A stretch of 54,765 nt of DNA from the NCBI GenBank assembly GCA_017437125.1, contig JAFSBV010000011.1:1-54765 (forward strand), given 5' to 3'. The position numbers were made by a program, and so were the translations under genes. The notes beneath the pieces are model-generated. The model made no database searches and was not told the DNA's origin. It saw nothing but the letters and a program-made list of their open reading frames with translations. Source of the DNA: Bacteroidales bacterium. Its GTDB lineage: Bacteria > Bacteroidota > Bacteroidia > Bacteroidales > UBA932. Numbering within the stretch: the first letter of the stretch is position 1; the number at the start of each line of letters is the position of its first letter. Of this stretch, positions 1-54,765 are shown one piece after another.

Positions 1-1
1 C

Positions 2-259
2 TATACCGCCATCGTTGCTCCGGCCAAGTATGCGACTACTGACAAATTAATGACCTTCACCGTTGACGGACAGGAAATGACCGTCCTTGCTACGACACCC
101 AAGCTGACCAACGGCCTTAATGCAGGCTTGCACTATAGCTTTAACCTCATGGTGGGTAAGGATGCTGTGACCATTAGCAGCGTCAACGTAACTCCTTGGG
201 CGAAGAAGGAGATTGATGGCGGTGTGGCGGAAGAAGAGGAAGCTGGTGACATTCTGTAA
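2..259 (+). CDS. Fimbrillin-family protein, C-terminal fragment (cut by window edge)
   Basis: The reading frame is open from the first bases of the window (codons start at nt 2) to TAA at 257-259, so only the last 85 residues are seen. The segment LHYSFNLMVGKDAVTISSV followed by a Trp-containing tail matches the end of the next gene (KHYTFVLKVGKDKVTLTP), which places it in the Mfa-like/fimbrillin group. These proteins are known as secreted lipoproteins of Bacteroidales that form or cap fimbriae after processing at the surface. The tail ends in a Glu-rich stretch (EEEEAGD). The true start lies outside the window. The internal ATG at 50 is not a credible start because homology-like sequence continues upstream of it. 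Confidence 0.7.
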   Translation, partial: YTAIVAPAKYATTDKLMTFTVDGQEMTVLATTPKLTNGLNAGLHYSFNLMVGKDAVTISSVNVTPWAKKEIDGGVAEEEEAGDIL

Positions 260-419
260 GATCCGGAGATGACGGGAAAGTTCTTTGACATACTGGAACG
301 AAAAGATTTGCATTTATCAGTTCTGCGGAATTTCGTTTTCAGTAGGTCATATGAGAATGTACATCTCATCCGTATATTTGCTCGTTTTACGGATGGAGGA
401 TGATAAAATGAGCACCTTG

Positions 420-444
420 TCCGTAAAACAGGCGTTTTTACGGA
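420..444. promoter_or_regulatory. Inverted repeat upstream of a fimbrillin gene
   Basis: Perfect 9-bp arms TCCGTAAAA (420-428) and TTTTACGGA (436-444) flank a 7-nt loop. A further direct copy of the right arm, GTTTTACGGATGG, lies at 384-396. There is no T-run after the hairpin, so it is not a classical terminator. It sits about 33 bp before the start of the 477 gene and could be an operator or an mRNA structure; the role is inferred only from position. The rest of the 260-476 gap shows nothing I can name. Confidence 0.4.
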
Positions 445-476
445 TGGGAAATGGGAACGATTGAAAATTAAATAAT

Positions 477-1310
477 ATGATAAACAGGAAATATATCTAT
501 GCAGTCATAGCCCTGTTGACATCGGGCTTCACTGCTTGCCAGCTGGAGGATGACTTTATTCCGCAGGAACAGGAACAAGTGCTCCGCATTGCCACACGTA
601 GCACATCTGATGAGAGTGCGGCAGAGGCTTTTACCGATGATTTCACGCTGGAGTTGTGGAGTACCACTGATAATGCAAAGTACGAAACCCATTTGATGAC
701 CTACACTGATGGCACGGGGTGGAATACCGTAAAGTCAAGTATTCTCCCTGCTAACGCCCTTGCTTACAAAGGTAGCTCTGTGACAGACATTTCTTACACG
801 GACAAGTGGAACTATACTGTAAATCTGCAACTTGACCAAAGTGATGCCACCAAACTGGCAGATGCAGATGTGATGATAGCCACAGGCAGTGCTAATGCTG
901 AATATCCGCTTGATTTGAACTTTCAGCACTATTATGCAAAAGTGACATTCAATGTTGAGTTAGCCTCAGAATTCAATCCAGAGACAGATGTAATTTCCAG
1001 ATTCGATGTAGTAACATGTGATGGAGATTATGTGAAACCTTATGTAGATGGTAATAGTTATACCGCAGTTATTCCTGCGAATCCCTATTTCAAGGCAGGG
1101 GTGCATTTTGCATTGGTTACGATTAATGGGGAAAAGCTTGAAGTAGAGATTCCGGATGAATATGCAAACCCCAATGGATCTTTCGTTGCTGGCAAGCACT
1201 ACACTTTCGTCCTCAAGGTGGGTAAGGATAAGGTGACACTGACACCAACGACTACAGATACCGATTTCCCTGGTGGATGGAATAATGATTCAGAAGTGGA
1301 CTTAAAGTAA
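477..1310 (+). CDS. Fimbrillin-family lipoprotein
   Basis: A 277-residue secreted lipoprotein. Residues 1-21 form a signal peptide with a hydrophobic core (AVIALLTSGFTAC) and a lipobox cysteine at about residue 21. The mature N-terminus is acidic and is followed by LRIATRS, a beta-strand plus arginine typical of fimbrillins processed after Arg. The C-terminal half holds YTAVIPANPYFKAG and HYTFVLKVGKDKVTLTP, the repeated beta-sandwich ending of the Mfa-like/fimbrillin family. The family builds or anchors surface fimbriae; which role applies here cannot be told. It lies in a run of three same-strand fimbrillin genes, with only 15 nt to the next, so the two complete genes probably share a transcript. 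The end of the preceding partial gene has the same terminal motif. Confidence 0.75.
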   Translation: MINRKYIYAVIALLTSGFTACQLEDDFIPQEQEQVLRIATRSTSDESAAEAFTDDFTLELWSTTDNAKYETHLMTYTDGTGWNTVKSSILPANALAYKGSSVTDISYTDKWNYTVNLQLDQSDATKLADADVMIATGSANAEYPLDLNFQHYYAKVTFNVELASEFNPETDVISRFDVVTCDGDYVKPYVDGNSYTAVIPANPYFKAGVHFALVTINGEKLEVEIPDEYANPNGSFVAGKHYTFVLKVGKDKVTLTPTTTDTDFPGGWNNDSEVDLK

Positions 1311-1325
1311 TAGGAGGACTAGAAA

Positions 1326-2114
1326 ATGAGAAAGATATTTCAATATATATTGATGGCTGTTGCCGTGGTAGTAACAGCTTCGTGCAGCAACGAGTTGGAT
1401 GAGGCATTACAGCCTGCGAACAACGGCTCCTTGCAGTTCGTGGTGAGTGATTTCCCCATGTTTGGTGAGGGTACACAGACTCGTGTCATCGGAACACAAG
1501 ATGAGGGAAAAACCGCGTGGGAAAATGGTGATCAGATTCTTGTCACCTTGACTTCACAAAAGTATGGTGAGCAGGCGGTTGCACTTACCTACAACGGCTC
1601 TTCGTGGAGCACAGAAGCAAGCCTATCTTACCTCGATAATGAGACACCTGCCGTCAGTGCCATCTATGCTCCGTGCTACGAAGTTACGGAAGAGGGCGCG
1701 ATGCAGTTAAGAAGCGGTATGCAGCCCGGAATGACAGAGTATATTCCTGCGAATTGCAGCTTTGCAAATGATGCTGTCAGCATCAACTTCGCTGAAGTGA
1801 CACGCAATTACAGCCGTCTGCGTATTGTCGCAGATGCAGGCCAGGAACTGACCGTAGTCACAACGGACTTCACTCCGGCAGGAGCGACCGAGGCTGCAAC
1901 ATCGTCATACACCCTCACCACTGACAACAACGGCAATGCCTTCCTTTATGGGACTTTTGCAGAAGGAGCAACTGTAAGCGTGAAGCATGGCGATGTGCCC
2001 CTTATAGACTATGCCTTCACCTCCGGGAATAATCCCGGCGGCACAGAGTCAGGCAAAAGTTATGCACTGGATGCACGACCTGTCATTGATGGCACTTCGG
2101 GTGGGGTGGCTTAG
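1326..2114 (+). CDS. Fimbrillin-family lipoprotein
   Basis: A 262-residue lipoprotein. The signal peptide contains ILMAVAVVVTASCSN with the acylated Cys at about residue 20. It continues with an acidic linker and LQFVVSDFPMFG and TQTRVIG, the N-terminal strand and Arg region seen in fimbrillin-type proteins, and later GDQILVTLT, a motif frequent in Mfa-like/fimbrillin N-domains. It starts 15 nt after the preceding fimbrillin gene, with GGAGG just upstream (1313-1317), so it is translated from the same mRNA. Its TAG stop (2112-2114) overlaps the TAA stop of the convergent gene at 2111-2113. No terminator can therefore sit between them, and each transcript must run into the other gene. Its function within a fimbria (stalk, tip or unrelated adhesin) is unknown. 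Confidence 0.7.
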   Translation: MRKIFQYILMAVAVVVTASCSNELDEALQPANNGSLQFVVSDFPMFGEGTQTRVIGTQDEGKTAWENGDQILVTLTSQKYGEQAVALTYNGSSWSTEASLSYLDNETPAVSAIYAPCYEVTEEGAMQLRSGMQPGMTEYIPANCSFANDAVSINFAEVTRNYSRLRIVADAGQELTVVTTDFTPAGATEAATSSYTLTTDNNGNAFLYGTFAEGATVSVKHGDVPLIDYAFTSGNNPGGTESGKSYALDARPVIDGTSGGVA

Positions 2115-3166
2115 TCGAGCAGGTTACTCAATCTTTCTTCCAGCATACTTCCAGGAATCAGCCTGTCTATGATTATTCCTGTCTGGCAGTCGATGAGTAT
2201 GTTGGCAGGTATTCCGTCAAGAGCATATATGTCCCATTCCGGCATGTTCCTGGTCTTGCCTGAAATGACATTCACCCATGCAAGCTCCTCTTCTGCAATA
2301 AATTTCATCCAGTTTCCCGGTTTCGGATCACATGAGACTGCATAGATTTCAAATCCCCTCTCATGATACTTTTCATATGCAGCCTTCATCAAAGGCATCT
2401 GCTCCACACAACCTTCGCACCATGTCGCCCAGAAATCCAGAAGGACATACCTGTTTCCTTTGCGATTGACTACAGAACTGAGAGAAACATTCTTGCCGTC
2501 CAGATCCGGAAACTCCATATCTATGAATGTCGGAATCACCTCACTGCCTTCTATCTGAGGATATACCCGTACCATCCTTTCCAGATAGTCTTTTGTCTCA
2601 GCTGCGAATCCGCTTGATTTCAGATCCTCATCCAAAGTCTCGAAAGATTTTAGAAGATGAGCCGGGTGGACATGGTATGAATTGCTGATCAAATAAAGCC
2701 TGTATGCATCGCCATCTCCTTCGTTCAATTCCTGAAGGGTCAGTGTTTCAATGAGTTTTTTCAGTTCATCATATGAATACTTCGATGCATCAAGGGATGA
2801 TGTCTTTTCACTGAATGCTGCGATTCTGTCGTTCATCGGAGTCCCGATGCCATAGAGCGCCCATGCTTCTTCCACGTCTCCTGAAACCTTTATTGTACCA
2901 GGCTCCAGCAACATGTTATGAAGTTGTATCTCCTGATTGTAATACAGATATACGTGGGTAGGATCAGCGATATCTGACTCAAAGCGGAATACTCCGTCAA
3001 TGGCCTTTGTCGAATCTATGGTCTCGTAACCGTTCCAGGCATCCTGAATATAAACCCATCCTTCTCCTTCCAGGCCGCTGATCGTTCCCTCGATGATGCA
3101 TCTGTCATTGCTGCACGCCGCTAAGGCTATCGCCGCCGCAGCGAAAAATGTGATTCTGTGTCTCAT
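2111..3166 (-). CDS. TlpA-like thioredoxin-fold lipoprotein (DUF4369-type N-domain)
   Basis: A 351-residue periplasm-facing lipoprotein. I chose the ATG at 3166 because it begins a clean signal peptide (RHRITFFAAAAIALAAC, lipobox Cys); the longer 3202 start adds a polar extension. Residues about 20-110 look like the DUF4369 beta-domain (IEGTISGLEGEGWVYI). The C-terminal about 140 residues are an AhpC/TSA-TlpA thioredoxin domain with YVLLDFWATWCEGC and the late cis-Pro region GIPANILID. The CxxC is CEGC. The family carries out thiol reduction or disulfide exchange on envelope proteins; the substrate is unknown. It is the last gene of a three-gene minus-strand set after a related protein (3233-5089) and an outer-membrane barrel, with a 66-nt gap to the former. 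Confidence 0.75.
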   Translation of the reverse strand: MRHRITFFAAAAIALAACSNDRCIIEGTISGLEGEGWVYIQDAWNGYETIDSTKAIDGVFRFESDIADPTHVYLYYNQEIQLHNMLLEPGTIKVSGDVEEAWALYGIGTPMNDRIAAFSEKTSSLDASKYSYDELKKLIETLTLQELNEGDGDAYRLYLISNSYHVHPAHLLKSFETLDEDLKSSGFAAETKDYLERMVRVYPQIEGSEVIPTFIDMEFPDLDGKNVSLSSVVNRKGNRYVLLDFWATWCEGCVEQMPLMKAAYEKYHERGFEIYAVSCDPKPGNWMKFIAEEELAWVNVISGKTRNMPEWDIYALDGIPANILIDCQTGIIIDRLIPGSMLEERLSNLLD

Positions 3167-3232
3167 TTGGTCATCCGTTTCTTTATATGACGCATGAACC
3201 ATCAGAAATGTTGCACAGTTGATGCAAATTTT

Positions 3233-5089
3233 CTATAAGTGCTCCTTAATTGTCTTGATCATAAGCTCATGGTCACGGAACTCGTTGCTGAGGGCGTAGC
3301 TTCCATCCTTCTTTACGAGGACATATGACGGAATGCCGTCGATCTTGAAATCGTCGCAGATATATCTCCATTGCTCGTCATTGAGCCTGTAATGCAGGCC
3401 CTTGATGTCCGGGATCATCTGGAGATATTTGCCCATCGGCGAGGTCTCGTTGGCGATATAGATCCATACGAGATCGTCGCTTGAAAGTTCTGTGGTCTTG
3501 TATGGCTCGTTGTGCTTGATGGCAGAACGGCAAGGGCTGCACCATGTGTTCCAGAAATCCACCAGGACGACCTTTCCCTTATGTGGCGCGATGATGGCCT
3601 CGAAAAGCTTCTCGACAGGCACTCCTGGAGTCTTCTGAATCAGATCGTTTCCGGTTTCCATCGCCTCCAGAGCCCTTTTCTGCATTTCTTCGCACATACG
3701 GAAGAAGAACGGCTCGTCCCATTCACGCATCTCAGCCAACATCTCGTCTGTCAGCTGGCCACCCTCAGCCAGACTGATGCCGATGGCGGCACGGCGGAGA
3801 TATCTGACAATTCCGTATTTCTCCGGATCATCCGACTGGCAGTTCACCTCCATAAGCATATTTGACTCTTCGCTGATCATAAGAAGGGGATCGGTGAGGT
3901 CGAACATATCTGTGACACGGTCAATCTGTTTCCCGGTAATCGGATCAGGTTTGAAATCGATTGGCTCATCATATGATTTGTTGTGAGCCTGTCTGTACAT
4001 GTCTTCCCTGAAGTAATCAGCGAAAGTCAATCCATAGATGCAGGTAAGTTTAGCGTCTGCAATCGCAAGGCTCTTTGCTGCGGGATGACAATCCATTGAT
4101 TCTAATGACTTTACAACCTTATGGTATCCTTCTATGATCTGATCAGTATATTCGTCTGCGCTAAGTGAATAGTCTGATATGGCAGTATAAAAGCTGTAGA
4201 TATTGAGATCAGACATTCCTTTGTCAAGGGGCAGATTGTTGATGCAGTCATAGATGCTTCCGTCGGAATAGAGTGCTTTGACCGGCATTGCAGGCTTTTC
4301 TGTACGGTTACGTGTAGCTGCGAGATAGTCCGTATAGTTCAGATCGCAATAAAGATCTACAGTTTCACCCGGAGCGATGCGGAATGTACCGGCGACAAAA
4401 TCGCCAAATGCTATGAAACCGGAAGTTGTGCCGTACTGCTGGAAAGAGATGCTTCCTGTTCCTGTTTCAGGATCGATCTTCACGCCATATTCTTCCTGCG
4501 AACCGAAGATGCTGTTTATGTAAATGTCAGCATCGGTTCCCAATGATGAATCATAGCCGAGCAGATGGACATTGATCCTTGTTTCCCCCATATCATAAAT
4601 GAAACCGGGGATGTCGGTCTTGCTCTCAGGTGTAGTCCTGATATGCTTGGGAAGGCCTTTTTCATATGCCGTTGCCGGCTTTCCTGTCAGATCCACTCCA
4701 ATAAGCCTCCATGCACCCTCGACATAACCTTCGATAAAGTCGAATTTCTTTGTATCAAGCGGTAATGGCTTGAATTTCAATACGAAAGAAGAATCACCGT
4801 CAGCCGGCATCCACATATAGACATTCGGCTCACATCTCTCGGTTCCTACCATTTCATAGGTCTTTCCGTCAGCAGTCAGATGAGTCTCGGGAACAACGTT
4901 TATCCAATAGCCTGGATGGTTGTATCCTCTCATATGGAGGGTTGTGATGCTGTCAGTCAGCTCGACCTTTTCGATGATGATGGAAGTCGTTGTGGCTGCT
5001 TCCACGGCAGGGAAGTCGATTGTCCTTTCCTTAGGACCGCAGGCTGTCATAGCTATTGCAGCCGCAATGCAGATGATAAGTTTTTTCAT
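3233..5089 (-). CDS. TlpA-like thioredoxin-domain lipoprotein with long N-terminal region
   Basis: A 618-residue lipoprotein. The start at 5089 gives MKKLIICIAAAIAMTACG, an ideal lipoprotein signal with Cys at residue 17; the upstream ATG at 5110 only adds seven residues. The first about 480 residues are a beta-rich then helical region without a motif I recognise. The last about 130 residues form a TlpA/ResA-type thioredoxin domain: VVLVDFWNTWCSPC with active site CSPC, then DGIPSYVLV containing the cis-Pro. Such large two-part proteins are common in Bacteroidales, where they sit next to outer-membrane barrel genes. The likely role is periplasmic thiol chemistry tied to the neighbouring barrel; that link is inference. 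It lies 62 nt downstream of the barrel gene and was probably co-transcribed with it. Confidence 0.72.
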   Translation of the reverse strand: MKKLIICIAAAIAMTACGPKERTIDFPAVEAATTTSIIIEKVELTDSITTLHMRGYNHPGYWINVVPETHLTADGKTYEMVGTERCEPNVYMWMPADGDSSFVLKFKPLPLDTKKFDFIEGYVEGAWRLIGVDLTGKPATAYEKGLPKHIRTTPESKTDIPGFIYDMGETRINVHLLGYDSSLGTDADIYINSIFGSQEEYGVKIDPETGTGSISFQQYGTTSGFIAFGDFVAGTFRIAPGETVDLYCDLNYTDYLAATRNRTEKPAMPVKALYSDGSIYDCINNLPLDKGMSDLNIYSFYTAISDYSLSADEYTDQIIEGYHKVVKSLESMDCHPAAKSLAIADAKLTCIYGLTFADYFREDMYRQAHNKSYDEPIDFKPDPITGKQIDRVTDMFDLTDPLLMISEESNMLMEVNCQSDDPEKYGIVRYLRRAAIGISLAEGGQLTDEMLAEMREWDEPFFFRMCEEMQKRALEAMETGNDLIQKTPGVPVEKLFEAIIAPHKGKVVLVDFWNTWCSPCRSAIKHNEPYKTTELSSDDLVWIYIANETSPMGKYLQMIPDIKGLHYRLNDEQWRYICDDFKIDGIPSYVLVKKDGSYALSNEFRDHELMIKTIKEHL

Positions 5090-5151
5090 ATTTGTTTTGT
5101 CTGTTTTCATATATGACGCAGCAGAAGTGAAAATGTGTCACATGAATGACA

Positions 5152-8058
5152 TCAGAATGCAAGATTCCATGTCGCATCCTGGACAGCCTGGCTCTTCTTG
5201 GCGTTCATCTTGCCGAAATTGAATGAAACACTGAAAAGCACATATCTTCCGAGAACGTTCCTGTATGTGTCCATTATGTACTCGTTGTTTGCGGTACGCT
5301 GAAGATTCCTTGCAGCCTGATTGAGAAGGTCGATTCCCTTCAATGACAGGGTCACGGCCTTTATGCTCTTGCTGATGCTGGCGTTCCAGTTGTACTGAGG
5401 CGCACCGAAGCCGGCGGTATATCCGACATAGAAGTTTGCGTTGAACTTGCTGCTGAACTCCCAGTTGCTTGTGGTGGTGTACATGGCTTCGATACTGTAG
5501 CTGTGCAGCCATGTGTTGGCGTTTGCATCAGGGTCGAGGCTGTACTTTGAAATCTGGTTTCTTCCGTAGGCATGAACAGCAGTGTTGAATCGCTCTATCT
5601 GGTACTTGAGACCGAGATCGACAGCATAATGAAGTGTAGTCATCTTGCTCTCATCGAAACCGCTGGCTCCGGAATAGAACCTGTCACCTTTCGAATTTCC
5701 CCAGAATTCCGACATGAAGTCATTGTAGTCGAACTCCTTGACATCCATGCCCTCAAGCTGTCCTTTAGCCTGATAGCTCGAGCTTGAAGAATATTGTGAA
5801 TTAATATATGTAGAGAACGTCCAGTGCTTTTCCTTGCCGAAAGGCTGATTGTATGTCAGGCTGCCGGCTACGGAGTATGAAGGCTTTCTTGAGTTGACCG
5901 GAACCGAATATCGGATTGCGTTGCTGTCGAACCAGCTTGCCTGCACGATGCTGTTCTGGTTCAGTTGACCGGAGAAGTGGCCGTTTATGAACGAGAAACT
6001 TTCGCGGTTGTTCTTCCTGATGCTTGCACCTACATAGTGCATCATGTATGGCTTGAGGTAAATGTTTCCTGTAGAGATCATCGTCGGATTTCCCAGATTC
6101 AGCATCGGAGTCATCTGGCTGTTCATCGGCTGCTGAGTCGATCCGAAGTAATAGACACTGGAATTGAATGAATCATTGTCATAGTAATAGTCTATCTCAG
6201 GAGCCAGGCTGAAATTCCACTCTCCCTTACCGGCCAAAGTCTCAATACCCAGATTCTTGACATAGTTTATATTCTCGGTTGCATTCGCAGCAATGCCGAA
6301 AGACAGATTGTGGCCCTCAGTGGTGTATTGAGTGCTGATACCGGTAGAAAATTCCTTTGCCTTGTTGTCGGTAATGTTCGTATAATAATCGTTGTATGTG
6401 CCGTCTGTGCCGTTTGAAGCCACATTGTCAGCCCTGTTTGAGGAATATGTGCCTCGTGCATTTATCTGTATCTTCCATTTCTCTCCCAGAGGCTCGACAT
6501 ATCCCAGTCTTGAAAATATGGACATACCTGAAGACTGCTTGTCATAAAGCAATGAGATCAATGATGTTGTCTGTCCGGCTACAGTAGTTGAGTTTTCGCC
6601 ACTCTTTCCTTCACCCCCTGTAAGGTTGAGATATGAGTATAATGAAAGGTTTCGGCCTTGCTTTCCTCCCAGATTCATGAAACCCATGTCAAGACGACCG
6701 GTAGTATTGAGACTCTTGCCTGTATTGAATTTTGCTGAAACCGATCTGTTCAAAGTGTCGGCACCTGAGATGGTGTTGGAGGTGTTCGTGAATGAATTCT
6801 GCTTTGAATTAAAAGAGAATCTCGGCTCGAATGAGAAATAAATCTTGTCTCTCTTGGAATTCTTCATCTCAAGACCGGCAGTAACCGTATGCCCGTCACC
6901 GTTTCCATCGAAGAAACCGTTGGTATGAAGATCGTCGCCGCCGGTTATGAATGATGTACGGGCAGTTTTCTCTTTTGCATCCTTTGCGTTGTATTTGTAT
7001 GATACAGAGACTGTTGAAGGTAAGCCCCTGATCCGGTCTGTATTATAATTCACACCGGCGGTCGCATTTGTAGCAAGACCCTGCTTCTCGTCAAATTCGT
7101 CCATGTCCATGCCATATACATATGCTACGGCTGCACCTGACGCCGTTGGGTCGATCGCATTCTGTCCGTTTGCTATGACCACGACCTGATCCTTCTCACC
7201 ATATGCCGACATCAGGGCATTGGTGTTGAAAAGCGGACCTTTATGGTCGGTAAGTTCATCGCCTGTCTTTGGTGTAAGCGTGTATCCTCCGCCTAACTTT
7301 GCATTTCCGAACATTCCATTCTTATATTCCTCTTTCAGCGCGACATCCATGACTTTTTCCTTGCTGTCATGTGTTTTAATTCCGCTGATTTCCGCCTCTT
7401 CGGTATCCTTGTCTATGACCTTGATCTTGTCAACGATCTTGGCCGGCAGGTTCTTTACCGCCATGCTCGGATCATCGAAGAAGAAAGTCTTTCCACCTAC
7501 AGTTATCTTGTCCACCTGTTCACCGTTGACCGACACTGAACCGTCTTCTCCGACCTCCATTCCAGGCATCTTTTTCAGCAGGTCTTCCAGCATGTCGTTT
7601 TCGCCGACACGGAAAGATGATGCATTGTACTCTATAGTGTCCTTCTTTATTGCAATAGGATTTCCTACAGCTGTAATAGTCGATGCATCAATGAATTCCG
7701 GGTTTTCTTCCAATTTGATTATTCCGAGATCCTGACGATATCCCTTGAATTCATGAACCTTCTTGTAAGGGATATAACCGATCATTTCAGCATTGATTTC
7801 ATATTTTCCCGGCATCACTTCATCCAGCACCACATTTCCCTTGTCATCCGAAATCGAGAAATTTGTGATTGTAGTGTCGCCCTGTGGAATGAGATAAACC
7901 GAAGCGAAGCTTATCGGTTCCGAAGTAGCTGCATCCTGCAATGTCAGCTTTACTTCCAATGTCTGATACTTAGTGTAGTTGTCCAGATTGATGATTACCT
8001 GTGCACGTGAAGAAATGGCGATAATGACCACCATAAATAATAGGATAATGCGTTTCAT
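5152..8058 (-). CDS. Outer-membrane beta-barrel protein with carboxypeptidase-regulatory-like N-domain
   Basis: A 968-residue outer-membrane protein. A signal peptide (IILLFMVVIIAISSRAQ) is followed by a carboxypeptidase D regulatory-like/Ig fold (about residues 25-115; TLQDAATSEPISFASVYLI). Next is a TonB-receptor-like plug region (about 130-220; MLEDLLKKMPGMEVGEDGS, then GGKTFFFDDP). The remainder is a long barrel of alternating aromatic strands ending in FNFGKM... near the C-terminus. It resembles the TonB-dependent-like 'outer membrane beta-barrel family' rather than SusC, which is longer and paired with SusD. Transport specificity is unknown. It has its own -7 box at 8082-8089 and leads the set with two thioredoxin-fold lipoproteins. 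The end of the permease array lies 71 nt upstream, so read-through from it is possible. Confidence 0.8.
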   Translation of the reverse strand: MKRIILLFMVVIIAISSRAQVIINLDNYTKYQTLEVKLTLQDAATSEPISFASVYLIPQGDTTITNFSISDDKGNVVLDEVMPGKYEINAEMIGYIPYKKVHEFKGYRQDLGIIKLEENPEFIDASTITAVGNPIAIKKDTIEYNASSFRVGENDMLEDLLKKMPGMEVGEDGSVSVNGEQVDKITVGGKTFFFDDPSMAVKNLPAKIVDKIKVIDKDTEEAEISGIKTHDSKEKVMDVALKEEYKNGMFGNAKLGGGYTLTPKTGDELTDHKGPLFNTNALMSAYGEKDQVVVIANGQNAIDPTASGAAVAYVYGMDMDEFDEKQGLATNATAGVNYNTDRIRGLPSTVSVSYKYNAKDAKEKTARTSFITGGDDLHTNGFFDGNGDGHTVTAGLEMKNSKRDKIYFSFEPRFSFNSKQNSFTNTSNTISGADTLNRSVSAKFNTGKSLNTTGRLDMGFMNLGGKQGRNLSLYSYLNLTGGEGKSGENSTTVAGQTTSLISLLYDKQSSGMSIFSRLGYVEPLGEKWKIQINARGTYSSNRADNVASNGTDGTYNDYYTNITDNKAKEFSTGISTQYTTEGHNLSFGIAANATENINYVKNLGIETLAGKGEWNFSLAPEIDYYYDNDSFNSSVYYFGSTQQPMNSQMTPMLNLGNPTMISTGNIYLKPYMMHYVGASIRKNNRESFSFINGHFSGQLNQNSIVQASWFDSNAIRYSVPVNSRKPSYSVAGSLTYNQPFGKEKHWTFSTYINSQYSSSSSYQAKGQLEGMDVKEFDYNDFMSEFWGNSKGDRFYSGASGFDESKMTTLHYAVDLGLKYQIERFNTAVHAYGRNQISKYSLDPDANANTWLHSYSIEAMYTTTSNWEFSSKFNANFYVGYTAGFGAPQYNWNASISKSIKAVTLSLKGIDLLNQAARNLQRTANNEYIMDTYRNVLGRYVLFSVSFNFGKMNAKKSQAVQDATWNLAF

Positions 8059-8081
8059 AATTGTTTAGTTCGTTTGTCGTG

Positions 8082-8089
8082 CAAAGATA
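8082..8089 (-). promoter_or_regulatory. Bacteroidetes -7 promoter element for the outer-membrane barrel gene
   Basis: On the minus strand the sequence reads TATCTTTG, matching the Bacteroidetes -7 consensus TAnnTTTG. It lies 24 nt before the start codon at 8058, which leaves a short 5' UTR. A good -33 TTTG is not seen at 19-21 nt upstream, so strength is uncertain. Confidence 0.55.
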
Positions 8090-8129
8090 GCTATAATAAT
8101 AACATTTCCTAAATTATTTCGGAATTATC

Positions 8130-10514
8130 CTACTCCTTCTTCAGCGCATCTGACGGGTTTACCCTCATCATGCGCATTGCCTGAAGGATGACCGCCGCGA
8201 TGGTGATGAGCAGTACGATCGTGAAGGCGGCGATGTAGATGAGAGGGGAGTTGTCGGTGCGGATGACGTAGCCTTCGAGCCAGCGGTCGATGACGGTATA
8301 TGCGACAGGGATTGCCACCACAGCGGAAATGATGACCGGGAGCGTGAAGTCGAAGGTGAGTCTGCAGATCATCTCGCCCTTCGAACAGCCGAATACATTG
8401 CGGACGGCATTGCTCCTTTCATTGGTCTTTGAATGGTAGCTGCTGAGTCCGACGATGGTCATTATGGTCATGAGCAGGCAGATGATGGAGAAGCCGGTCA
8501 GAAGCTTGAGTATGTTCTGCTCCTCACGGATTTCTTCTTTGAGCGAGTCTTCTAAAGTCATGATGAAGAAGAGATTATCGGTGTATCCCTTCGAATAGTA
8601 GAATTCCTTGATGTTCCTGATGGCCTCATTGACATTCCCATCTGTCTTTATGCAGATCTGCCGGCCGGTAGTGGCTTCGAAGTCATTGAACACGCAGATA
8701 CCCATGAATTTGCCCGTTGTTTCCTCCATGATACTTCCCAGCTTGATATCGGAGACAGTTCCGCATATCGGGGTGTCATACCACTGGTAATTGATCATGT
8801 TGCTGTCCATGAATTCTGAAATGCCTTCATATGTACTTTGGCAAAGATATAAGTTCTCTTTTCCGTCTGCTGCCGAAAACTCCTCAAGAAATTCAATGCC
8901 AAGTATATCGAAATATCCGCGGTCTCCTTCCAGAACTCTCAATTCCCCGGTGTTTCCGTCTTTATCCGCTATTACCGATATTCCTGTAGCATCCGGCGTG
9001 TTTATATATGAACCAAGCTTGCTTACATATGATTGGGCCTGGAGTTCATCGTGGTAGCGGTGGGTGCTCTTATCCAGGAATGAGACGAGTATGATGCCTT
9101 CCTTCTCATATCCGCGAGGCTGGTTTATCAGATGCCTTGTCTGGCGCGTGATTCCCAAACAGATGGCCAATGCACCGATGCTGAGAAGTCCTGCGATGCC
9201 TATGAACAGCTTTCCAAATACCATTCTGTCTTTGTACCTCGCTTCTCCCTTGATTACATTGATGGCGCTGTATGATGACAGCATTATTGACGGAACAGCA
9301 CTTGCCAGTCCGACCATTACGAGCATTATTGCAATCAGGACCAGATATTCGTTCAAGTGTGACAATGGGTGTATGTCCGTTCCAAGTATCTGTCCTATAG
9401 GCTCTTTGAATGCCAATGCGATAATGATCGCAAATAAGCATGACACCAGAAGAAGCGTGAAGGCCTCTGCAAGACATCTGCCGATTATTCCTCTTCTGTC
9501 TGTGCCCAGAAGCTGGCGTGTGGCTATCTCCTTGATCCTGAACCTTGAGAATGCGATGGTCAGGACCACATAGTCAAGCAGGGCCACGACTGTCAGGAAT
9601 ATGCACATGATCAGGTATATGCCGAACATTTTTCCGTTTCTGATGTTGCGGAAAAAGAAATTGACGCCCGGACTGTCCTCTTCCGAAAGCTTCTTGATAT
9701 CTTCGAATCTCGTCAGTCTGATTTCCTTGCCGGATGGATCTTCACCGGACATGTTGGGTGTCCTTCTATATTCCTCAGTCAGCTGACGGGACAGGCTTTC
9801 GATATCTGTCTCTTCCTTGACCCTCACGAAACTGATTTCGCTCATACGCAGCATCCCACAGTAATTCACCTTCTGCAGTTCCCGGAACTGGTCGATTCCT
9901 ATGATCATGTCCGGCTCGTTGAAGATTGTCTTCGGGAACGGCTTGAAAACGCCTGTGACGATCAGATTCACATCGATATCCGTCATTCCTTCGAAATATC
10001 CGCTGTAGGCGTTTCCTTCATGCAAGTGTATTTCCTTACCTATCGCATCTCCATCAGGGAAGAATGTGCCTGCCAGCTCTTCGGATATTATCACGGAATT
10101 CTTTGAAACCAATGCCTGCTTCGGATCGCCATATGACAACGGAAAGGTGAAGAAATCCAGGAAGTCTGCTTCTGCCGCTACTGTCGCGACATTGAATTCT
10201 TTATCACCATAGCTGACGATGCTCGCACCGGAAAACAGCATTTTTCCGTCATCCGGCCTTGCGAAGAATGCACATGCCTCCTCAATGTCAGGGAACTTAT
10301 CATACAGCGCGGGAACCTCAAAAGTCGAGACAATATCACCGGCACTATGGCATATATAGATATTCTCCGTGTCTTTCAGCTCCTTGTTCACACTCATATC
10401 ATCCACAATATACGAACTCAGAACTATCACAAACGCCAGCGCGAGGCTCAGTCCCACGACCTCGATCGCGGTGTACAGCTTGTTTCTCGAAAGAAATCTC
10501 AGGTAGCTTTTCAT
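8130..10514 (-). CDS. FtsX/MacB-type ABC permease P1 (last copy of the tandem array)
   Basis: A 794-residue inner-membrane permease with eight predicted TM segments: about 14-38, 296-322, 349-369, 387-412, 435-458, 670-692, 724-742 and 756-780. Two large extracytoplasmic domains lie at about 40-290 and 460-665. This is a duplicated MacB/FtsX layout (4+4 TM), so one chain may supply a whole transmembrane unit. Cytoplasmic coupling segments are visible as RFRIKEIATRQLLG (about 325-338) and NAVRNVFGC (about 702-710). The start MKSYLRFLSRNKLYTAIEV and the end DALKKE are shared with seven neighbours. Unlike them it has its own sigma-54-like promoter and activator sites just upstream (10553-10661). 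P3 is the closest relative by eye. It has no ATPase of its own and presumably uses the one at 31038-31718. Confidence 0.85.
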   Translation of the reverse strand: MKSYLRFLSRNKLYTAIEVVGLSLALAFVIVLSSYIVDDMSVNKELKDTENIYICHSAGDIVSTFEVPALYDKFPDIEEACAFFARPDDGKMLFSGASIVSYGDKEFNVATVAAEADFLDFFTFPLSYGDPKQALVSKNSVIISEELAGTFFPDGDAIGKEIHLHEGNAYSGYFEGMTDIDVNLIVTGVFKPFPKTIFNEPDMIIGIDQFRELQKVNYCGMLRMSEISFVRVKEETDIESLSRQLTEEYRRTPNMSGEDPSGKEIRLTRFEDIKKLSEEDSPGVNFFFRNIRNGKMFGIYLIMCIFLTVVALLDYVVLTIAFSRFRIKEIATRQLLGTDRRGIIGRCLAEAFTLLLVSCLFAIIIALAFKEPIGQILGTDIHPLSHLNEYLVLIAIMLVMVGLASAVPSIMLSSYSAINVIKGEARYKDRMVFGKLFIGIAGLLSIGALAICLGITRQTRHLINQPRGYEKEGIILVSFLDKSTHRYHDELQAQSYVSKLGSYINTPDATGISVIADKDGNTGELRVLEGDRGYFDILGIEFLEEFSAADGKENLYLCQSTYEGISEFMDSNMINYQWYDTPICGTVSDIKLGSIMEETTGKFMGICVFNDFEATTGRQICIKTDGNVNEAIRNIKEFYYSKGYTDNLFFIMTLEDSLKEEIREEQNILKLLTGFSIICLLMTIMTIVGLSSYHSKTNERSNAVRNVFGCSKGEMICRLTFDFTLPVIISAVVAIPVAYTVIDRWLEGYVIRTDNSPLIYIAAFTIVLLITIAAVILQAMRMMRVNPSDALKKE

Positions 10515-10552
10515 TATTCCGGTTGTTAGTGTCTGTTGTTGCTATCTTCTAT

Positions 10553-10568
10553 CCATTATTCGTGCCAA
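10553..10568 (-). promoter_or_regulatory. Sigma-54-like promoter upstream of permease P1
   Basis: Read on the minus strand: TTGGCACG (10568-10561), four bases AATA, then ATGG (10556-10553). The -24 element matches the sigma-54 consensus TTGGCACG at all eight positions. The -12 element ATGG keeps the spacing but only two of four bases of TTGC. Transcription would start near 10541, giving a UTR of about 27 nt to the start codon at 10514. The same box recurs upstream of the tolC gene. Confidence 0.6.
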
Positions 10569-10618
10569 GGTTTATAATGCTTTGGTTTATAGGTTGTTGT
10601 GTGTTTTGACCCGATACT

Positions 10619-10661
10619 GTAAAGTATAAAGAAAATTTACACTACTGTAAAGATTCTTTAC
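10619..10661. promoter_or_regulatory. Putative activator (UAS) sites for the P1 sigma-54-like promoter
   Basis: A GTAAAG-ATT-CTTTAC palindrome occupies 10647-10661, centred about 112 bp upstream of the predicted start. A half-site ACTGTAAAG begins 28 bp nearer the promoter (GTAAAG 10619-10624), and another TTTAC half lies at 10636-10640. The arrangement of paired sites at about -85 and -110 is typical of NtrC-type activators of sigma-54 promoters. The same palindrome occurs at 37150-37164. Confidence 0.55.
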
Positions 10662-10666
10662 ACATC

Positions 10667-10720
10667 TATGCCATGACCTATATCACGGCGTACAGTTTGT
10701 TTCCTAAGGTAACTGTTCAA
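10667..10720 (-). pseudogene. Decayed 5' end of an additional MKSYLR-type permease gene
   Basis: On the minus strand this stretch aligns with the first about 60 bp of the neighbouring permease genes and joins in register to the conserved leader at 10721-10740. The shared blocks are AGTTACCT and GAAACAAACTGTAC, followed by GCCGTGAT where intact copies have ACCGCGAT. The start codon has become TTG and about 11 nt are missing after AGTTACCT. Codons after LYAVI are TAG (a Glu in intact copies) and a second TAG. The rest of that gene is gone; the remnant runs directly into the GTAAAG palindromes of P1. It records the loss of at least one permease by deletion. Confidence 0.7.
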
Positions 10721-10939
10721 TTGTTAGTGCAATGTAAGTTGTTGTGTATCAACGTTTTGTTTATAAACCCTGCATGGCGAGGACGGCAGGGTTTGTTGTT
10801 AACTGCTTGTGCGATAGGATGTTGCGTTGCTCTCTGAAAGATCCTTCACTTCATTCAGGATGACAGTTGGAGCCGTTCAGAATGACAGTTGGAGCCGTTC
10901 AGGATGACGGTTTATCATCACTCCGTCCTCGACCGGGCA
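10721..10939. repeat. Permease junction element J1 (leader, hairpin, REP-like repeats)
   Basis: This is part of the 425-bp gap between P2 and P1. It holds the conserved leader (10721-10764), a hairpin with arms AAACCCTGC (10765-10773) and GCAGGGTTT (10786-10794), and three copies of a unit containing GCCGTTCAGGATGAC or TTCATTCAGGATGAC (10835-10911). The second and third units are nearly exact 22-bp direct repeats. Downstream toward P1 it joins the permease remnant and the sigma-54-like region. Confidence 0.75.
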
Positions 10940-13300
10940 TCACTCCTTCTTCAGCGCCTCTGCCGGGTTGGTACGCATCAGTCTTAGTGCCTGTATGACG
11001 ATGGACAACGCGACGATCAGCAGGACAACGACGACAGCGGTGATGTAGATCAGCGGCGAATTGCTGATACGGTAGGCATATGCCTCCAGCCAGTGTCTGA
11101 CATAGAGATATGCAGCAGGAACGGCGATAATGGCTGAAAGAAGCACAGGAGTCGAGAATCCGACAACCGTGTCACGGAATATCTGCCATTCCGAACTGCC
11201 GAATACCTTTTTTACCGCTGTGTCGCCTTCATTGGTCTTAGCATACCAGCTGCTCAGTCCGATTATGGTCATAGCTGTCATCAGGATGCTGATCAATGCA
11301 AATATGACCATAAGCTTCTGCGTGTTCCTTTCCTCTCTGAATGGTTCTACAAGCATGTCATTCAAGGTAGTGACCGTAACAAGAGTATCGTCGTACCCTT
11401 TTTCCGCATAGAATTCCCTGATGAGTCTGCAGGCCTTGTCTTCATCTATATTCACCTTTACAAGCGGGTGACACATCTGCATCCTCCAGCTGCCCGTATT
11501 AAAAATCTGTATGCCGCTCATCTGCCGTGCCCTGTTGAAGTCTTTGAGTGAGCCCATCCTGAAGTCGGAGCACATTCCGCTGAGGGGAGTCTTGCCGTCA
11601 AGGAATTCCAGCGTATTGTCCGTGATGAATGAGGGATTTGCCGTATATGATCCCTCGCAGATGTATATTTCCGCGTCTGACCTGTTGCTGAAGTCAGCTG
11701 TGATCTCAATACCGAGGATGTCGAATGCTTCTCTGTCTCCTCCGTTGGTATATAGCCATCTTGATCCGCCGTCCAGACCTCTGCAATGGCGGCTCGATGT
11801 TCCACGAACATACATTGGCGGACCTGTGATACTGCCGACAGCATCAACATAGCTCTGGCTTTTGAGCTCATCGATATATTGATTGATCCTTCTGCCGTTC
11901 TTATCGTTGTAAGTGTTGAATCGTGCAAAAAGGATATTGTCGGTCTCATAGCCTAACGGCTGGTTGAGCATATGCCTTGTCTGAAGCGTTATTCCGAGGC
12001 ATACGGCGACTCCGATGATGCTGAGTGCGCCTGAAATGCCGATGAATATCTTCCCATATGTCATCTTGTCCTGATATTTTGCCTCGCCTTTGAGCACTTC
12101 GATAGGCTTGTATGATGAAATGACGATCGATGGGACGGAACTCGCCATGGTTGCCATCAATGCTATGATTCCTGCCATTATGATGAATTCGCCGTTCTGC
12201 CTGAACAGCCTGAGTTCGCTGCCGAGTATCTCGCCGATCTGTCCTTTCAGAGCATATGCGATGAGGATGGAGAAGATGAATGAAGCAATAAGAAGGAAAA
12301 GTGATTCAGCCATACATCTGAATATGACGGCCTTGCGCTCAGTGCCGAGAAGCCTGCGGGTCGCGATTTCCTTCAGCCTGAATCGTGAGAACGCCATTGT
12401 GAGGACTATGTAGTCCAGGAGGGCTATCAGGACTATGAACAGGCACATGATGATATATGTACCGAGCATGTCGCTTTTCCTGATATTGTCGAAGTACATG
12501 CTGAATGTTTCATAGCTCTGGCTGCGGATATCTTTGAACGGCACGGTATGAACCTTAAAATCATCGTCATCACCGGACATGTCCTCGAATCTCTCCTTTA
12601 TCACTCCGGTTAAAGCTTCTCCTGCGTCTGTGTGGCTTTCTCCTTCATGAAGTTTCATGAAACATGTGGATGCCTGTTCCGTATTATTGTAGATCGGCAG
12701 CGATGAGTATCTGTCGAATGAGAACAGCACATCATTCTTTCTGAATATGCTTTTGCTGATGTCCTTGTATATTCCGGTTACCGTAAGATCCAGATCTATG
12801 AACCTCATATCTGTCAGTTTCAGAGTCTTTCCGACAGCATTTCCTTCCGGGAAGAGAACATTTGCCAGTCTCTCCGATATCACGGCACCGTTCATAGACT
12901 CAAAGACCTTGTCCGGATCTCCTTCTGTCAAAGGAAATGTCATGATCTTGAAGAAGTTGTCTGATACTGCAGCAGCATCTACGTACTGTTCTCCGTATTC
13001 GCTTCCAGCCCTAAGCAGATTCTCGAAGAATGTCTTGTTCATGCTCTGCATATACCAGCACAGGTCTTCTACCGCAGGGAGTTCTCGACCGATCTCCATA
13101 AACTGGTCATACATCATAGGAACATCGTACATCTCTGTCAGACAGATTCTGTCTTTGTCCTTTATATCCTTGTCGCAGCTCAGATCATCAACTATATAAC
13201 TGCTCAAAAGTATCACAAATGCCAGTGCTATGCTCAGACCCACCACCTCGATCGCGGTGTAGAGCTTGTTTCTTGATAGGAATCTCAGGTAACTTTTCAT
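10940..13300 (-). CDS. FtsX/MacB-type ABC permease P2
   Basis: A 786-residue paralogue of the array. I place the start at 13300, where MKSYLRFLSRNK begins as in every other copy; the ORF runs 11 codons further upstream into the shared leader. It has eight TM segments in the same positions as P1, with two extracytoplasmic domains that differ strongly from P1 (for example MYDVPMMYDQFMEIGRELP early in the first). The coupling segments are RFRLKEIATRRLLG and DTAVKKVFGSS. It ends TNPAEALKKE. It belongs with P1, P3, P6 and P8, which share the VLTMAFSRFR-like motif. Expression is presumably as part of the long minus-strand transcript; the junction to P1 carries a hairpin. Substrate unknown. Confidence 0.85.
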   Translation of the reverse strand: MKSYLRFLSRNKLYTAIEVVGLSIALAFVILLSSYIVDDLSCDKDIKDKDRICLTEMYDVPMMYDQFMEIGRELPAVEDLCWYMQSMNKTFFENLLRAGSEYGEQYVDAAAVSDNFFKIMTFPLTEGDPDKVFESMNGAVISERLANVLFPEGNAVGKTLKLTDMRFIDLDLTVTGIYKDISKSIFRKNDVLFSFDRYSSLPIYNNTEQASTCFMKLHEGESHTDAGEALTGVIKERFEDMSGDDDDFKVHTVPFKDIRSQSYETFSMYFDNIRKSDMLGTYIIMCLFIVLIALLDYIVLTMAFSRFRLKEIATRRLLGTERKAVIFRCMAESLFLLIASFIFSILIAYALKGQIGEILGSELRLFRQNGEFIIMAGIIALMATMASSVPSIVISSYKPIEVLKGEAKYQDKMTYGKIFIGISGALSIIGVAVCLGITLQTRHMLNQPLGYETDNILFARFNTYNDKNGRRINQYIDELKSQSYVDAVGSITGPPMYVRGTSSRHCRGLDGGSRWLYTNGGDREAFDILGIEITADFSNRSDAEIYICEGSYTANPSFITDNTLEFLDGKTPLSGMCSDFRMGSLKDFNRARQMSGIQIFNTGSWRMQMCHPLVKVNIDEDKACRLIREFYAEKGYDDTLVTVTTLNDMLVEPFREERNTQKLMVIFALISILMTAMTIIGLSSWYAKTNEGDTAVKKVFGSSEWQIFRDTVVGFSTPVLLSAIIAVPAAYLYVRHWLEAYAYRISNSPLIYITAVVVVLLIVALSIVIQALRLMRTNPAEALKKE

Positions 13301-13476
13301 TTTGTTGGTGCAATTTAAGTTGTTGTGTGTCAATGTTTTATTCGTTAACCCTGCATGGCGGAGAAGGCAGGGTTGGATGTTAATTGTCTGTGCGCCAAGG
13401 AGTTGCGTTGCTCTTTGAAAGATTCTTCACTTCGTTCAGGATGACAGTTGAAGCCGTTCAGGATGACGGTTTATCA
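13301..13476. repeat. Permease junction element J2 (REP-type)
   Basis: The gap between P3 and P2. It contains the conserved leader, a hairpin AACCCTGC (13347-13354) / GCAGGGTT (13367-13374) with a 12-nt loop, and REP-like units at 13414-13468 containing TTCGTTCAGGATGAC and GCCGTTCAGGATGAC. No run of T follows the hairpin on the transcribed strand, so complete termination is unlikely. Confidence 0.75.
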
Positions 13477-15857
13477 TCACTCCTTCTTCAGCGCCTCGGC
13501 CGGGTTGGTGCGGGCGGCGCGGAGGGCCTGGAGGGCGACAGCGGCGAGAGCAACGGCAAGTACGACCGCGAAGGCTCCGATGTAGATGAGAGGGGAGTTT
13601 TCGGTGCGGATGACGTAGCCCTCCAGCCAGCGGCCGATGACAGTATATGCAATCGGGATTGCCACGACAGCGAAATGACCACCGGAAGCGTGAAATCGAG
13701 GGTGATCTTGCGGATCATCTCCTTCCTCGAGCATCCGAACACATTACGCACAGCATTGTCCTTCTCGCCGGTCTTCGCGTGATAGCTGCTGAGTCCGACT
13801 ATGGTCATAATGGTCATCAGGATGCATATGAGAGAGAATCCGCTCAGGAGCTTGAGCATATTCTTTTCCTCCATTATTTCTTTTTCCACGATTTCGCGTA
13901 GGGTGGATACGATGAACATATTGTCGTCATATCCCTTGCTTCTATAGAAATCATATATCTCCTGCTTTGCCTTGTTCTCATTTATGTTCACCTTTGCCAC
14001 AGGGTAGGCGTACTGAATCCATTCCGGCATATCTATCACATTGATGAATGCATTCTTGCTGTATGCATTTTCTTTCACCAGTCCTATCTTTATGTCACTG
14101 ATTATACCGCCAAGAGGGTCTGGGTGAAAGAAATTCAGCATTCCGTCAGTCATATACTGTGATATCCCTTCCTTGGAACTTTTGCATATATACCACTTGC
14201 CGTCTTCGCTCATAGTGGTTCCCTGCCCATAGTCCTCAAGGATTTCGACTCCTATCATTTCAAAGAAAGAGCTGTTTCCGTCGATAAATGCGACATTTTC
14301 ATATCTGCCTGTCGTATTGTCTCTTAATCCTGTCATTATCCAGCTTGTAGGCAATGATGTCGTTGCTCCTACCTTTTCCACAAACGGAAGCGACTCCAGT
14401 TCTTCGAAGAATCGGTTGTCTTCCGTAATGAATTCCGTGTATATCATATCGTCGTATTCATATCCTAATGGCTGGTTGATCAGGTGCAGTGTCTGGAGTG
14501 TCACTCCGAAGCATACTGACAATGCACCGATGCTGAGCAGACCTGCGAGACCGATGAATACCTTGCCGAATGTGACCTTGTCCTTATATCTTGCCTCGCC
14601 TTTGATCACATTGACCGCGCTGTAGGACGAAAGAATCAATGAAGGAACGGCGCTGGCTATTGTGACCATTATCACGATGATGCCGGCCAATATCAGGTAC
14701 TCGTTCAGTTGGGACAGAGGATTGATTTCTGCGCCGAGAATCTGACCGATAGTGTCCTTGAATGCAAGAGCAATTATCACCGCGAAAATACAGGATATAG
14801 CCAGCAGTATGAATGCTTCCGCAAAACAGCGGCCGATTATGCCCTTACGGTCTGTGCCCAGTAGCTGACGCGTCGCTATCTCCTTGATCCTGAATCTGCT
14901 GAAGGCAATGGTGAGCACGATGTAATCAAGCAGGGAAACGATGGCTATGAATATGCACATAAGAAGGTATATCCCGAAGAGTCTGCCTTGGCGGATATTG
15001 TCGAAATGATAACCGAATGTCTGCGGGTCCTGTTTCTTGATATCATCAAACGGTGTCAGTACAAGCTCCATCTTGAAGGAATCCGGATCATAATTCCTTG
15101 CCACCTTCTTGAATTCAGTGGTGAGGGTGCTGCAGAGGCTGTGAGGGTCTGCCTCTTTGTCCAGCTTTACAAAACTATATTCAGCGATTCTCATTCCGCC
15201 TCCGAACAGTGATTCCTGTTTCTCGAAAATGAGGTCGAGGTTCATTATTATGTCCGGCTCGATGAATACGGTACGCGAAAATGGTTTGAAGATGCCCGTG
15301 ACGGTCAGATTCACGTTTAGATCCTCCACCGGTTCGTCAGACCATTGCCAGAAAGGATTCCTCTCAAATACATTGATTTCCTTACCGAGTGCGTCCCCGT
15401 CAGGGAAGAGTGTGTTTGCCATCTCTTCTGATATCACAACGCTGTACTTCGATGACAATGCATTTTCCGGATCGCCTTCCAGCAAAGGGAATGTGAAGAA
15501 GTCAAAGAAGGTGTCTGATGCTCCCAGGATTTTAGCATTCATTTTTGTGTCTCCATAGCTTACGATGGTCAGGTCGTCGAACAAAGATGGATTTCTGCCG
15601 CTATGTACCATGCCGCAGGAACTCTTTATCTCCGGCATAGTTTCATATAATGCCGGTACCTCGCTAAAGCAATCCGAACGCTCCAGGCCGTGAACCATAT
15701 ATACATCATCAGTATTCTTCAATACCTTGTTCACGCTCATATCGTTCACGATGTATGAGCTCAAAACAATCACGAATGCCAATGCCAGGCTTAATCCCAC
15801 GACCTCGATCGCGGTGTAGAGCTTGTTTCTTGATAGGAATCTCAGGTAGCTTTTCAT
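13477..15857 (-). pseudogene. FtsX/MacB-type ABC permease P3, 1-nt frameshift near the 3' end
   Basis: An otherwise typical copy starting at MKSYLRFLSRNK (15857) with the family TM pattern and RFRIKEIATRQLLGTDRKG. After DFTLPVVIS (about residue 730) the frame is lost. Compared with P1, one base of a GG pair on the + strand is missing near 13672 (P1 GCGGAAAT, P3 GCGAAAT). As written the protein reads SLSWQSRLH... and ends at 13488 without TM7-TM8. Restoring one base gives AVVAIPIAYTVIGRWLEGY, a normal TM8 and the family ending TNPAEALKKE, stopping at 13477 (793 residues). Either a true inactivating or programmed shift, or a sequencing error. P3 is the closest paralogue of P1, so function may be backed up. 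Confidence 0.8.
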
Positions 15858-16032
15858 TTTGTTGTGCAATGTAAGTTGTTGTGTGTCAATGTTTTATTTG
15901 TTAACCCTGCATGGCGGAGAAGGCAGGGTTGATTGTTAATCGCCTGTACTATAAGGAGTTGCGTTGCTCTTTGAAAGATCCTTCACTGCGTTCAGGATGA
16001 CAGTTGAAGCCGTTCAGGATGACAGTTTAGCA
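15858..16032. repeat. Permease junction element J3 (REP-type)
   Basis: The gap between P4 and P3: conserved leader, hairpin AACCCTGC (15903-15910) / GCAGGGTT (15923-15930), then REP-like units with TTCAGGATGAC at 15970-16026. Confidence 0.75.
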
Positions 16033-18309
16033 TCACTCCTTCTTCAGAGCCTCGGCCGGGTTGGTGCGGGCGGCGCGGAGGGTCTGCCAGAGGACGGAGG
16101 CGATGGAGATGGCGAAGGATAATGCGACCGAGACCACATATATCCACCATACATTCTGCGGTACTGATCCGAGTACGATGAAGAACTGCCGCACAAATTC
16201 TGCTACACATATTCCCAGCACCGAGGCGATGCCCGTCATGATCAGGTAGAACCTGAGGTTCCTCATCATTTCGCCGTTTTCCGTTGCTCCGAATATCCTC
16301 CTGACCGCGATCTCATTCTTCCTTTCATTCATGAAATGCATGCTCATTCCGATGAGTCCCATCATGGACATTATCACTACCAGCACCATTACTATTCCTA
16401 TCATCTTGATGATCAATCTGGTAGGGGCTGTGGTTTCCTCAAGTATGTCGAGAACATATCTTGCCTTTTCCATACCGGTGATATCTCCGTCCGGAGCAAT
16501 CATGTTCGTCTGCGCGTCGTTGAAAAGAGTCTGTACCAGCTCACGGCCTTTCTTATGATCTCCTGCAATCTTGAAGACAACAGAGGTTCTGATGGGTTCC
16601 TCCTTGACAGAGGCTATTGTAAGGTAATGCCCCCCTCCTTCGAGCGGAGCCACGCCAGGAAAATCGTTGACGATGCCTGCGATATGGTCCGTTCCGGTAG
16701 ATTTGTACAGATGATCAAGGAGACGGGGATCGTTCTCTATGAATGATTGCGTGTATGGAGTCAGCCACAGACCATTGAAATCGTTGCCGTTCTGCTGGAG
16801 GATTTCGAATCCCAATGTCTCGAATCCGCTTCGGTCACATTCGATGTGGCTGAACAGGAACTGAGGTGTATCCGGAATCAGGATGGCACCGCTGAGACCC
16901 TGTGCCGGAACCTGGGAGGCACGGCCGCAGGATAATATTTCCGGGTATTCAGCTGCTTTTGACAGCATTATCGCTGCATTTTCAGGTGTTACCCTCATAT
17001 AGACAACATCTTCGATATCGCAGTTGAAATCGACTTTCATGGCATCACGGTGGCATTTGTCGGCCATGAGCACGACGGACAGCAGGACAACCGAAAGAAT
17101 CGTCTGAAAACTGATGAAGAATTTTGAAAGCCTTCTTTTGCTATGAAGTCTGAAATCACCTTTGGTGATATCCAGCGGGCTGAATCTTGATGCCATCAGT
17201 GATGGAGCCAGGCCGGCTGCAAGAGCAGTGATTATAATGATCGTAACAGATACCGTTATGGTCCGGATATTCCATATCGGCTCAACGGAGAAGTCTGTGA
17301 ATTCGGTCATTGCAAGGAGGCCTTTGATGAACTGACCCGTATAACCGCTCAACAGATATCCGAGTACGAAACATGCTGTAGTAAATGCCAATGATTCGTA
17401 TAGGTTGCTTATTATCAGGTGTCTGCGTGTAGCTCCGACAAGCTTTCTCGTCGCATTCTCCTTTGCCCTGGTAGTCGATAGAGCGACGTTCAGGTTGATG
17501 TAGTTGAGAATGGCGGTGATGAATATCAGAAGCAGGAGAGCGGCAACCAAGGCCATCGGACCATGCTGATATTTCATGAACTGCCCGTAATTCACCATGC
17601 ATGTCGGCAGTTCGTCATATCTTACAAGCCCCCTGAAAACACCGGCTTCCTTGTATTTCATATAAGTCTCATCTCCTGCATTGAATGTGTCTGCCGCTTC
17701 CAGAATACGGCTTTCGATCTCTTTACGGTCATGTCCCTTCCTGATCGATATGAATGTCACTCCGCTGGAAATGCCTCCGTTTTCCCGAAGTTCCTTGAAT
17801 GGAGCGATATTCTGAAGTATTTCGCATTCCTTCAGGATGTCATTCCTGCTGTTTTTGAAGACTGCGGCGACAGTATAATATCTGTCCTCGATCTTTACGG
17901 CCTTGCCCATGGCCGATCCGTCTGCAATCATTGCTGCGAATTTTTCTGACACGGCAATATTATCCCTCGAATCCAGGAATGATTCGTCTCCTTCGACAAA
18001 TTCGAACGGGAAGAAATAGAAGAAATCCTTATCAACGATGCTTCTTGTGCCCAGCATTGCGGAAGTGGCCATTTCAATTTCAGGGATGCTTTCCTTCAGG
18101 TAATCACTGAAATTGACTTCGGTATAAAGGTTTCCCATATAACCGACAGCATATATGTCCTCATACTTTTCATGTGCATGTGATCTTTCATATTTGTCAG
18201 CGATGACGTTTATCAATGGAATCACAAACGCCAGCGCAAGGCTGAGGCCCACCACCTCGATCGCGGTGTACAGTTTGTTTCTTGATAGGAATCTCAGGTA
18301 ACTTTTCAT
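16033..18309 (-). CDS. FtsX/MacB-type ABC permease P4
   Basis: A 758-residue member of the array with the shared start (18309) and shared end TNPAEALKKE. It belongs to a second subgroup with P5 and P7. The segment after TM2 reads NYINLNVALSTTRAKENATR rather than the FSRFR motif, and the C-terminal TM is followed by WQTLRAARTNPAEA. TM1 lies at about 14-38 as in the rest, but the first extracytoplasmic domain is shorter, which explains the smaller size. The second domain carries CDRSGFETLGFEIL, a recurring 'F-x-x-LGF/LGI-x-I' feature of the family. Partner ATPase and adaptor are those at 31038-35493. Substrate unknown. Confidence 0.85.
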   Translation of the reverse strand: MKSYLRFLSRNKLYTAIEVVGLSLALAFVIPLINVIADKYERSHAHEKYEDIYAVGYMGNLYTEVNFSDYLKESIPEIEMATSAMLGTRSIVDKDFFYFFPFEFVEGDESFLDSRDNIAVSEKFAAMIADGSAMGKAVKIEDRYYTVAAVFKNSRNDILKECEILQNIAPFKELRENGGISSGVTFISIRKGHDRKEIESRILEAADTFNAGDETYMKYKEAGVFRGLVRYDELPTCMVNYGQFMKYQHGPMALVAALLLLIFITAILNYINLNVALSTTRAKENATRKLVGATRRHLIISNLYESLAFTTACFVLGYLLSGYTGQFIKGLLAMTEFTDFSVEPIWNIRTITVSVTIIIITALAAGLAPSLMASRFSPLDITKGDFRLHSKRRLSKFFISFQTILSVVLLSVVLMADKCHRDAMKVDFNCDIEDVVYMRVTPENAAIMLSKAAEYPEILSCGRASQVPAQGLSGAILIPDTPQFLFSHIECDRSGFETLGFEILQQNGNDFNGLWLTPYTQSFIENDPRLLDHLYKSTGTDHIAGIVNDFPGVAPLEGGGHYLTIASVKEEPIRTSVVFKIAGDHKKGRELVQTLFNDAQTNMIAPDGDITGMEKARYVLDILEETTAPTRLIIKMIGIVMVLVVIMSMMGLIGMSMHFMNERKNEIAVRRIFGATENGEMMRNLRFYLIMTGIASVLGICVAEFVRQFFIVLGSVPQNVWWIYVVSVALSFAISIASVLWQTLRAARTNPAEALKKE

Positions 18310-18462
18310 TTTGTTGGTGCAATGTAAGTTGTTGTGTATCAGTATTTTGCTTGTAAACCCTGCATGGCGGAGAAGGCAGGGTTTGTAGCTAATCGCTTGT
18401 GCGATAAGAGGTTGCGTTGCTCTTTGTTTTGCTCTTTTCTCTTTCGGTGGCTTGATCGGGAA
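18310..18462. repeat. Permease junction element J4 (non-REP type)
   Basis: The gap between P5 and P4: conserved leader, hairpin AAACCCTGC (18355-18363) / GCAGGGTTT (18376-18384). The REP-like part is replaced by a different sequence, GTTTTGCTCTTTTCTCTTTC plus GGTGGC, at 18426-18452. J6 has nearly the same sequence. Confidence 0.75.
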
Positions 18463-20826
18463 TCACTCCTTCTTCAGCGCTTCGGCAGGGTTGGTGCGGG
18501 CGGCGCGGAGGGTCTGCCAGAGGACGGAGACGAGGGAGATGACCAGAGCAAGCAGCACGGCTATGGCGAACGGCCATATCGTAAGTTCTATCCTGTAGGC
18601 GAACTCTTCAAGGTAACGTCCGCAGAATATCCATGCAACCGGAACGGCTACTGCGCTTCCGATGAGGGTGATGATCATATATTCGGATATGTTCCTGCGG
18701 GTTTCGCTTGCCATCGTGCCGCCGAATACCTTGCGTATGGCGATGCCTTTCTCTCTTTCCGAAGCGAAGTAGGTGCTCATTGCGACAAGTCCGAGGACGG
18801 ATAATATGACTGCCAGCATTGCGAAGATCTTGAGCAGTTTGACTGTCGGGTTGTCTTCCTCCAGTTCTCTCACCATCATATCTTCGACATAACCGAACTC
18901 CCAAGGCTCGAGATATACTCCGTTATATTCATCGGAGAACTTGCTGTATATGCTGTCGAATGCTTCGGTTGCCTCGTCGTGGTTGTCATCGGTCTCGATG
19001 AGAATGGTGTTGTTATATAGTCCGAAGTCATCGATTGGAAGGACAATCACAGCAACCTTGGACTGGTCCATTCTCTCGTTCATCGCATTGTCTCCTGCGA
19101 TATTGCCTAAAACTCCGCCGAAGTTGTCGATTCTGGTCCGGTTGAAGTTGCCGTTCCAGGATTTTGCTTTTTTCTCGGCTTCTTCTCTTGAATCAAAGCA
19201 GTTGTAGAGGTTTTCGCTGAACCATACAGAATAGGCGAGTGGAGTCCTGAAATCTTCCCGAACATCGAAATCCCATATCCCGAATGCTTCCGTGTCACAT
19301 ATCAGCAGTTTTACAGGGGTCAGGTCTGTGCTGTTTTCCAGTTGAATTGCAGTGCTGAAATGTACACCTGTAGGGTATCCCCTTGACAGAGCCACCTTCT
19401 TCACGAACGGCAATTGTCTGATTTCATCCATCATAGCAATGACATCTCCGGCTTCTTCCGCATCCGTTGACAAGATGAATTTATCTTTGATATCGGCTCC
19501 TAAAGGCATATCGATCATATAGTTCATCTGTTTGTCGAGGACAATAGCCGAGGCTATCAGCGTGATGGCGAGGATGTTCTGAAGCAGGATGAACACTCTG
19601 TTCAGACCGGCTCTGCTCTTTCTTCGGTATGTACCGTTTACAATGCTGATCGGCTTGATGGAAGATATGTTCAGAGCTGGGATGAGACCGCAGATGCTGC
19701 CGATCAACATAACGAACAATATGTATATAGAGATGCTGGCAGCATTGAACGGAATCGCAATTGTCTGCCCGTCAATGATCCGTCCGATATATGGCGCAAG
19801 TGCGACCGCAATGCCTGCGGCAGCGATGAAGCATATTGCCGTAAATCCGATTGACTCAAGTATATACTTTACTGCAATATGGGCTTTCTCTGCACCTACA
19901 AGGCTTCTTGTAGCCATTTCTTTCGCCCTTTTGTTCGTCAAGGCTAGATTCAGATTGATATAGTTTATGACAGCAGAGACCAGAAGAAGCAGGGAAACTA
20001 TGAGGAGAATGATGATCTGACTCCTGTCTCCCATATTAAGATAACTGTCAATCATCTCACCGGAAAAGTACAGTTTGTCGAACCTCTCGATACCAATTCT
20101 ACCGGCAAACTGATCGATTCTGTCTGCAGGCATCTTATCACCCCATAACTGCTTGAATACAGCCTGAATCTTTGCCTGCAACCCAGCTGCGTCAGCCGAT
20201 TGGGCGACCTTGATGAATGCCGTTGCAGAAAGCGTGAATATCGGATTCTTCTGCGCACTGTCATTCAACGGACTCTCACCTTTGCAGATGAAATCCATAT
20301 ACTTCCAATAGTTGTGGTCGAAATCCTTGATGACACCGGTCACAGTGTATGCCTGTGAAGTATAGTCAATGGGGACGATCCTCATACCCATTGCGAGTTC
20401 AGGCTTTCCAGCCAGTTTTTCGGCATAGGACTCGCTGATTATGATATCAGTATATGATTCCAGACATCCCGCATCACCGATCAGGAATTCATAGTCGAAT
20501 ATGTCGAAGAAGTCTCCTCTTACACCAAGGCCTCTGGTCACGAATCTTTCATCGTCACACTCCATCACGACATCATCGAAACTGTTGACAAGGGTGATTT
20601 GCTCTATTTCCGGAATCTGTTCCTTCATCGGCTCGAATATGCCGTATGGCATAGACTGAGTAGGAATATAAATCCTCTCATAATCCGGATTCTCGCGAGA
20701 TATGCTGTATTCCTGCCATACGTAAGAGCCGATGATCAGCACGAATGCCAGCGCCACGCTCAATCCCACGACCTCGATGGCAGTGTACAGTTTGTTTCTT
20801 GATAGGAATCTCAGGTAACTTTTCAT
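18463..20826 (-). CDS. FtsX/MacB-type ABC permease P5
   Basis: A 787-residue member of the P4/P5/P7 subgroup. The start at 20826 is set by MKSYLRFLSRNK; the reading frame extends 11 codons into the leader. Key segments: TM1 VALAFVLIIGSYVW, coupling region LTNKRAKEMATRSLVG, later KGIAIRKVFGGT, and the ending WQTLRAARTNPAEALKKE. The last about 45 bp match P4 and P7 almost base for base. The middle of each extracytoplasmic domain is unlike any neighbour. Family knowledge (MacB, LolCE) says such domains grip the exported molecule and dock to a periplasmic partner. Substrate unknown. Confidence 0.85.
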   Translation of the reverse strand: MKSYLRFLSRNKLYTAIEVVGLSVALAFVLIIGSYVWQEYSISRENPDYERIYIPTQSMPYGIFEPMKEQIPEIEQITLVNSFDDVVMECDDERFVTRGLGVRGDFFDIFDYEFLIGDAGCLESYTDIIISESYAEKLAGKPELAMGMRIVPIDYTSQAYTVTGVIKDFDHNYWKYMDFICKGESPLNDSAQKNPIFTLSATAFIKVAQSADAAGLQAKIQAVFKQLWGDKMPADRIDQFAGRIGIERFDKLYFSGEMIDSYLNMGDRSQIIILLIVSLLLLVSAVINYINLNLALTNKRAKEMATRSLVGAEKAHIAVKYILESIGFTAICFIAAAGIAVALAPYIGRIIDGQTIAIPFNAASISIYILFVMLIGSICGLIPALNISSIKPISIVNGTYRRKSRAGLNRVFILLQNILAITLIASAIVLDKQMNYMIDMPLGADIKDKFILSTDAEEAGDVIAMMDEIRQLPFVKKVALSRGYPTGVHFSTAIQLENSTDLTPVKLLICDTEAFGIWDFDVREDFRTPLAYSVWFSENLYNCFDSREEAEKKAKSWNGNFNRTRIDNFGGVLGNIAGDNAMNERMDQSKVAVIVLPIDDFGLYNNTILIETDDNHDEATEAFDSIYSKFSDEYNGVYLEPWEFGYVEDMMVRELEEDNPTVKLLKIFAMLAVILSVLGLVAMSTYFASEREKGIAIRKVFGGTMASETRRNISEYMIITLIGSAVAVPVAWIFCGRYLEEFAYRIELTIWPFAIAVLLALVISLVSVLWQTLRAARTNPAEALKKE

Positions 20827-21002
20827 TTTATTGGTGCAATGTAAGTTGTTGTGTGTCAATGTTTTGTTTGTAAACCCTGCATGGCGGGGAAGGCAGGGTT
20901 GGCTGTTAATCGCCTGTGCTATAAGGAGTTGCGTTGCTCTCTGAAAGATCCTTCACTTCATTCTGGATGACAGTTGAAGCCGTTCAGGATGACAGTTGGA
21001 TA
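20827..21002. repeat. Permease junction element J5 (REP-type)
   Basis: The gap between P6 and P5: conserved leader, hairpin AACCCTGC (20873-20880) / GCAGGGTT (20893-20900), REP-like units at 20941-20998 (TTCATTCTGGATGAC, then GCCGTTCAGGATGAC). Confidence 0.75.
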
Positions 21003-23345
21003 TCACTCCTTCTTAAGCTCCTTGATCGGATCCGCATTCATCAGCTTCACGGCCTGCCATATTATCGTGATGACAGCTACGAGGATAATGAACATCAGTG
21101 CGACGGCATATATCCACCAGTAATTGTCAATGCGGTATGAATAGCCGTCAAGCCATTTCTGTATTACGATATATCCGACCGGGATGGCAATGACTGCAGC
21201 GATGCATACGACTTTTATGAATCCCGAAGTCATATTCCAGAATACCTCGCTCCGGCTGCAGCCGAACACCTTCCTGACTGACCAGTTGCGGGCCTGTTGC
21301 TTTCTGTAGTATGTGCTCATTGCCATCATGGCCATAGCGGAGAGCATGATCACGAGCAAGGCAAAGATTGTAATGAGCTTGAGGTTGTTTTCTTCGGAAG
21401 AAAAATATTGTCTGTAGATGTTGTTCAGATTGTTTACATATATTTCCCCTTTAAGACGGGACTCATAGAATTTCTGGATAGCTGCTACAGCCTCATCTTC
21501 ATCTCCGGAGACCTTTACCAGAAGGCTTCTCAGATATACGAAATCCTCTTCACCTTTGTATTCCATATTCCACCAGACCATATTTGAGGAAGCACACTCT
21601 TCCATACTCCTGTTGCCTTTCTGGTAGTCACGTATTATTCCGCAGATACCATATGATGAATTTGAAAGTACTACGTTCTCATCAGAATAGTCCAGTCCGA
21701 TCCCTTTCAGAGCTCCCTCGGTGAGCCATACCGAACCGTCATTTTGCGGTATGCTGGCGTTCAGCTTCATTACATTGAAGCCAAGCATGTTGAAGGCTGT
21801 ACTGTCGCCATAGATGCCTTCCAGCTGTACTTCTTCTCCATTGTGATCCATCCCCATTCCAGACCTGTCTGTCCTCACCGGCGAGCTCTGAGTTCTTCCG
21901 ATGCATTCAACGAATGGCAGCTGTCTGAGTTCATCCACCAGATAGTCAGATCCTCTCTGCGCTCCTTCGATGGCGATGATGTTGTCCTTCACATATCCTG
22001 TATCCCTCGCCAGCATATGCCTGAATTGGACGAACATCGCTATCGATATGCAGAGGGTCGCAATGGTCACGACATTCTGTACGCCTATGAAAATCTTTCC
22101 AAGGACCATTCTTCCGTCGGTTGCAAATTCGCCTTTAACGACGTCTATCGGCTTGTATTTAGCCGTAAGCATTGCAGGCACGATCCCAGCTATGAATGAA
22201 ACCAGGAATACAAACAGGACCACCAGTGCGAATTCTGCAACTCCAAGATTCTCTATCAACGATATCTCTTTCCCAAGCAGTTCCTTTGCATAAGGACCGA
22301 ACAGTTCGATCAGAAGAAGAGCGAGTACAAGAGACGCTACAGTAAGCAAGAAAGCCTCTTTTATATATCTGAAAGTAATTTGCAGCTTCTGCTCGCCCAG
22401 AAGTCTCCTCGTAGCCATTTCGTTTGCTCTGAATCCGATCTGCGCTACTGTCAGGGAGATGTAATTCAGCAGGGCAAACACCAGAAGCAGGATGCCGGCT
22501 GCCAGAAACAGCATTATGAAACCGAAATTCACTCTTCCGACAAACGGGAAATGTTGTGTACATACACCATAATGAATCTGCGAGAATGGGGACAGGATAA
22601 ATTTCTTCATCAGGCCTATCCTGTATAGGATGTCATCCTCTTTAAGTATTTCGACAGCTTTGTCCTGAAGTGATTCGATATCTGCTCCAGGAACAAGCTT
22701 GAAGAAGATTGCAGTTGACCCCTGTCCCTCTCTTACAAGATTTGGATACATCTCGCTGATATGATGGGTTCCGTAAATGATGTCAGCATCCGGGAACACT
22801 GACTTTTCTATGTCTTCATATACACCCTTTATGAAAAGATCCTTCTTCTGATCGCCTACAGTGATCTGTAACGTTTCGCCAATGGGGGAGCGTTCCGGAA
22901 AATGCAGGCTTGCGAATGATTCGCTGATCAATATCGCATCCCTTTCCAGCAGTGCATCGTCACGGCTTCCTTCTGCAAAAGGAAATGTGAAGAAACTGAA
23001 GAAATTGGTGTCTGCAATGATGGCATTCTGCGGTATCGTTTCACCTTTCACCGTCAACTCCATTGTTACACCTCCGATGATAGACGTGGAAATGAATCTG
23101 CATACCTCTTCCACTTCAGGAAACTCCTGAGAGATGATGTCTCCGATCGTATAACTTAGTATGCTGAATTCCTCCGAATGGCTCAGATAGATGTTGTCAG
23201 TATTCTTTAGCTCTTTATCATATCCCATTTCACTGACTACGAATGTCGCAATGAATACGACAAATGCCAGAGCCACGCTCAATCCCACCACCTCGATGGC
23301 AGTGTAAAGCTTGTTTCTTGATAGGAATCTCAGGTAACTTTTCAT
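21003..23345 (-). CDS. FtsX/MacB-type ABC permease P6
   Basis: A 780-residue array member. It has the common start, but its C-terminus diverges: NADPIKELKKE instead of TNPAEALKKE, and the 3' end lacks the identical-nucleotide block seen in the others. The coupling segment is IGFRANEMATRRLLGEQ, and the second is NWSVRKVFGCS. Eight TM segments are predicted with the usual spacing. The sequence GEFATDGRMVLGKIFIGVQN precedes TM5. The less conserved end suggests that it has taken part less in sequence exchange with neighbours. It is probably co-transcribed and uses the shared ATPase. Substrate unknown. Confidence 0.85.
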   Translation of the reverse strand: MKSYLRFLSRNKLYTAIEVVGLSVALAFVVFIATFVVSEMGYDKELKNTDNIYLSHSEEFSILSYTIGDIISQEFPEVEEVCRFISTSIIGGVTMELTVKGETIPQNAIIADTNFFSFFTFPFAEGSRDDALLERDAILISESFASLHFPERSPIGETLQITVGDQKKDLFIKGVYEDIEKSVFPDADIIYGTHHISEMYPNLVREGQGSTAIFFKLVPGADIESLQDKAVEILKEDDILYRIGLMKKFILSPFSQIHYGVCTQHFPFVGRVNFGFIMLFLAAGILLLVFALLNYISLTVAQIGFRANEMATRRLLGEQKLQITFRYIKEAFLLTVASLVLALLLIELFGPYAKELLGKEISLIENLGVAEFALVVLFVFLVSFIAGIVPAMLTAKYKPIDVVKGEFATDGRMVLGKIFIGVQNVVTIATLCISIAMFVQFRHMLARDTGYVKDNIIAIEGAQRGSDYLVDELRQLPFVECIGRTQSSPVRTDRSGMGMDHNGEEVQLEGIYGDSTAFNMLGFNVMKLNASIPQNDGSVWLTEGALKGIGLDYSDENVVLSNSSYGICGIIRDYQKGNRSMEECASSNMVWWNMEYKGEEDFVYLRSLLVKVSGDEDEAVAAIQKFYESRLKGEIYVNNLNNIYRQYFSSEENNLKLITIFALLVIMLSAMAMMAMSTYYRKQQARNWSVRKVFGCSRSEVFWNMTSGFIKVVCIAAVIAIPVGYIVIQKWLDGYSYRIDNYWWIYAVALMFIILVAVITIIWQAVKLMNADPIKELKKE

Positions 23346-23498
23346 TTTATTGGTGCAATGTAAGTTGTTGTGTATCAGTGTTTTGCTTGTAAACCCTGCA
23401 TGGCGAGGAAGGCAGGCTTGGCTGCTAATCGCTTGTGCGACAAGAGGTTGCGTTGCTCTCTGTTTTGCTCTTTTCTCTTTCGGTGGCTCGACCGGGCA
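23346..23498. repeat. Permease junction element J6 (non-REP type)
   Basis: The gap between P7 and P6: conserved leader, hairpin AACCCTGC (23392-23399) / GCAGGCTT (23412-23419) with one mismatch, then the non-REP sequence also found in J4 (about 23459-23498). Confidence 0.75.
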
Positions 23499-25826
23499 TC
23501 ACTCCTTCTTCAGCGCTTCGGCAGGGTTGGTGCGGGCGGCGCGAAGGGTTTGCCAGAGTACGGAGGCGAGGGAGATGGCGAAGACGGCAAGGGCGGCGAC
23601 AATGAATATCCACCCCTTCTGCTGCATCTTGTAGATGAACGTCTCCAGATATCTTTCTGCCGCCCATACTGATAGTGGAACCGCTATTGCAGTGGCTATC
23701 AGACAGTATAGCATGTATTCCAGGATATTGCGGATGCTTTCGCTGCGGACCGTGCCGCCGAAAACCTTGCGGATGCCGATTTCCTTCTCCTTTTCGGTCG
23801 CATAATATGTACTCATCGCGATCTGGCCGAGAGCCGATAGCATGAGTGCAACGATCATGAACAATGTGACCATCTTCGCCTGTTTCCGTATAGGTTCATA
23901 TGCTTTCTCAATCATTTCCGGAAAGAATCCGGGTGATACGGGAGTATTTGGTCCGTGCACCCTCACCAGCTCTACCTCGCAGAGTCCGTCAAGTTCCTTG
24001 ATCCTTTCTCTGGATGTGTCCTTGAGCTTTATCACATACGCCGCCCATTCAGGATCCTGCGGACCGACCAGAACTATACCTGATGCATCAGGATTCAGGT
24101 TCAGGGCTGAAGAGAAAGGTACATCCTCGATGATTCCGGCAATCGGCGCGTTGTTTATCACCCATGCATTCACTTGTGGGAAAAGAGGATTTTCAGAATC
24201 AATCTCAAGCTTTTTCACAGCACTTTCCGTCAGCCATGCACCTTCTCCGTTCGGCACACCATAATCCTTCACGATCCTGAACCCGTACAGTTCAAATGCC
24301 TTCGAGTCGCATTCACATACATCCATGGTTACCTGTTTGTTGATATCGTTATTGAGCAGGAATCCATATGTGCCGCTTGATTGTCCCGGCCTGCCTGATG
24401 CGCGTCCGAAATCAGCTGCATTGGGAAGTTCCGTCAGCTGTTTCTCGAAGTCGGCGCTATAGGGGCTGGCATAATACAGATTGTCAACCGATGCGTTCAA
24501 CGGCATATCGATCATATGCCTGATTTGAGCATCCATAACCAAGGTCACCGCAATGATGATGATCGCTATCGTATTCTGAATTATTATGAACACTTTGCTG
24601 AAAGCTCTTTTGCTTTGGTAGCGGTAATGGCCTTTGATTATCTCTATCGGTTTGAATCTGAATGATATAAGGGCAGGAACTATTCCGCACAGAAGGGCTG
24701 CGACGCCAAGAATCAGCATATACATGTAGATGTAGCCGTGCGAGAGCCTGATCCTGACAGGAATAGGGGAGTTGAGCAGGTCATTGACATACGGTAGGCA
24801 CAGGCTTGCTATGATGAAAGCAAAGCACATGCATGCAGCCATGAATCCGAGCGATTCCAAAATATTACGAGCAAACACTTCACGCCTGTCTTCTCCAAGA
24901 AGCATCCTCGTCGCGATCTCCTTGCTTCGCCTGCCAGCAAGGGCTGTGCTGAGGTTGATATAGTTGAATATCGCAGATATAAGGAGAAAGACAACTATGA
25001 TGCTGAATGCTGTCATCATACCGGCGTTTCCCTTCTTGAAACCTGTATAGTCTCCGTCATTATTGTCTGATGTATAGATTCTGTCGAGTCGTGTCAGACT
25101 GAGATAACTGTCGCGGCGTCTGTCTGCAGAGATATCGGCTTCATAAACACTTTCCATCTTTTCGAGAAGTTCATTCTCGTCAGTTCCTTTCTTGACTTTT
25201 ATTATGGAAATGGTGCCGCTTGATGATCCATGCAGATCATAACCGTACTGACTGTTGAAGGCCGGACCGTTCAGGTTGAGGATCACCTGTGCGTTTGAAA
25301 AGATCGTGTTGTTGAAATCCTCGACCACGGCTGCTATCGTAAACTCATGTTCTCCTTCGAACAGAAGTTTCTTTCCGATGATATCTGCACCGCCGAATTG
25401 ATCTGCAATGCTTTCAGTTACAATTGCATTGCCGAGGTCATTGAATGACTCCACGTGGCCATACATGAATTCTGTCGGGAACAGATCGAAAAATTCCTTA
25501 TAGACCCCCATGAAGAATCCCTGCCCTATATCAGTCCCCTCTACAGATGATTGAGGATACATGCTCAAGACCTTCAAGGTAGTTCCATCCTCAATCTCCG
25601 GAATGGCATCCATCATGGTCTGGGTCATTACCATATTTGACATTACATCTCCTTCCCCTCCGATGGCATACATTCTGTCCTGATCAGGATAATGTCTGTT
25701 CACGCTCATGTTTTGCCATACGAAGCAGCTCATGATGATCACGAATGCCAGCGATATACTCAATCCCACCACCTCGATGGCAGTATAGAGCTTGTTTCTT
25801 GATAGGAATCTCAGGTAACTTTTCAT
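23499..25826 (-). CDS. FtsX/MacB-type ABC permease P7
   Basis: A 775-residue member of the P4/P5/P7 subgroup. Common start at 25826; end WQTLRAARTNPAEALKKE. TM1 is ISLAFVIIMSCFVW. The coupling segments are LAGRRSKEIATRMLLG and EIGIRKVFGGT. Two divergent extracytoplasmic domains lie at about 40-285 and 450-650. It shares its 3' end and downstream junction at the nucleotide level with P5, which implies recent duplication or gene conversion of the boundary while the interior differs. Partner genes are as for the rest of the locus. Substrate unknown. Confidence 0.85.
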   Translation of the reverse strand: MKSYLRFLSRNKLYTAIEVVGLSISLAFVIIMSCFVWQNMSVNRHYPDQDRMYAIGGEGDVMSNMVMTQTMMDAIPEIEDGTTLKVLSMYPQSSVEGTDIGQGFFMGVYKEFFDLFPTEFMYGHVESFNDLGNAIVTESIADQFGGADIIGKKLLFEGEHEFTIAAVVEDFNNTIFSNAQVILNLNGPAFNSQYGYDLHGSSSGTISIIKVKKGTDENELLEKMESVYEADISADRRRDSYLSLTRLDRIYTSDNNDGDYTGFKKGNAGMMTAFSIIVVFLLISAIFNYINLSTALAGRRSKEIATRMLLGEDRREVFARNILESLGFMAACMCFAFIIASLCLPYVNDLLNSPIPVRIRLSHGYIYMYMLILGVAALLCGIVPALISFRFKPIEIIKGHYRYQSKRAFSKVFIIIQNTIAIIIIAVTLVMDAQIRHMIDMPLNASVDNLYYASPYSADFEKQLTELPNAADFGRASGRPGQSSGTYGFLLNNDINKQVTMDVCECDSKAFELYGFRIVKDYGVPNGEGAWLTESAVKKLEIDSENPLFPQVNAWVINNAPIAGIIEDVPFSSALNLNPDASGIVLVGPQDPEWAAYVIKLKDTSRERIKELDGLCEVELVRVHGPNTPVSPGFFPEMIEKAYEPIRKQAKMVTLFMIVALMLSALGQIAMSTYYATEKEKEIGIRKVFGGTVRSESIRNILEYMLYCLIATAIAVPLSVWAAERYLETFIYKMQQKGWIFIVAALAVFAISLASVLWQTLRAARTNPAEALKKE

Positions 25827-26023
25827 TTTATTGGTGCAATGTAAGTTGTTGTGTATCAGTATTTTGCTTGTAAACCCTGCATGGCGAGGAAGGCAGGGTT
25901 GGCTGCTAATCGCTTGTGCGCCAAGAGGTTGTGTTGCTCTCTGAAAGATCCTTCACTTCGTTCAGGATGACAGTTGGAGCCGTTCAGGATGACGGTTTAA
26001 CGTCATGCCGGCGCTGCCTGGCA
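25827..26023. repeat. Permease junction element J7 (REP-type)
   Basis: The gap between P8 and P7: conserved leader, hairpin AACCCTGC (25873-25880) / GCAGGGTT (25893-25900), REP-like units at 25941-25994, then a short unique stretch before the P8 stop. Confidence 0.75.
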
Positions 26024-28369
26024 TCACTCCTTCTTCAGCGCCTCGGATGGGTTGGTGCGCATCAGGTGGTAGGCCTGAAAACTGATGGAGATGACGACTA
26101 CCGCGATAACGATGATGACGGAAACGGCATATATCCATACGGTGTTTTCAATCCTTACAGGGTATTCGGAGAGCCATCTCTCGATATATGCATATGCAAA
26201 TGCAATGGCTATGACTGATCCTGCAAGCACCGGGATCAGAAATCCTTTGACCATCTGCCAATAGATCTCGGCATTTGAACAGCCGAAGACTTTGCGTACA
26301 GCTGTGTCGTGCGTGCTCATCTGGGCAGAGTAGGAACTGAGTGCTATAATCGCCATTATCGTTATAAGGATGCTGAGCAGGGCAAATACGCCTATCATGG
26401 CAAAGACCTTCTGCTCGTCTTCGAACCTTTCTTCAACAAGAGAATTCAACGTGTCGATCTTAGGCATATTCTCTGCATCCTTGCGCTGTCTGTAGAACTC
26501 CCTGATCTTCTTCAGAGCTTCATTCTCGTCACCGTTGACCTTTACCAGAAGGCCATAGAGATATGATTCTGTATCAGATTGTATAAGTACTGCCTGAACG
26601 CTTTGCGGATCATACTCCTTTATCGACATCTGCTTGAAGTCGGATACGACACCATCAGCTGCCCATGTCACATCCAGTTTGATCTTACCTTCGTCAATAT
26701 GCTCCTTGAGTCTTTCATACGAACTCTTGCATAGCAGGCTCTTTCTTGTGGAACCGTTTTTCATTGTTGAAGATGTTCCGAAATCTTCAAGAACCTTGAT
26801 TCCGAGTATATCCATTGCTTCGGAGTTACCGCTCAAGACATACATCGTATGGCCCTTTGAAAGATATGTCATCATGCCGAAAGAGGTAGGCGGGTGAGTC
26901 AGATCACCGATCCTGTCCACATAACTCTCAGCCAGAAGCTCGTCCTTGAACTTAAGGTTGTCTTTTGTTACGAAGTCAACAAATATGATTTTTTCGGTCT
27001 CATATCCCATCGGGGTATCAATCATATGCCTGGTCTGGGCATATATCGTCAGAGTCACTGCTATTGCAGCTATGCTGAGCAGGCCTTCCAGTCCTATGAA
27101 TATCTTTCCCAATGTGACTTTATCGCTCTTTCTTGCTTCTCCTTTGATTACCTCGATAGGCTTGTATCGTGACATCACCAATGCCGGCACGAGACCAGCT
27201 GCAAGAGAAAGAATGACAACGACCCCAATTGCAAATATCCACATCCCGGATGTGTTGAACAGGACAATATGGCTGCCGAGAAGTTCTCCGACTATATTCT
27301 TGAGTGCGAATGCAAGTGCCAGAGCGACGGCAAATGATGCTGTCACGAGAGTCGCTGCCTCAGATATGCATTTGACATATATTCCTCCTTTGGTGGTGCC
27401 GAGCAATTGCCTTGTCGCCATCTCCTTCACCCTGAAACGGGAGAATGCCATTGTCAGAGATATGTAGTTAAGGCCAGCGAATACGAGAAGAATCAGACAT
27501 GCAAACATGAATGTATGGTACATGTTTACGTTTGTTACATTATCGAAATGGTTTCCTGAGAGCTCGCTTGTATGATGGATGCGGCTGAATGGAATCAGAT
27601 CGATCTTTGTGTATCGGGCATATTCCTTGTCCGGATCGGTGTCATTGTTTTCAAAAAGGAATTTTCCGATTTTTTCTGCATCTGCTCCTTTCGACAGTTT
27701 CACATAATGGATGGATTGGGTACGGCCTAAATGCGCCCTGATATGTGGCTGATACATTTCGTTATCGAGATTCTTGATGTATCCCATGTTCAGGAACATT
27801 CCACGGTCCTGCAAGACGGTTTTCCCCATATTCTTATAGACACCCGTAACTGTCAGCTGCACATCTTTCAGACGGTGTTCGTTTATGATAAGCGTCTGTC
27901 CGACAGGATTTTGTCCTGGGAACATGGCATTTGCTACCTCTTCAGAGATGACAGCAGCGTTCTGCAGTTCCATGACCGCCTTCGGGTCTCCGTATTTGAG
28001 TTCTATTCCGAAGAACTTAAAATAGTTTCCGCGTATCAGGACAGGTGTGATGTCCATCTTCTGCTCCCGTGATACTGTCTGTATGTACTGGGTCTTTCCG
28101 TCGTAAGCGGTGTGAATTACGGCATTACACCAATCTTCGATTTCCGGTACCTGAGGAAATACAACCTCCGGATCAGGTCGGTAGAAGCCTGAATCATCAG
28201 GCAGCACAAGATAGATGTCTTCGGCGTTTCTTATCTTCTTGTCGCAACTCAAATCTTCAAGCACGACATTTCCAAGCAGCAGAACAAATGCCAGCGCCAC
28301 GCTCAATCCCACCACCTCGATGGCAGTGTAAAGCTTGTTTCGCGATAGGAATCTCAGGTAACTTTTCAT
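26024..28369 (-). CDS. FtsX/MacB-type ABC permease P8
   Basis: A 781-residue array member, the first MKSYLR-type copy after the divergent permease P9 in the direction of transcription. Start at 28369 by the conserved N-terminus; the frame extends four codons upstream. Features: VALAFVLLLGNVVLEDLSCD (TM1 and its end), SRFRVKEMATRQLLG and DTAVRKVFGCS as coupling segments, ending TNPSEALKKE. It groups with P1, P2, P3 and P6. The first extracytoplasmic domain contains GNYFKFFGIELKYGDP, equivalent to the F-F-x-F-P-L-x-x-GDP motif of the other copies. Substrate unknown. Confidence 0.85.
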   Translation of the reverse strand: MKSYLRFLSRNKLYTAIEVVGLSVALAFVLLLGNVVLEDLSCDKKIRNAEDIYLVLPDDSGFYRPDPEVVFPQVPEIEDWCNAVIHTAYDGKTQYIQTVSREQKMDITPVLIRGNYFKFFGIELKYGDPKAVMELQNAAVISEEVANAMFPGQNPVGQTLIINEHRLKDVQLTVTGVYKNMGKTVLQDRGMFLNMGYIKNLDNEMYQPHIRAHLGRTQSIHYVKLSKGADAEKIGKFLFENNDTDPDKEYARYTKIDLIPFSRIHHTSELSGNHFDNVTNVNMYHTFMFACLILLVFAGLNYISLTMAFSRFRVKEMATRQLLGTTKGGIYVKCISEAATLVTASFAVALALAFALKNIVGELLGSHIVLFNTSGMWIFAIGVVVILSLAAGLVPALVMSRYKPIEVIKGEARKSDKVTLGKIFIGLEGLLSIAAIAVTLTIYAQTRHMIDTPMGYETEKIIFVDFVTKDNLKFKDELLAESYVDRIGDLTHPPTSFGMMTYLSKGHTMYVLSGNSEAMDILGIKVLEDFGTSSTMKNGSTRKSLLCKSSYERLKEHIDEGKIKLDVTWAADGVVSDFKQMSIKEYDPQSVQAVLIQSDTESYLYGLLVKVNGDENEALKKIREFYRQRKDAENMPKIDTLNSLVEERFEDEQKVFAMIGVFALLSILITIMAIIALSSYSAQMSTHDTAVRKVFGCSNAEIYWQMVKGFLIPVLAGSVIAIAFAYAYIERWLSEYPVRIENTVWIYAVSVIIVIAVVVISISFQAYHLMRTNPSEALKKE

Positions 28370-28577
28370 TTTGTTGTGCAATGTAAGTTATTGTGTGTCA
28401 ATGTTTTGGTTGTAAACCCTGCATGGCGAGGAAGGCAGGCTTGGCTGCTAATCGCTTGTGCGACAAGAGGTTGTGTTGCTCTCTGTTTTGCTCTTTCCTC
28501 TCTATTCCTTGGTTCTGGTGAACTTTTGCCAGTTGCTATTCACTATAACTCGTCAGGATATCCGATCAGACAGGGAA
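28370..28577. repeat. Permease junction element J8
   Basis: The gap between P9 and P8. It has the conserved leader and a hairpin AACCCTGC (28415-28422) / GCAGGCTT (28435-28442), with the same mismatch as J6. A short piece of the non-REP sequence follows (GTTTTGCTCTTT, about 28485-28496). The remainder to 28577 is unique and shows nothing I can name. Confidence 0.7.
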
Positions 28578-30992
28578 TCACTCCGTCTTCAATGCGTCTG
28601 CCGGGTCGGCATTAGCGGCGCTCCAGCTTCGAAGAACTACAACGCTGACCGTCACCGCCATCACAGCGACGAGCGCAAGGGCGAACACCCACCAATAAAT
28701 CGGACAACGGTGTGCGAATGTGGCAAGGTAGCGGTCCACGATGATCCAGCTCATCGGCGCAGCTACGGCAAAGCATACAAGCACGATCTTCACGAATCTG
28801 CTGCTGAACATTTCCAGTATGTCGCGGACGGTAGCACCGTTGACGCGACGCAAGGCTATCTCCCTGCGGCGGTACTGTGTCTCGAACATCACCAGTCCGA
28901 ACACTCCCATCAATGAAATGATGATCGCTACGAGTGTGAACAGGCTTATGAGCTGCGAAAGTGACTGCTCTTTCTTATATATGTAGTTGATGTTCTCGTC
29001 AAAGAACATGATGTTCCATTCGTCTGGAGATACGCTTCCGTTCCATCTGCTCAAGACTGTTCCGATATGGCTCATTACAGACTTATAGTCAGCATCTGCC
29101 GCTACTCGGATGAATGCCGTGCCGAGCTGCCACCAAGGATCGTTTCCGAATATATAAAGTGCAAAAGGGGCGACTTCTTCCTTCAATGTCGTGAAGCTGA
29201 AGTCTTCGCAGAATCCTGCGATTTCAGCATCGTCCTTATGTCCGCTTACCTTGTCTTCCAGAGTCATCCCGTATTGTCTGCGTGCAGTCTCATTGAAGAT
29301 GAACACACCGTTTTCGCTGTTGTGGTCCGACTCTCGGAATGTACGGCCTTCAGTTATGTCTATCTCCATGAACTCCGGAAAATCATATGCTACCGGGTAA
29401 CATTGGAAATTGATGACATCTCCTTTCCAGTCGCGTCCCCAACCCATTCTCTCGGTTGCCAGCAGATTACCTGCCGCCCAGGTCACATCAATGATCTGCG
29501 GATTGCTCTTAAGACTTTCTTCCACCGCCTCGGCATTCGCCCCGATATAATCTCCTGCACGGACAAAAAGCAGCTGCTCTTTATTGAAGCCCATATCGTA
29601 ATTTACCATATATCTTCGCTGGAGGGATATGAATGAGGTGCAGACTATCAGGATGATGGATATGGTGAATTGAAGTCCGACAAGAATATACCGGAGTCTC
29701 TGGCCGGCCTTTGTGGCACCGAATGATCCTTTTAACACCATTGCCGGTTCGAATGATGTGATGTAGAGGGCGGGGTAGAGACTTGAGACGATTGAAACCA
29801 GAAATGCAATCAGGATTGTTGTTGCAGTCACTCCGATATTTGCCTTGAATGCGCTGTCTGCAGAAATCAGATGAGTCAGCTGGCTCATGTTGAACAGCAT
29901 CACGAATGCGAAAGCAAGAACTAAAGCTATTCCGATAAGCGTTATGCTTTCTGCCAGTGTGCTTATGATGAGTTCGCGACGGGTGCAGCCGAGGACCTTC
30001 TTTGTGTTGACAGCTCTTATGCGCTCGGGGATCTGCGCAAAGAAGAAGTTGATGTAATTGATGAAGGCGATGCCTACGATGAGAATCGCAACGATCAGAA
30101 GTATGATTGTAGTTGTCCTGTTTCCGTGTTCCAGAGGCATGTTGATCTCGTCTGTGAAATATAGTTCTTCCACAGAAAAGAGACTTGGCCTTGCTCTCTC
30201 GGTAAATTCCTTCAGGACCTCATCCACCTCTTCCTGGGTCATTCCCAATTCTTCCGGAGATTGAATGTCCTTGAAGAGAAGGTCCTTATAGCATTTTCCA
30301 GTAGTAGCATACATCTGCTCTTCAGTTGCCTCTATTTCTTCAGGATCATATACCTTGACGAAATAGTTATATCCCCATTCGGACACATTGTCGATGCCTT
30401 TGTCCCCGATATTCCTCAGAATTTCCAAATCGCCGAAATGAGAGTTCTGCGGCATGTTCTTGAATATCACGGCGACGGTGCATATGTCATCTCCCTGACC
30501 TAATCTCGATCCGACTTCCAGTCCGAACCTCTCCGCTGTCTTTTCGCTTAAAGCCAGAGCGTGATAATCGATGACATCGTCAAAAGAGCCTGCCACGGCC
30601 TCGAAACCGAAATCATCAAGTCGTTTTCCGCTGAAATCAATTACATGAATATTTACTGTGCGTCTTTCGCCTTCAGGGTCGATCATGAAGCTTTGGGTCT
30701 GCAGATTCGTCAGACGTATCATCACGTAACTCTCTACATTTGGGGATGCCTGAAGAGCGGTTTCGGCCATAGGCCTGTTGTAGTACATGCTTTTCTTTCC
30801 CTCAATCTGCCAGTCGTCAGCTCCCAGGACATAGACCCTCTCCGAATCCTTGATGCCCTTGTTGAAGTTCAGGTCGTAATCCACCTGAACCAGAATGATA
30901 TAGAATGCAGCAAAGGCGACCGCCATACCGAGCACATTGAGTATGCCCGACATGGCCGATCCGCCGCGTCTGAATATTTTGAATGATGCCAT
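28578..30992 (-). CDS. FtsX/MacB-type ABC permease P9 (divergent)
   Basis: An 804-residue permease of the same overall build (TM near the N-terminus, two extracytoplasmic domains, 8 TM in total). Its N-terminus is different (MASFKIFRRGGSAMSGIL) and its ending ADPADALKTE is only distantly similar. The coupling segments are PERIRAVNTKKVLGCTRRE and REIALRRVNGATVRDI, close to the general Bacteroidetes 'ABC transporter permease' FtsX/MacB group. It lies directly downstream of the ATPase gene (45-nt gap), so ATPase plus P9 and/or P10 could be the founding transporter, with the MKSYLR copies added later. This ordering is inference. Confidence 0.83.
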   Translation of the reverse strand: MASFKIFRRGGSAMSGILNVLGMAVAFAAFYIILVQVDYDLNFNKGIKDSERVYVLGADDWQIEGKKSMYYNRPMAETALQASPNVESYVMIRLTNLQTQSFMIDPEGERRTVNIHVIDFSGKRLDDFGFEAVAGSFDDVIDYHALALSEKTAERFGLEVGSRLGQGDDICTVAVIFKNMPQNSHFGDLEILRNIGDKGIDNVSEWGYNYFVKVYDPEEIEATEEQMYATTGKCYKDLLFKDIQSPEELGMTQEEVDEVLKEFTERARPSLFSVEELYFTDEINMPLEHGNRTTTIILLIVAILIVGIAFINYINFFFAQIPERIRAVNTKKVLGCTRRELIISTLAESITLIGIALVLAFAFVMLFNMSQLTHLISADSAFKANIGVTATTILIAFLVSIVSSLYPALYITSFEPAMVLKGSFGATKAGQRLRYILVGLQFTISIILIVCTSFISLQRRYMVNYDMGFNKEQLLFVRAGDYIGANAEAVEESLKSNPQIIDVTWAAGNLLATERMGWGRDWKGDVINFQCYPVAYDFPEFMEIDITEGRTFRESDHNSENGVFIFNETARRQYGMTLEDKVSGHKDDAEIAGFCEDFSFTTLKEEVAPFALYIFGNDPWWQLGTAFIRVAADADYKSVMSHIGTVLSRWNGSVSPDEWNIMFFDENINYIYKKEQSLSQLISLFTLVAIIISLMGVFGLVMFETQYRRREIALRRVNGATVRDILEMFSSRFVKIVLVCFAVAAPMSWIIVDRYLATFAHRCPIYWWVFALALVAVMAVTVSVVVLRSWSAANADPADALKTE

Positions 30993-31037
30993 TTGTAAGT
31001 TGTTATAGGGTTATTTCGTGTCTATTTGCGTTGGTTA

Positions 31038-31718
31038 TTACAGTTCGTTCTTTACATCGCTGACGATCTCACCGTCGAAGAGGTTCACGACTCTCTGTGC
31101 GCATGAAGCGTCTTTCTGCGAGTGAGTCACCATAACGATCGTAGTGCCTTCCTTGTTAAGTTCTGTGAGGAGGTCCATGACTTCCTTGCCGTTCTTCGAG
31201 TCGAGGTTACCGGTAGGCTCATCGGCGAGGATAAGCTTCGGATTCGATACTACAGCACGGGCGATTGCGACACGCTGCTGCTGACCACCGGAGAGCTGCT
31301 GAGGGAAGTGCTGTGCTCTGTGGCTGATGTTCATACGCTTGAGCATCTCTGTGACGCGCTGCTTACGCTCTGATGCGCTGATGTTGAGATAACGGAGGGG
31401 GAGTTCCACGTTCTCGAACACATTGAGCTCGTCGATGAGGTTGAAGCTCTGGAATACGAATCCGATGTTTCCTTTGCGGAACTTGGTGCGGTCCTTCTCC
31501 TTGAGCTTTGCAACTTCCTGTCCGAGAAGCATATAGCTTCCGTCTGTAGGGTTGTCAAGAAGTCCGAGGATGTTCAGGAGAGTTGACTTGCCGCATCCTG
31601 AAGGACCCATGATGGCTACGAATTCGCCGTCTTTGATTTCAAATGAAACCTTGTTAAGTGCTGTTGTCTCGATTTCCTCTGTACGGAAAACCTTGCAAAG
31701 ATCTGTTACTGTAATCAT
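31038..31718 (-). CDS. ABC transporter ATPase, MacB/LolD type
   Basis: A 226-residue cytoplasmic ATPase with every canonical motif: Walker [12 protein letters not shown] (about 38-48), Q-loop [12 protein letters not shown], signature [14 protein letters not shown] (about 142-155), Walker [14 protein letters not shown] and the switch His in MVTHSQ. The NLDS and FNLI wording is typical of the MacB/LolD/FtsE branch, which powers mechanotransmission by FtsX-type permeases rather than substrate passage through the membrane. It is the only ABC-export ATPase in the locus, set among ten permease genes. It lies 33 nt downstream of P10 and 45 nt upstream of P9. It is expected to work as a homodimer under one 8-TM permease at a time. 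Confidence 0.93.
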
Positions 31719-31751
31719 GATGTTTTGTATTTAAATTGTTAATGATATTAT

Positions 31752-34094
31752 TTATTCATTTTTCAACGACTCCACCGGATTGCTGCGGGAGATGCGCAGG
31801 CAGTTCATTATTACTGCCCCTATGATGAGTGTCATGACGATGATGTCCGCCGCAAGGAAGTACCATGGAGTCAGCGTTATCTTCTCTGCGAACTGCCGGA
31901 GCCATCCGCCGGCCGCCAGCCATGCACCGATATCTCCGATTATGACGGCAATGATGATAAGCTTGAATACATCCTTTATGAATATGTTCATTATCTCATT
32001 TGTCGATGCGCCGTTTATCTTCCTGACTGCCATCTCCTTGCTTCTGCGAACCGATTCGTCGCGGATATATCCGATAAGTCCGAAGAGGGCGATGAGCACG
32101 GAGAATATGCATCCGATCATGATGGTGTTCTTCATCTTCCTGTCTTCCGAATAGAGGCCTCTGATCTCTTCTTTGAATGAGACTATCTCCAGTCTTCTGT
32201 CGGGATAGAGTTCGTCCACTATCTGTTGTAGTCTTCTGATGATGTCCTGATTGACATTGTCCAGCTTTATCATCACTATAGGCATATTGTACGAGTCACC
32301 GTTGTTTCCATCCATCCAGAACTTGACACTCGGACGCGGGTCAGAGGCATTCATAGTGCCGATCCTGTAGTTTTCATATACTCCGCTGATGGTGAATACC
32401 TGGTCGTCAGTCTGGCTGTGTTCTGTGATGAGGACCTGCTTGCCGACAGCTCCGTCGCTCCAGTCCTCGAAATCCATCATCTTCTCCACAAAGCTTCGGC
32501 TTACTGCGACTTCATTTGCGGTACGAGGCGCTCTTCCGTCTATGAACGGTATCTCAAGGATTTCAAAGAATCCGTCGGTTCCTTCATACTGGTCTGCGAC
32601 GTTGAAGAGTTCCTTATACTGGCCTCCTTCCATGCTGAATATATTGTTGCCGCTTGCCCCTCCGGCAGGGAAACCATAACTTCTCTCAATGTCAATGACT
32701 TCCGGCATCCCTTTTATCTTTTCAATGAACCTGTTTATGTCGCTGCTTGCCATGCTGTCGAAACTGCATCCGACCAGATTCTCGAATTCATATCCCGGAT
32801 CATCGTTCATCGCCTTCTGATACTGCTTCGCAATCACGAGCATCATTGCTACCAGGAATACGTTTATCACAAACTGGACGAGCAGAAGCGCCTTCTTCCA
32901 GTTCCTGCGGTTCTCCTTATAGTTCTTCAGTGCCGCAGACACAGGGATCTTTACGTACAGATATCCCGGGACAATGGCTGAGACCATGAATATCAGAATG
33001 CATACAATTGTAAGTTTTATGATTGTCTGTGGAATCATAAGACCGATCAGGCTTACGCCGAGCAGATTCTCAATCACAGGCTTTGCAGCATATATGATCG
33101 CCGCTGCCACGATAAGCGACAGTCCCATGTTGACGGCAGTCTCTTTGAAAAGCACGCCGTAGATGTTGATGCCTTCGGCTCCATATGCCTTTCTGACTCC
33201 GACTTCTTTTGAGCGCTTCACTATCGCTGATATGGCTATGAGCACATAATTCATTACTGATATCGCGAGCAGAAGGAATGCTACAAGAGAAAGAATGAAC
33301 ATCATGTTCCTTGTATGCGGGTCAGATGTGTGGATGGTGCTGAATGGCCTGAGGGTGTACCATAGCTTCATTCCCATAGCCTCATACTCCTCAATATCCT
33401 GATGGGTTTCCTGCATGAGCCTCATAGCGTCTTTCAAGGATGCAGGATCCACTCCTTCATGCAGTTTCACGAATCCTCTGTACCTGTCATTTCCCATCCA
33501 GTTTTCAGTACTCTGCTTTGAGTATGTCTCCATTGAAATCAGCACATCGTAGGGGATTGTGCCGTTCTCCGGAAAGTCTTCATATACTCCGTTTATGGTA
33601 GCCAGAAGTTCAGGCATCTGGATGTTGCAGATCTGTTTTCCGATGATATTGTCGAATCCTCCCATCTTTTCGGCAAACGAACGGCTTACCATGATGGAAT
33701 GGATTTCTCCTAACGCTTTTTTCGGATCACCTGCCAGTATCTCCCTGTCAAATACATCGAAGAAGCAGGTGTCTGCGAAATTGGAGAATCCTTCGACTTC
33801 ATGTCCATCCTGATCTCTCCATATGTGCTGCTCGAAGAATCCTGTCATTCTTGTGGCAGACTCCACTCCCGGTGCGTACTGTCTGATGCCTGGTGCAATC
33901 GCTCCGCTGCACTGATTGAAATCGAATTCATCCTGTCCCTGGACGGCATTGCTGTATATCCAATATATCCTGTCAACGTCTTTGTAGAAGCCGTCATAGC
34001 TCATCTCGAAGCATACCTTGGCGATCAGGACCATTCCTATCGCCAGTCCCGTGCCGAGAGACAACGCCTTTATTATTGTTTCTTTTATCTTCAT
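31752..34094 (-). CDS. FtsX/MacB-type ABC permease P10
   Basis: A 780-residue permease directly after the adaptor gene. The N-terminus MKIKETIIKALSLGTGLAIG leads into TM1. The coupling segments are VKRSKEVGVRKAYGAEG and RRSKEMAVRKINGAST, and it ends RSNPVESLKNE. It has eight TM segments by hydrophobicity. It is unlike the MKSYLR copies at both ends, but its 5' leader (34095-34140, GTGCAACGTATGTTGCTG) is recognisably related to theirs. With the TolC, HlyD and ATPase genes it makes a complete tripartite MacAB-TolC-like set. Substrate unknown. Confidence 0.85.
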   Translation of the reverse strand: MKIKETIIKALSLGTGLAIGMVLIAKVCFEMSYDGFYKDVDRIYWIYSNAVQGQDEFDFNQCSGAIAPGIRQYAPGVESATRMTGFFEQHIWRDQDGHEVEGFSNFADTCFFDVFDREILAGDPKKALGEIHSIMVSRSFAEKMGGFDNIIGKQICNIQMPELLATINGVYEDFPENGTIPYDVLISMETYSKQSTENWMGNDRYRGFVKLHEGVDPASLKDAMRLMQETHQDIEEYEAMGMKLWYTLRPFSTIHTSDPHTRNMMFILSLVAFLLLAISVMNYVLIAISAIVKRSKEVGVRKAYGAEGINIYGVLFKETAVNMGLSLIVAAAIIYAAKPVIENLLGVSLIGLMIPQTIIKLTIVCILIFMVSAIVPGYLYVKIPVSAALKNYKENRRNWKKALLLVQFVINVFLVAMMLVIAKQYQKAMNDDPGYEFENLVGCSFDSMASSDINRFIEKIKGMPEVIDIERSYGFPAGGASGNNIFSMEGGQYKELFNVADQYEGTDGFFEILEIPFIDGRAPRTANEVAVSRSFVEKMMDFEDWSDGAVGKQVLITEHSQTDDQVFTISGVYENYRIGTMNASDPRPSVKFWMDGNNGDSYNMPIVMIKLDNVNQDIIRRLQQIVDELYPDRRLEIVSFKEEIRGLYSEDRKMKNTIMIGCIFSVLIALFGLIGYIRDESVRRSKEMAVRKINGASTNEIMNIFIKDVFKLIIIAVIIGDIGAWLAAGGWLRQFAEKITLTPWYFLAADIIVMTLIIGAVIMNCLRISRSNPVESLKNE

Positions 34095-34236
34095 TTTTAT
34101 GAGTGCAACGTATGTTGCTGATTTTTAATTAGTTCTTGCTGAACCCTGCCTTCCTTTTCATGCAGGGTTTGGGTGTAAAGTGTTGATAGTTAGTGATTTG
34201 TGTTGCTCTAATTTTGGAGGCCGTCGGATTATGGAT
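34095..34236. repeat. Junction element upstream of P10, with inverted hairpin loop
   Basis: The gap between the adaptor and P10. It holds a leader related to those of the array and a hairpin AACCCTGC (34142-34149) / GCAGGGTT (34162-34169). Here the 12-nt loop reads CTTCCTTTTCAT on the + strand, whereas in J1-J8 the + strand loop starts ATGGCG and ends AG or CG. The loop is thus in the opposite orientation. A TGTTGCTCT block (34201-34209) also matches the other junctions. Confidence 0.65.
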
Positions 34237-35493
34237 TCAGAAGACAAGCACCTCGTTGTCGCCGAAGTTGTCGTAGCCGGAGGTTATGACCTTTTCGCCT
34301 GGCTCGAGTCCTTCGAGGACTTCATAGAACTGCGGGTTCTGACGGCCGATGCGGATTTCGCGGCGCACTGCCTTTCCACCTTCCGGAGAGACTACATATA
34401 TCCATTTTCCTCCTGTCTTCTGATAGAAAGTGCCGCGAGGGATGAGGACTGCGCTTTCCGGTTGGCCGAGCTGGAGATTCAGATAGTAGGTCTGACCTGT
34501 CCTGATGTTCGACGGCTGCTCTCCGCTGAATCTGAAGTCTGCCTGGAACTTTCCGCTGCGTACTTCCGGATATACCTTGCGGATGACTGCATCATATGTC
34601 TCGTTCTGACGCTCGAATGTGGCGGTAAGACCTGATGAAACCCTGTCGATGTAATGCTCGTCTATCATTGCTTCTATCTTGAAGCTGCCAGTAGCATTGA
34701 TCTGGCCGATCTTCATTCCGCTGCCGATGGACTGTCCAAGAACTACTTCAAGGAGTCCGAGTTCACCGTCGATCGGAGCCTTGACTGCCAGGTTCTCCTT
34801 TCTCTTGCGTATCCTCTGCATGTTGATCTTCATGTTTTCGAGGCTTTCCTCCATCTGCTTGATCTGTACGCCTCTGTACATGCTGTCCTGTTCGGCACGG
34901 GCCAATGTGACCTCAAGCTTCTTACAGAAAAGCACATAATCCTCTTCTGAACGCAGGTACTCTTCCTTGCCGATGAGCCCGTCATCAAAAAGCCTCTTCT
35001 GAGACTCCAGAGCACGTCCCTTCCTCTTCACCTCCGTCTGAAGCTCGAGGATGTTGAGACTGAGCTGCATCTTCTCCTGCTCCATCTGGATCATAGTGTT
35101 TCGGAGCGCGTTCTCCTTCTCTGCGAGGTTTGCTTCCGAGTTGAGGATCTCAAGGTCGAGGTCATCGTTGCTCAGGCGGACGATCACATCACCGGCCTTT
35201 ACTTCATTTCCTTCCTCACATACGATCTCTTCAACGATGCCGGTCTCTCGGGGACTTACCTGGATCGTGGTCATCGGCTGTACCTGTCCGCTTATGCGGA
35301 TATAATCGTTGAATTCGCCGGCCTTCACCTCACTGATCGAAAGTGTCTCGCCATTGACGCGGAGGGTGCTTGCGTCGTCGCGGAATATAAGCCAAAGTAT
35401 GAATATGGCCATGAAGCCGCCGAACCAGTAGGGCAGTGCCTTCTTGCTGAATACGAGGGCGATGCCCTTCTTTTTCTCTAATACTCTATCCAT
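34237..35493 (-). CDS. Periplasmic adaptor (HlyD/RND-type membrane fusion protein)
   Basis: A 418-residue membrane-anchored adaptor. An N-terminal TM (about 22-40; WFGGFMAIFILWLIF) is followed by a biotinyl-lipoyl half (about 60-110; VSPRETGIVEEIVCEEGNEV), then a long coiled-coil hairpin rich in Glu, Lys and Leu (about 115-235). The second lipoyl half contains KAPIDGELGLLEVVLGQSI, and a beta-barrel/membrane-proximal domain ends VITSGYDNFGDNEVLVF. This is the MacA/HlyD role: bridging the inner-membrane permease to the outer-membrane TolC duct. It lies between tolC (60-nt gap) and P10. A single copy presumably serves all ten permeases. Confidence 0.9.
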   Translation of the reverse strand: MDRVLEKKKGIALVFSKKALPYWFGGFMAIFILWLIFRDDASTLRVNGETLSISEVKAGEFNDYIRISGQVQPMTTIQVSPRETGIVEEIVCEEGNEVKAGDVIVRLSNDDLDLEILNSEANLAEKENALRNTMIQMEQEKMQLSLNILELQTEVKRKGRALESQKRLFDDGLIGKEEYLRSEEDYVLFCKKLEVTLARAEQDSMYRGVQIKQMEESLENMKINMQRIRKRKENLAVKAPIDGELGLLEVVLGQSIGSGMKIGQINATGSFKIEAMIDEHYIDRVSSGLTATFERQNETYDAVIRKVYPEVRSGKFQADFRFSGEQPSNIRTGQTYYLNLQLGQPESAVLIPRGTFYQKTGGKWIYVVSPEGGKAVRREIRIGRQNPQFYEVLEGLEPGEKVITSGYDNFGDNEVLVF

Positions 35494-35553
35494 TGTTGTT
35501 TAGTTTTTTTTCGGGTTGGAATATTCTGTCATGCTGAACTTTCATTTAAAGAT

Positions 35554-37026
35554 CTATGGAATCATTTCGGTTACGTTGATTTCCAGGTCTCTGCCCTTGA
35601 TGAAATCGTAGAGAGTGCATTGGCGGAGCTGGTAATAGAATGTCCAGAAGTTGCTGACATCGCTTATGTATTGTCTTATGGCGCTGTCGTTTTCAGTCTG
35701 AGCCATGTTGAGGTCGGTTACCGTGGCGTTTCCTTCGCGGAAACGGTGCATGGTCAGCTCATATCGTTCTGATGCGACCTGCATGGCTTTTCTTGAGACC
35801 ATGCACTGCTGTCTCTGGTTGTTGAACTGGCTGACAGCAGTGAAGACCTGTCTTCTGAAGTCGTTTTCCGACTGCTGTACCTGAGCCCTGACGACTTCCT
35901 GTGCCGCTTTGGCCTTCTGCACCTTTCCTTTGCCGAGTCCCCAGTCGAAGATAGGAATGCTGAATGTTATGCCGACAACTTCCTGATCAAGAAGGTTCTT
36001 GTATGCCTGCGGGAATTCCGGACCTGTCTGCGACAATCCGAATCGTGCATTCAAGGCGAATGAAAAGCCTCTGGATGCCTTGGCATGGGCTACCGAGGAT
36101 TCTGCATTCAGCAGGCTGAGTTCGTTGTTTAGGCTGAAGCTGGAATTTGAAAGGGATTTCTCCATCACGATGTCATAATCCATCTGCACATCAGGAAGTT
36201 CCTCCTCGATTACCGGAACAACTTCAAATGATTCGTCGAGACCGAGGATGGAGTTCAGGCTCATCTGGGCCTCTCTGACCGCAACGGCAGTCTCATTTAT
36301 GGAAATGCTGTCGTTAAGCATTCTGAGTTCCATCTGAAGGTACTCCGCACGTGTGACATCTCCCAGCTGAAGCCTTTCCTTTGCGATCCTGAGCATGTTT
36401 CCGGAATTCTCGAAATTGCTCTTGCTGATATTGTTGTTCATCTGGGCCAGAAGGAGATTGTGATATGCATAGACGGCATTGATGGTGATTCCTTCCATTG
36501 ATTCCAGATAATTCCTCTTGCCTTTTTCATATTCCTTAGGCTCGATCTTCTTGTCCCATTTGAACTGATTGTACGAGAAGAGCGGCTGGTAGTACGAAAC
36601 GGTTATAGGTCTTGAATACCAGGTGAGGCTCCTGTTGCTTCCGAACTGGTCTATGCGCGAAAGATCTGAGAATACAGAGAGAGTTCCTCCGGTGAATGTG
36701 ATGTTCTGGTTCATCTGCAGACCGATGCCGTTCTGGAGATTGTTGGAACTGACATATTTCAATGTTCCGTCGTCAGGATTCTGAAGGAGTGTCAGTGAAC
36801 GGTCGAAGTTCATGATGTCACCCTGAAGATAGAAGGAAGGAAGACGGCTTGCCTTGTATGAACGATATGCCCAGTAAGTTGAAACGAAAGCCTGCTTGGC
36901 TTCAAGCGCAGCTACCGATCTTGTGCGTGCCGTATGTATCGCTTCGGACAAGGTCATTTCTTCCTGTGCCGAAACAGGCAGAGCAGCGAGGAGGATGGCA
37001 ATTGTTGTTATTATCCGGTTTTTCAT
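35554..37026 (-). CDS. TolC-family outer-membrane efflux protein
   Basis: A 490-residue outer-membrane duct. I set the start at 37026 because MKNRIITTIAILLAALPVSA is a signal peptide and the sigma-54-like promoter lies just upstream (37078-37093). The longer frame from 37107 would begin upstream of that promoter. The sequence is a duplicated helical-hairpin/beta pattern: long coiled-coil helices (for example ALEAKQAFVSTYWAYRSYKA, MLRIAKERLQLGDVTRAEYL and the matching second-half RYELTMHRFREGNATVTDLN). This internal repeat is diagnostic of TolC-type proteins. It is first in the export operon, followed by adaptor, permease and ATPase. Confidence 0.9.
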   Translation of the reverse strand: MKNRIITTIAILLAALPVSAQEEMTLSEAIHTARTRSVAALEAKQAFVSTYWAYRSYKASRLPSFYLQGDIMNFDRSLTLLQNPDDGTLKYVSSNNLQNGIGLQMNQNITFTGGTLSVFSDLSRIDQFGSNRSLTWYSRPITVSYYQPLFSYNQFKWDKKIEPKEYEKGKRNYLESMEGITINAVYAYHNLLLAQMNNNISKSNFENSGNMLRIAKERLQLGDVTRAEYLQMELRMLNDSISINETAVAVREAQMSLNSILGLDESFEVVPVIEEELPDVQMDYDIVMEKSLSNSSFSLNNELSLLNAESSVAHAKASRGFSFALNARFGLSQTGPEFPQAYKNLLDQEVVGITFSIPIFDWGLGKGKVQKAKAAQEVVRAQVQQSENDFRRQVFTAVSQFNNQRQQCMVSRKAMQVASERYELTMHRFREGNATVTDLNMAQTENDSAIRQYISDVSNFWTFYYQLRQCTLYDFIKGRDLEINVTEMIP

Positions 37027-37077
37027 GTTTATTATATAATAATAAAGCTGTTTTACTTTGGTTTTGCCGGAAATAGA

Positions 37078-37093
37078 ACATCTGCCGTGCCAA
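37078..37093 (-). promoter_or_regulatory. Sigma-54-like promoter of the export operon (upstream of tolC)
   Basis: Minus strand: TTGGCACG (37093-37086), GCAG, then ATGT (37081-37078). The -24 box is a perfect match to TTGGCACG with correct four-base spacing. The -12 box has two of four consensus bases of TTGC. The predicted start is near 37068, about 42 nt before the tolC start codon. It matches the element upstream of P1 in both the -24 box and the ATG of the -12 box. Confidence 0.6.
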
Positions 37094-37149
37094 ACTTTGC
37101 AATACATTGATAATCAATGTTTTACATAAAATAGCTACAAGGGCGTAGT

Positions 37150-37186
37150 GTAAAGAAACTTTACAATCAGTGTAAAGTTTTTTAAA
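37150..37186. promoter_or_regulatory. Putative activator (UAS) sites upstream of tolC and the ECF sigma gene
   Basis: A perfect GTAAAG-AAA-CTTTAC palindrome occupies 37150-37164, centred about 88 bp upstream of the predicted sigma-54-like start. A second, degenerate site begins TGTAAAG at 37171, 22 bp further away (two helical turns). The palindrome is the same as at 10647-10661. The region also lies 62-77 bp before the divergent ECF sigma gene, so it could influence both directions. Confidence 0.55.
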
Positions 37187-37226
37187 AGTGTAAGATTTTC
37201 GGAATTGTTTTTGAAAAGAACCCGGA

Positions 37227-37814
37227 ATGAACTTTACAAACAGACATATGATACGCGGTCATTCACGCGATTCGGAACTGATGGGGGAAATCTCTCTTGG
37301 ACGTCAGGCTGCCCTCAGACAGATTATTGACAGATATATGGCAGTGGTTTCCAGAACTGCCTACAGGATATTGTGTGACCGTCCGGACAGTGAGAATGTT
37401 ACCAGGAAGGTCTTCATGAAGATATGGAAGAATGCTTCTTTGTACGATGGGGGATCGTCCGTTCAGATATGGATATATAAGATCACATATGATTTATGTA
37501 TGGAATGCCTGAGGATGCGCAGGATCCTTGATTATTTCTCTATCCGTCCTTCTGTGTATGAGGCTTCTGCTCCTGATGCACTTTCTCCCGAAGATGATTT
37601 CATTACAAAAGAGACTTGGGCAGTCTTCTGCAGGGCTTCGCAGGAACTTTCAGCCAAGCAGAGAGCTGTTTTCGCTTTCAATGAGCTGGAAGGACTTTCT
37701 GTTTCTGATACTGCTGCGATAACGGGAATGACAAAAGAACAGGTCAGAAGCCATATGAATGCTGCCGCAATGAAAGTCAGACATGAACTTGAAAGATATG
37801 GAAAAGTCAGATGA
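37227..37814 (+). CDS. ECF-type RNA polymerase sigma factor
   Basis: A 195-residue sigma-70-family factor of the extracytoplasmic-function type. Region 2 covers about 30-95: QIIDRYMAVVSRTAYRILCD, then FMKIWKNASLYD, then IWIYKITYDLCMECLRMRR. A linker follows, then region 4 (about 135-190): ELSAKQRAVFAFNELEGLSV and a helix-turn-helix VRSHMNAAAMKVRHEL. It is divergent from tolC across a 200-bp control region and is followed by an overlapping single-TM protein gene, an arrangement common for ECF sigma/anti-sigma pairs. Target promoters are not identified. A shorter start at 37248 (MIRGHSRD) is possible. Confidence 0.85.
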   Translation: MNFTNRHMIRGHSRDSELMGEISLGRQAALRQIIDRYMAVVSRTAYRILCDRPDSENVTRKVFMKIWKNASLYDGGSSVQIWIYKITYDLCMECLRMRRILDYFSIRPSVYEASAPDALSPEDDFITKETWAVFCRASQELSAKQRAVFAFNELEGLSVSDTAAITGMTKEQVRSHMNAAAMKVRHELERYGKVR

Positions 37815-38145
37815 ATATATTGCTTATGATGCATATGTCGGTTATCTCCGGAAGGTCACCGGTGCTCCGTCTGATCCGGATAGCCTGAGAGAATCCATAT
37901 TGATCCGCTCGGTAGAGAATTCTGAGTTGCAGACAGCCCTGATCATATTGAAAAGGCTGGTGGTCGCTGTCTGCATAGTACTGATATGCGCGCTGTGTGC
38001 CGGTGGATTCAGATTACTATCATCTTCCCCTGTTGAAGACGGAAACATATGGAATGAGGCCAGGATTGAGGGACGTGGAACAAGGGGAGCTATGAGACTG
38101 TATGAAGCCTATGAACATTCTATGAAAAACAGAGAAAATATATAA
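37798..38145 (+). CDS. Small single-TM protein, possible anti-sigma factor
   Basis: A 115-residue protein with one TM segment at about 48-70 (LVVAVCIVLICALCAGGF). The cytoplasmic N-terminus is about 45 residues and the C-terminus is short and extracytoplasmic. It overlaps the end of the ECF sigma gene by 17 nt; an in-frame ATG at 37783 would lengthen it by five residues. Membership in a known anti-sigma family is not visible: no zinc-binding HxxxCxxC is seen. Topology and position after an ECF sigma gene suggest a membrane-bound regulator of that factor. This is inference. Confidence 0.6.
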   Translation: MEKSDEYIAYDAYVGYLRKVTGAPSDPDSLRESILIRSVENSELQTALIILKRLVVAVCIVLICALCAGGFRLLSSSPVEDGNIWNEARIEGRGTRGAMRLYEAYEHSMKNRENI

Positions 38146-38156
38146 TCCCTCATGCC

Positions 38157-39182
38157 ATGGATAATTTTCGCTTATTTATAGCAATAGTTCTGATTGCATT
38201 TATAAACTCTTGTACTACATATTATTATGTGGTTACTGATGTTGACAATGATTTGAATGTTGAAAGAAGGATATATGCTTCTTCTGACGATGCTTCCCAG
38301 GTCTCGTTTCCTGTCGATGCCGGTTCCGGCTGGAAGGTTTCGTCATTAGATGTCCCGTTCGTTGTTGATTTCTATGATGTGTCTGAGGAAATGACTCATA
38401 TGGCTGAATGCAGGGGATTGGATATGGATGCGGTTTCATTAGGACTGAATGGTGGAGACGATCCTGTTCTAAGTCCGGATGAATCTGTTGATCGCAGATT
38501 CAGGTGGTTCTATACGTATTATGATTACCGTGCCGTATTCAGCAGTCTTAGGGACAGGCTTCCGCTTCCGTTTGACGGATATCTTACAGACAAGCAGCAG
38601 GCTCTCTTTTTCGTGGGTGATGATCCGCCAGAGGGATGGAACGGAATAGAAATGTACTATCTGTTGGACGATATCTGTCAGAATTTCGCCAGATGGCACT
38701 CTGATGCCACTTATGATGTGATGTGCGAGATCTTCATCCCGTTCTGCACAGATGAGCAGGCTGCAGTCCTTGAAACCGTAAAGGAAAGGTTTATGGAAGG
38801 TCTCGAGCGTGAGGCGTTATTTGCCATGCAACCGGATGAATTTGATGACAGGATGGCCATGGTCGCCCCGGATTCGGGATTCGGAAAGATATATGAAAGG
38901 AATCCGGAAGCGGTTGATATGGCATATGAAGGAGAAACGGAGATAATCGACTGTTTTGAGAATTCCTTCCTGTTCACTCTGAATATGCCGGGAAAGTACA
39001 TCAAAGGGAATGCGCAGGAGCTTATTGACGGGAATCCTTCATGGAAGATGGATGCCTTCAGACTTCTGTATGGCGATATGGTACTTGAAGCGACTTCAAG
39101 AACGGTGAACCTATGGGCGTTTATTCTTACATTCGCCGTTATTGCACTTCTGCTTCAACTGTTTGCAAAAGGTCTTTTCTAA
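38157..39182 (+). CDS. Uncharacterised lipoprotein with C-terminal TM segment
   Basis: A 341-residue protein I do not recognise. It begins with a lipoprotein-type signal (LFIAIVLIAFINSC, Cys at about residue 19) followed by TTYYYVVTDVDNDLNVER. A long mixed, acidic domain follows, with DFYDVSEEMTHMAECRG and a segment on electron-poor, Phe-rich helices (RRFRWFYTYYDYRAVFSSL). It ends in a hydrophobic helix (WAFILTFAVIALLLQLFAKG) close to the C-terminus. Lipidation plus a C-terminal TM is unusual. It lies 11 nt after the small TM protein, so it likely belongs to the ECF sigma transcription unit and could sense an envelope signal. Confidence 0.65.
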   Translation: MDNFRLFIAIVLIAFINSCTTYYYVVTDVDNDLNVERRIYASSDDASQVSFPVDAGSGWKVSSLDVPFVVDFYDVSEEMTHMAECRGLDMDAVSLGLNGGDDPVLSPDESVDRRFRWFYTYYDYRAVFSSLRDRLPLPFDGYLTDKQQALFFVGDDPPEGWNGIEMYYLLDDICQNFARWHSDATYDVMCEIFIPFCTDEQAAVLETVKERFMEGLEREALFAMQPDEFDDRMAMVAPDSGFGKIYERNPEAVDMAYEGETEIIDCFENSFLFTLNMPGKYIKGNAQELIDGNPSWKMDAFRLLYGDMVLEATSRTVNLWAFILTFAVIALLLQLFAKGLF

Positions 39183-39246
39183 ACGTCAGACGCTTTCTTC
39201 GGGCATATCTTTTGTTTGCGGGAAATGGTAATAATCAGACTGCATT

Positions 39247-39960
39247 ATGCATAAGGAACAATCTAAAAGAATACAGACCTCGATACTCAATTCGGCTGAG
39301 AAGAAGGTGCTGGTATGGCTTGCCTCAAGACAGCCCAAGTGGATGACTTCGGATATCCTTACATTCATCGGTGTTCTCGGCGCTATCATGGCGGCGGTAG
39401 GATATGCGCTCTCTAATTACGATATCCGATGGTTATGGTTCGCTTCTTTCGGCTTCTTCGTGAACTGGTACGGAGACTCGCTGGATGGTACACTTGCCCG
39501 CGTCAGGGGCACTCAAAGGCCGGTTTACGGCTTTTATCTGGATCATTGCATTGATGGAATAACCATGGCGATAATGTGTGTCGGAGCAGGACTGTCAGAT
39601 CTGCTTAATCTTTATATCGCCATGGCGGTGCTTGTGGTGTATCTGCTTCTGTCGATATCCGTCTATATCAATGCTCATCTGAAAGGGGAGTTCAAACTTA
39701 CATATGCCGGAATGGGACCGACAGAGTTCCGTATCATCATGATAATAGTGAATACCTTGTTCATCTATATCGCTCCTTTGAGAGAGTACGCGTTGACTGT
39801 CAATGTCCTGGGAACAGATATCATTCTCGGCTCATTTGATTTTGTCGGACTGGCGATTCTGTTCGTGCTTGTGGCGATACATCTGTCAAATTTTGCAGGT
39901 GACGCCAAAGCTTATTCCAAGATCGATCCGCTGAAGGCATGGGATGGAAAACTGAGATAG
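39247..39960 (+). CDS. CDP-alcohol phosphatidyltransferase family protein
   Basis: A 237-residue integral membrane enzyme. It carries the full CDP-alcohol phosphotransferase signature D-x2-DG-x2-AR-x8-G-x3-D-x3-D at about 78-103: DSLDGTLAR, then GFYLDHCID. At least five hydrophobic segments follow. The family joins a CDP-linked lipid to an alcohol (inositol, glycerol-phosphate, serine, choline), or, in some members, the reverse arrangement. The alcohol used here cannot be told from sequence. Its stop overlaps the start of the GtrA-like gene, and an acyltransferase follows, which suggests a lipid-building module. Confidence 0.82.
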   Translation: MHKEQSKRIQTSILNSAEKKVLVWLASRQPKWMTSDILTFIGVLGAIMAAVGYALSNYDIRWLWFASFGFFVNWYGDSLDGTLARVRGTQRPVYGFYLDHCIDGITMAIMCVGAGLSDLLNLYIAMAVLVVYLLLSISVYINAHLKGEFKLTYAGMGPTEFRIIMIIVNTLFIYIAPLREYALTVNVLGTDIILGSFDFVGLAILFVLVAIHLSNFAGDAKAYSKIDPLKAWDGKLR

Positions 39961-40364
39961 CTGTGCGTGTTCCCAAATTCGTGCTTGTGAATGCGCTTGG
40001 TACGGTAGTGGATACTGCCGTATTGTGGGCCCTGTCTGAGCATGTCTTTCACAGCTATGTGGGAACTTATATGCTGTCGCCTTTGATTTCTTTCGAATTC
40101 GCTGTATTCTCAAACTTCTGCTGTTCCTTCTTCTTCATATGGAAGGATAGGGTCGAGATGGATGGAATCAGGCTGTTCTTCAAGAAATATCTCTTTTACA
40201 ATCTCTCATGCTCTATGACATTCCTGCTGAAGATGGGCTTCCTTCTTATGTTCGAGCTTTTGTTTGGGTGGAATGTTGTAATATGCAATCTTGCAGCACT
40301 TTGCATTTCGGGGATCATTAACTTCAGCATGGGCGAATGGGTCGTGTTCAGAAAAAGGAGGTAA
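39939..40364 (+). CDS. GtrA-like membrane protein
   Basis: A 141-residue protein with four TM segments. The pattern FVLVNALGTVVDTAVLWALS ... ISFEFAVFSNFCCSFFFIWKDR is that of the GtrA/DPMS family, which is linked to moving lipid-linked sugars across the membrane. A GTG at 39963 is an alternative start that would remove most of the 22-nt overlap with the preceding gene. It ends one base before the acyltransferase start, whose ribosome-binding GGAGG (40357-40361) is inside this gene. Its partner lipid in this cluster is unknown. Confidence 0.8.
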   Translation: MGWKTEIAVRVPKFVLVNALGTVVDTAVLWALSEHVFHSYVGTYMLSPLISFEFAVFSNFCCSFFFIWKDRVEMDGIRLFFKKYLFYNLSCSMTFLLKMGFLLMFELLFGWNVVICNLAALCISGIINFSMGEWVVFRKRR

Positions 40365-40365
40365 G

Positions 40366-41208
40366 ATGCCGCTGTTGTCTGTAGAAGAACTGGAGCGGAT
40401 GGCTCCGATATTCAAGGGCAGGGCAGGAAATGCATTTGCCAAAGGAATGATGCACCTCTTGTCCATTGACAGGGTGAATGAGCTTTATGACAGGAATACA
40501 GCCGTAAACGGGCCTGATTTCGCGGCTGCAGTGCTGGATGATATCGACATGCGGTATCATATTGGCTGTGCTTCCGCAGATCCGTTTGAAACTCTTTCTT
40601 CTGTCATTCCTGATGGTCCGTTCATTACCGTCAGCAACCATCCCTGTGGTCATGTGGACGGTATCAGCTTAGTTGATGTGTTCGGTCATATGAGACCGGA
40701 TTACAAGGTGATGGTCAATAAGATACTGTCTATGATAAAGCCTCTTGAAAATTGCTTTATCCAGGTTACCCCGACGGGGACGGAGAGGACTGCACCGACT
40801 TCAGCCAGTGTAAGTGGAATCAAGGCAGCGTTAAGGCATCTGCGTTCGGGAGGATCGCTTGGTCTGTTCCCATCTGGAGCTGTTTCCGATCTCAGCATCA
40901 AGTATCGATGCGTGCGGGACAGGGAATGGCAGGAGGCAGTGATAAAGCTCATTATGAAGGCCCAGGTTCCGGTGATTCCTGTCAGATTCTTCGACGGGAA
41001 TTCGGCTTTTTATTATTCTTTGGGACTGATTGACTGGAGAATCCGCCTTCTCCGTCTTCCTGCAGAGGTGTTCAACAAGAGAGGAAAGACAATGCATATC
41101 GGCATCGGCAAAGTGATATCCGTTGAGGAGCAGAAAAGATTCGGCAATGATGTCCGTGCATTCGGTGACTATCTCCGCAAGAGCGTGTATGATATGGAGA
41201 GGCAGTGA
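40366..41208 (+). CDS. PlsC-like lysophospholipid/1-acylglycerol acyltransferase family protein
   Basis: A 280-residue acyltransferase. The start at 40366 follows an exact GGAGG and gives MPLLSVEELERMAPIFKG. The catalytic block is SNHPCGHVDGISLVD (about 85-99), the NHPxGxxDG form in which Asp lies one residue further from His than in the classical H-x4-D. This form is familiar from bacterial lipid acyltransferases of the ornithine/glycine-lipid and related groups. A downstream GLFPSGAVSD matches the family's glycerol-phosphate-binding FPEG-like block, and VPVIPVRFFDGN a later one. Third gene in a lipid module. The acceptor is unknown. Confidence 0.8.
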   Translation: MPLLSVEELERMAPIFKGRAGNAFAKGMMHLLSIDRVNELYDRNTAVNGPDFAAAVLDDIDMRYHIGCASADPFETLSSVIPDGPFITVSNHPCGHVDGISLVDVFGHMRPDYKVMVNKILSMIKPLENCFIQVTPTGTERTAPTSASVSGIKAALRHLRSGGSLGLFPSGAVSDLSIKYRCVRDREWQEAVIKLIMKAQVPVIPVRFFDGNSAFYYSLGLIDWRIRLLRLPAEVFNKRGKTMHIGIGKVISVEEQKRFGNDVRAFGDYLRKSVYDMERQ

Positions 41209-41235
41209 ATGACCTGCGTTTAACGGAATTTTGAT

Positions 41236-41243
41236 TATCTTTG
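41236..41243 (+). promoter_or_regulatory. Bacteroidetes -7 promoter element for the porin gene
   Basis: TATCTTTG matches TAnnTTTG and lies 24 nt before the chosen start at 41268. No clear -33 TTTG is present at the usual distance. It supports the 41268 start over the 41241 frame extension. Confidence 0.5.
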
Positions 41244-41267
41244 CAGCGGATTTTGACTGATATCGAT

Positions 41268-42485
41268 ATGAAAAGACTCTTTATTTCACTGCTTATATTT
41301 ATTCCGTTTGCACTTTCAGCTCAGAATGACAAGACCCTCCTCAGAATTAACGATTCCATTCCATCCATGATAGAGCGTATGATCGCTCAGAAGGATTCGG
41401 CAAAATGGGGAGGCTATCAGCCGAGAAGGATCACGTCGCATATAAACCTGGAGTTCGTGACATCTGCAAATGCATATCTGACTGAAGGGCAGTTTGATGA
41501 AGCAGCATTCAAGATGAACAGGGTACGTCTCGAGATGTATGGAAGACTGAATGAGAATCTTTCATATCATTTCCGTCAGTCGTTCAACAAATACAGCAAT
41601 CCGCATTCCGTTGACAATCTGTCTTCATCTATTGAGTATGCCAACATCAAATGGCATCATAGCGATTTCTTCGAACTTGTTGCGGGAAAGCAGTTTGTAG
41701 CTTTTGCCGGATATGAAGGTTATCTCAATGCTCTGGAGGTCAGGGAGTTCTGTAATTTCAACAATAACGTTGCCGTTTACCAGGCCGGTCTCATGGGTGT
41801 CATGCATCCGAATGACAACAATCAGTTCACACTTCAGGTGACGAATCTCAGAAGCGGAAGCGACAGTGACCTGTATGTATATGGACTTCCTGCGGGAATA
41901 GAACCCTCTAAACTGCCTGTTCTTGCTACAGCCAACTGGAACGGATGGTTTGCCGACAAGACAGTTCATCTCATGTATTCGGCTTCTGTAGGACAGCAGG
42001 CAAAGGGTAAGAACATATATTATCTGATGTGCGGAAACATCTATGAAAAAGGGCCTGTAGTGGCTTATCTTGACGTGCTTTATTCAAGAGAAGGTATCGA
42101 CAGCCAGCAGCGTATCACTACGCTTCAGGGCCAGAGCAGGGGAATGCTACCGGTTACTGCCCAGAATACGCAGCATCTGACCTTCATCGCCAACTGCGAT
42201 TATCAGTTCCATCCGAAATGGAATGCATATCTTAAAGGTGCATACGAGGCAGCCGGAGTATATGAGGCTAACGGCATGTTTGCAAAAGGAAGATATATCA
42301 CATCATGGAATGCCCAGGCATGCCTCGAGTGGTTTCCTTTCAATGAAGACAAGGGCCTGAAGATATTCGCTCACTATGTCTATCATGGACATAAGCTTGC
42401 AGAGAATGCGCTGAGCCTGAATGCATATATGCCTCATACCCAGCGCATATCCCTTGGTCTTGTCTATGTGATGCCTGTTCTTTAG
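41268..42485 (+). CDS. Outer-membrane porin-like beta-barrel protein
   Basis: A 405-residue outer-membrane protein. The start at 41268 gives a signal peptide KRLFISLLIFIPFALSAQ ending at an AxA-like site. The mature chain is built of amphipathic strands with many Tyr, Phe and Trp residues, with ITSHINLEFVTSANAYLTEG early and RISLGLVYVMPVL at the C-terminus. This is typical of the phosphate-selective-porin-like group in Bacteroidales. The substrate cannot be assigned. It converges with the symporter gene: the two stops overlap by four bases (42482-42485). Confidence 0.78.
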   Translation: MKRLFISLLIFIPFALSAQNDKTLLRINDSIPSMIERMIAQKDSAKWGGYQPRRITSHINLEFVTSANAYLTEGQFDEAAFKMNRVRLEMYGRLNENLSYHFRQSFNKYSNPHSVDNLSSSIEYANIKWHHSDFFELVAGKQFVAFAGYEGYLNALEVREFCNFNNNVAVYQAGLMGVMHPNDNNQFTLQVTNLRSGSDSDLYVYGLPAGIEPSKLPVLATANWNGWFADKTVHLMYSASVGQQAKGKNIYYLMCGNIYEKGPVVAYLDVLYSREGIDSQQRITTLQGQSRGMLPVTAQNTQHLTFIANCDYQFHPKWNAYLKGAYEAAGVYEANGMFAKGRYITSWNAQACLEWFPFNEDKGLKIFAHYVYHGHKLAENALSLNAYMPHTQRISLGLVYVMPVL

Positions 42486-43648
42486 GCGTTTTTCTTTCCT
42501 GTAATCTTGTCAACTATTATGGCGATCGCTCCATCGCCGGTCACGTTGCATGCTGTTCCGAAGCTGTCCATTGCTATGTAAAGGGCTATCATCAGTGCCT
42601 GTGCTTCCTGATCGAATCCCAGCATGGACTGGAGCAGTCCGAGGGACGCCATGATTGCGCCTCCTGGTACGCCTGGAGCAGCTACCATGGTGATTCCCAG
42701 CATACATATGAAACCGAGGAACATGCCGAAATCATACGGCATTCCCTGCATTATCATGAGTGCGAGGGCGCATGCTGTGATTTTCAGGATACTGCCGGCC
42801 ATATGGATAGTCGCGCAGAGAGGTATGGTGAATCCTGCAGTATCTTCAGATACTCCGTTCTTCTTTGCCTGTTCCAATGTCACGGGAATGGTTGCTGCAG
42901 ATGATTGCGTTCCAAGGGCCGTGAAATATGCCGGCATCATGTTCCACAGCAGTCTGAAAGGGTTTTTCCTTGCAAATCCGCCTGCGATGGTGAACTGAAG
43001 GAGGAGGATGCCGACGTGGATGATGAAGATGATGCCGATTATCTTGATGAATACGGTCAGGATGGAGAAGACCTGTCCGACATGGGTCATGTTGAGGAAT
43101 ATTCCGAATATATACAGCGGAAGGAGAGGGATGATAGCTGACTTGATGGTCTTTATTATCACCTGCTCGAAGTCGTGGAGAGCATTCTTGAGAGTCTGAC
43201 CGTCAAGAGCGGCAAGTCCGAGGCCGAGTGTGAAGGCGAGGATCAGTGCGGTCATTACGTTCATCAGCGGTGGTATCGTGACCGTGAAGTATGGAGCAAG
43301 TTCTGCCGCCGAGGCCACTTCCTGAAGCGAAGCGCCGCTCTGGATCATTCCAGGGAAAAGGGCTGCACCGGTAAGGTATGATACAAGTCCTGCAAATATC
43401 GTCGAACCGTATGCGATAGCAACTGTTATAAGCAGCATTTTTCCTGCAGTCTTTCCTATATCGGAGATGGCAGGAGCTACCAGACCGACGATGATGAGAG
43501 GGATGGCGAATCCCAGGAACTGGCTGAAAATTCCGTTGAATGTGAGGAATATCCTGACCATCCATGCCGGGGCGACCAGTCCTATGCAGACTCCCATTGC
43601 TATAGCAATCAAGATCTTGCCAAGAAGTCCGATTTTAAGCTTTTTCAT
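42482..43648 (-). CDS. Dicarboxylate/amino-acid:cation symporter (DAACS/SLC1 family)
   Basis: A 388-residue inner-membrane carrier. Hydrophobic throughout with about eight TM segments and two re-entrant regions. FLGFAIPLIIVGLVAPAISD and the later ALGTQSSAATIPVTLEQAKK are the serine-rich hairpin and substrate-binding core of the glutamate-transporter fold. ITMVAAPGVPGGAIMASLGL and DSFGTACNVTGDGAIAIIVD match the second re-entrant hairpin and last TM. It is shorter than GltP (about 430 residues) but all core parts are present. Likely substrates are glutamate, aspartate, serine/threonine or C4-dicarboxylates. It is co-directional with the DUF4250 gene upstream. Confidence 0.88.
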   Translation of the reverse strand: MKKLKIGLLGKILIAIAMGVCIGLVAPAWMVRIFLTFNGIFSQFLGFAIPLIIVGLVAPAISDIGKTAGKMLLITVAIAYGSTIFAGLVSYLTGAALFPGMIQSGASLQEVASAAELAPYFTVTIPPLMNVMTALILAFTLGLGLAALDGQTLKNALHDFEQVIIKTIKSAIIPLLPLYIFGIFLNMTHVGQVFSILTVFIKIIGIIFIIHVGILLLQFTIAGGFARKNPFRLLWNMMPAYFTALGTQSSAATIPVTLEQAKKNGVSEDTAGFTIPLCATIHMAGSILKITACALALMIMQGMPYDFGMFLGFICMLGITMVAAPGVPGGAIMASLGLLQSMLGFDQEAQALMIALYIAMDSFGTACNVTGDGAIAIIVDKITGKKNA

Positions 43649-43721
43649 AGGTTAACAAAAATGTTATTACTTATAATTATTTTGTTTCATGTGTTGATTA
43701 TTATATAATTAGCTGTAAACG

Positions 43722-43901
43722 CTACCAGACTTTATGTAATTCGTCATTATATTCGAATCCAGCCTGCTTCAGTATCGTTTCGACTTCGTTTCTGTCGATT
43801 TCCAGATCGTCGCACAGCTCATCAAGATTTCCGTAGAAATCCCGGAGTTTCAGATTTATCCAGCTCATAAGCATTGCCGGATCTTTCGGGTAATATGTCA
43901 T
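43722..43901 (-). CDS. DUF4250 domain protein
   Basis: A 59-residue protein. The start at 43901 gives MTYYPKDPAMLMSWINLKL, the exact beginning of the DUF4250 pattern (P-x-DP-x-ML-x-S-x-(V/I)N-x-KLRD). NLDELCDDLEIDRNEVETIL follows and ends the small helical domain. An upstream TTG at 43922 would extend it past its own promoter box, so I reject it. The function of the family is unknown; the size and helical pattern resemble small DNA-binding or adaptor proteins. It has its own -7 box at 43920-43927 and faces the divergent aldolase-like gene. Confidence 0.8.
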   Translation of the reverse strand: MTYYPKDPAMLMSWINLKLRDFYGNLDELCDDLEIDRNEVETILKQAGFEYNDELHKVW

Positions 43902-43919
43902 GTCATCAAGTTTATTCAG

Positions 43920-43927
43920 CAAATATA
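43920..43927 (-). promoter_or_regulatory. -7 promoter element for the DUF4250 gene
   Basis: Minus strand TATATTTG, matching TAnnTTTG, 19 nt before the ATG at 43901. No clear -33 box. Confidence 0.5.
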
Positions 43928-43949
43928 AATAAAATACGAAAGAGTTTGA

Positions 43950-43957
43950 TATATTTG
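43950..43957 (+). promoter_or_regulatory. -7 promoter element for the threonine-aldolase-like gene
   Basis: TATATTTG on the + strand, 25 nt before the chosen start at 43982. Back-to-back with the element at 43920-43927, it forms a compact divergent promoter and excludes the upstream start at 43874. Confidence 0.5.
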
Positions 43958-43981
43958 TCTTCTGATATAAAAGGAAATCAT

Positions 43982-45007
43982 ATGTACCAGTTTCAGTGCG
44001 ATTACAACGAGGGCGCTCATCCCCGCATCATGGAGCGTCTGATGGAGACCAATTTCGAACAGACAGTCGGATATGGAGAGGATCATTATTGCGAGGCGGC
44101 TCGTGAGGCAGTCCGTAAGGCTATAGGAAGGGATGATGTTGATGTGCATTTTCTCGTGGGAGGTACGCAGGCCAATGCTACCGTGATCTCATCCATACTT
44201 CGTCCGTACCAGGGAGTGCTTTGTGCATCGACCGGCCATATCAATGTCCATGAGACAGGAGCAATCGAGCACAGTGGCCACAAGGTGCTTGCTTTGCCTG
44301 CTGATGACGGATTGCTGACTGCTGCACAGATACGTGAGGCAATGGAAGCTCATCTGGCAGAGGATGGCCCTGAACATATGGTCCAGCCAGGAATGGTTTA
44401 TATTTCATTCTCTTCCGAGGTGGGTACGGTATATTCGCTTGATCAGCTCAGATCTGTCAGCGCCGTATGCCGTGAATACGGCCTTCCTCTTTTCATAGAC
44501 GGTGCACGTATGGGATATGGACTTGCATCTGAGGGCTGTGATGTGACCGTGGCAGACATTGCTTCTCTTGCTGATGTCTTTTATCTCGGTGGAACGAAGC
44601 AGGGTGCCTTGTTTGGAGAGGCGGTGGTTATCGTCAATGATTCCCTGAAGAAGGATTTCAGATATAATATCAAGCAGAACGGTGGAATGCTGGCGAAAGG
44701 CCGTCTTCTCGGAATTCAGTTCCTGACTCTTTTTGAAGACGGACTGTATTTCCAGCTGTCCGGACATGCGGTGGCTCAGGCTATGAGGATCAGAGATGCT
44801 TTCCGTGCCAAGGGTTATTCCTTCCTTGTTGACAGCCCTTCGAACCAGCAGTTCCCGATACTGGATAATGCGACTATGGAAAGGCTTTCATCTGACTTCC
44901 TTTTCTCTGTATGGCAGAAGGTGGATGAGGAACATACGGCAGTACGCTTCTGTACCAGCTGGGCTACCAGACCGGAAGCTGTGGATGCTCTGGTTAGAGC
45001 AATATAA
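43982..45007 (+). CDS. PLP-dependent threonine-aldolase / beta-eliminating-lyase family protein
   Basis: A 341-residue fold-type I PLP enzyme, the usual length for L-threonine aldolase. Start at 43982 (MYQFQCDYNEGAHPRIMERL). Features: FLVGGTQANATVISSILRPY (cofactor-phosphate loop), HINVHETGAIEHSGHKV (cofactor-ring stacking region), LFIDGARMGYGLAS with the pyridine-binding Asp and Arg, and YLGGTKQGALFGEAVVI with the Schiff-base Lys. It cleaves L-threonine or allo-threonine to glycine and acetaldehyde, or acts on a related beta-hydroxy amino acid. It is monocistronic, with its own -7 box and a strong bidirectional terminator at 45027-45072. Confidence 0.87.
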   Translation: MYQFQCDYNEGAHPRIMERLMETNFEQTVGYGEDHYCEAAREAVRKAIGRDDVDVHFLVGGTQANATVISSILRPYQGVLCASTGHINVHETGAIEHSGHKVLALPADDGLLTAAQIREAMEAHLAEDGPEHMVQPGMVYISFSSEVGTVYSLDQLRSVSAVCREYGLPLFIDGARMGYGLASEGCDVTVADIASLADVFYLGGTKQGALFGEAVVIVNDSLKKDFRYNIKQNGGMLAKGRLLGIQFLTLFEDGLYFQLSGHAVAQAMRIRDAFRAKGYSFLVDSPSNQQFPILDNATMERLSSDFLFSVWQKVDEEHTAVRFCTSWATRPEAVDALVRAI

Positions 45008-45026
45008 CAAATTGAATAGTAATACG

Positions 45027-45072
45027 TTACAATAAAACCCTGCTGTGTTTGGAAGGCAGGGTTTTATTGTAA
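45027..45072. terminator. Bidirectional terminator between convergent genes
   Basis: A perfect 17-bp stem (45027-45043 with 45056-45072) closes a 12-nt loop. The core is AAAACCCTGC / GCAGGGTTTT, with A/T-rich outer parts that give a U-run in both directions. It lies between the aldolase-like gene (+) and aat (-). The same AACCCTGC...GCAGGGTT core is found in the permease junction hairpins. A GTTGCATTGCT block follows at 45092-45102, like the GTTGCGTTGCTCT of those junctions. Confidence 0.85.
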
Positions 45073-45105
45073 TATGCTTATAATCAAGTGGTTGCATTGC
45101 TTCCG

Positions 45106-45771
45106 CTATGGCCATAGAAGCACGTCTTTCGACAAAGTGCTTTCAAGATAGACTTCATATGAGATGTAGCGTGCGCCCATAGACTTGAGATGCGGGGTTT
45201 CGAGCTGGCAGTCGATGATTCCGCCGCCTTGCTTCTCCATGTATCGTGCAAGATGTATCTGGGCAAGCTTTGATGCACTCGGAACCAGAGAGAACATGCT
45301 GTCTCCGATGAATGCCCGTCCGCAGACGAATCCATAGAGCCCTCCGACCAGTTCCTCGCCGTCCCATACCTCCACGCTCTTTGCGTGTCCCTGCTCATTC
45401 AGTATCATCCATGTGTCCAGCAGGTCAGGGCCGAGCCATGCATTGTCTTCATCAATACGGTCGTCAGTACATGCGCATCCGGCGAGGACGTCTGCAAATG
45501 CTTCGTTGATTGTGCAGCGGTATCTCCTCTTGTTGATCATGTTCCTCATGGAGTGGGAGACATGTATCTCGTCGGAATGGATCACGAATCTTTCCTGAGG
45601 GGCCCACCAGATGATAGGTTCATGACGGAAGGAGAAGTAGGGGAATATTCCCATAGGGTAAGCCTTTGCAAGCCTTTCGGGCGAGATTTCCCCTCCGACG
45701 GCATAAAAGCCGTCGGGATTTCCGTATCTCGGATCCGGGAAACTGTCTGTATGGTCCAGCTGGAATATCAT
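45106..45771 (-). CDS. aat: Leucyl/phenylalanyl-tRNA-protein transferase
   Basis: A 221-residue cytoplasmic enzyme that adds Leu or Phe from charged tRNA to N-terminal Lys or Arg, creating primary N-degrons. The family-defining start FPDPRYGNPDGFYAVGGE, GIFPYF, EPIIWWAPQERFVIHSDEIH and the late GGGIIDCQLETPHLKSMGA are all present; GGLYGFVCGRAFIGDSMFS is the conserved core. It is the last gene of the clpS-clpA operon. Its ATG overlaps the clpA stop by four bases (45768-45771), which implies translational coupling. Confidence 0.95.
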   Translation of the reverse strand: MIFQLDHTDSFPDPRYGNPDGFYAVGGEISPERLAKAYPMGIFPYFSFRHEPIIWWAPQERFVIHSDEIHVSHSMRNMINKRRYRCTINEAFADVLAGCACTDDRIDEDNAWLGPDLLDTWMILNEQGHAKSVEVWDGEELVGGLYGFVCGRAFIGDSMFSLVPSASKLAQIHLARYMEKQGGGIIDCQLETPHLKSMGARYISYEVYLESTLSKDVLLWP

Positions 45772-47948
45772 GAGATGCAGGATAGTTCGAATCCGTCATC
45801 AGAATGCCCGATGACGGCGGTGAAGCCTTCCTTATGTTTTCCGAAAAGAATCTCCCTCATAAGAAGAGGGGTCAGTCTCGCATTGAGTACTCGTTCTATC
45901 TCGCGGGCTCCATATTCAGGAGAGAAACCCTCAGAAAGAAGCTTGCGATAGGCTTCAGGCTCTATCGTCAGCTTTACATTCTTTGATGAAAGCCTTTCCC
46001 GGAGTCTGCAGATCTTGTCATCAAGGATCTTTTCCGCCATCTGCTCGTTCATGTCATTGAAAACGACAACGGATGTCAGTCTGTTGATGAATTCCGGTGC
46101 AAAGACATTCTTTATCTCCTTGGCCATGGCTTCTCCCGCATTCACCTTTCTTTCGAATCCGACTGAAGCCATGTGGGCATAGCGTGCACCTGCATTTGAA
46201 GTCATGATGAGTATGACGTTCCTGAAGTCGGCCTTCCTTCCTTTGTTGTCGCTGATCACGGCGTAGTCCATGATCTGAAGGAGGAGGTTATATATATCTT
46301 CATGAGCCTTCTCTATCTCGTCAAGAAGCAGGACGCAATAAGGATTCTTCCTTACCGTATCGGTGAGGATGCCTCCGTCATCATAACCGACATATCCCGC
46401 AGGGGAGCCTATCAGTTTCGCTACAGAATGCTTTTCAGAGTATTCGCTCATGTCGAAACGGTGCAGAGGAACATGCAGCTGCTGGGCAAGAACCTTGGAA
46501 AGCTCGGTCTTGCCGACTCCCGTAGGACCTACGAAGAGGAAGCTTCCTATAGTCTTGTCATTGTCCAGAAGTCCAGCCTTGGACATAAGAATGGCCTCTG
46601 TGAGGGTTTTTATGGCCTTTTCCTGGCCGAATATCTTCTTTCCGAGGCGTTCCTCCATATGAAGGAGATCGTCCTTTGTATCGGCCTCTGAGGCCTCTAC
46701 GTCAGTCCTGCAAATATCGGCCAATGCCTTGGTTACCGTCTGCCTTGTCACTTCGGCCTCACCCTTTGTCTCGGCATATGCTCCAGCCTCGTCAAGAAGA
46801 TCTATCGCCTTGTCAGGAAGACAGCGGTCCATGATATACCTCCTGCTCATTCCGATGGAATGTCTGATTACATCATCGGCATAAGTGACACCATGATAGT
46901 CTGAAAGTCCGGGCAGAATACCGCTTATTATCTTCTCCGCTTCATCTTCGGAAGGCTCTTCGATCTCTACCATCCTGAAAAGGCCTGCTACACCTCCATC
47001 GACGGAATTGAGTTTCTTTATATCTTCAGGAGTGGCTGATACCAAGAATCTTACGTTTCCCGACTTGAAGTATGGAATCAGCAGACTAAGGATGTCTTTG
47101 GTACCATCTTCCATCCTGCTCATTCCTCCGAGTGAGCGCAGTTCGTCAACATATACTATGATACCTTCTTCTGCCGAGACGGAATCCATAACCGACTGGA
47201 CGCGTCCTTCAAGATCCCCTCTGTATTGAGTACCGCTGAGAAGCATTCCGGTATTCAGTTCCATCAGTGCGTAGCCTTTCAGTTTTTCCGGAACATTGCC
47301 TTCTGCAAGCAGGGAGGCTATACCGCGCGCAATTGCTGTCTTTCCGACTCCACGTCCTCCTGTCAGCAACGCATTGTTCTTGTTCCTGCGGCAGAGAATC
47401 CTCAGGATCCTGGCGGTCTCCTCTTTTCTGCCTACTATGTTTCCGTCTGGTTCTACAGGCCTGAAATATCTGCTCCATTTCTCTTCCGGCTGCATTGCTC
47501 CGGCTTCAGAGTCCTCTTCGGCAAGACCGATAAGTGAATTCAGAAAATCCGGTATGCTGCAGTCAAGGCATGATTCGAGGTGGAATCTTGCGTATGAATC
47601 TTCCAGATGGAATATCGAATAAATGAGATGATGGGTCTGGATGGTCTGCACCATTGCTGATGACGCCGTATCAGCCGCCCTTTCGAAAAGCTCCTGAAGT
47701 TGTGAGGAGAATTCGATGGAAAGCTCCATATCGGCAGGAACCTGCTCCAGTCCGTTTATATATCCGTATATTTCGGTCTCCAGCTCTTCTGAACGGCCGC
47801 ACCTGCTCAGGGCATCCCAGAAGTCTTTGTCCTTGAGATACCCTGCCAGCAGATGTTCCGGTGTCAGATATTCGTTTCGCTTTTCAGTAGCGATACCATA
47901 AGCCTCGACCAGTGCTGAAGTTACGTTTGATGTCTGATTTATCGGCAT
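45768..47948 (-). CDS. clpA: ClpA-type AAA+ unfoldase
   Basis: A 726-residue ATPase that unfolds substrates for ClpP. It has an N-domain (about 1-145; VTSALVEAYGIATEKRNEYL, TPEHLLAGYL). The first AAA module has Walker A GGRGVGKT (197-204) and Walker B IIVYVDELRSLGG. The second module has GPTGVGKTEL (about 470) and CVLLLDEIEKAHED, plus the C-terminal small domain. There is no ClpB middle coiled-coil, so it is ClpA rather than ClpB or ClpC. The ClpP-docking loop is MASVGFERK, with VGF where E. coli ClpA has IGL. It starts two bases after the M13 peptidase stop. No clpP is in the window. Confidence 0.93.
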   Translation of the reverse strand: MPINQTSNVTSALVEAYGIATEKRNEYLTPEHLLAGYLKDKDFWDALSRCGRSEELETEIYGYINGLEQVPADMELSIEFSSQLQELFERAADTASSAMVQTIQTHHLIYSIFHLEDSYARFHLESCLDCSIPDFLNSLIGLAEEDSEAGAMQPEEKWSRYFRPVEPDGNIVGRKEETARILRILCRRNKNNALLTGGRGVGKTAIARGIASLLAEGNVPEKLKGYALMELNTGMLLSGTQYRGDLEGRVQSVMDSVSAEEGIIVYVDELRSLGGMSRMEDGTKDILSLLIPYFKSGNVRFLVSATPEDIKKLNSVDGGVAGLFRMVEIEEPSEDEAEKIISGILPGLSDYHGVTYADDVIRHSIGMSRRYIMDRCLPDKAIDLLDEAGAYAETKGEAEVTRQTVTKALADICRTDVEASEADTKDDLLHMEERLGKKIFGQEKAIKTLTEAILMSKAGLLDNDKTIGSFLFVGPTGVGKTELSKVLAQQLHVPLHRFDMSEYSEKHSVAKLIGSPAGYVGYDDGGILTDTVRKNPYCVLLLDEIEKAHEDIYNLLLQIMDYAVISDNKGRKADFRNVILIMTSNAGARYAHMASVGFERKVNAGEAMAKEIKNVFAPEFINRLTSVVVFNDMNEQMAEKILDDKICRLRERLSSKNVKLTIEPEAYRKLLSEGFSPEYGAREIERVLNARLTPLLMREILFGKHKEGFTAVIGHSDDGFELSCIS

Positions 47949-47950
47949 GT

Positions 47951-49981
47951 TTACCAGATGTTGATTCTCTCTTCAGGAGCCATGTACATGGCGTCACCTT
48001 CCTTGATGTCAAATGCTGTGTAGAAGTCATCGATGTTCCTGAGGGCTCCGTTCACACGCCATTTGCCGAGTGAATGAACGTCAGTCTTGGTCCTGCGGAT
48101 GATCTCCTGAGGCCTTACGTTCTGTGCCCAGAGGTTTGCGTAGCCGAGATAGAATCTCTGGTTGTGGGTGAATCCGTCGATGTCGGCCGGAGTCTCCTTG
48201 CCTTTAAGAGTATTCATGTATGCCTGATGTGACACGAGAAGTCCTCCCTGGTCAGCGATGTTCTCACCAAGAGTATAGCTTCCGTCAGCATGGAGCGAGT
48301 CAAGCACTACGATCTTGTCATACTGATCTACAAGTACCTTTGCACGTGCGTTGAACTTCTCCTCATCTTCTTCTGTCCACCATGCGCTGATGTTTCCGTC
48401 CTTGTCGTAGTTCCTTCCCTGATCATCGAAGCCGTGGGTCATCTCATGTCCGATGACAACACCGATTCCACCGTAGTTCACAGCATCGTCAGCTTCAGGA
48501 TTGAAGAACGGAGGCTGGAGGATGGCTGCAGGGAAGCAGATCTCGTTGGTGGTAGGGTTGTAATATGCGTTTACGGTCTGAGGACTCATTCCCCATTCAG
48601 TCCTGTCAACAGGCTGTCCCTCGTCCTTCATCATGTCTTCGTGGCCGAATCTGTTTACACGGCAGATATTTGCCCAATATGAATCGTCCTGGATATCAAG
48701 GGCTGTGTAATCCATCCATGTGTCAGGATAGCCGACCTTGACGATGAATGTGCCGAGCTTTTCCTGAGCCTTTGCCTTGGTCTCGTCGCTCATCCAGTCA
48801 AGTGAAGCGATTCTTTCTCCGAGTGCAGTCTGGAGGTTGCCTACCATCTCCACCATCTTTTCCTTGGATGAAGCAGGGAAATACTTCTCTACATAAAGCT
48901 GTCCGAATGCGTCGGAAAGCGATCTGTTCACGACTGAAAGAGAACGCTTCCAGAGCGGCTGAAGTTCCTCTCTTCCCTGGACTGCCTTGCCGAAGAAATC
49001 AAAGTTGGCGTTGACGAAATCCTCGCTGAGATAGTTTGATGCCGAGTTGAGAAGCTTGAACACGAGGTATTCCTTGTGGCTTTCGAGAGGTACGTTCCTG
49101 AGAACCTTCGTCAGACCTTCGAAGAATGTGACCTGTGAAGCATTGAGCTCGGTTGATTTGCTGATACCGGTCTCCTTGAAGAAGATCTCCCAGTCAATGA
49201 AATCGTACTTTGAAGTGAACTCCTTGACAGTCATCTTGTTATAATTCTTGTGAACATCCCTGAGAGCCGCCCTGTCAACTGACACCTTTGCTATTTCGGT
49301 CTCAAGTCCGATCACTGTATCCGCAGCCTTTGCCGCTTCTTCAGTGCTGTATCCTCCGAGCGTGAATATCCTGTTCACATATTCCTTATATGCATTTCTG
49401 ATTCTTACGGAGTTCTCGTCATCTGCGAGATAATAATCCCTGTCGCCCATTGAAAGACCGCCCTGGAAGAACTGAAGCAGGTTCATTGTACTGTTCTTCT
49501 CATCGGCTCCGATATAGAAGCTGAAATACGGACTTGCGCTTTCGACGTGCATCCTGCCTATCATCGCGCTGAGTTCCTTCATGTCGGAAATGTTCCTGAT
49601 GGCCTCCATCTGTTCCTTTACAGGTGCAGCGCCGTCTGCATTTCTTCTTTCCATGTCCATACCCTGGGCATACATTGTCTTGATCTTTGCACCTACGCTT
49701 CCGGCTTCCTGATCTTTGGCATTGATTTCATCGATCAATGTCTTGAGCTTCTCCTGATTCTCCTTCTCAAGCTGGTCGAATATGCCATAACGGGCGTATT
49801 CAGGAGTAAGAGGATTCGCTTCCATCCATCCTCCGCAGGCGTACTGGTAGAAATCTTCTGCTGGTGATACCGAGTTGTCGAAATTTGCAAGATCGATTGC
49901 AGGCTTTCCTGCATCCTTGTTCTGTGAACAGCTGCAAACTGCCATTGCAGCTACTCCGATTGCCATGATTAATCTTTTCAT
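47951..49981 (-). CDS. M13-family zinc metallopeptidase lipoprotein (PepO/neprilysin-like)
   Basis: A 676-residue peptidase with a lipoprotein signal (RLIMAIGVAAMAVCSC) and therefore outside the cytoplasm. The zinc site is VIGHEMTHGFDD (HEMTH at about 512-516) with the third ligand in GENIADQGG (Glu at about 573). NAYYNPTTNEICFPAAILQP, the substrate-cleft edge, and FFNPEADDAVNYGGIG are also typical. The C-terminal ending INIW fits the family's conserved Trp end. It degrades oligopeptides. It lies between clpS (11 nt) and clpA (2 nt), so it is co-transcribed with the N-degron genes although it acts in a different compartment. Confidence 0.92.
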   Translation of the reverse strand: MKRLIMAIGVAAMAVCSCSQNKDAGKPAIDLANFDNSVSPAEDFYQYACGGWMEANPLTPEYARYGIFDQLEKENQEKLKTLIDEINAKDQEAGSVGAKIKTMYAQGMDMERRNADGAAPVKEQMEAIRNISDMKELSAMIGRMHVESASPYFSFYIGADEKNSTMNLLQFFQGGLSMGDRDYYLADDENSVRIRNAYKEYVNRIFTLGGYSTEEAAKAADTVIGLETEIAKVSVDRAALRDVHKNYNKMTVKEFTSKYDFIDWEIFFKETGISKSTELNASQVTFFEGLTKVLRNVPLESHKEYLVFKLLNSASNYLSEDFVNANFDFFGKAVQGREELQPLWKRSLSVVNRSLSDAFGQLYVEKYFPASSKEKMVEMVGNLQTALGERIASLDWMSDETKAKAQEKLGTFIVKVGYPDTWMDYTALDIQDDSYWANICRVNRFGHEDMMKDEGQPVDRTEWGMSPQTVNAYYNPTTNEICFPAAILQPPFFNPEADDAVNYGGIGVVIGHEMTHGFDDQGRNYDKDGNISAWWTEEDEEKFNARAKVLVDQYDKIVVLDSLHADGSYTLGENIADQGGLLVSHQAYMNTLKGKETPADIDGFTHNQRFYLGYANLWAQNVRPQEIIRRTKTDVHSLGKWRVNGALRNIDDFYTAFDIKEGDAMYMAPEERINIW

Positions 49982-49992
49982 ATCAATAATGT

Positions 49993-50295
49993 TTATTCGA
50001 TTTCAAATCTGAGCGGAAAGTTTTCCGCGCGTGCCATTTCTGTCGCCTTGGCGACCTTGCTTCTGGCTATGTCAAGTGAATATGAACCCACAACGGCCCT
50101 CTGCCTTACATGGGTGGTCTCAGCGATGCTGCATGCCTCGTCATATGTCTTGTAAAATACGGCCATCATCACTGAAATGACGAATTCAAAGGTCGTGTAG
50201 TCGTCGTTCAGGATTATGACATTGTGTTTTTTAGGCTCTTCCGGTGCGGCCTTTATTTTCGGGCGTCCGGCACTTTGAATCTGTTCCTGCGGCAT
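49993..50295 (-). CDS. clpS: ClpS adaptor (N-recognin)
   Basis: A 100-residue adaptor that binds N-terminal Leu, Phe, Tyr or Trp and hands the protein to ClpA. After a flexible tail, the core reads VIILNDDYTTFEFVISVMMA (the NDD/x-T-x-x-FV signature) and ends AENFPLRFEIE. THVRQRAVVGSYSLDIARSK is the conserved HxxG-like region, here with VVG. Its start overlaps the yhhQ stop by one base. The gene order yhhQ-clpS-M13-clpA-aat puts the degron writer, reader and unfoldase in one transcript. Confidence 0.93.
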   Translation of the reverse strand: MPQEQIQSAGRPKIKAAPEEPKKHNVIILNDDYTTFEFVISVMMAVFYKTYDEACSIAETTHVRQRAVVGSYSLDIARSKVAKATEMARAENFPLRFEIE

Positions 50296-50999
50296 TATAA
50301 GTCTGTTTTATGCTTGTCATGAATGTTCCTGCACCAGTAAACGAACGGTGTGTCAAGAAGGCTTGTCACGAAATATATCGCATAGCTGCTGAGGAAGATC
50401 GAGAACAGGGTATGCATGTCATATGTTCCGTAAAATGCGAAAAAGGTGTAAAGGAAGGTGTTCAGAAGCTGTGAGATCATGGTAGATCCGTTGTTCCTTA
50501 TCCACAATCCCTTTCTGTCGTCTCTGAATATCTTCCTGCACCAGTCCCACCATTTGTGGTACAGCCACACGTCTATAAGCTGTGAAACAAGATAGACGAG
50601 TAGCGATGCGCATACGATCCTTGGCGTGCTGCTGAAGATCGTATGGAATGCTCCGTTGGCCCAGTCGTTTTCACTTGGGGTATATAGGAGCCACATCTGT
50701 GAAACAGCTATGAATATTACGGAGCAGGCCGTACTTATGACCACAGCTTTGTTCGCGTCCTTTCTGGAATGGTTCTCGCTGAGGATATCGGTGATGAGGA
50801 ATGTGCTGGCAAACATTATGTTACCGAGCGTCATCTCAACTCCGAATGCACGTACGAGCAGCAGCACTTCTATATTGGCCAGAAGTGTAGCCAGAACATT
50901 GAAGGCCAGCAGGCCGCCTTTACCGAAGAAACGGTAAAAGACGACCACGCCACCATAAATGATGAGGAACGATAAGATCAATAATATCTCGTTTGGCAT
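50295..50999 (-). CDS. yhhQ: Queuosine-precursor transporter (YhhQ/QPTR family)
   Basis: A 234-residue inner-membrane protein with about six TM segments. MFASTFLITDILSENHSRKDANKAV is characteristic of the family (given here in part: FLITDILSENHSRKDA). SQLIDVWLYHKWW and GSTMISQLLNTFLYTFFAFY are two further conserved blocks. It takes up queuosine precursors such as preQ0/preQ1 or queuine for tRNA modification. It is the first gene of the N-degron operon, with a -7 box at 51022-51029. The leader is too short (about 15 nt) for a preQ1 riboswitch. Its tie to clpS is not obvious. Confidence 0.88.
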   Translation of the reverse strand: MPNEILLILSFLIIYGGVVVFYRFFGKGGLLAFNVLATLLANIEVLLLVRAFGVEMTLGNIMFASTFLITDILSENHSRKDANKAVVISTACSVIFIAVSQMWLLYTPSENDWANGAFHTIFSSTPRIVCASLLVYLVSQLIDVWLYHKWWDWCRKIFRDDRKGLWIRNNGSTMISQLLNTFLYTFFAFYGTYDMHTLFSIFLSSYAIYFVTSLLDTPFVYWCRNIHDKHKTDL

Positions 51000-51021
51000 C
51001 TCTTTTCAGTTTTGCAAACTG

Positions 51022-51029
51022 CAAATTTA
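51022..51029 (-). promoter_or_regulatory. -7 promoter element for the yhhQ-clpS-clpA-aat operon
   Basis: Minus strand TAAATTTG, matching TAnnTTTG, 22 nt before the start codon at 50999. No TTTG at the usual distance upstream. Confidence 0.5.
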
Positions 51030-51040
51030 CTAAAATCTCA

Positions 51041-51592
51041 TTATTTCCATGCTCTCATTTCACGTAAATGTCTGTGAAGGTCCCTTTCCGGCCTGGTCAG
51101 TTCGTCATAAAGCTCTCTGAGTTTCAATGATTCACTCTCGATCAGGATGTCCTGCCTCTTGTATCTGTCGATCGATTTCATGAATTTTCCATAAAGCCTG
51201 AAGAACTCTCCACGATTCTTTCCGATGAAATGATCATAGCTTCCAAGGTCATTGTCATAACCGGTCCAGTCAAGATCCCAGTCGCATCCCATTATGCACT
51301 CTATGGCTGCCTGACGGAGCCTTCTGATTCCTTCACCGTAATGCCCGGTGCAGAAATCAAATTCAGCATTCTGCTCATATCCCCTTATGCCTCTTTTCCT
51401 GAAATACGGTTCCTGCATTTCGTGATGGAGGCTTGGAATCATTCTGACCTCCGGGATTCCGTTGTCTTCAGCATGCCTGGTCCATGCTACAAGCTGATGT
51501 CTTTTTTCTTTCATCATAACATATGGATTAATGGTTGAACGGTAATCTGTCCGTACGGCTGCCGATATGTCAAAGAACTCGTCAGGCCTCAT
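51041..51592 (-). CDS. Unrecognised cytoplasmic protein
   Basis: A 183-residue soluble protein without signal or TM. I do not recognise the family. It is rich in Arg, Glu, His and Tyr. Notable stretches are EVRMIPSLHHEMQEPYFRKR, EFDFCTGHYGEGIRRLRQAA, CDWDLDWTGYDNDLGSYDHF and a C-terminal charged helix (RELYDELTRPERDLHRHLRE). The many His, Asp and Cys residues could bind metal, but no known motif is clear. The gene has an excellent promoter of its own (51704-51734) and lies 41 nt upstream of yhhQ. Confidence 0.65.
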   Translation of the reverse strand: MRPDEFFDISAAVRTDYRSTINPYVMMKEKRHQLVAWTRHAEDNGIPEVRMIPSLHHEMQEPYFRKRGIRGYEQNAEFDFCTGHYGEGIRRLRQAAIECIMGCDWDLDWTGYDNDLGSYDHFIGKNRGEFFRLYGKFMKSIDRYKRQDILIESESLKLRELYDELTRPERDLHRHLREMRAWK

Positions 51593-51703
51593 TGCCTGAC
51601 AGGAAGGGATACAAGATCCCCATAATGGCCTTTGACAGCCGTCGGATATGTTACGATGAAAGATTTGCGCTGACGATGGAGCGACTTATGTAGAATGTTG
51701 ACG

Positions 51704-51734
51704 CAAATATACGTTTATTTTTCTATCCTGCAAA
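51704..51734 (-). promoter_or_regulatory. Full consensus Bacteroidetes promoter upstream of the unrecognised gene
   Basis: On the minus strand, TTTG (51734-51731), 19 bases, then TATATTTG (51711-51704). Both boxes and the spacing match the Bacteroidetes housekeeping promoter TTTG-N19-TAnnTTTG exactly. The -33 box lies inside the last codons of the GNAT gene. The start would be near 51698, leaving a 5' UTR of about 105 nt before 51592. Confidence 0.75.
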
Positions 51735-52227
51735 TGTTTTTGTGATAGGCGTCCCGAGGATCTCCGTTGGCCAGAAGTATGACTCCGCATCTGGTGAAGC
51801 CGTGTCTGGACAGGATGTGATGCATGATAGCATTGTCACGGTGGGTGTCGATACGTATGACATCGGTATGTCTGAATGTCCATTCAAAACATACATCGGC
51901 TATGCTTTCAGACGGTCTGGGTACTCTTGAAGCAGCAATCCGATGAATGACATGATACGGCTTATCATCCGGCCATTCTCCTTCATATATGACATTATAT
52001 GTAGGGTCAGGCCCAGGAATGCAGGCAAATGTTCCTGTAATGGTTCCGTCTGTTTCACAGCATACGCAGCAATGGTTTCCGGATATATCCTTCAATATCG
52101 CTTCTTCGGAAGGATATGTGTCCGGCCACTGGTTCATGTTGCCGCTTTCACGCATGGTGATCCTGGCCTCGGCAAATATCTGCATGAGGCGTGGAAGATC
52201 ATCTGATGTGGCTTTGCGTATCTGCAT
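51715..52227 (-). CDS. GNAT-family N-acetyltransferase
   Basis: A 170-residue acetyltransferase. MQIRKATSDDLPRLMQIFAE is the standard start of a GNAT domain. The middle strand contains VCCETDGTITGTFACIPGPD. The acetyl-CoA region is AASRVPRPSESIADVCFEWT, with DVIRIDTHRDNAIMHHILSR, then GFTRCGVILLANGDPR closing the fold. The pattern HRDN-x-x-M-x-x-x-L-x-x-x-GF is diagnostic. The substrate (amine, amino acid or protein N-terminus) is not predictable. It starts three bases after the DUF418 gene stop, so the two are co-transcribed. Confidence 0.85.
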   Translation of the reverse strand: MQIRKATSDDLPRLMQIFAEARITMRESGNMNQWPDTYPSEEAILKDISGNHCCVCCETDGTITGTFACIPGPDPTYNVIYEGEWPDDKPYHVIHRIAASRVPRPSESIADVCFEWTFRHTDVIRIDTHRDNAIMHHILSRHGFTRCGVILLANGDPRDAYHKNICRIEK

Positions 52228-52230
52228 GTC

Positions 52231-53412
52231 TCAGGATCTGATCCAGGTTGCCTTGTACCACAGCTGCTCGAACGGCCCTCTCTTATGGTTCTTGAGCCAC
52301 CACTGACAGAACATGAACTGAATGACTATGAAGCATGCTCCCATCAGGAAACTGGCTGTGTGGCCGCAATGCCTGAAGAGCCCGAAGCCCCAGTTGTAGA
52401 AAAGAAGGCCTCCGAAAATAGACTGGGTAAGATAATTTGTCAGACTCATTCTGCCGTATGGAGCGATCCTGATGAGCCAGTCTTTTGCAGATGTCTTGTA
52501 ATACAGCAGGGTCACTCCCGAAACGATCATCATCATCATGCAGAAGTTCTTCCACATGTTCAGCATGACGTTCAGACTATGGGATACACATCTTGCCTCG
52601 GTCATTCCCGGAAGAATATAATACATCGGAAGTATCACGATGAAGCCGACAAGACTGATGATGAAGATGTTCTTCCATCTTGCAAGATTATTTCCTTCGT
52701 TGTAGAACAGCCTTTTGCGGCCCAGAAGCATTCCGAAGAGGAAGAAACATACTGTCTGTGTCATACGGCCGTTTTCAATTGCCCAGAGGAAGTTGATAGG
52801 AAGTCCGTACTTTATTCCGGCTGCGGCCACATCAAGAATGGAGCCGTTTCCTGTAGCTTCATATACCTGCATCCAATATGCTCCGCTTCCCAGATCCATA
52901 GGCTGGGTAGCAGGGTCGATAAGTCCCATGATGATATATACCAGCTCAACGGGCTGAAGCATAAGGATGGAGGCTGCCCATAAGATCACCTTGTCGCTTG
53001 CCCGTATGAAAGGTATGACGAGAAGTCCGCATACGGCATATAGAAAGAGGATGTCACCGTTGTAGAACATCAGATCGAAAAGTCCGAAAAGCATCAGCAG
53101 AACCATCCTCCAGACGAATCTTGGCCTGAAGTCTATTCCTTTCTGCGCCTGATTGTCATGCTGGATATAGAAGCTAAGTCCGAAAAGCATGGCGAATATC
53201 GCATACATCTTTCCGGCCAGCAAGAAGAATGTGGAATCCCATACAGCCTGATTGATCTTTGCCCAGAATTCGCTGGAAGGTTCCGGGAAGCTGTAGAAAT
53301 TCATATGTTCGATGAAATGTATGAGGATGATGCCTCCGATGGCGATTCCTCTCAGGATGTCTGCAACATCGATACGTGTATTCGGCTTGCCGGAATGGGT
53401 GTATTTGTACAT
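52231..53412 (-). CDS. DUF418-family (YeiB-like) membrane protein
   Basis: A 393-residue inner-membrane protein with about ten TM segments. RIDVADILRGIAIGGIILIH is the family start and the C-terminal DUF418 domain covers about 230-385 (WLIRIAPYGRMSLTNYLTQS, IQFMFCQWWLKNHKRGPFEQ, LWYKATW). The G-R-M-S-L-T-N-Y and GP-x-E-x-LW motifs are the usual hallmarks. The family is related to acyltransferase-3-like membrane proteins, and its function is undefined. A promoter with TATCTTTG (53435-53442) and ATTG 20 bases upstream precedes it. Confidence 0.87.
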   Translation of the reverse strand: MYKYTHSGKPNTRIDVADILRGIAIGGIILIHFIEHMNFYSFPEPSSEFWAKINQAVWDSTFFLLAGKMYAIFAMLFGLSFYIQHDNQAQKGIDFRPRFVWRMVLLMLFGLFDLMFYNGDILFLYAVCGLLVIPFIRASDKVILWAASILMLQPVELVYIIMGLIDPATQPMDLGSGAYWMQVYEATGNGSILDVAAAGIKYGLPINFLWAIENGRMTQTVCFFLFGMLLGRKRLFYNEGNNLARWKNIFIISLVGFIVILPMYYILPGMTEARCVSHSLNVMLNMWKNFCMMMMIVSGVTLLYYKTSAKDWLIRIAPYGRMSLTNYLTQSIFGGLLFYNWGFGLFRHCGHTASFLMGACFIVIQFMFCQWWLKNHKRGPFEQLWYKATWIRS

Positions 53413-53434
53413 AGGATGAAGTTTAGTGTTTCTG

Positions 53435-53466
53435 CAAAGATACTGTTTAGCTGGAATAATTCCAAT
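53435..53466 (-). promoter_or_regulatory. Promoter of the DUF418-GNAT pair
   Basis: Minus strand: ATTG (53466-53463), 20 bases, TATCTTTG (53442-53435). The -7 box is exact and the -33 box has three of four consensus bases. It lies 23 nt before the start at 53412. Confidence 0.6.
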
Positions 53467-53476
53467 CAGTATTCGA

Positions 53477-54217
53477 TCACATCAGCTGTTCAAGTACCTT
53501 TTCTGTGTGATTGAGAAAATAACTTGTCAGACGGTAATGGCTAGTTTCCTTATATGGCGTTGCCCTGAAGCCTTGTTCATCGAGTTCTATTATTTCCGCG
53601 TCTGGATAGGCCATCAGGATGGGAGAGTGTGTTGAAATTATGAATTGGGAATCTTTGTCAACCAGTTGCTTCATCAATGACAGCATGGCCATCTGACGGG
53701 TAGGGGACAAGGCTGCTTCAGGCTCGTCCAGGATATACAGGCCGTTACCGCCGAAGCGGTTCTGCATAATTGACATGAAGCTTTCTCCATGGGACTGATT
53801 ATGAAGAGATTTCCCGCCGTATGACTGCATGAACTGCTCTCCGTTTCCTCCGGATGTTTTAAGCCTGTCGATTTCAGATGCTACGTTATAGGTGCTTTCA
53901 GCCCTTAGGAAGAATCCGTCATGGGCATAATGAGGACCACGTGCGATCCTGATATGATCGCATAGATTGGAGTGCGATTCCTTTGTCGAGAACCTCATGT
54001 TCTTCGTCCCGCCTTCAGGATTGAAGCCCCAGCATACGGCAATAGCTTCCAGAAGAGTGGATTTTCCCATTCCGTTCTCACCGACAATGAAGGTTACGGG
54101 CTTATGGAATCTGAAGCTCCCGCGCTCAGTAACCGCCTTTATCAGAGGAATCTCATTCCAATACTGCCCCTCTCTTTCCGGACTGTCTTCAAGATATATC
54201 CTTTCAATGTACAACAT
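53477..54217 (-). CDS. AAA/ABC-type ATPase of the predicted-ATPase (COG3910-like) group
   Basis: A 246-residue cytoplasmic ATPase. Walker A is VGENGMGKSTLLEAIA (about 46-61), Walker B LYILDEPEAALSP (about 161-173) and a switch His in FIISTHSPILMA. The signature-like SHGESFMSIMQNRFG precedes Walker B. It has no TM segments or coiled-coil arms, so it is not a transporter ATPase nor full SMC/RecF. Its role is unknown; related proteins are sometimes found in anti-phage islands, but this one has no partner visible. It is transcribed away from the CRISPR array; its -7 box (54236-54243) lies next to the degenerate repeat. Confidence 0.82.
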   Translation of the reverse strand: MLYIERIYLEDSPEREGQYWNEIPLIKAVTERGSFRFHKPVTFIVGENGMGKSTLLEAIAVCWGFNPEGGTKNMRFSTKESHSNLCDHIRIARGPHYAHDGFFLRAESTYNVASEIDRLKTSGGNGEQFMQSYGGKSLHNQSHGESFMSIMQNRFGGNGLYILDEPEAALSPTRQMAMLSLMKQLVDKDSQFIISTHSPILMAYPDAEIIELDEQGFRATPYKETSHYRLTSYFLNHTEKVLEQLM

Positions 54218-54235
54218 AGCCCATCAGTTATGGGA

Positions 54236-54243
54236 CAAATATA
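54236..54243 (-). promoter_or_regulatory. -7 promoter element for the ATPase gene
   Basis: Minus strand TATATTTG, matching TAnnTTTG, 19 nt before the start at 54217. The expected -33 position falls inside the degenerate CRISPR repeat, where no TTTG is seen. Confidence 0.5.
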
Positions 54244-54251
54244 ATGATTAT

Positions 54252-54299
54252 GTTGTGAATAACTTCTGAATTATATAACTTTGACACAATGATAACAGT
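54252..54299 (+). CRISPR. Degenerate CRISPR repeat at the array's outer end
   Basis: 48 nt aligned without gaps to the consensus repeat: 36 of 48 positions match. Differences lie at repeat positions 10, 11, 15, 16, 20, 22, 24, 27, 36, 38, 47 and 48. It is followed by a 29-nt spacer-length gap (54300-54328) before the first perfect repeat, so it is in phase. The promoter-like GTTG (1-4) and TAnnTTTG (25-32, here TAACTTTG) are kept. Confidence 0.85.
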
Positions 54300-54328
54300 A
54301 TAAATGATATAGATATGAAAGCAATATA

Positions 54329-54765
54329 GTTGTGAATTGCTTTCGAAATTTTTATCTTTGACAAACTGATAACAACGACAATTGCTGGCCGCACACAGGA
54401 TGACATGTTGTGAATTGCTTTCGAAATTTTTATCTTTGACAAACTGATAACAACGCATAACAATAATTATTTAAGTGGTTCAGGTTGTGAATTGCTTTCG
54501 AAATTTTTATCTTTGACAAACTGATAACAACTCTATTGTTAGACTTTGTCTTGGCCTTGATGTTGTGAATTGCTTTCGAAATTTTTATCTTTGACAAACT
54601 GATAACAACTGAGGCATCGACCTCACCCTTGTGCATCTTGTTGTGAATTGCTTTCGAAATTTTTATCTTTGACAAACTGATAACAACGGATGTCATCAGG
54701 CAGCTGGCCGACAGGCTGTTGTGAATTGCTTTCGAAATTTTTATCTTTGACAAACTGATAACAAC
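54329..54765 (+). CRISPR. CRISPR array, six identical 48-bp repeats, truncated by window end
   Basis: Perfect repeats begin at 54329, 54407, 54484, 54562, 54640 and 54718. The unit starts GTTGTGAATTGC and ends CTGATAACAAC, with complementary ends GTTGT/ACAAC. Spacers are 30, 29, 30, 30 and 30 nt (54377-54406, 54455-54483, 54532-54561, 54610-54639, 54688-54717). The long A/T-rich repeat with these ends resembles type II-C repeats of Bacteroides. Each repeat contains GTTG-N20-TATCTTTG, a Bacteroidetes-type promoter reading rightwards. The array may continue and cas genes are expected past the edge; none is in the window. Minus-strand reading frames here are artefacts of the repeat. Confidence 0.95.

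Follow-up and report, generated by a model that had tools for sequence, protein, structure and literature searches.

A Bacteroidales array of ten double MacB/FtsX permeases beside one ATPase suggests a modular exporter

Results and discussion

The window, a 54,765-nt stretch of Bacteroidales DNA, contains ten double MacB/FtsX permease genes and, beside them, single genes for an ABC ATPase, an adaptor of the HlyD/MacA type and a TolC-like protein (Table 1). Open reading frames and domain matches bear out the initial annotation in this respect, and all ten permease frames lie on the minus strand, from P1 (8130) to P10 (34094). We believe that the locus probably encodes a sigma54/NtrC-regulated tripartite exporter of the MacB class (type VII), in which one ATPase-adaptor-TolC base would serve many single-chain permeases. 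Comparison with relatives and a common operator suggest that the permeases share the one ATPase, which would make this an unusual modular export machine. The source MAG is 91% complete, with a genome of 2.8 Mb, and the bacterium has gut-dwelling relatives.

Table 1. Features of the permease array, in positions of the window
Feature	Position	Strand	Basis
P1 double MacB/FtsX permease, own operator and sigma54-like promoter	8130..10514	-	ORF and Pfam
P1 sigma54-like promoter, 8/10 consensus positions, +78 nt from operator	10553..10567	-	
Operator TGTAAAG-N3-CTTTACA 5' of P1	10646..10662	.	Exact genome pattern search
Ghost cassette: decayed permease gene start, after spacer copy	10669..10740	-	
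P2 permease	10940..13333	-	ORF and Pfam
P3 permease, reading frame shifts before the final ~60 residues (assembly)	13488..15869	-	Pfam and frame comparison
P4 permease	16033..18309	-	ORF and Pfam
P5 permease, clear mosaic	18463..20859	-	Body versus spacer comparison
P6 permease	21003..23345	-	Pfam; second copy on own contig C49
P7 permease	23499..25826	-	ORF and Pfam
Shared spacer, one of eight, hairpin AACCCTGC-N12-GCAGGGTT	25827..26023	-	
P8 permease	26024..28381	-	Pfam; body versus L118 gene
P9 permease, another subtype, adjoins ATPase	28578..30992	-	Pfam and subtype comparison
DarD/LolD/MacB-type ATPase, single, all motifs present	31038..31718	-	Profile match and motifs
P10 permease, third subtype, between adaptor and ATPase	31752..34094	-	Pfam and subtype comparison
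Periplasmic adaptor, HlyD/RND-MFP; DarC-like below cut-off	34237..35493	-	Profile matches
TolC-like outer-membrane factor (OEP), likely true start codon 37026	35554..37107	-	Profile matches
tolC sigma54-like -24/-12 promoter, 8/10 consensus positions, +56 nt from operator	37078..37092	-	
Operator TGTAAAG-N3-CTTTACA 5' of tolC	37149..37165	.	Exact genome pattern search

FtsX (PF02687) scored over the Pfam cut-off in all ten permeases and MacB_PCD (PF12704) in nine, with P4 at 25.8 against a cut-off of 27; the FtsX domain and the MacB periplasmic core place the family in the type VII (MacB/FtsX) ABC superfamily. Each permease had been described as having eight transmembrane (TM) segments, and a 19-residue hydropathy scan gave eight peaks for eight of them, but seven for P4 and six for P3. 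The reading frame is whole in nine of the ten; P3 appears to be either frameshifted in this assembly or broken. The ATPase carries the Walker A, Q-loop, LSGGQ, Walker B and H-loop motifs.

Comparison with known systems

The best NCBIfam matches of the ATPase and the adaptor were DarD and DarC, and the darobactin exporter DarBCD (NCBIfam NF038007/8/10) resembles the array in having a separate ATPase, a single-chain double permease and an adaptor. We rejected membership, because the array does not reach any of the three equivalog cut-offs (DarD 292.7 of 375, DarC 199.2 of 450, DarB 19 to 72 of 700). DarBCD has a single DarB, as against ten permeases here, and is linked to a precursor peptide and a radical SAM enzyme; our general gene scan, which was not peptide-directed, recognized neither among the window genes scanned. 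MacAB-TolC shares the MacB_PCD and FtsX domains, the adaptor and the TolC-like duct, but the array ATPase is a separate gene rather than fused to the permease, and each array permease joins two units in one chain. A separate ATPase is also found in YbbAP and LolCDE, and the solved YbbA and LolD chains match that of the array; in both systems a single permease set goes with each ATPase, and neither is known to have a TolC-like partner. YbbP is described as two fused MacB units with two extra linking TM helices (PMC5985334), which the array permeases lack as far as hydropathy indicates, with eight peaks in eight cases and fewer in two. The duplicated orphan permeases (ADOP, TIGR03434) likewise form large paralogous sets of duplicated permeases, and TIGR03434 is the best NCBIfam match for all ten array permeases, at 77.6 to 192.5 bits against a subfamily cut-off of 622.3. 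Going by the description of that model, ADOP is not known to have an associated ATPase gene, whereas the array has one.

Co-occurrence of ATPase and permeases

Among 198 genomes of the order, the ATPase type and the permease family were both present in 110, the permease alone in 3, the ATPase alone in 3 and neither in 82, a count that ignores relatedness and in which the line between strong and weak permease matches was drawn after the list was viewed. The ATPase type was thus found in 110 of the 113 genomes with strong permease matches, the other three having no ATPase at the cut-off, and the two were apart in 6 of the 116 genomes with either. Permeases outnumber ATPases: 28 to 3 in G201, 9 to 1 in G204, where they surround one ATPase, and 5 to 1 in G148, a single contig. 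In the nearest relatives, at least two permeases lie near an array-type ATPase in 70 of 80 loci. The earlier picture of an exceptional locus was therefore too strong: multi-permease loci are usual in the relatives and common in Bacteroidales, and ten is an extreme. Related ATPases also occur on Bacteroidota plasmids, where at least eight of the 5000 records listed reach 60% identity.

The extra permeases might instead be powered by other ATPases of the genome (LolD/FtsE-like), which we regard as very improbable. The genome does hold 22 further ATPase-domain matches, but even the nearest shares only 44% identity with the array ATPase, and the ATPase type and the permease family travel together. 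Contigs C49 and C82 carry at least two more double MacB/FtsX permeases. Neither contig has any of the 22 matches, C49 being too short for neighbors to show. Additional ATPases dedicated to single permeases, which would have told against a shared base, were not met with elsewhere in the 91%-complete MAG.

Operators and sigma54-like promoters

The palindrome TGTAAAG-N3-CTTTACA has exactly three sites in the genome, lying 5' of tolC, of P1 and of the unlinked permease on C82; two operator-like sites with one mismatch each lie on C53. Next after the C82 permease come genes for a sigma54 regulator of the NtrC type and for its kinase, which are 70% and 64% identical, respectively, to the pair that ends the Parabacteroides faecalis array. 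Downstream of the operators, at fixed spacing, are sigma54-like -24/-12 promoters, which reach at least 8 of 10 consensus positions in 21 of 26 cases where 1.1 would be expected; the three in this genome each have 8 of 10. A -24/-12 promoter at a fixed distance, a palindrome upstream and an NtrC-type activator together mark a putative sigma54/EBP regulon, and the predicted operator ties the C82 permease, which has no ATPase neighbor, to the one-ATPase operon. The exact operator is absent from 8 of the 12 genomes searched, and one site in G198 is far from the array of that genome. A consensus search for sigma70 promoters and terminators gave counts equal to those in shuffled sequence. There is little support for counting the ECF-like sigma gene, its neighbors or the OMP and TlpA genes downstream as members of the system; the only others seen in relatives are sigma matches near L111 and L125, a TlpA-like frame inside L122 and an OMP match in L092.

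Conservation of the segments expected to face the ATPase

Across P1 to P8, identity is 80% in the N-helix and TM1, 49% in the first coupling loop and 53% in the C-tail, as against 22 to 23% in the periplasmic domains; the second coupling loop, at 32%, is not above the membrane helices. The segments predicted to face the ATPase are thus more conserved than the periplasmic domains, though the constant ends described below may lie partly behind the likeness of the N and C termini. Y315, R326 and G337 are invariant in all ten permeases and fall in the expected loop, as placed by hydropathy only.

P9 and P10 are separate subtypes with cytosolic loops unlike those of P1 to P8, and their first coupling loop is only 26% like that of the others, so that one common dock is not obvious. 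This difference fits a reading in which the ATPase partners only P9 and P10, while P1 to P8 and the C82 copy are co-regulated, ATPase-free periplasmic receptors or binding proteins; also in its favor, 'orphan' duplicated permeases are annotated in large numbers for two Dyadobacter genomes, 28 in one and 33 in the other (PMC11573002). We nevertheless judge it unlikely. In relatives, A-type permeases (the P1 to P8 kind) adjoin the ATPase, for example in L155, in L163 and in L149, the last from the cultured commensal Parabacteroides faecalis AGMB00274; P1 to P8 keep the first-coupling-loop and C-tail residues; and permease family and ATPase are seldom apart, as the genome counts above show.

Origin of the P1 to P8 bodies

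The initial annotation treated P1 to P8 as eight tandem paralogues. They do have constant ends in common, but their bodies are old and belong to separate lineages. We rejected simple tandem duplication as their origin because the bodies are only 55 to 66% identical at the DNA level (a range without the P1 outside-comparison row, which spans only part of a gene), the spacers upstream of P2 to P8 are 81 to 97% identical, and six permeases (P1, P3, P5, P6, P7 and P8) have closer bodies in relatives. The P5 body is 86% identical in nucleotides to a gene of L108 while its upstream spacer is not, the P8 body is 79% identical in amino acids to a gene of L118, and P6 is 77% identical in amino acids to the second copy on C49. 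For P2 and P4, the best outside matches are scarcely closer than the paralogues in the window. In a tree that left out the duplicate loci L061-L067, L100 and L101 and frames under 700 residues, P1 to P3 and an L108 gene form one younger group.

The first 87 bases are 82 to 95% identical across all eight genes, and the constant ends of P4, P5 and P7 comprise ~80 nt of 3' and 87 nt of 5' coding sequence together with a spacer of ~150 nt. One of eight spacer copies lies between each neighboring pair from P9 through P1, with a terminator-like hairpin that is exact in six copies and has one mismatch in two. The hairpin pattern has 23 sites genome-wide, as against none for the reversed-pattern control, and because it is dispersed we assign it no special role. 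Folding of the 134-nt spacer gave no advantage over shuffled sequence (z 0.30), which leaves a strong terminator unsupported; on these two grounds we also rejected the idea that the spacer acts as a folded RNA.

Such constant ends around old bodies could mean that the array is mainly a reservoir of variation, in which recombination swaps bodies between the ends and only promoter-adjoining permeases are strongly expressed. The ghost permease start, the hairpin in the spacers and the operator and promoter of P1 itself would fit, as would synonymous divergence from L108, where dS is 0.62 for the P5 body against 2.0 for TolC and 1.7 for the adaptor, although the ATPase is equally close at 0.55 (a comparison without the MFP/L118 row). 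However, whole frames in nine of ten permeases and a dN/dS of about 0.10 for both P5 and P8, which places these two under purifying selection, point to use rather than storage. No recombinase gene was recognized among the window genes scanned, and the spacer folding gives no help to this reading, which we rate as somewhat less probable than an ATPase confined to P9 and P10.

Proposed mechanism

In the shared-base model, a dimer of the ATPase would form the common base together with the adaptor and the TolC-like duct. Each single-chain permease, with two MacB-like halves, a 4+4 TM layout and two periplasmic domains, would be a complete membrane unit supplying its own periplasmic specificity, and the ATPase and adaptor would be common to all permeases or be used by them in turn. 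Consumption of ATP would move the periplasmic domains, in a step likened to the mechanotransmission described for MacB, and periplasmic peptides or other amphiphiles would be pushed out via the duct. The array may gain or swap permease bodies through homologous recombination in the constant ends. The steps read directly from sequence are the gene content, the co-occurrence, the operators and promoters (including those of the unlinked permease), the first coupling loop, the selection on P5 and P8 and the constant ends.

The initial proposal of interchangeable permeases on a common base is therefore supported in part, by indirect evidence: the single ATPase of its type, the co-occurrence, the operator link, the conserved ATPase-facing segments and the purifying selection on P5 and P8 favor it, and the locus is less exceptional than was pictured. 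Tentatively, and with rather less assurance than for the shared base itself, we extend the model to a modular exporter whose base is common to exchangeable permeases, whose array would be a store of cassettes that gains and loses members, with bodies swapped between species by homologous recombination at the constant ends, and whose one NtrC/sigma54 regulon also recruits unlinked permeases.

Conclusions

The usual picture of MacB-class exporters is one permease set per ATPase. It is the arrangement drawn in PMC5985334. The PMC literature that we searched, which mostly does not extend to subscription papers, describes no shared ATPase or permease array for the double MacB/FtsX family. Shared ATPases are already known for importers, the ECF group II importers among them. 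MsmX is a further parallel, as one ATPase that energizes several membrane units, but it serves sugar importers with binding proteins, of another ABC type (PMC7658222).

The operator and the sigma54-like promoters provide a handle for locating members of the system in a genome, including unlinked ones. If one base does serve many permeases, the abundance of 'orphan' FtsX permeases in large sets across Bacteroidota would be simply explained, and the substrates of such sets would become testable through one ATPase deletion.

Array genes and their genome

The array comes from a 2.8 Mb genome bin (99 contigs, 91% complete), in which the window is contig C3. Every gene of the system is encoded on the minus strand: tolC comes first, then the adaptor, P10, the ATPase, P9, P8 and so on to P1. 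All ten permeases score over the cut-off for an FtsX domain and nine of ten for a MacB periplasmic core; eight of them show eight transmembrane (TM) peaks, P4 seven and P3 six. The last ~60 residues of P3, near its 3' end, are out of frame, reflecting either a frameshift or an assembly error. Among solved structures, the nearest to the permeases is 3is6, a fragment of 244 residues from a 'putative permease protein', which aligns with their first periplasmic domain (E 7.7e-35); MacB chains rank next. The ATPase has the full motif set, and its top-scoring family is DarD, with a score under the DarD cut-off. Its closest named relatives, at most 98% identical, are from Bacteroidales bins, many labelled herbivore gut, and 'Candidatus Cryptobacteroides' bins reach up to 91% identity.

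The array is known from this one bin, and its repeated spacers might mislead assembly. It is nevertheless credible, because long arrays also occur in two other genomes, G204 and G228. The permeases on contig C49 of the same genome are perhaps part of a second array. Matches to the genes downstream of P1 were found near other arrays only at L092 (beta-barrel) and L122 (TlpA-like), and sigma genes related to the ECF-like gene of the window lie near two relatives' loci, L111 and L125.

Features located in the window and in related sequences
Sequence	Positions	Feature	Observation
Window	2111-8058	Outer-membrane beta-barrel gene and two TlpA-like thioredoxin genes	After P1, same strand
Window	10669-10740	Permease-start remnant	Alignment score 79, against a maximum of 39.5 in 500 shuffles
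Window	13480-15869	P3	
Window	34142-34169	Dispersed hairpin	
Window	37227-39182	Sigma70-family (ECF-like) gene, small one-TM protein, lipoprotein-like protein of unknown family	Divergent from tolC
Window	45036-45063	Dispersed hairpin	
C49, same genome	1-3560	Short contig	One full-length permease of the array family and a partial one
L108 (G226:C18)	177638-179095	Partial permease match	Profile 1-464
L108 (G226:C18)	216026-217081	Partial permease match	Profile 428-774
L067 (G013:C1)	186615-187286	Array-type ATPase	Listed with one in-frame TAA

Permeases and ATPases in related genomes

We compared 80 named relatives' loci, fetching up to 10 kb per side and accepting permease frames no shorter than 250 residues. 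At least two permeases were present in 70 loci, at least three in 39, at least five in 9 and none in 2, while two ATPases were found in 1 of the 80. More than one permease near such an ATPase is thus the norm. Where adaptor and ATPase were both in reach (58 loci), they enclosed no permease in 13 cases, one in 35, two in 9 and three in 1. The partial matches at L108, ~37 kb apart, could be one gene split by a large inserted element, or two separate remnants.

Whole-genome counts are given below; only one of the four G198 permease matches is full length. G204 is a close parallel to the window, with one ATPase amid nine permeases in a 29 kb span.

Permease matches (12 genomes, E <= 1e-15, fragments counted) and ATPases (E <= 1e-70, among 14 candidates scored per genome)
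Genome	Permeases	ATPases
Own	14	1
G016	3	
G023	16	
G065	5	1
G119	5	1
G148	5	1
G180	14	2
G198	4	2
G201	28	3
G204	9	1
G208	10	4
G216	2	1

We also examined co-occurrence in 198 genomes of the order at the same thresholds, using presence only, since one scan scored up to five candidates per genome. The permease profile matched in 124 genomes, 113 strongly (best E < 1e-50) and 11 weakly, a boundary set only after the list had been seen; the ATPase type matched in 113. Strong permease and ATPase occurred together in 110 genomes and neither in 82 (Fisher p = 7e-48, related genomes not being independent). Three genomes had a strong permease and no ATPase at the cut-off (G035, G150, G177), and three an ATPase and no strong permease (G054, G153, G173), G054 having a weak match.

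Constant ends and old bodies

In the alignment of P1-P8, columns 1-30 are 97% identical, and the following 30 columns only 27%. Over the 21 pairs of P2-P8, mean identity is 88% (81-97) in the 116 nt preceding the start and 89% (84-95) in the first 87 nt, against 57% (55-61) in the gene beyond. The P1 leader differs, with 51-55% identity to the other leaders. The closest copies outside the array, eight in other genomes and one on C49, show the opposite pattern: their bodies are alike (66-86%, the partial P1 copy left out), whereas their upstream sequences, at 48-59%, are at the shuffle level (54%; maximum 59% in 40 shuffles).

P5 changes from array-like to L108-like at 87 nt into the gene and is array-like again at its 3' end. 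Synonymous distances between the window and L108 are 0.62 for P5, 0.55 for the ATPase, 1.7 for the adaptor and 2.0 for TolC, values near 2 being near saturation. The simplest reading is that the body of P5 would have been swapped more recently than tolC and the adaptor. In a tree of 221 permeases, rooted at its midpoint, 84 descend from the common ancestor of P1-P8.

Upstream pairs above 80% occur in just three of 20 loci with at least two A-type permeases, namely the window, L146 and L120, and the first 87 nt exceed the bodies in all 20 (means 65-93% against 55-60%). Extensive shared spacers are therefore limited to few loci, while conserved permease starts are general. A dispersed palindromic hairpin, AACCCTGC-N12-GCAGGGTT, has 23 sites in the genome and is also present in the permease spacers, exact in six of eight.

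Operator and promoter-like sites

The window contains two copies of the palindrome TGTAAAG-N3-CTTTACA, one 5' of tolC and one 5' of P1; 100 shuffles contained none. The whole genome has three exact sites (reversed-pattern control, 0) and two with one mismatch, both on C53. The third exact site is upstream of an unlinked permease on contig C82. Behind this permease come a response regulator, which has receiver, sigma54-activation and Fis domains, and a histidine kinase; their identities to the two proteins closing the array of Parabacteroides faecalis are 70% and 64%. The operator links tolC, P1 and the C82 permease in a candidate dedicated regulon.

Relatives' loci (n = 85) held 30 exact sites, and eight shuffled palindromes gave none; these loci were selected around the system, and only the whole-genome searches are unbiased. 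Of the 30, 23 lie within 450 nt upstream of a frame: tolC-like in 12 cases (8 identified solely by position before the adaptor), permease in 8 and ATPase in 3; the other 7 lie elsewhere. Twelve whole genomes held 10 exact sites: three in our own, four in G204, two in G023, one in G198 and none in eight. All four G204 sites fall within the array span: two immediately precede a permease, and the other two occupy the gap that follows the ATPase; one of the two G023 sites is on the contig carrying the array, and the G198 site is distant from that genome's array.

We scanned downstream of 26 operator sites (23 relatives' and three own) for the best TGGCAC-N5-TTGC-like sequence. It lay at +53 to +56 in 19, +75 to +78 in 6 and +86 in 1. 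The consensus match was at least 8/10 at 21 sites (1.1 expected) and 7/10 at 5, the sites not being independent: some are near-copies, and two L189 sites share one promoter. This result fits a survey (PMC12316311) that describes sigma54 promoters as enriched for permeases of the FtsX type (COG0577) in Bacteroidia as well as other classes.

A proposed common base for exchangeable permeases

P1-P8 resemble one another most in the N-helix with TM1 (80%), followed by the C-terminal tail (53%) and first coupling loop (49%). At 32%, their second coupling loop falls within the range of the membrane helices (26-38%), while the periplasmic domains reach 22-23%. The constant ends may explain some of the similarity at the N and C termini, which would make the first coupling loop the clearer indication of a shared ATPase. 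For P5 and P8, dN/dS is about 0.10, and dN is greater in periplasmic than in membrane parts. MacB and its kin are described as using ATP for moving periplasmic domains (PMC5985334). From segment conservation, dN/dS and this mechanism, we infer that ATPase, adaptor and duct would form a base common to the permeases, and that these would be its exchangeable specificity parts.
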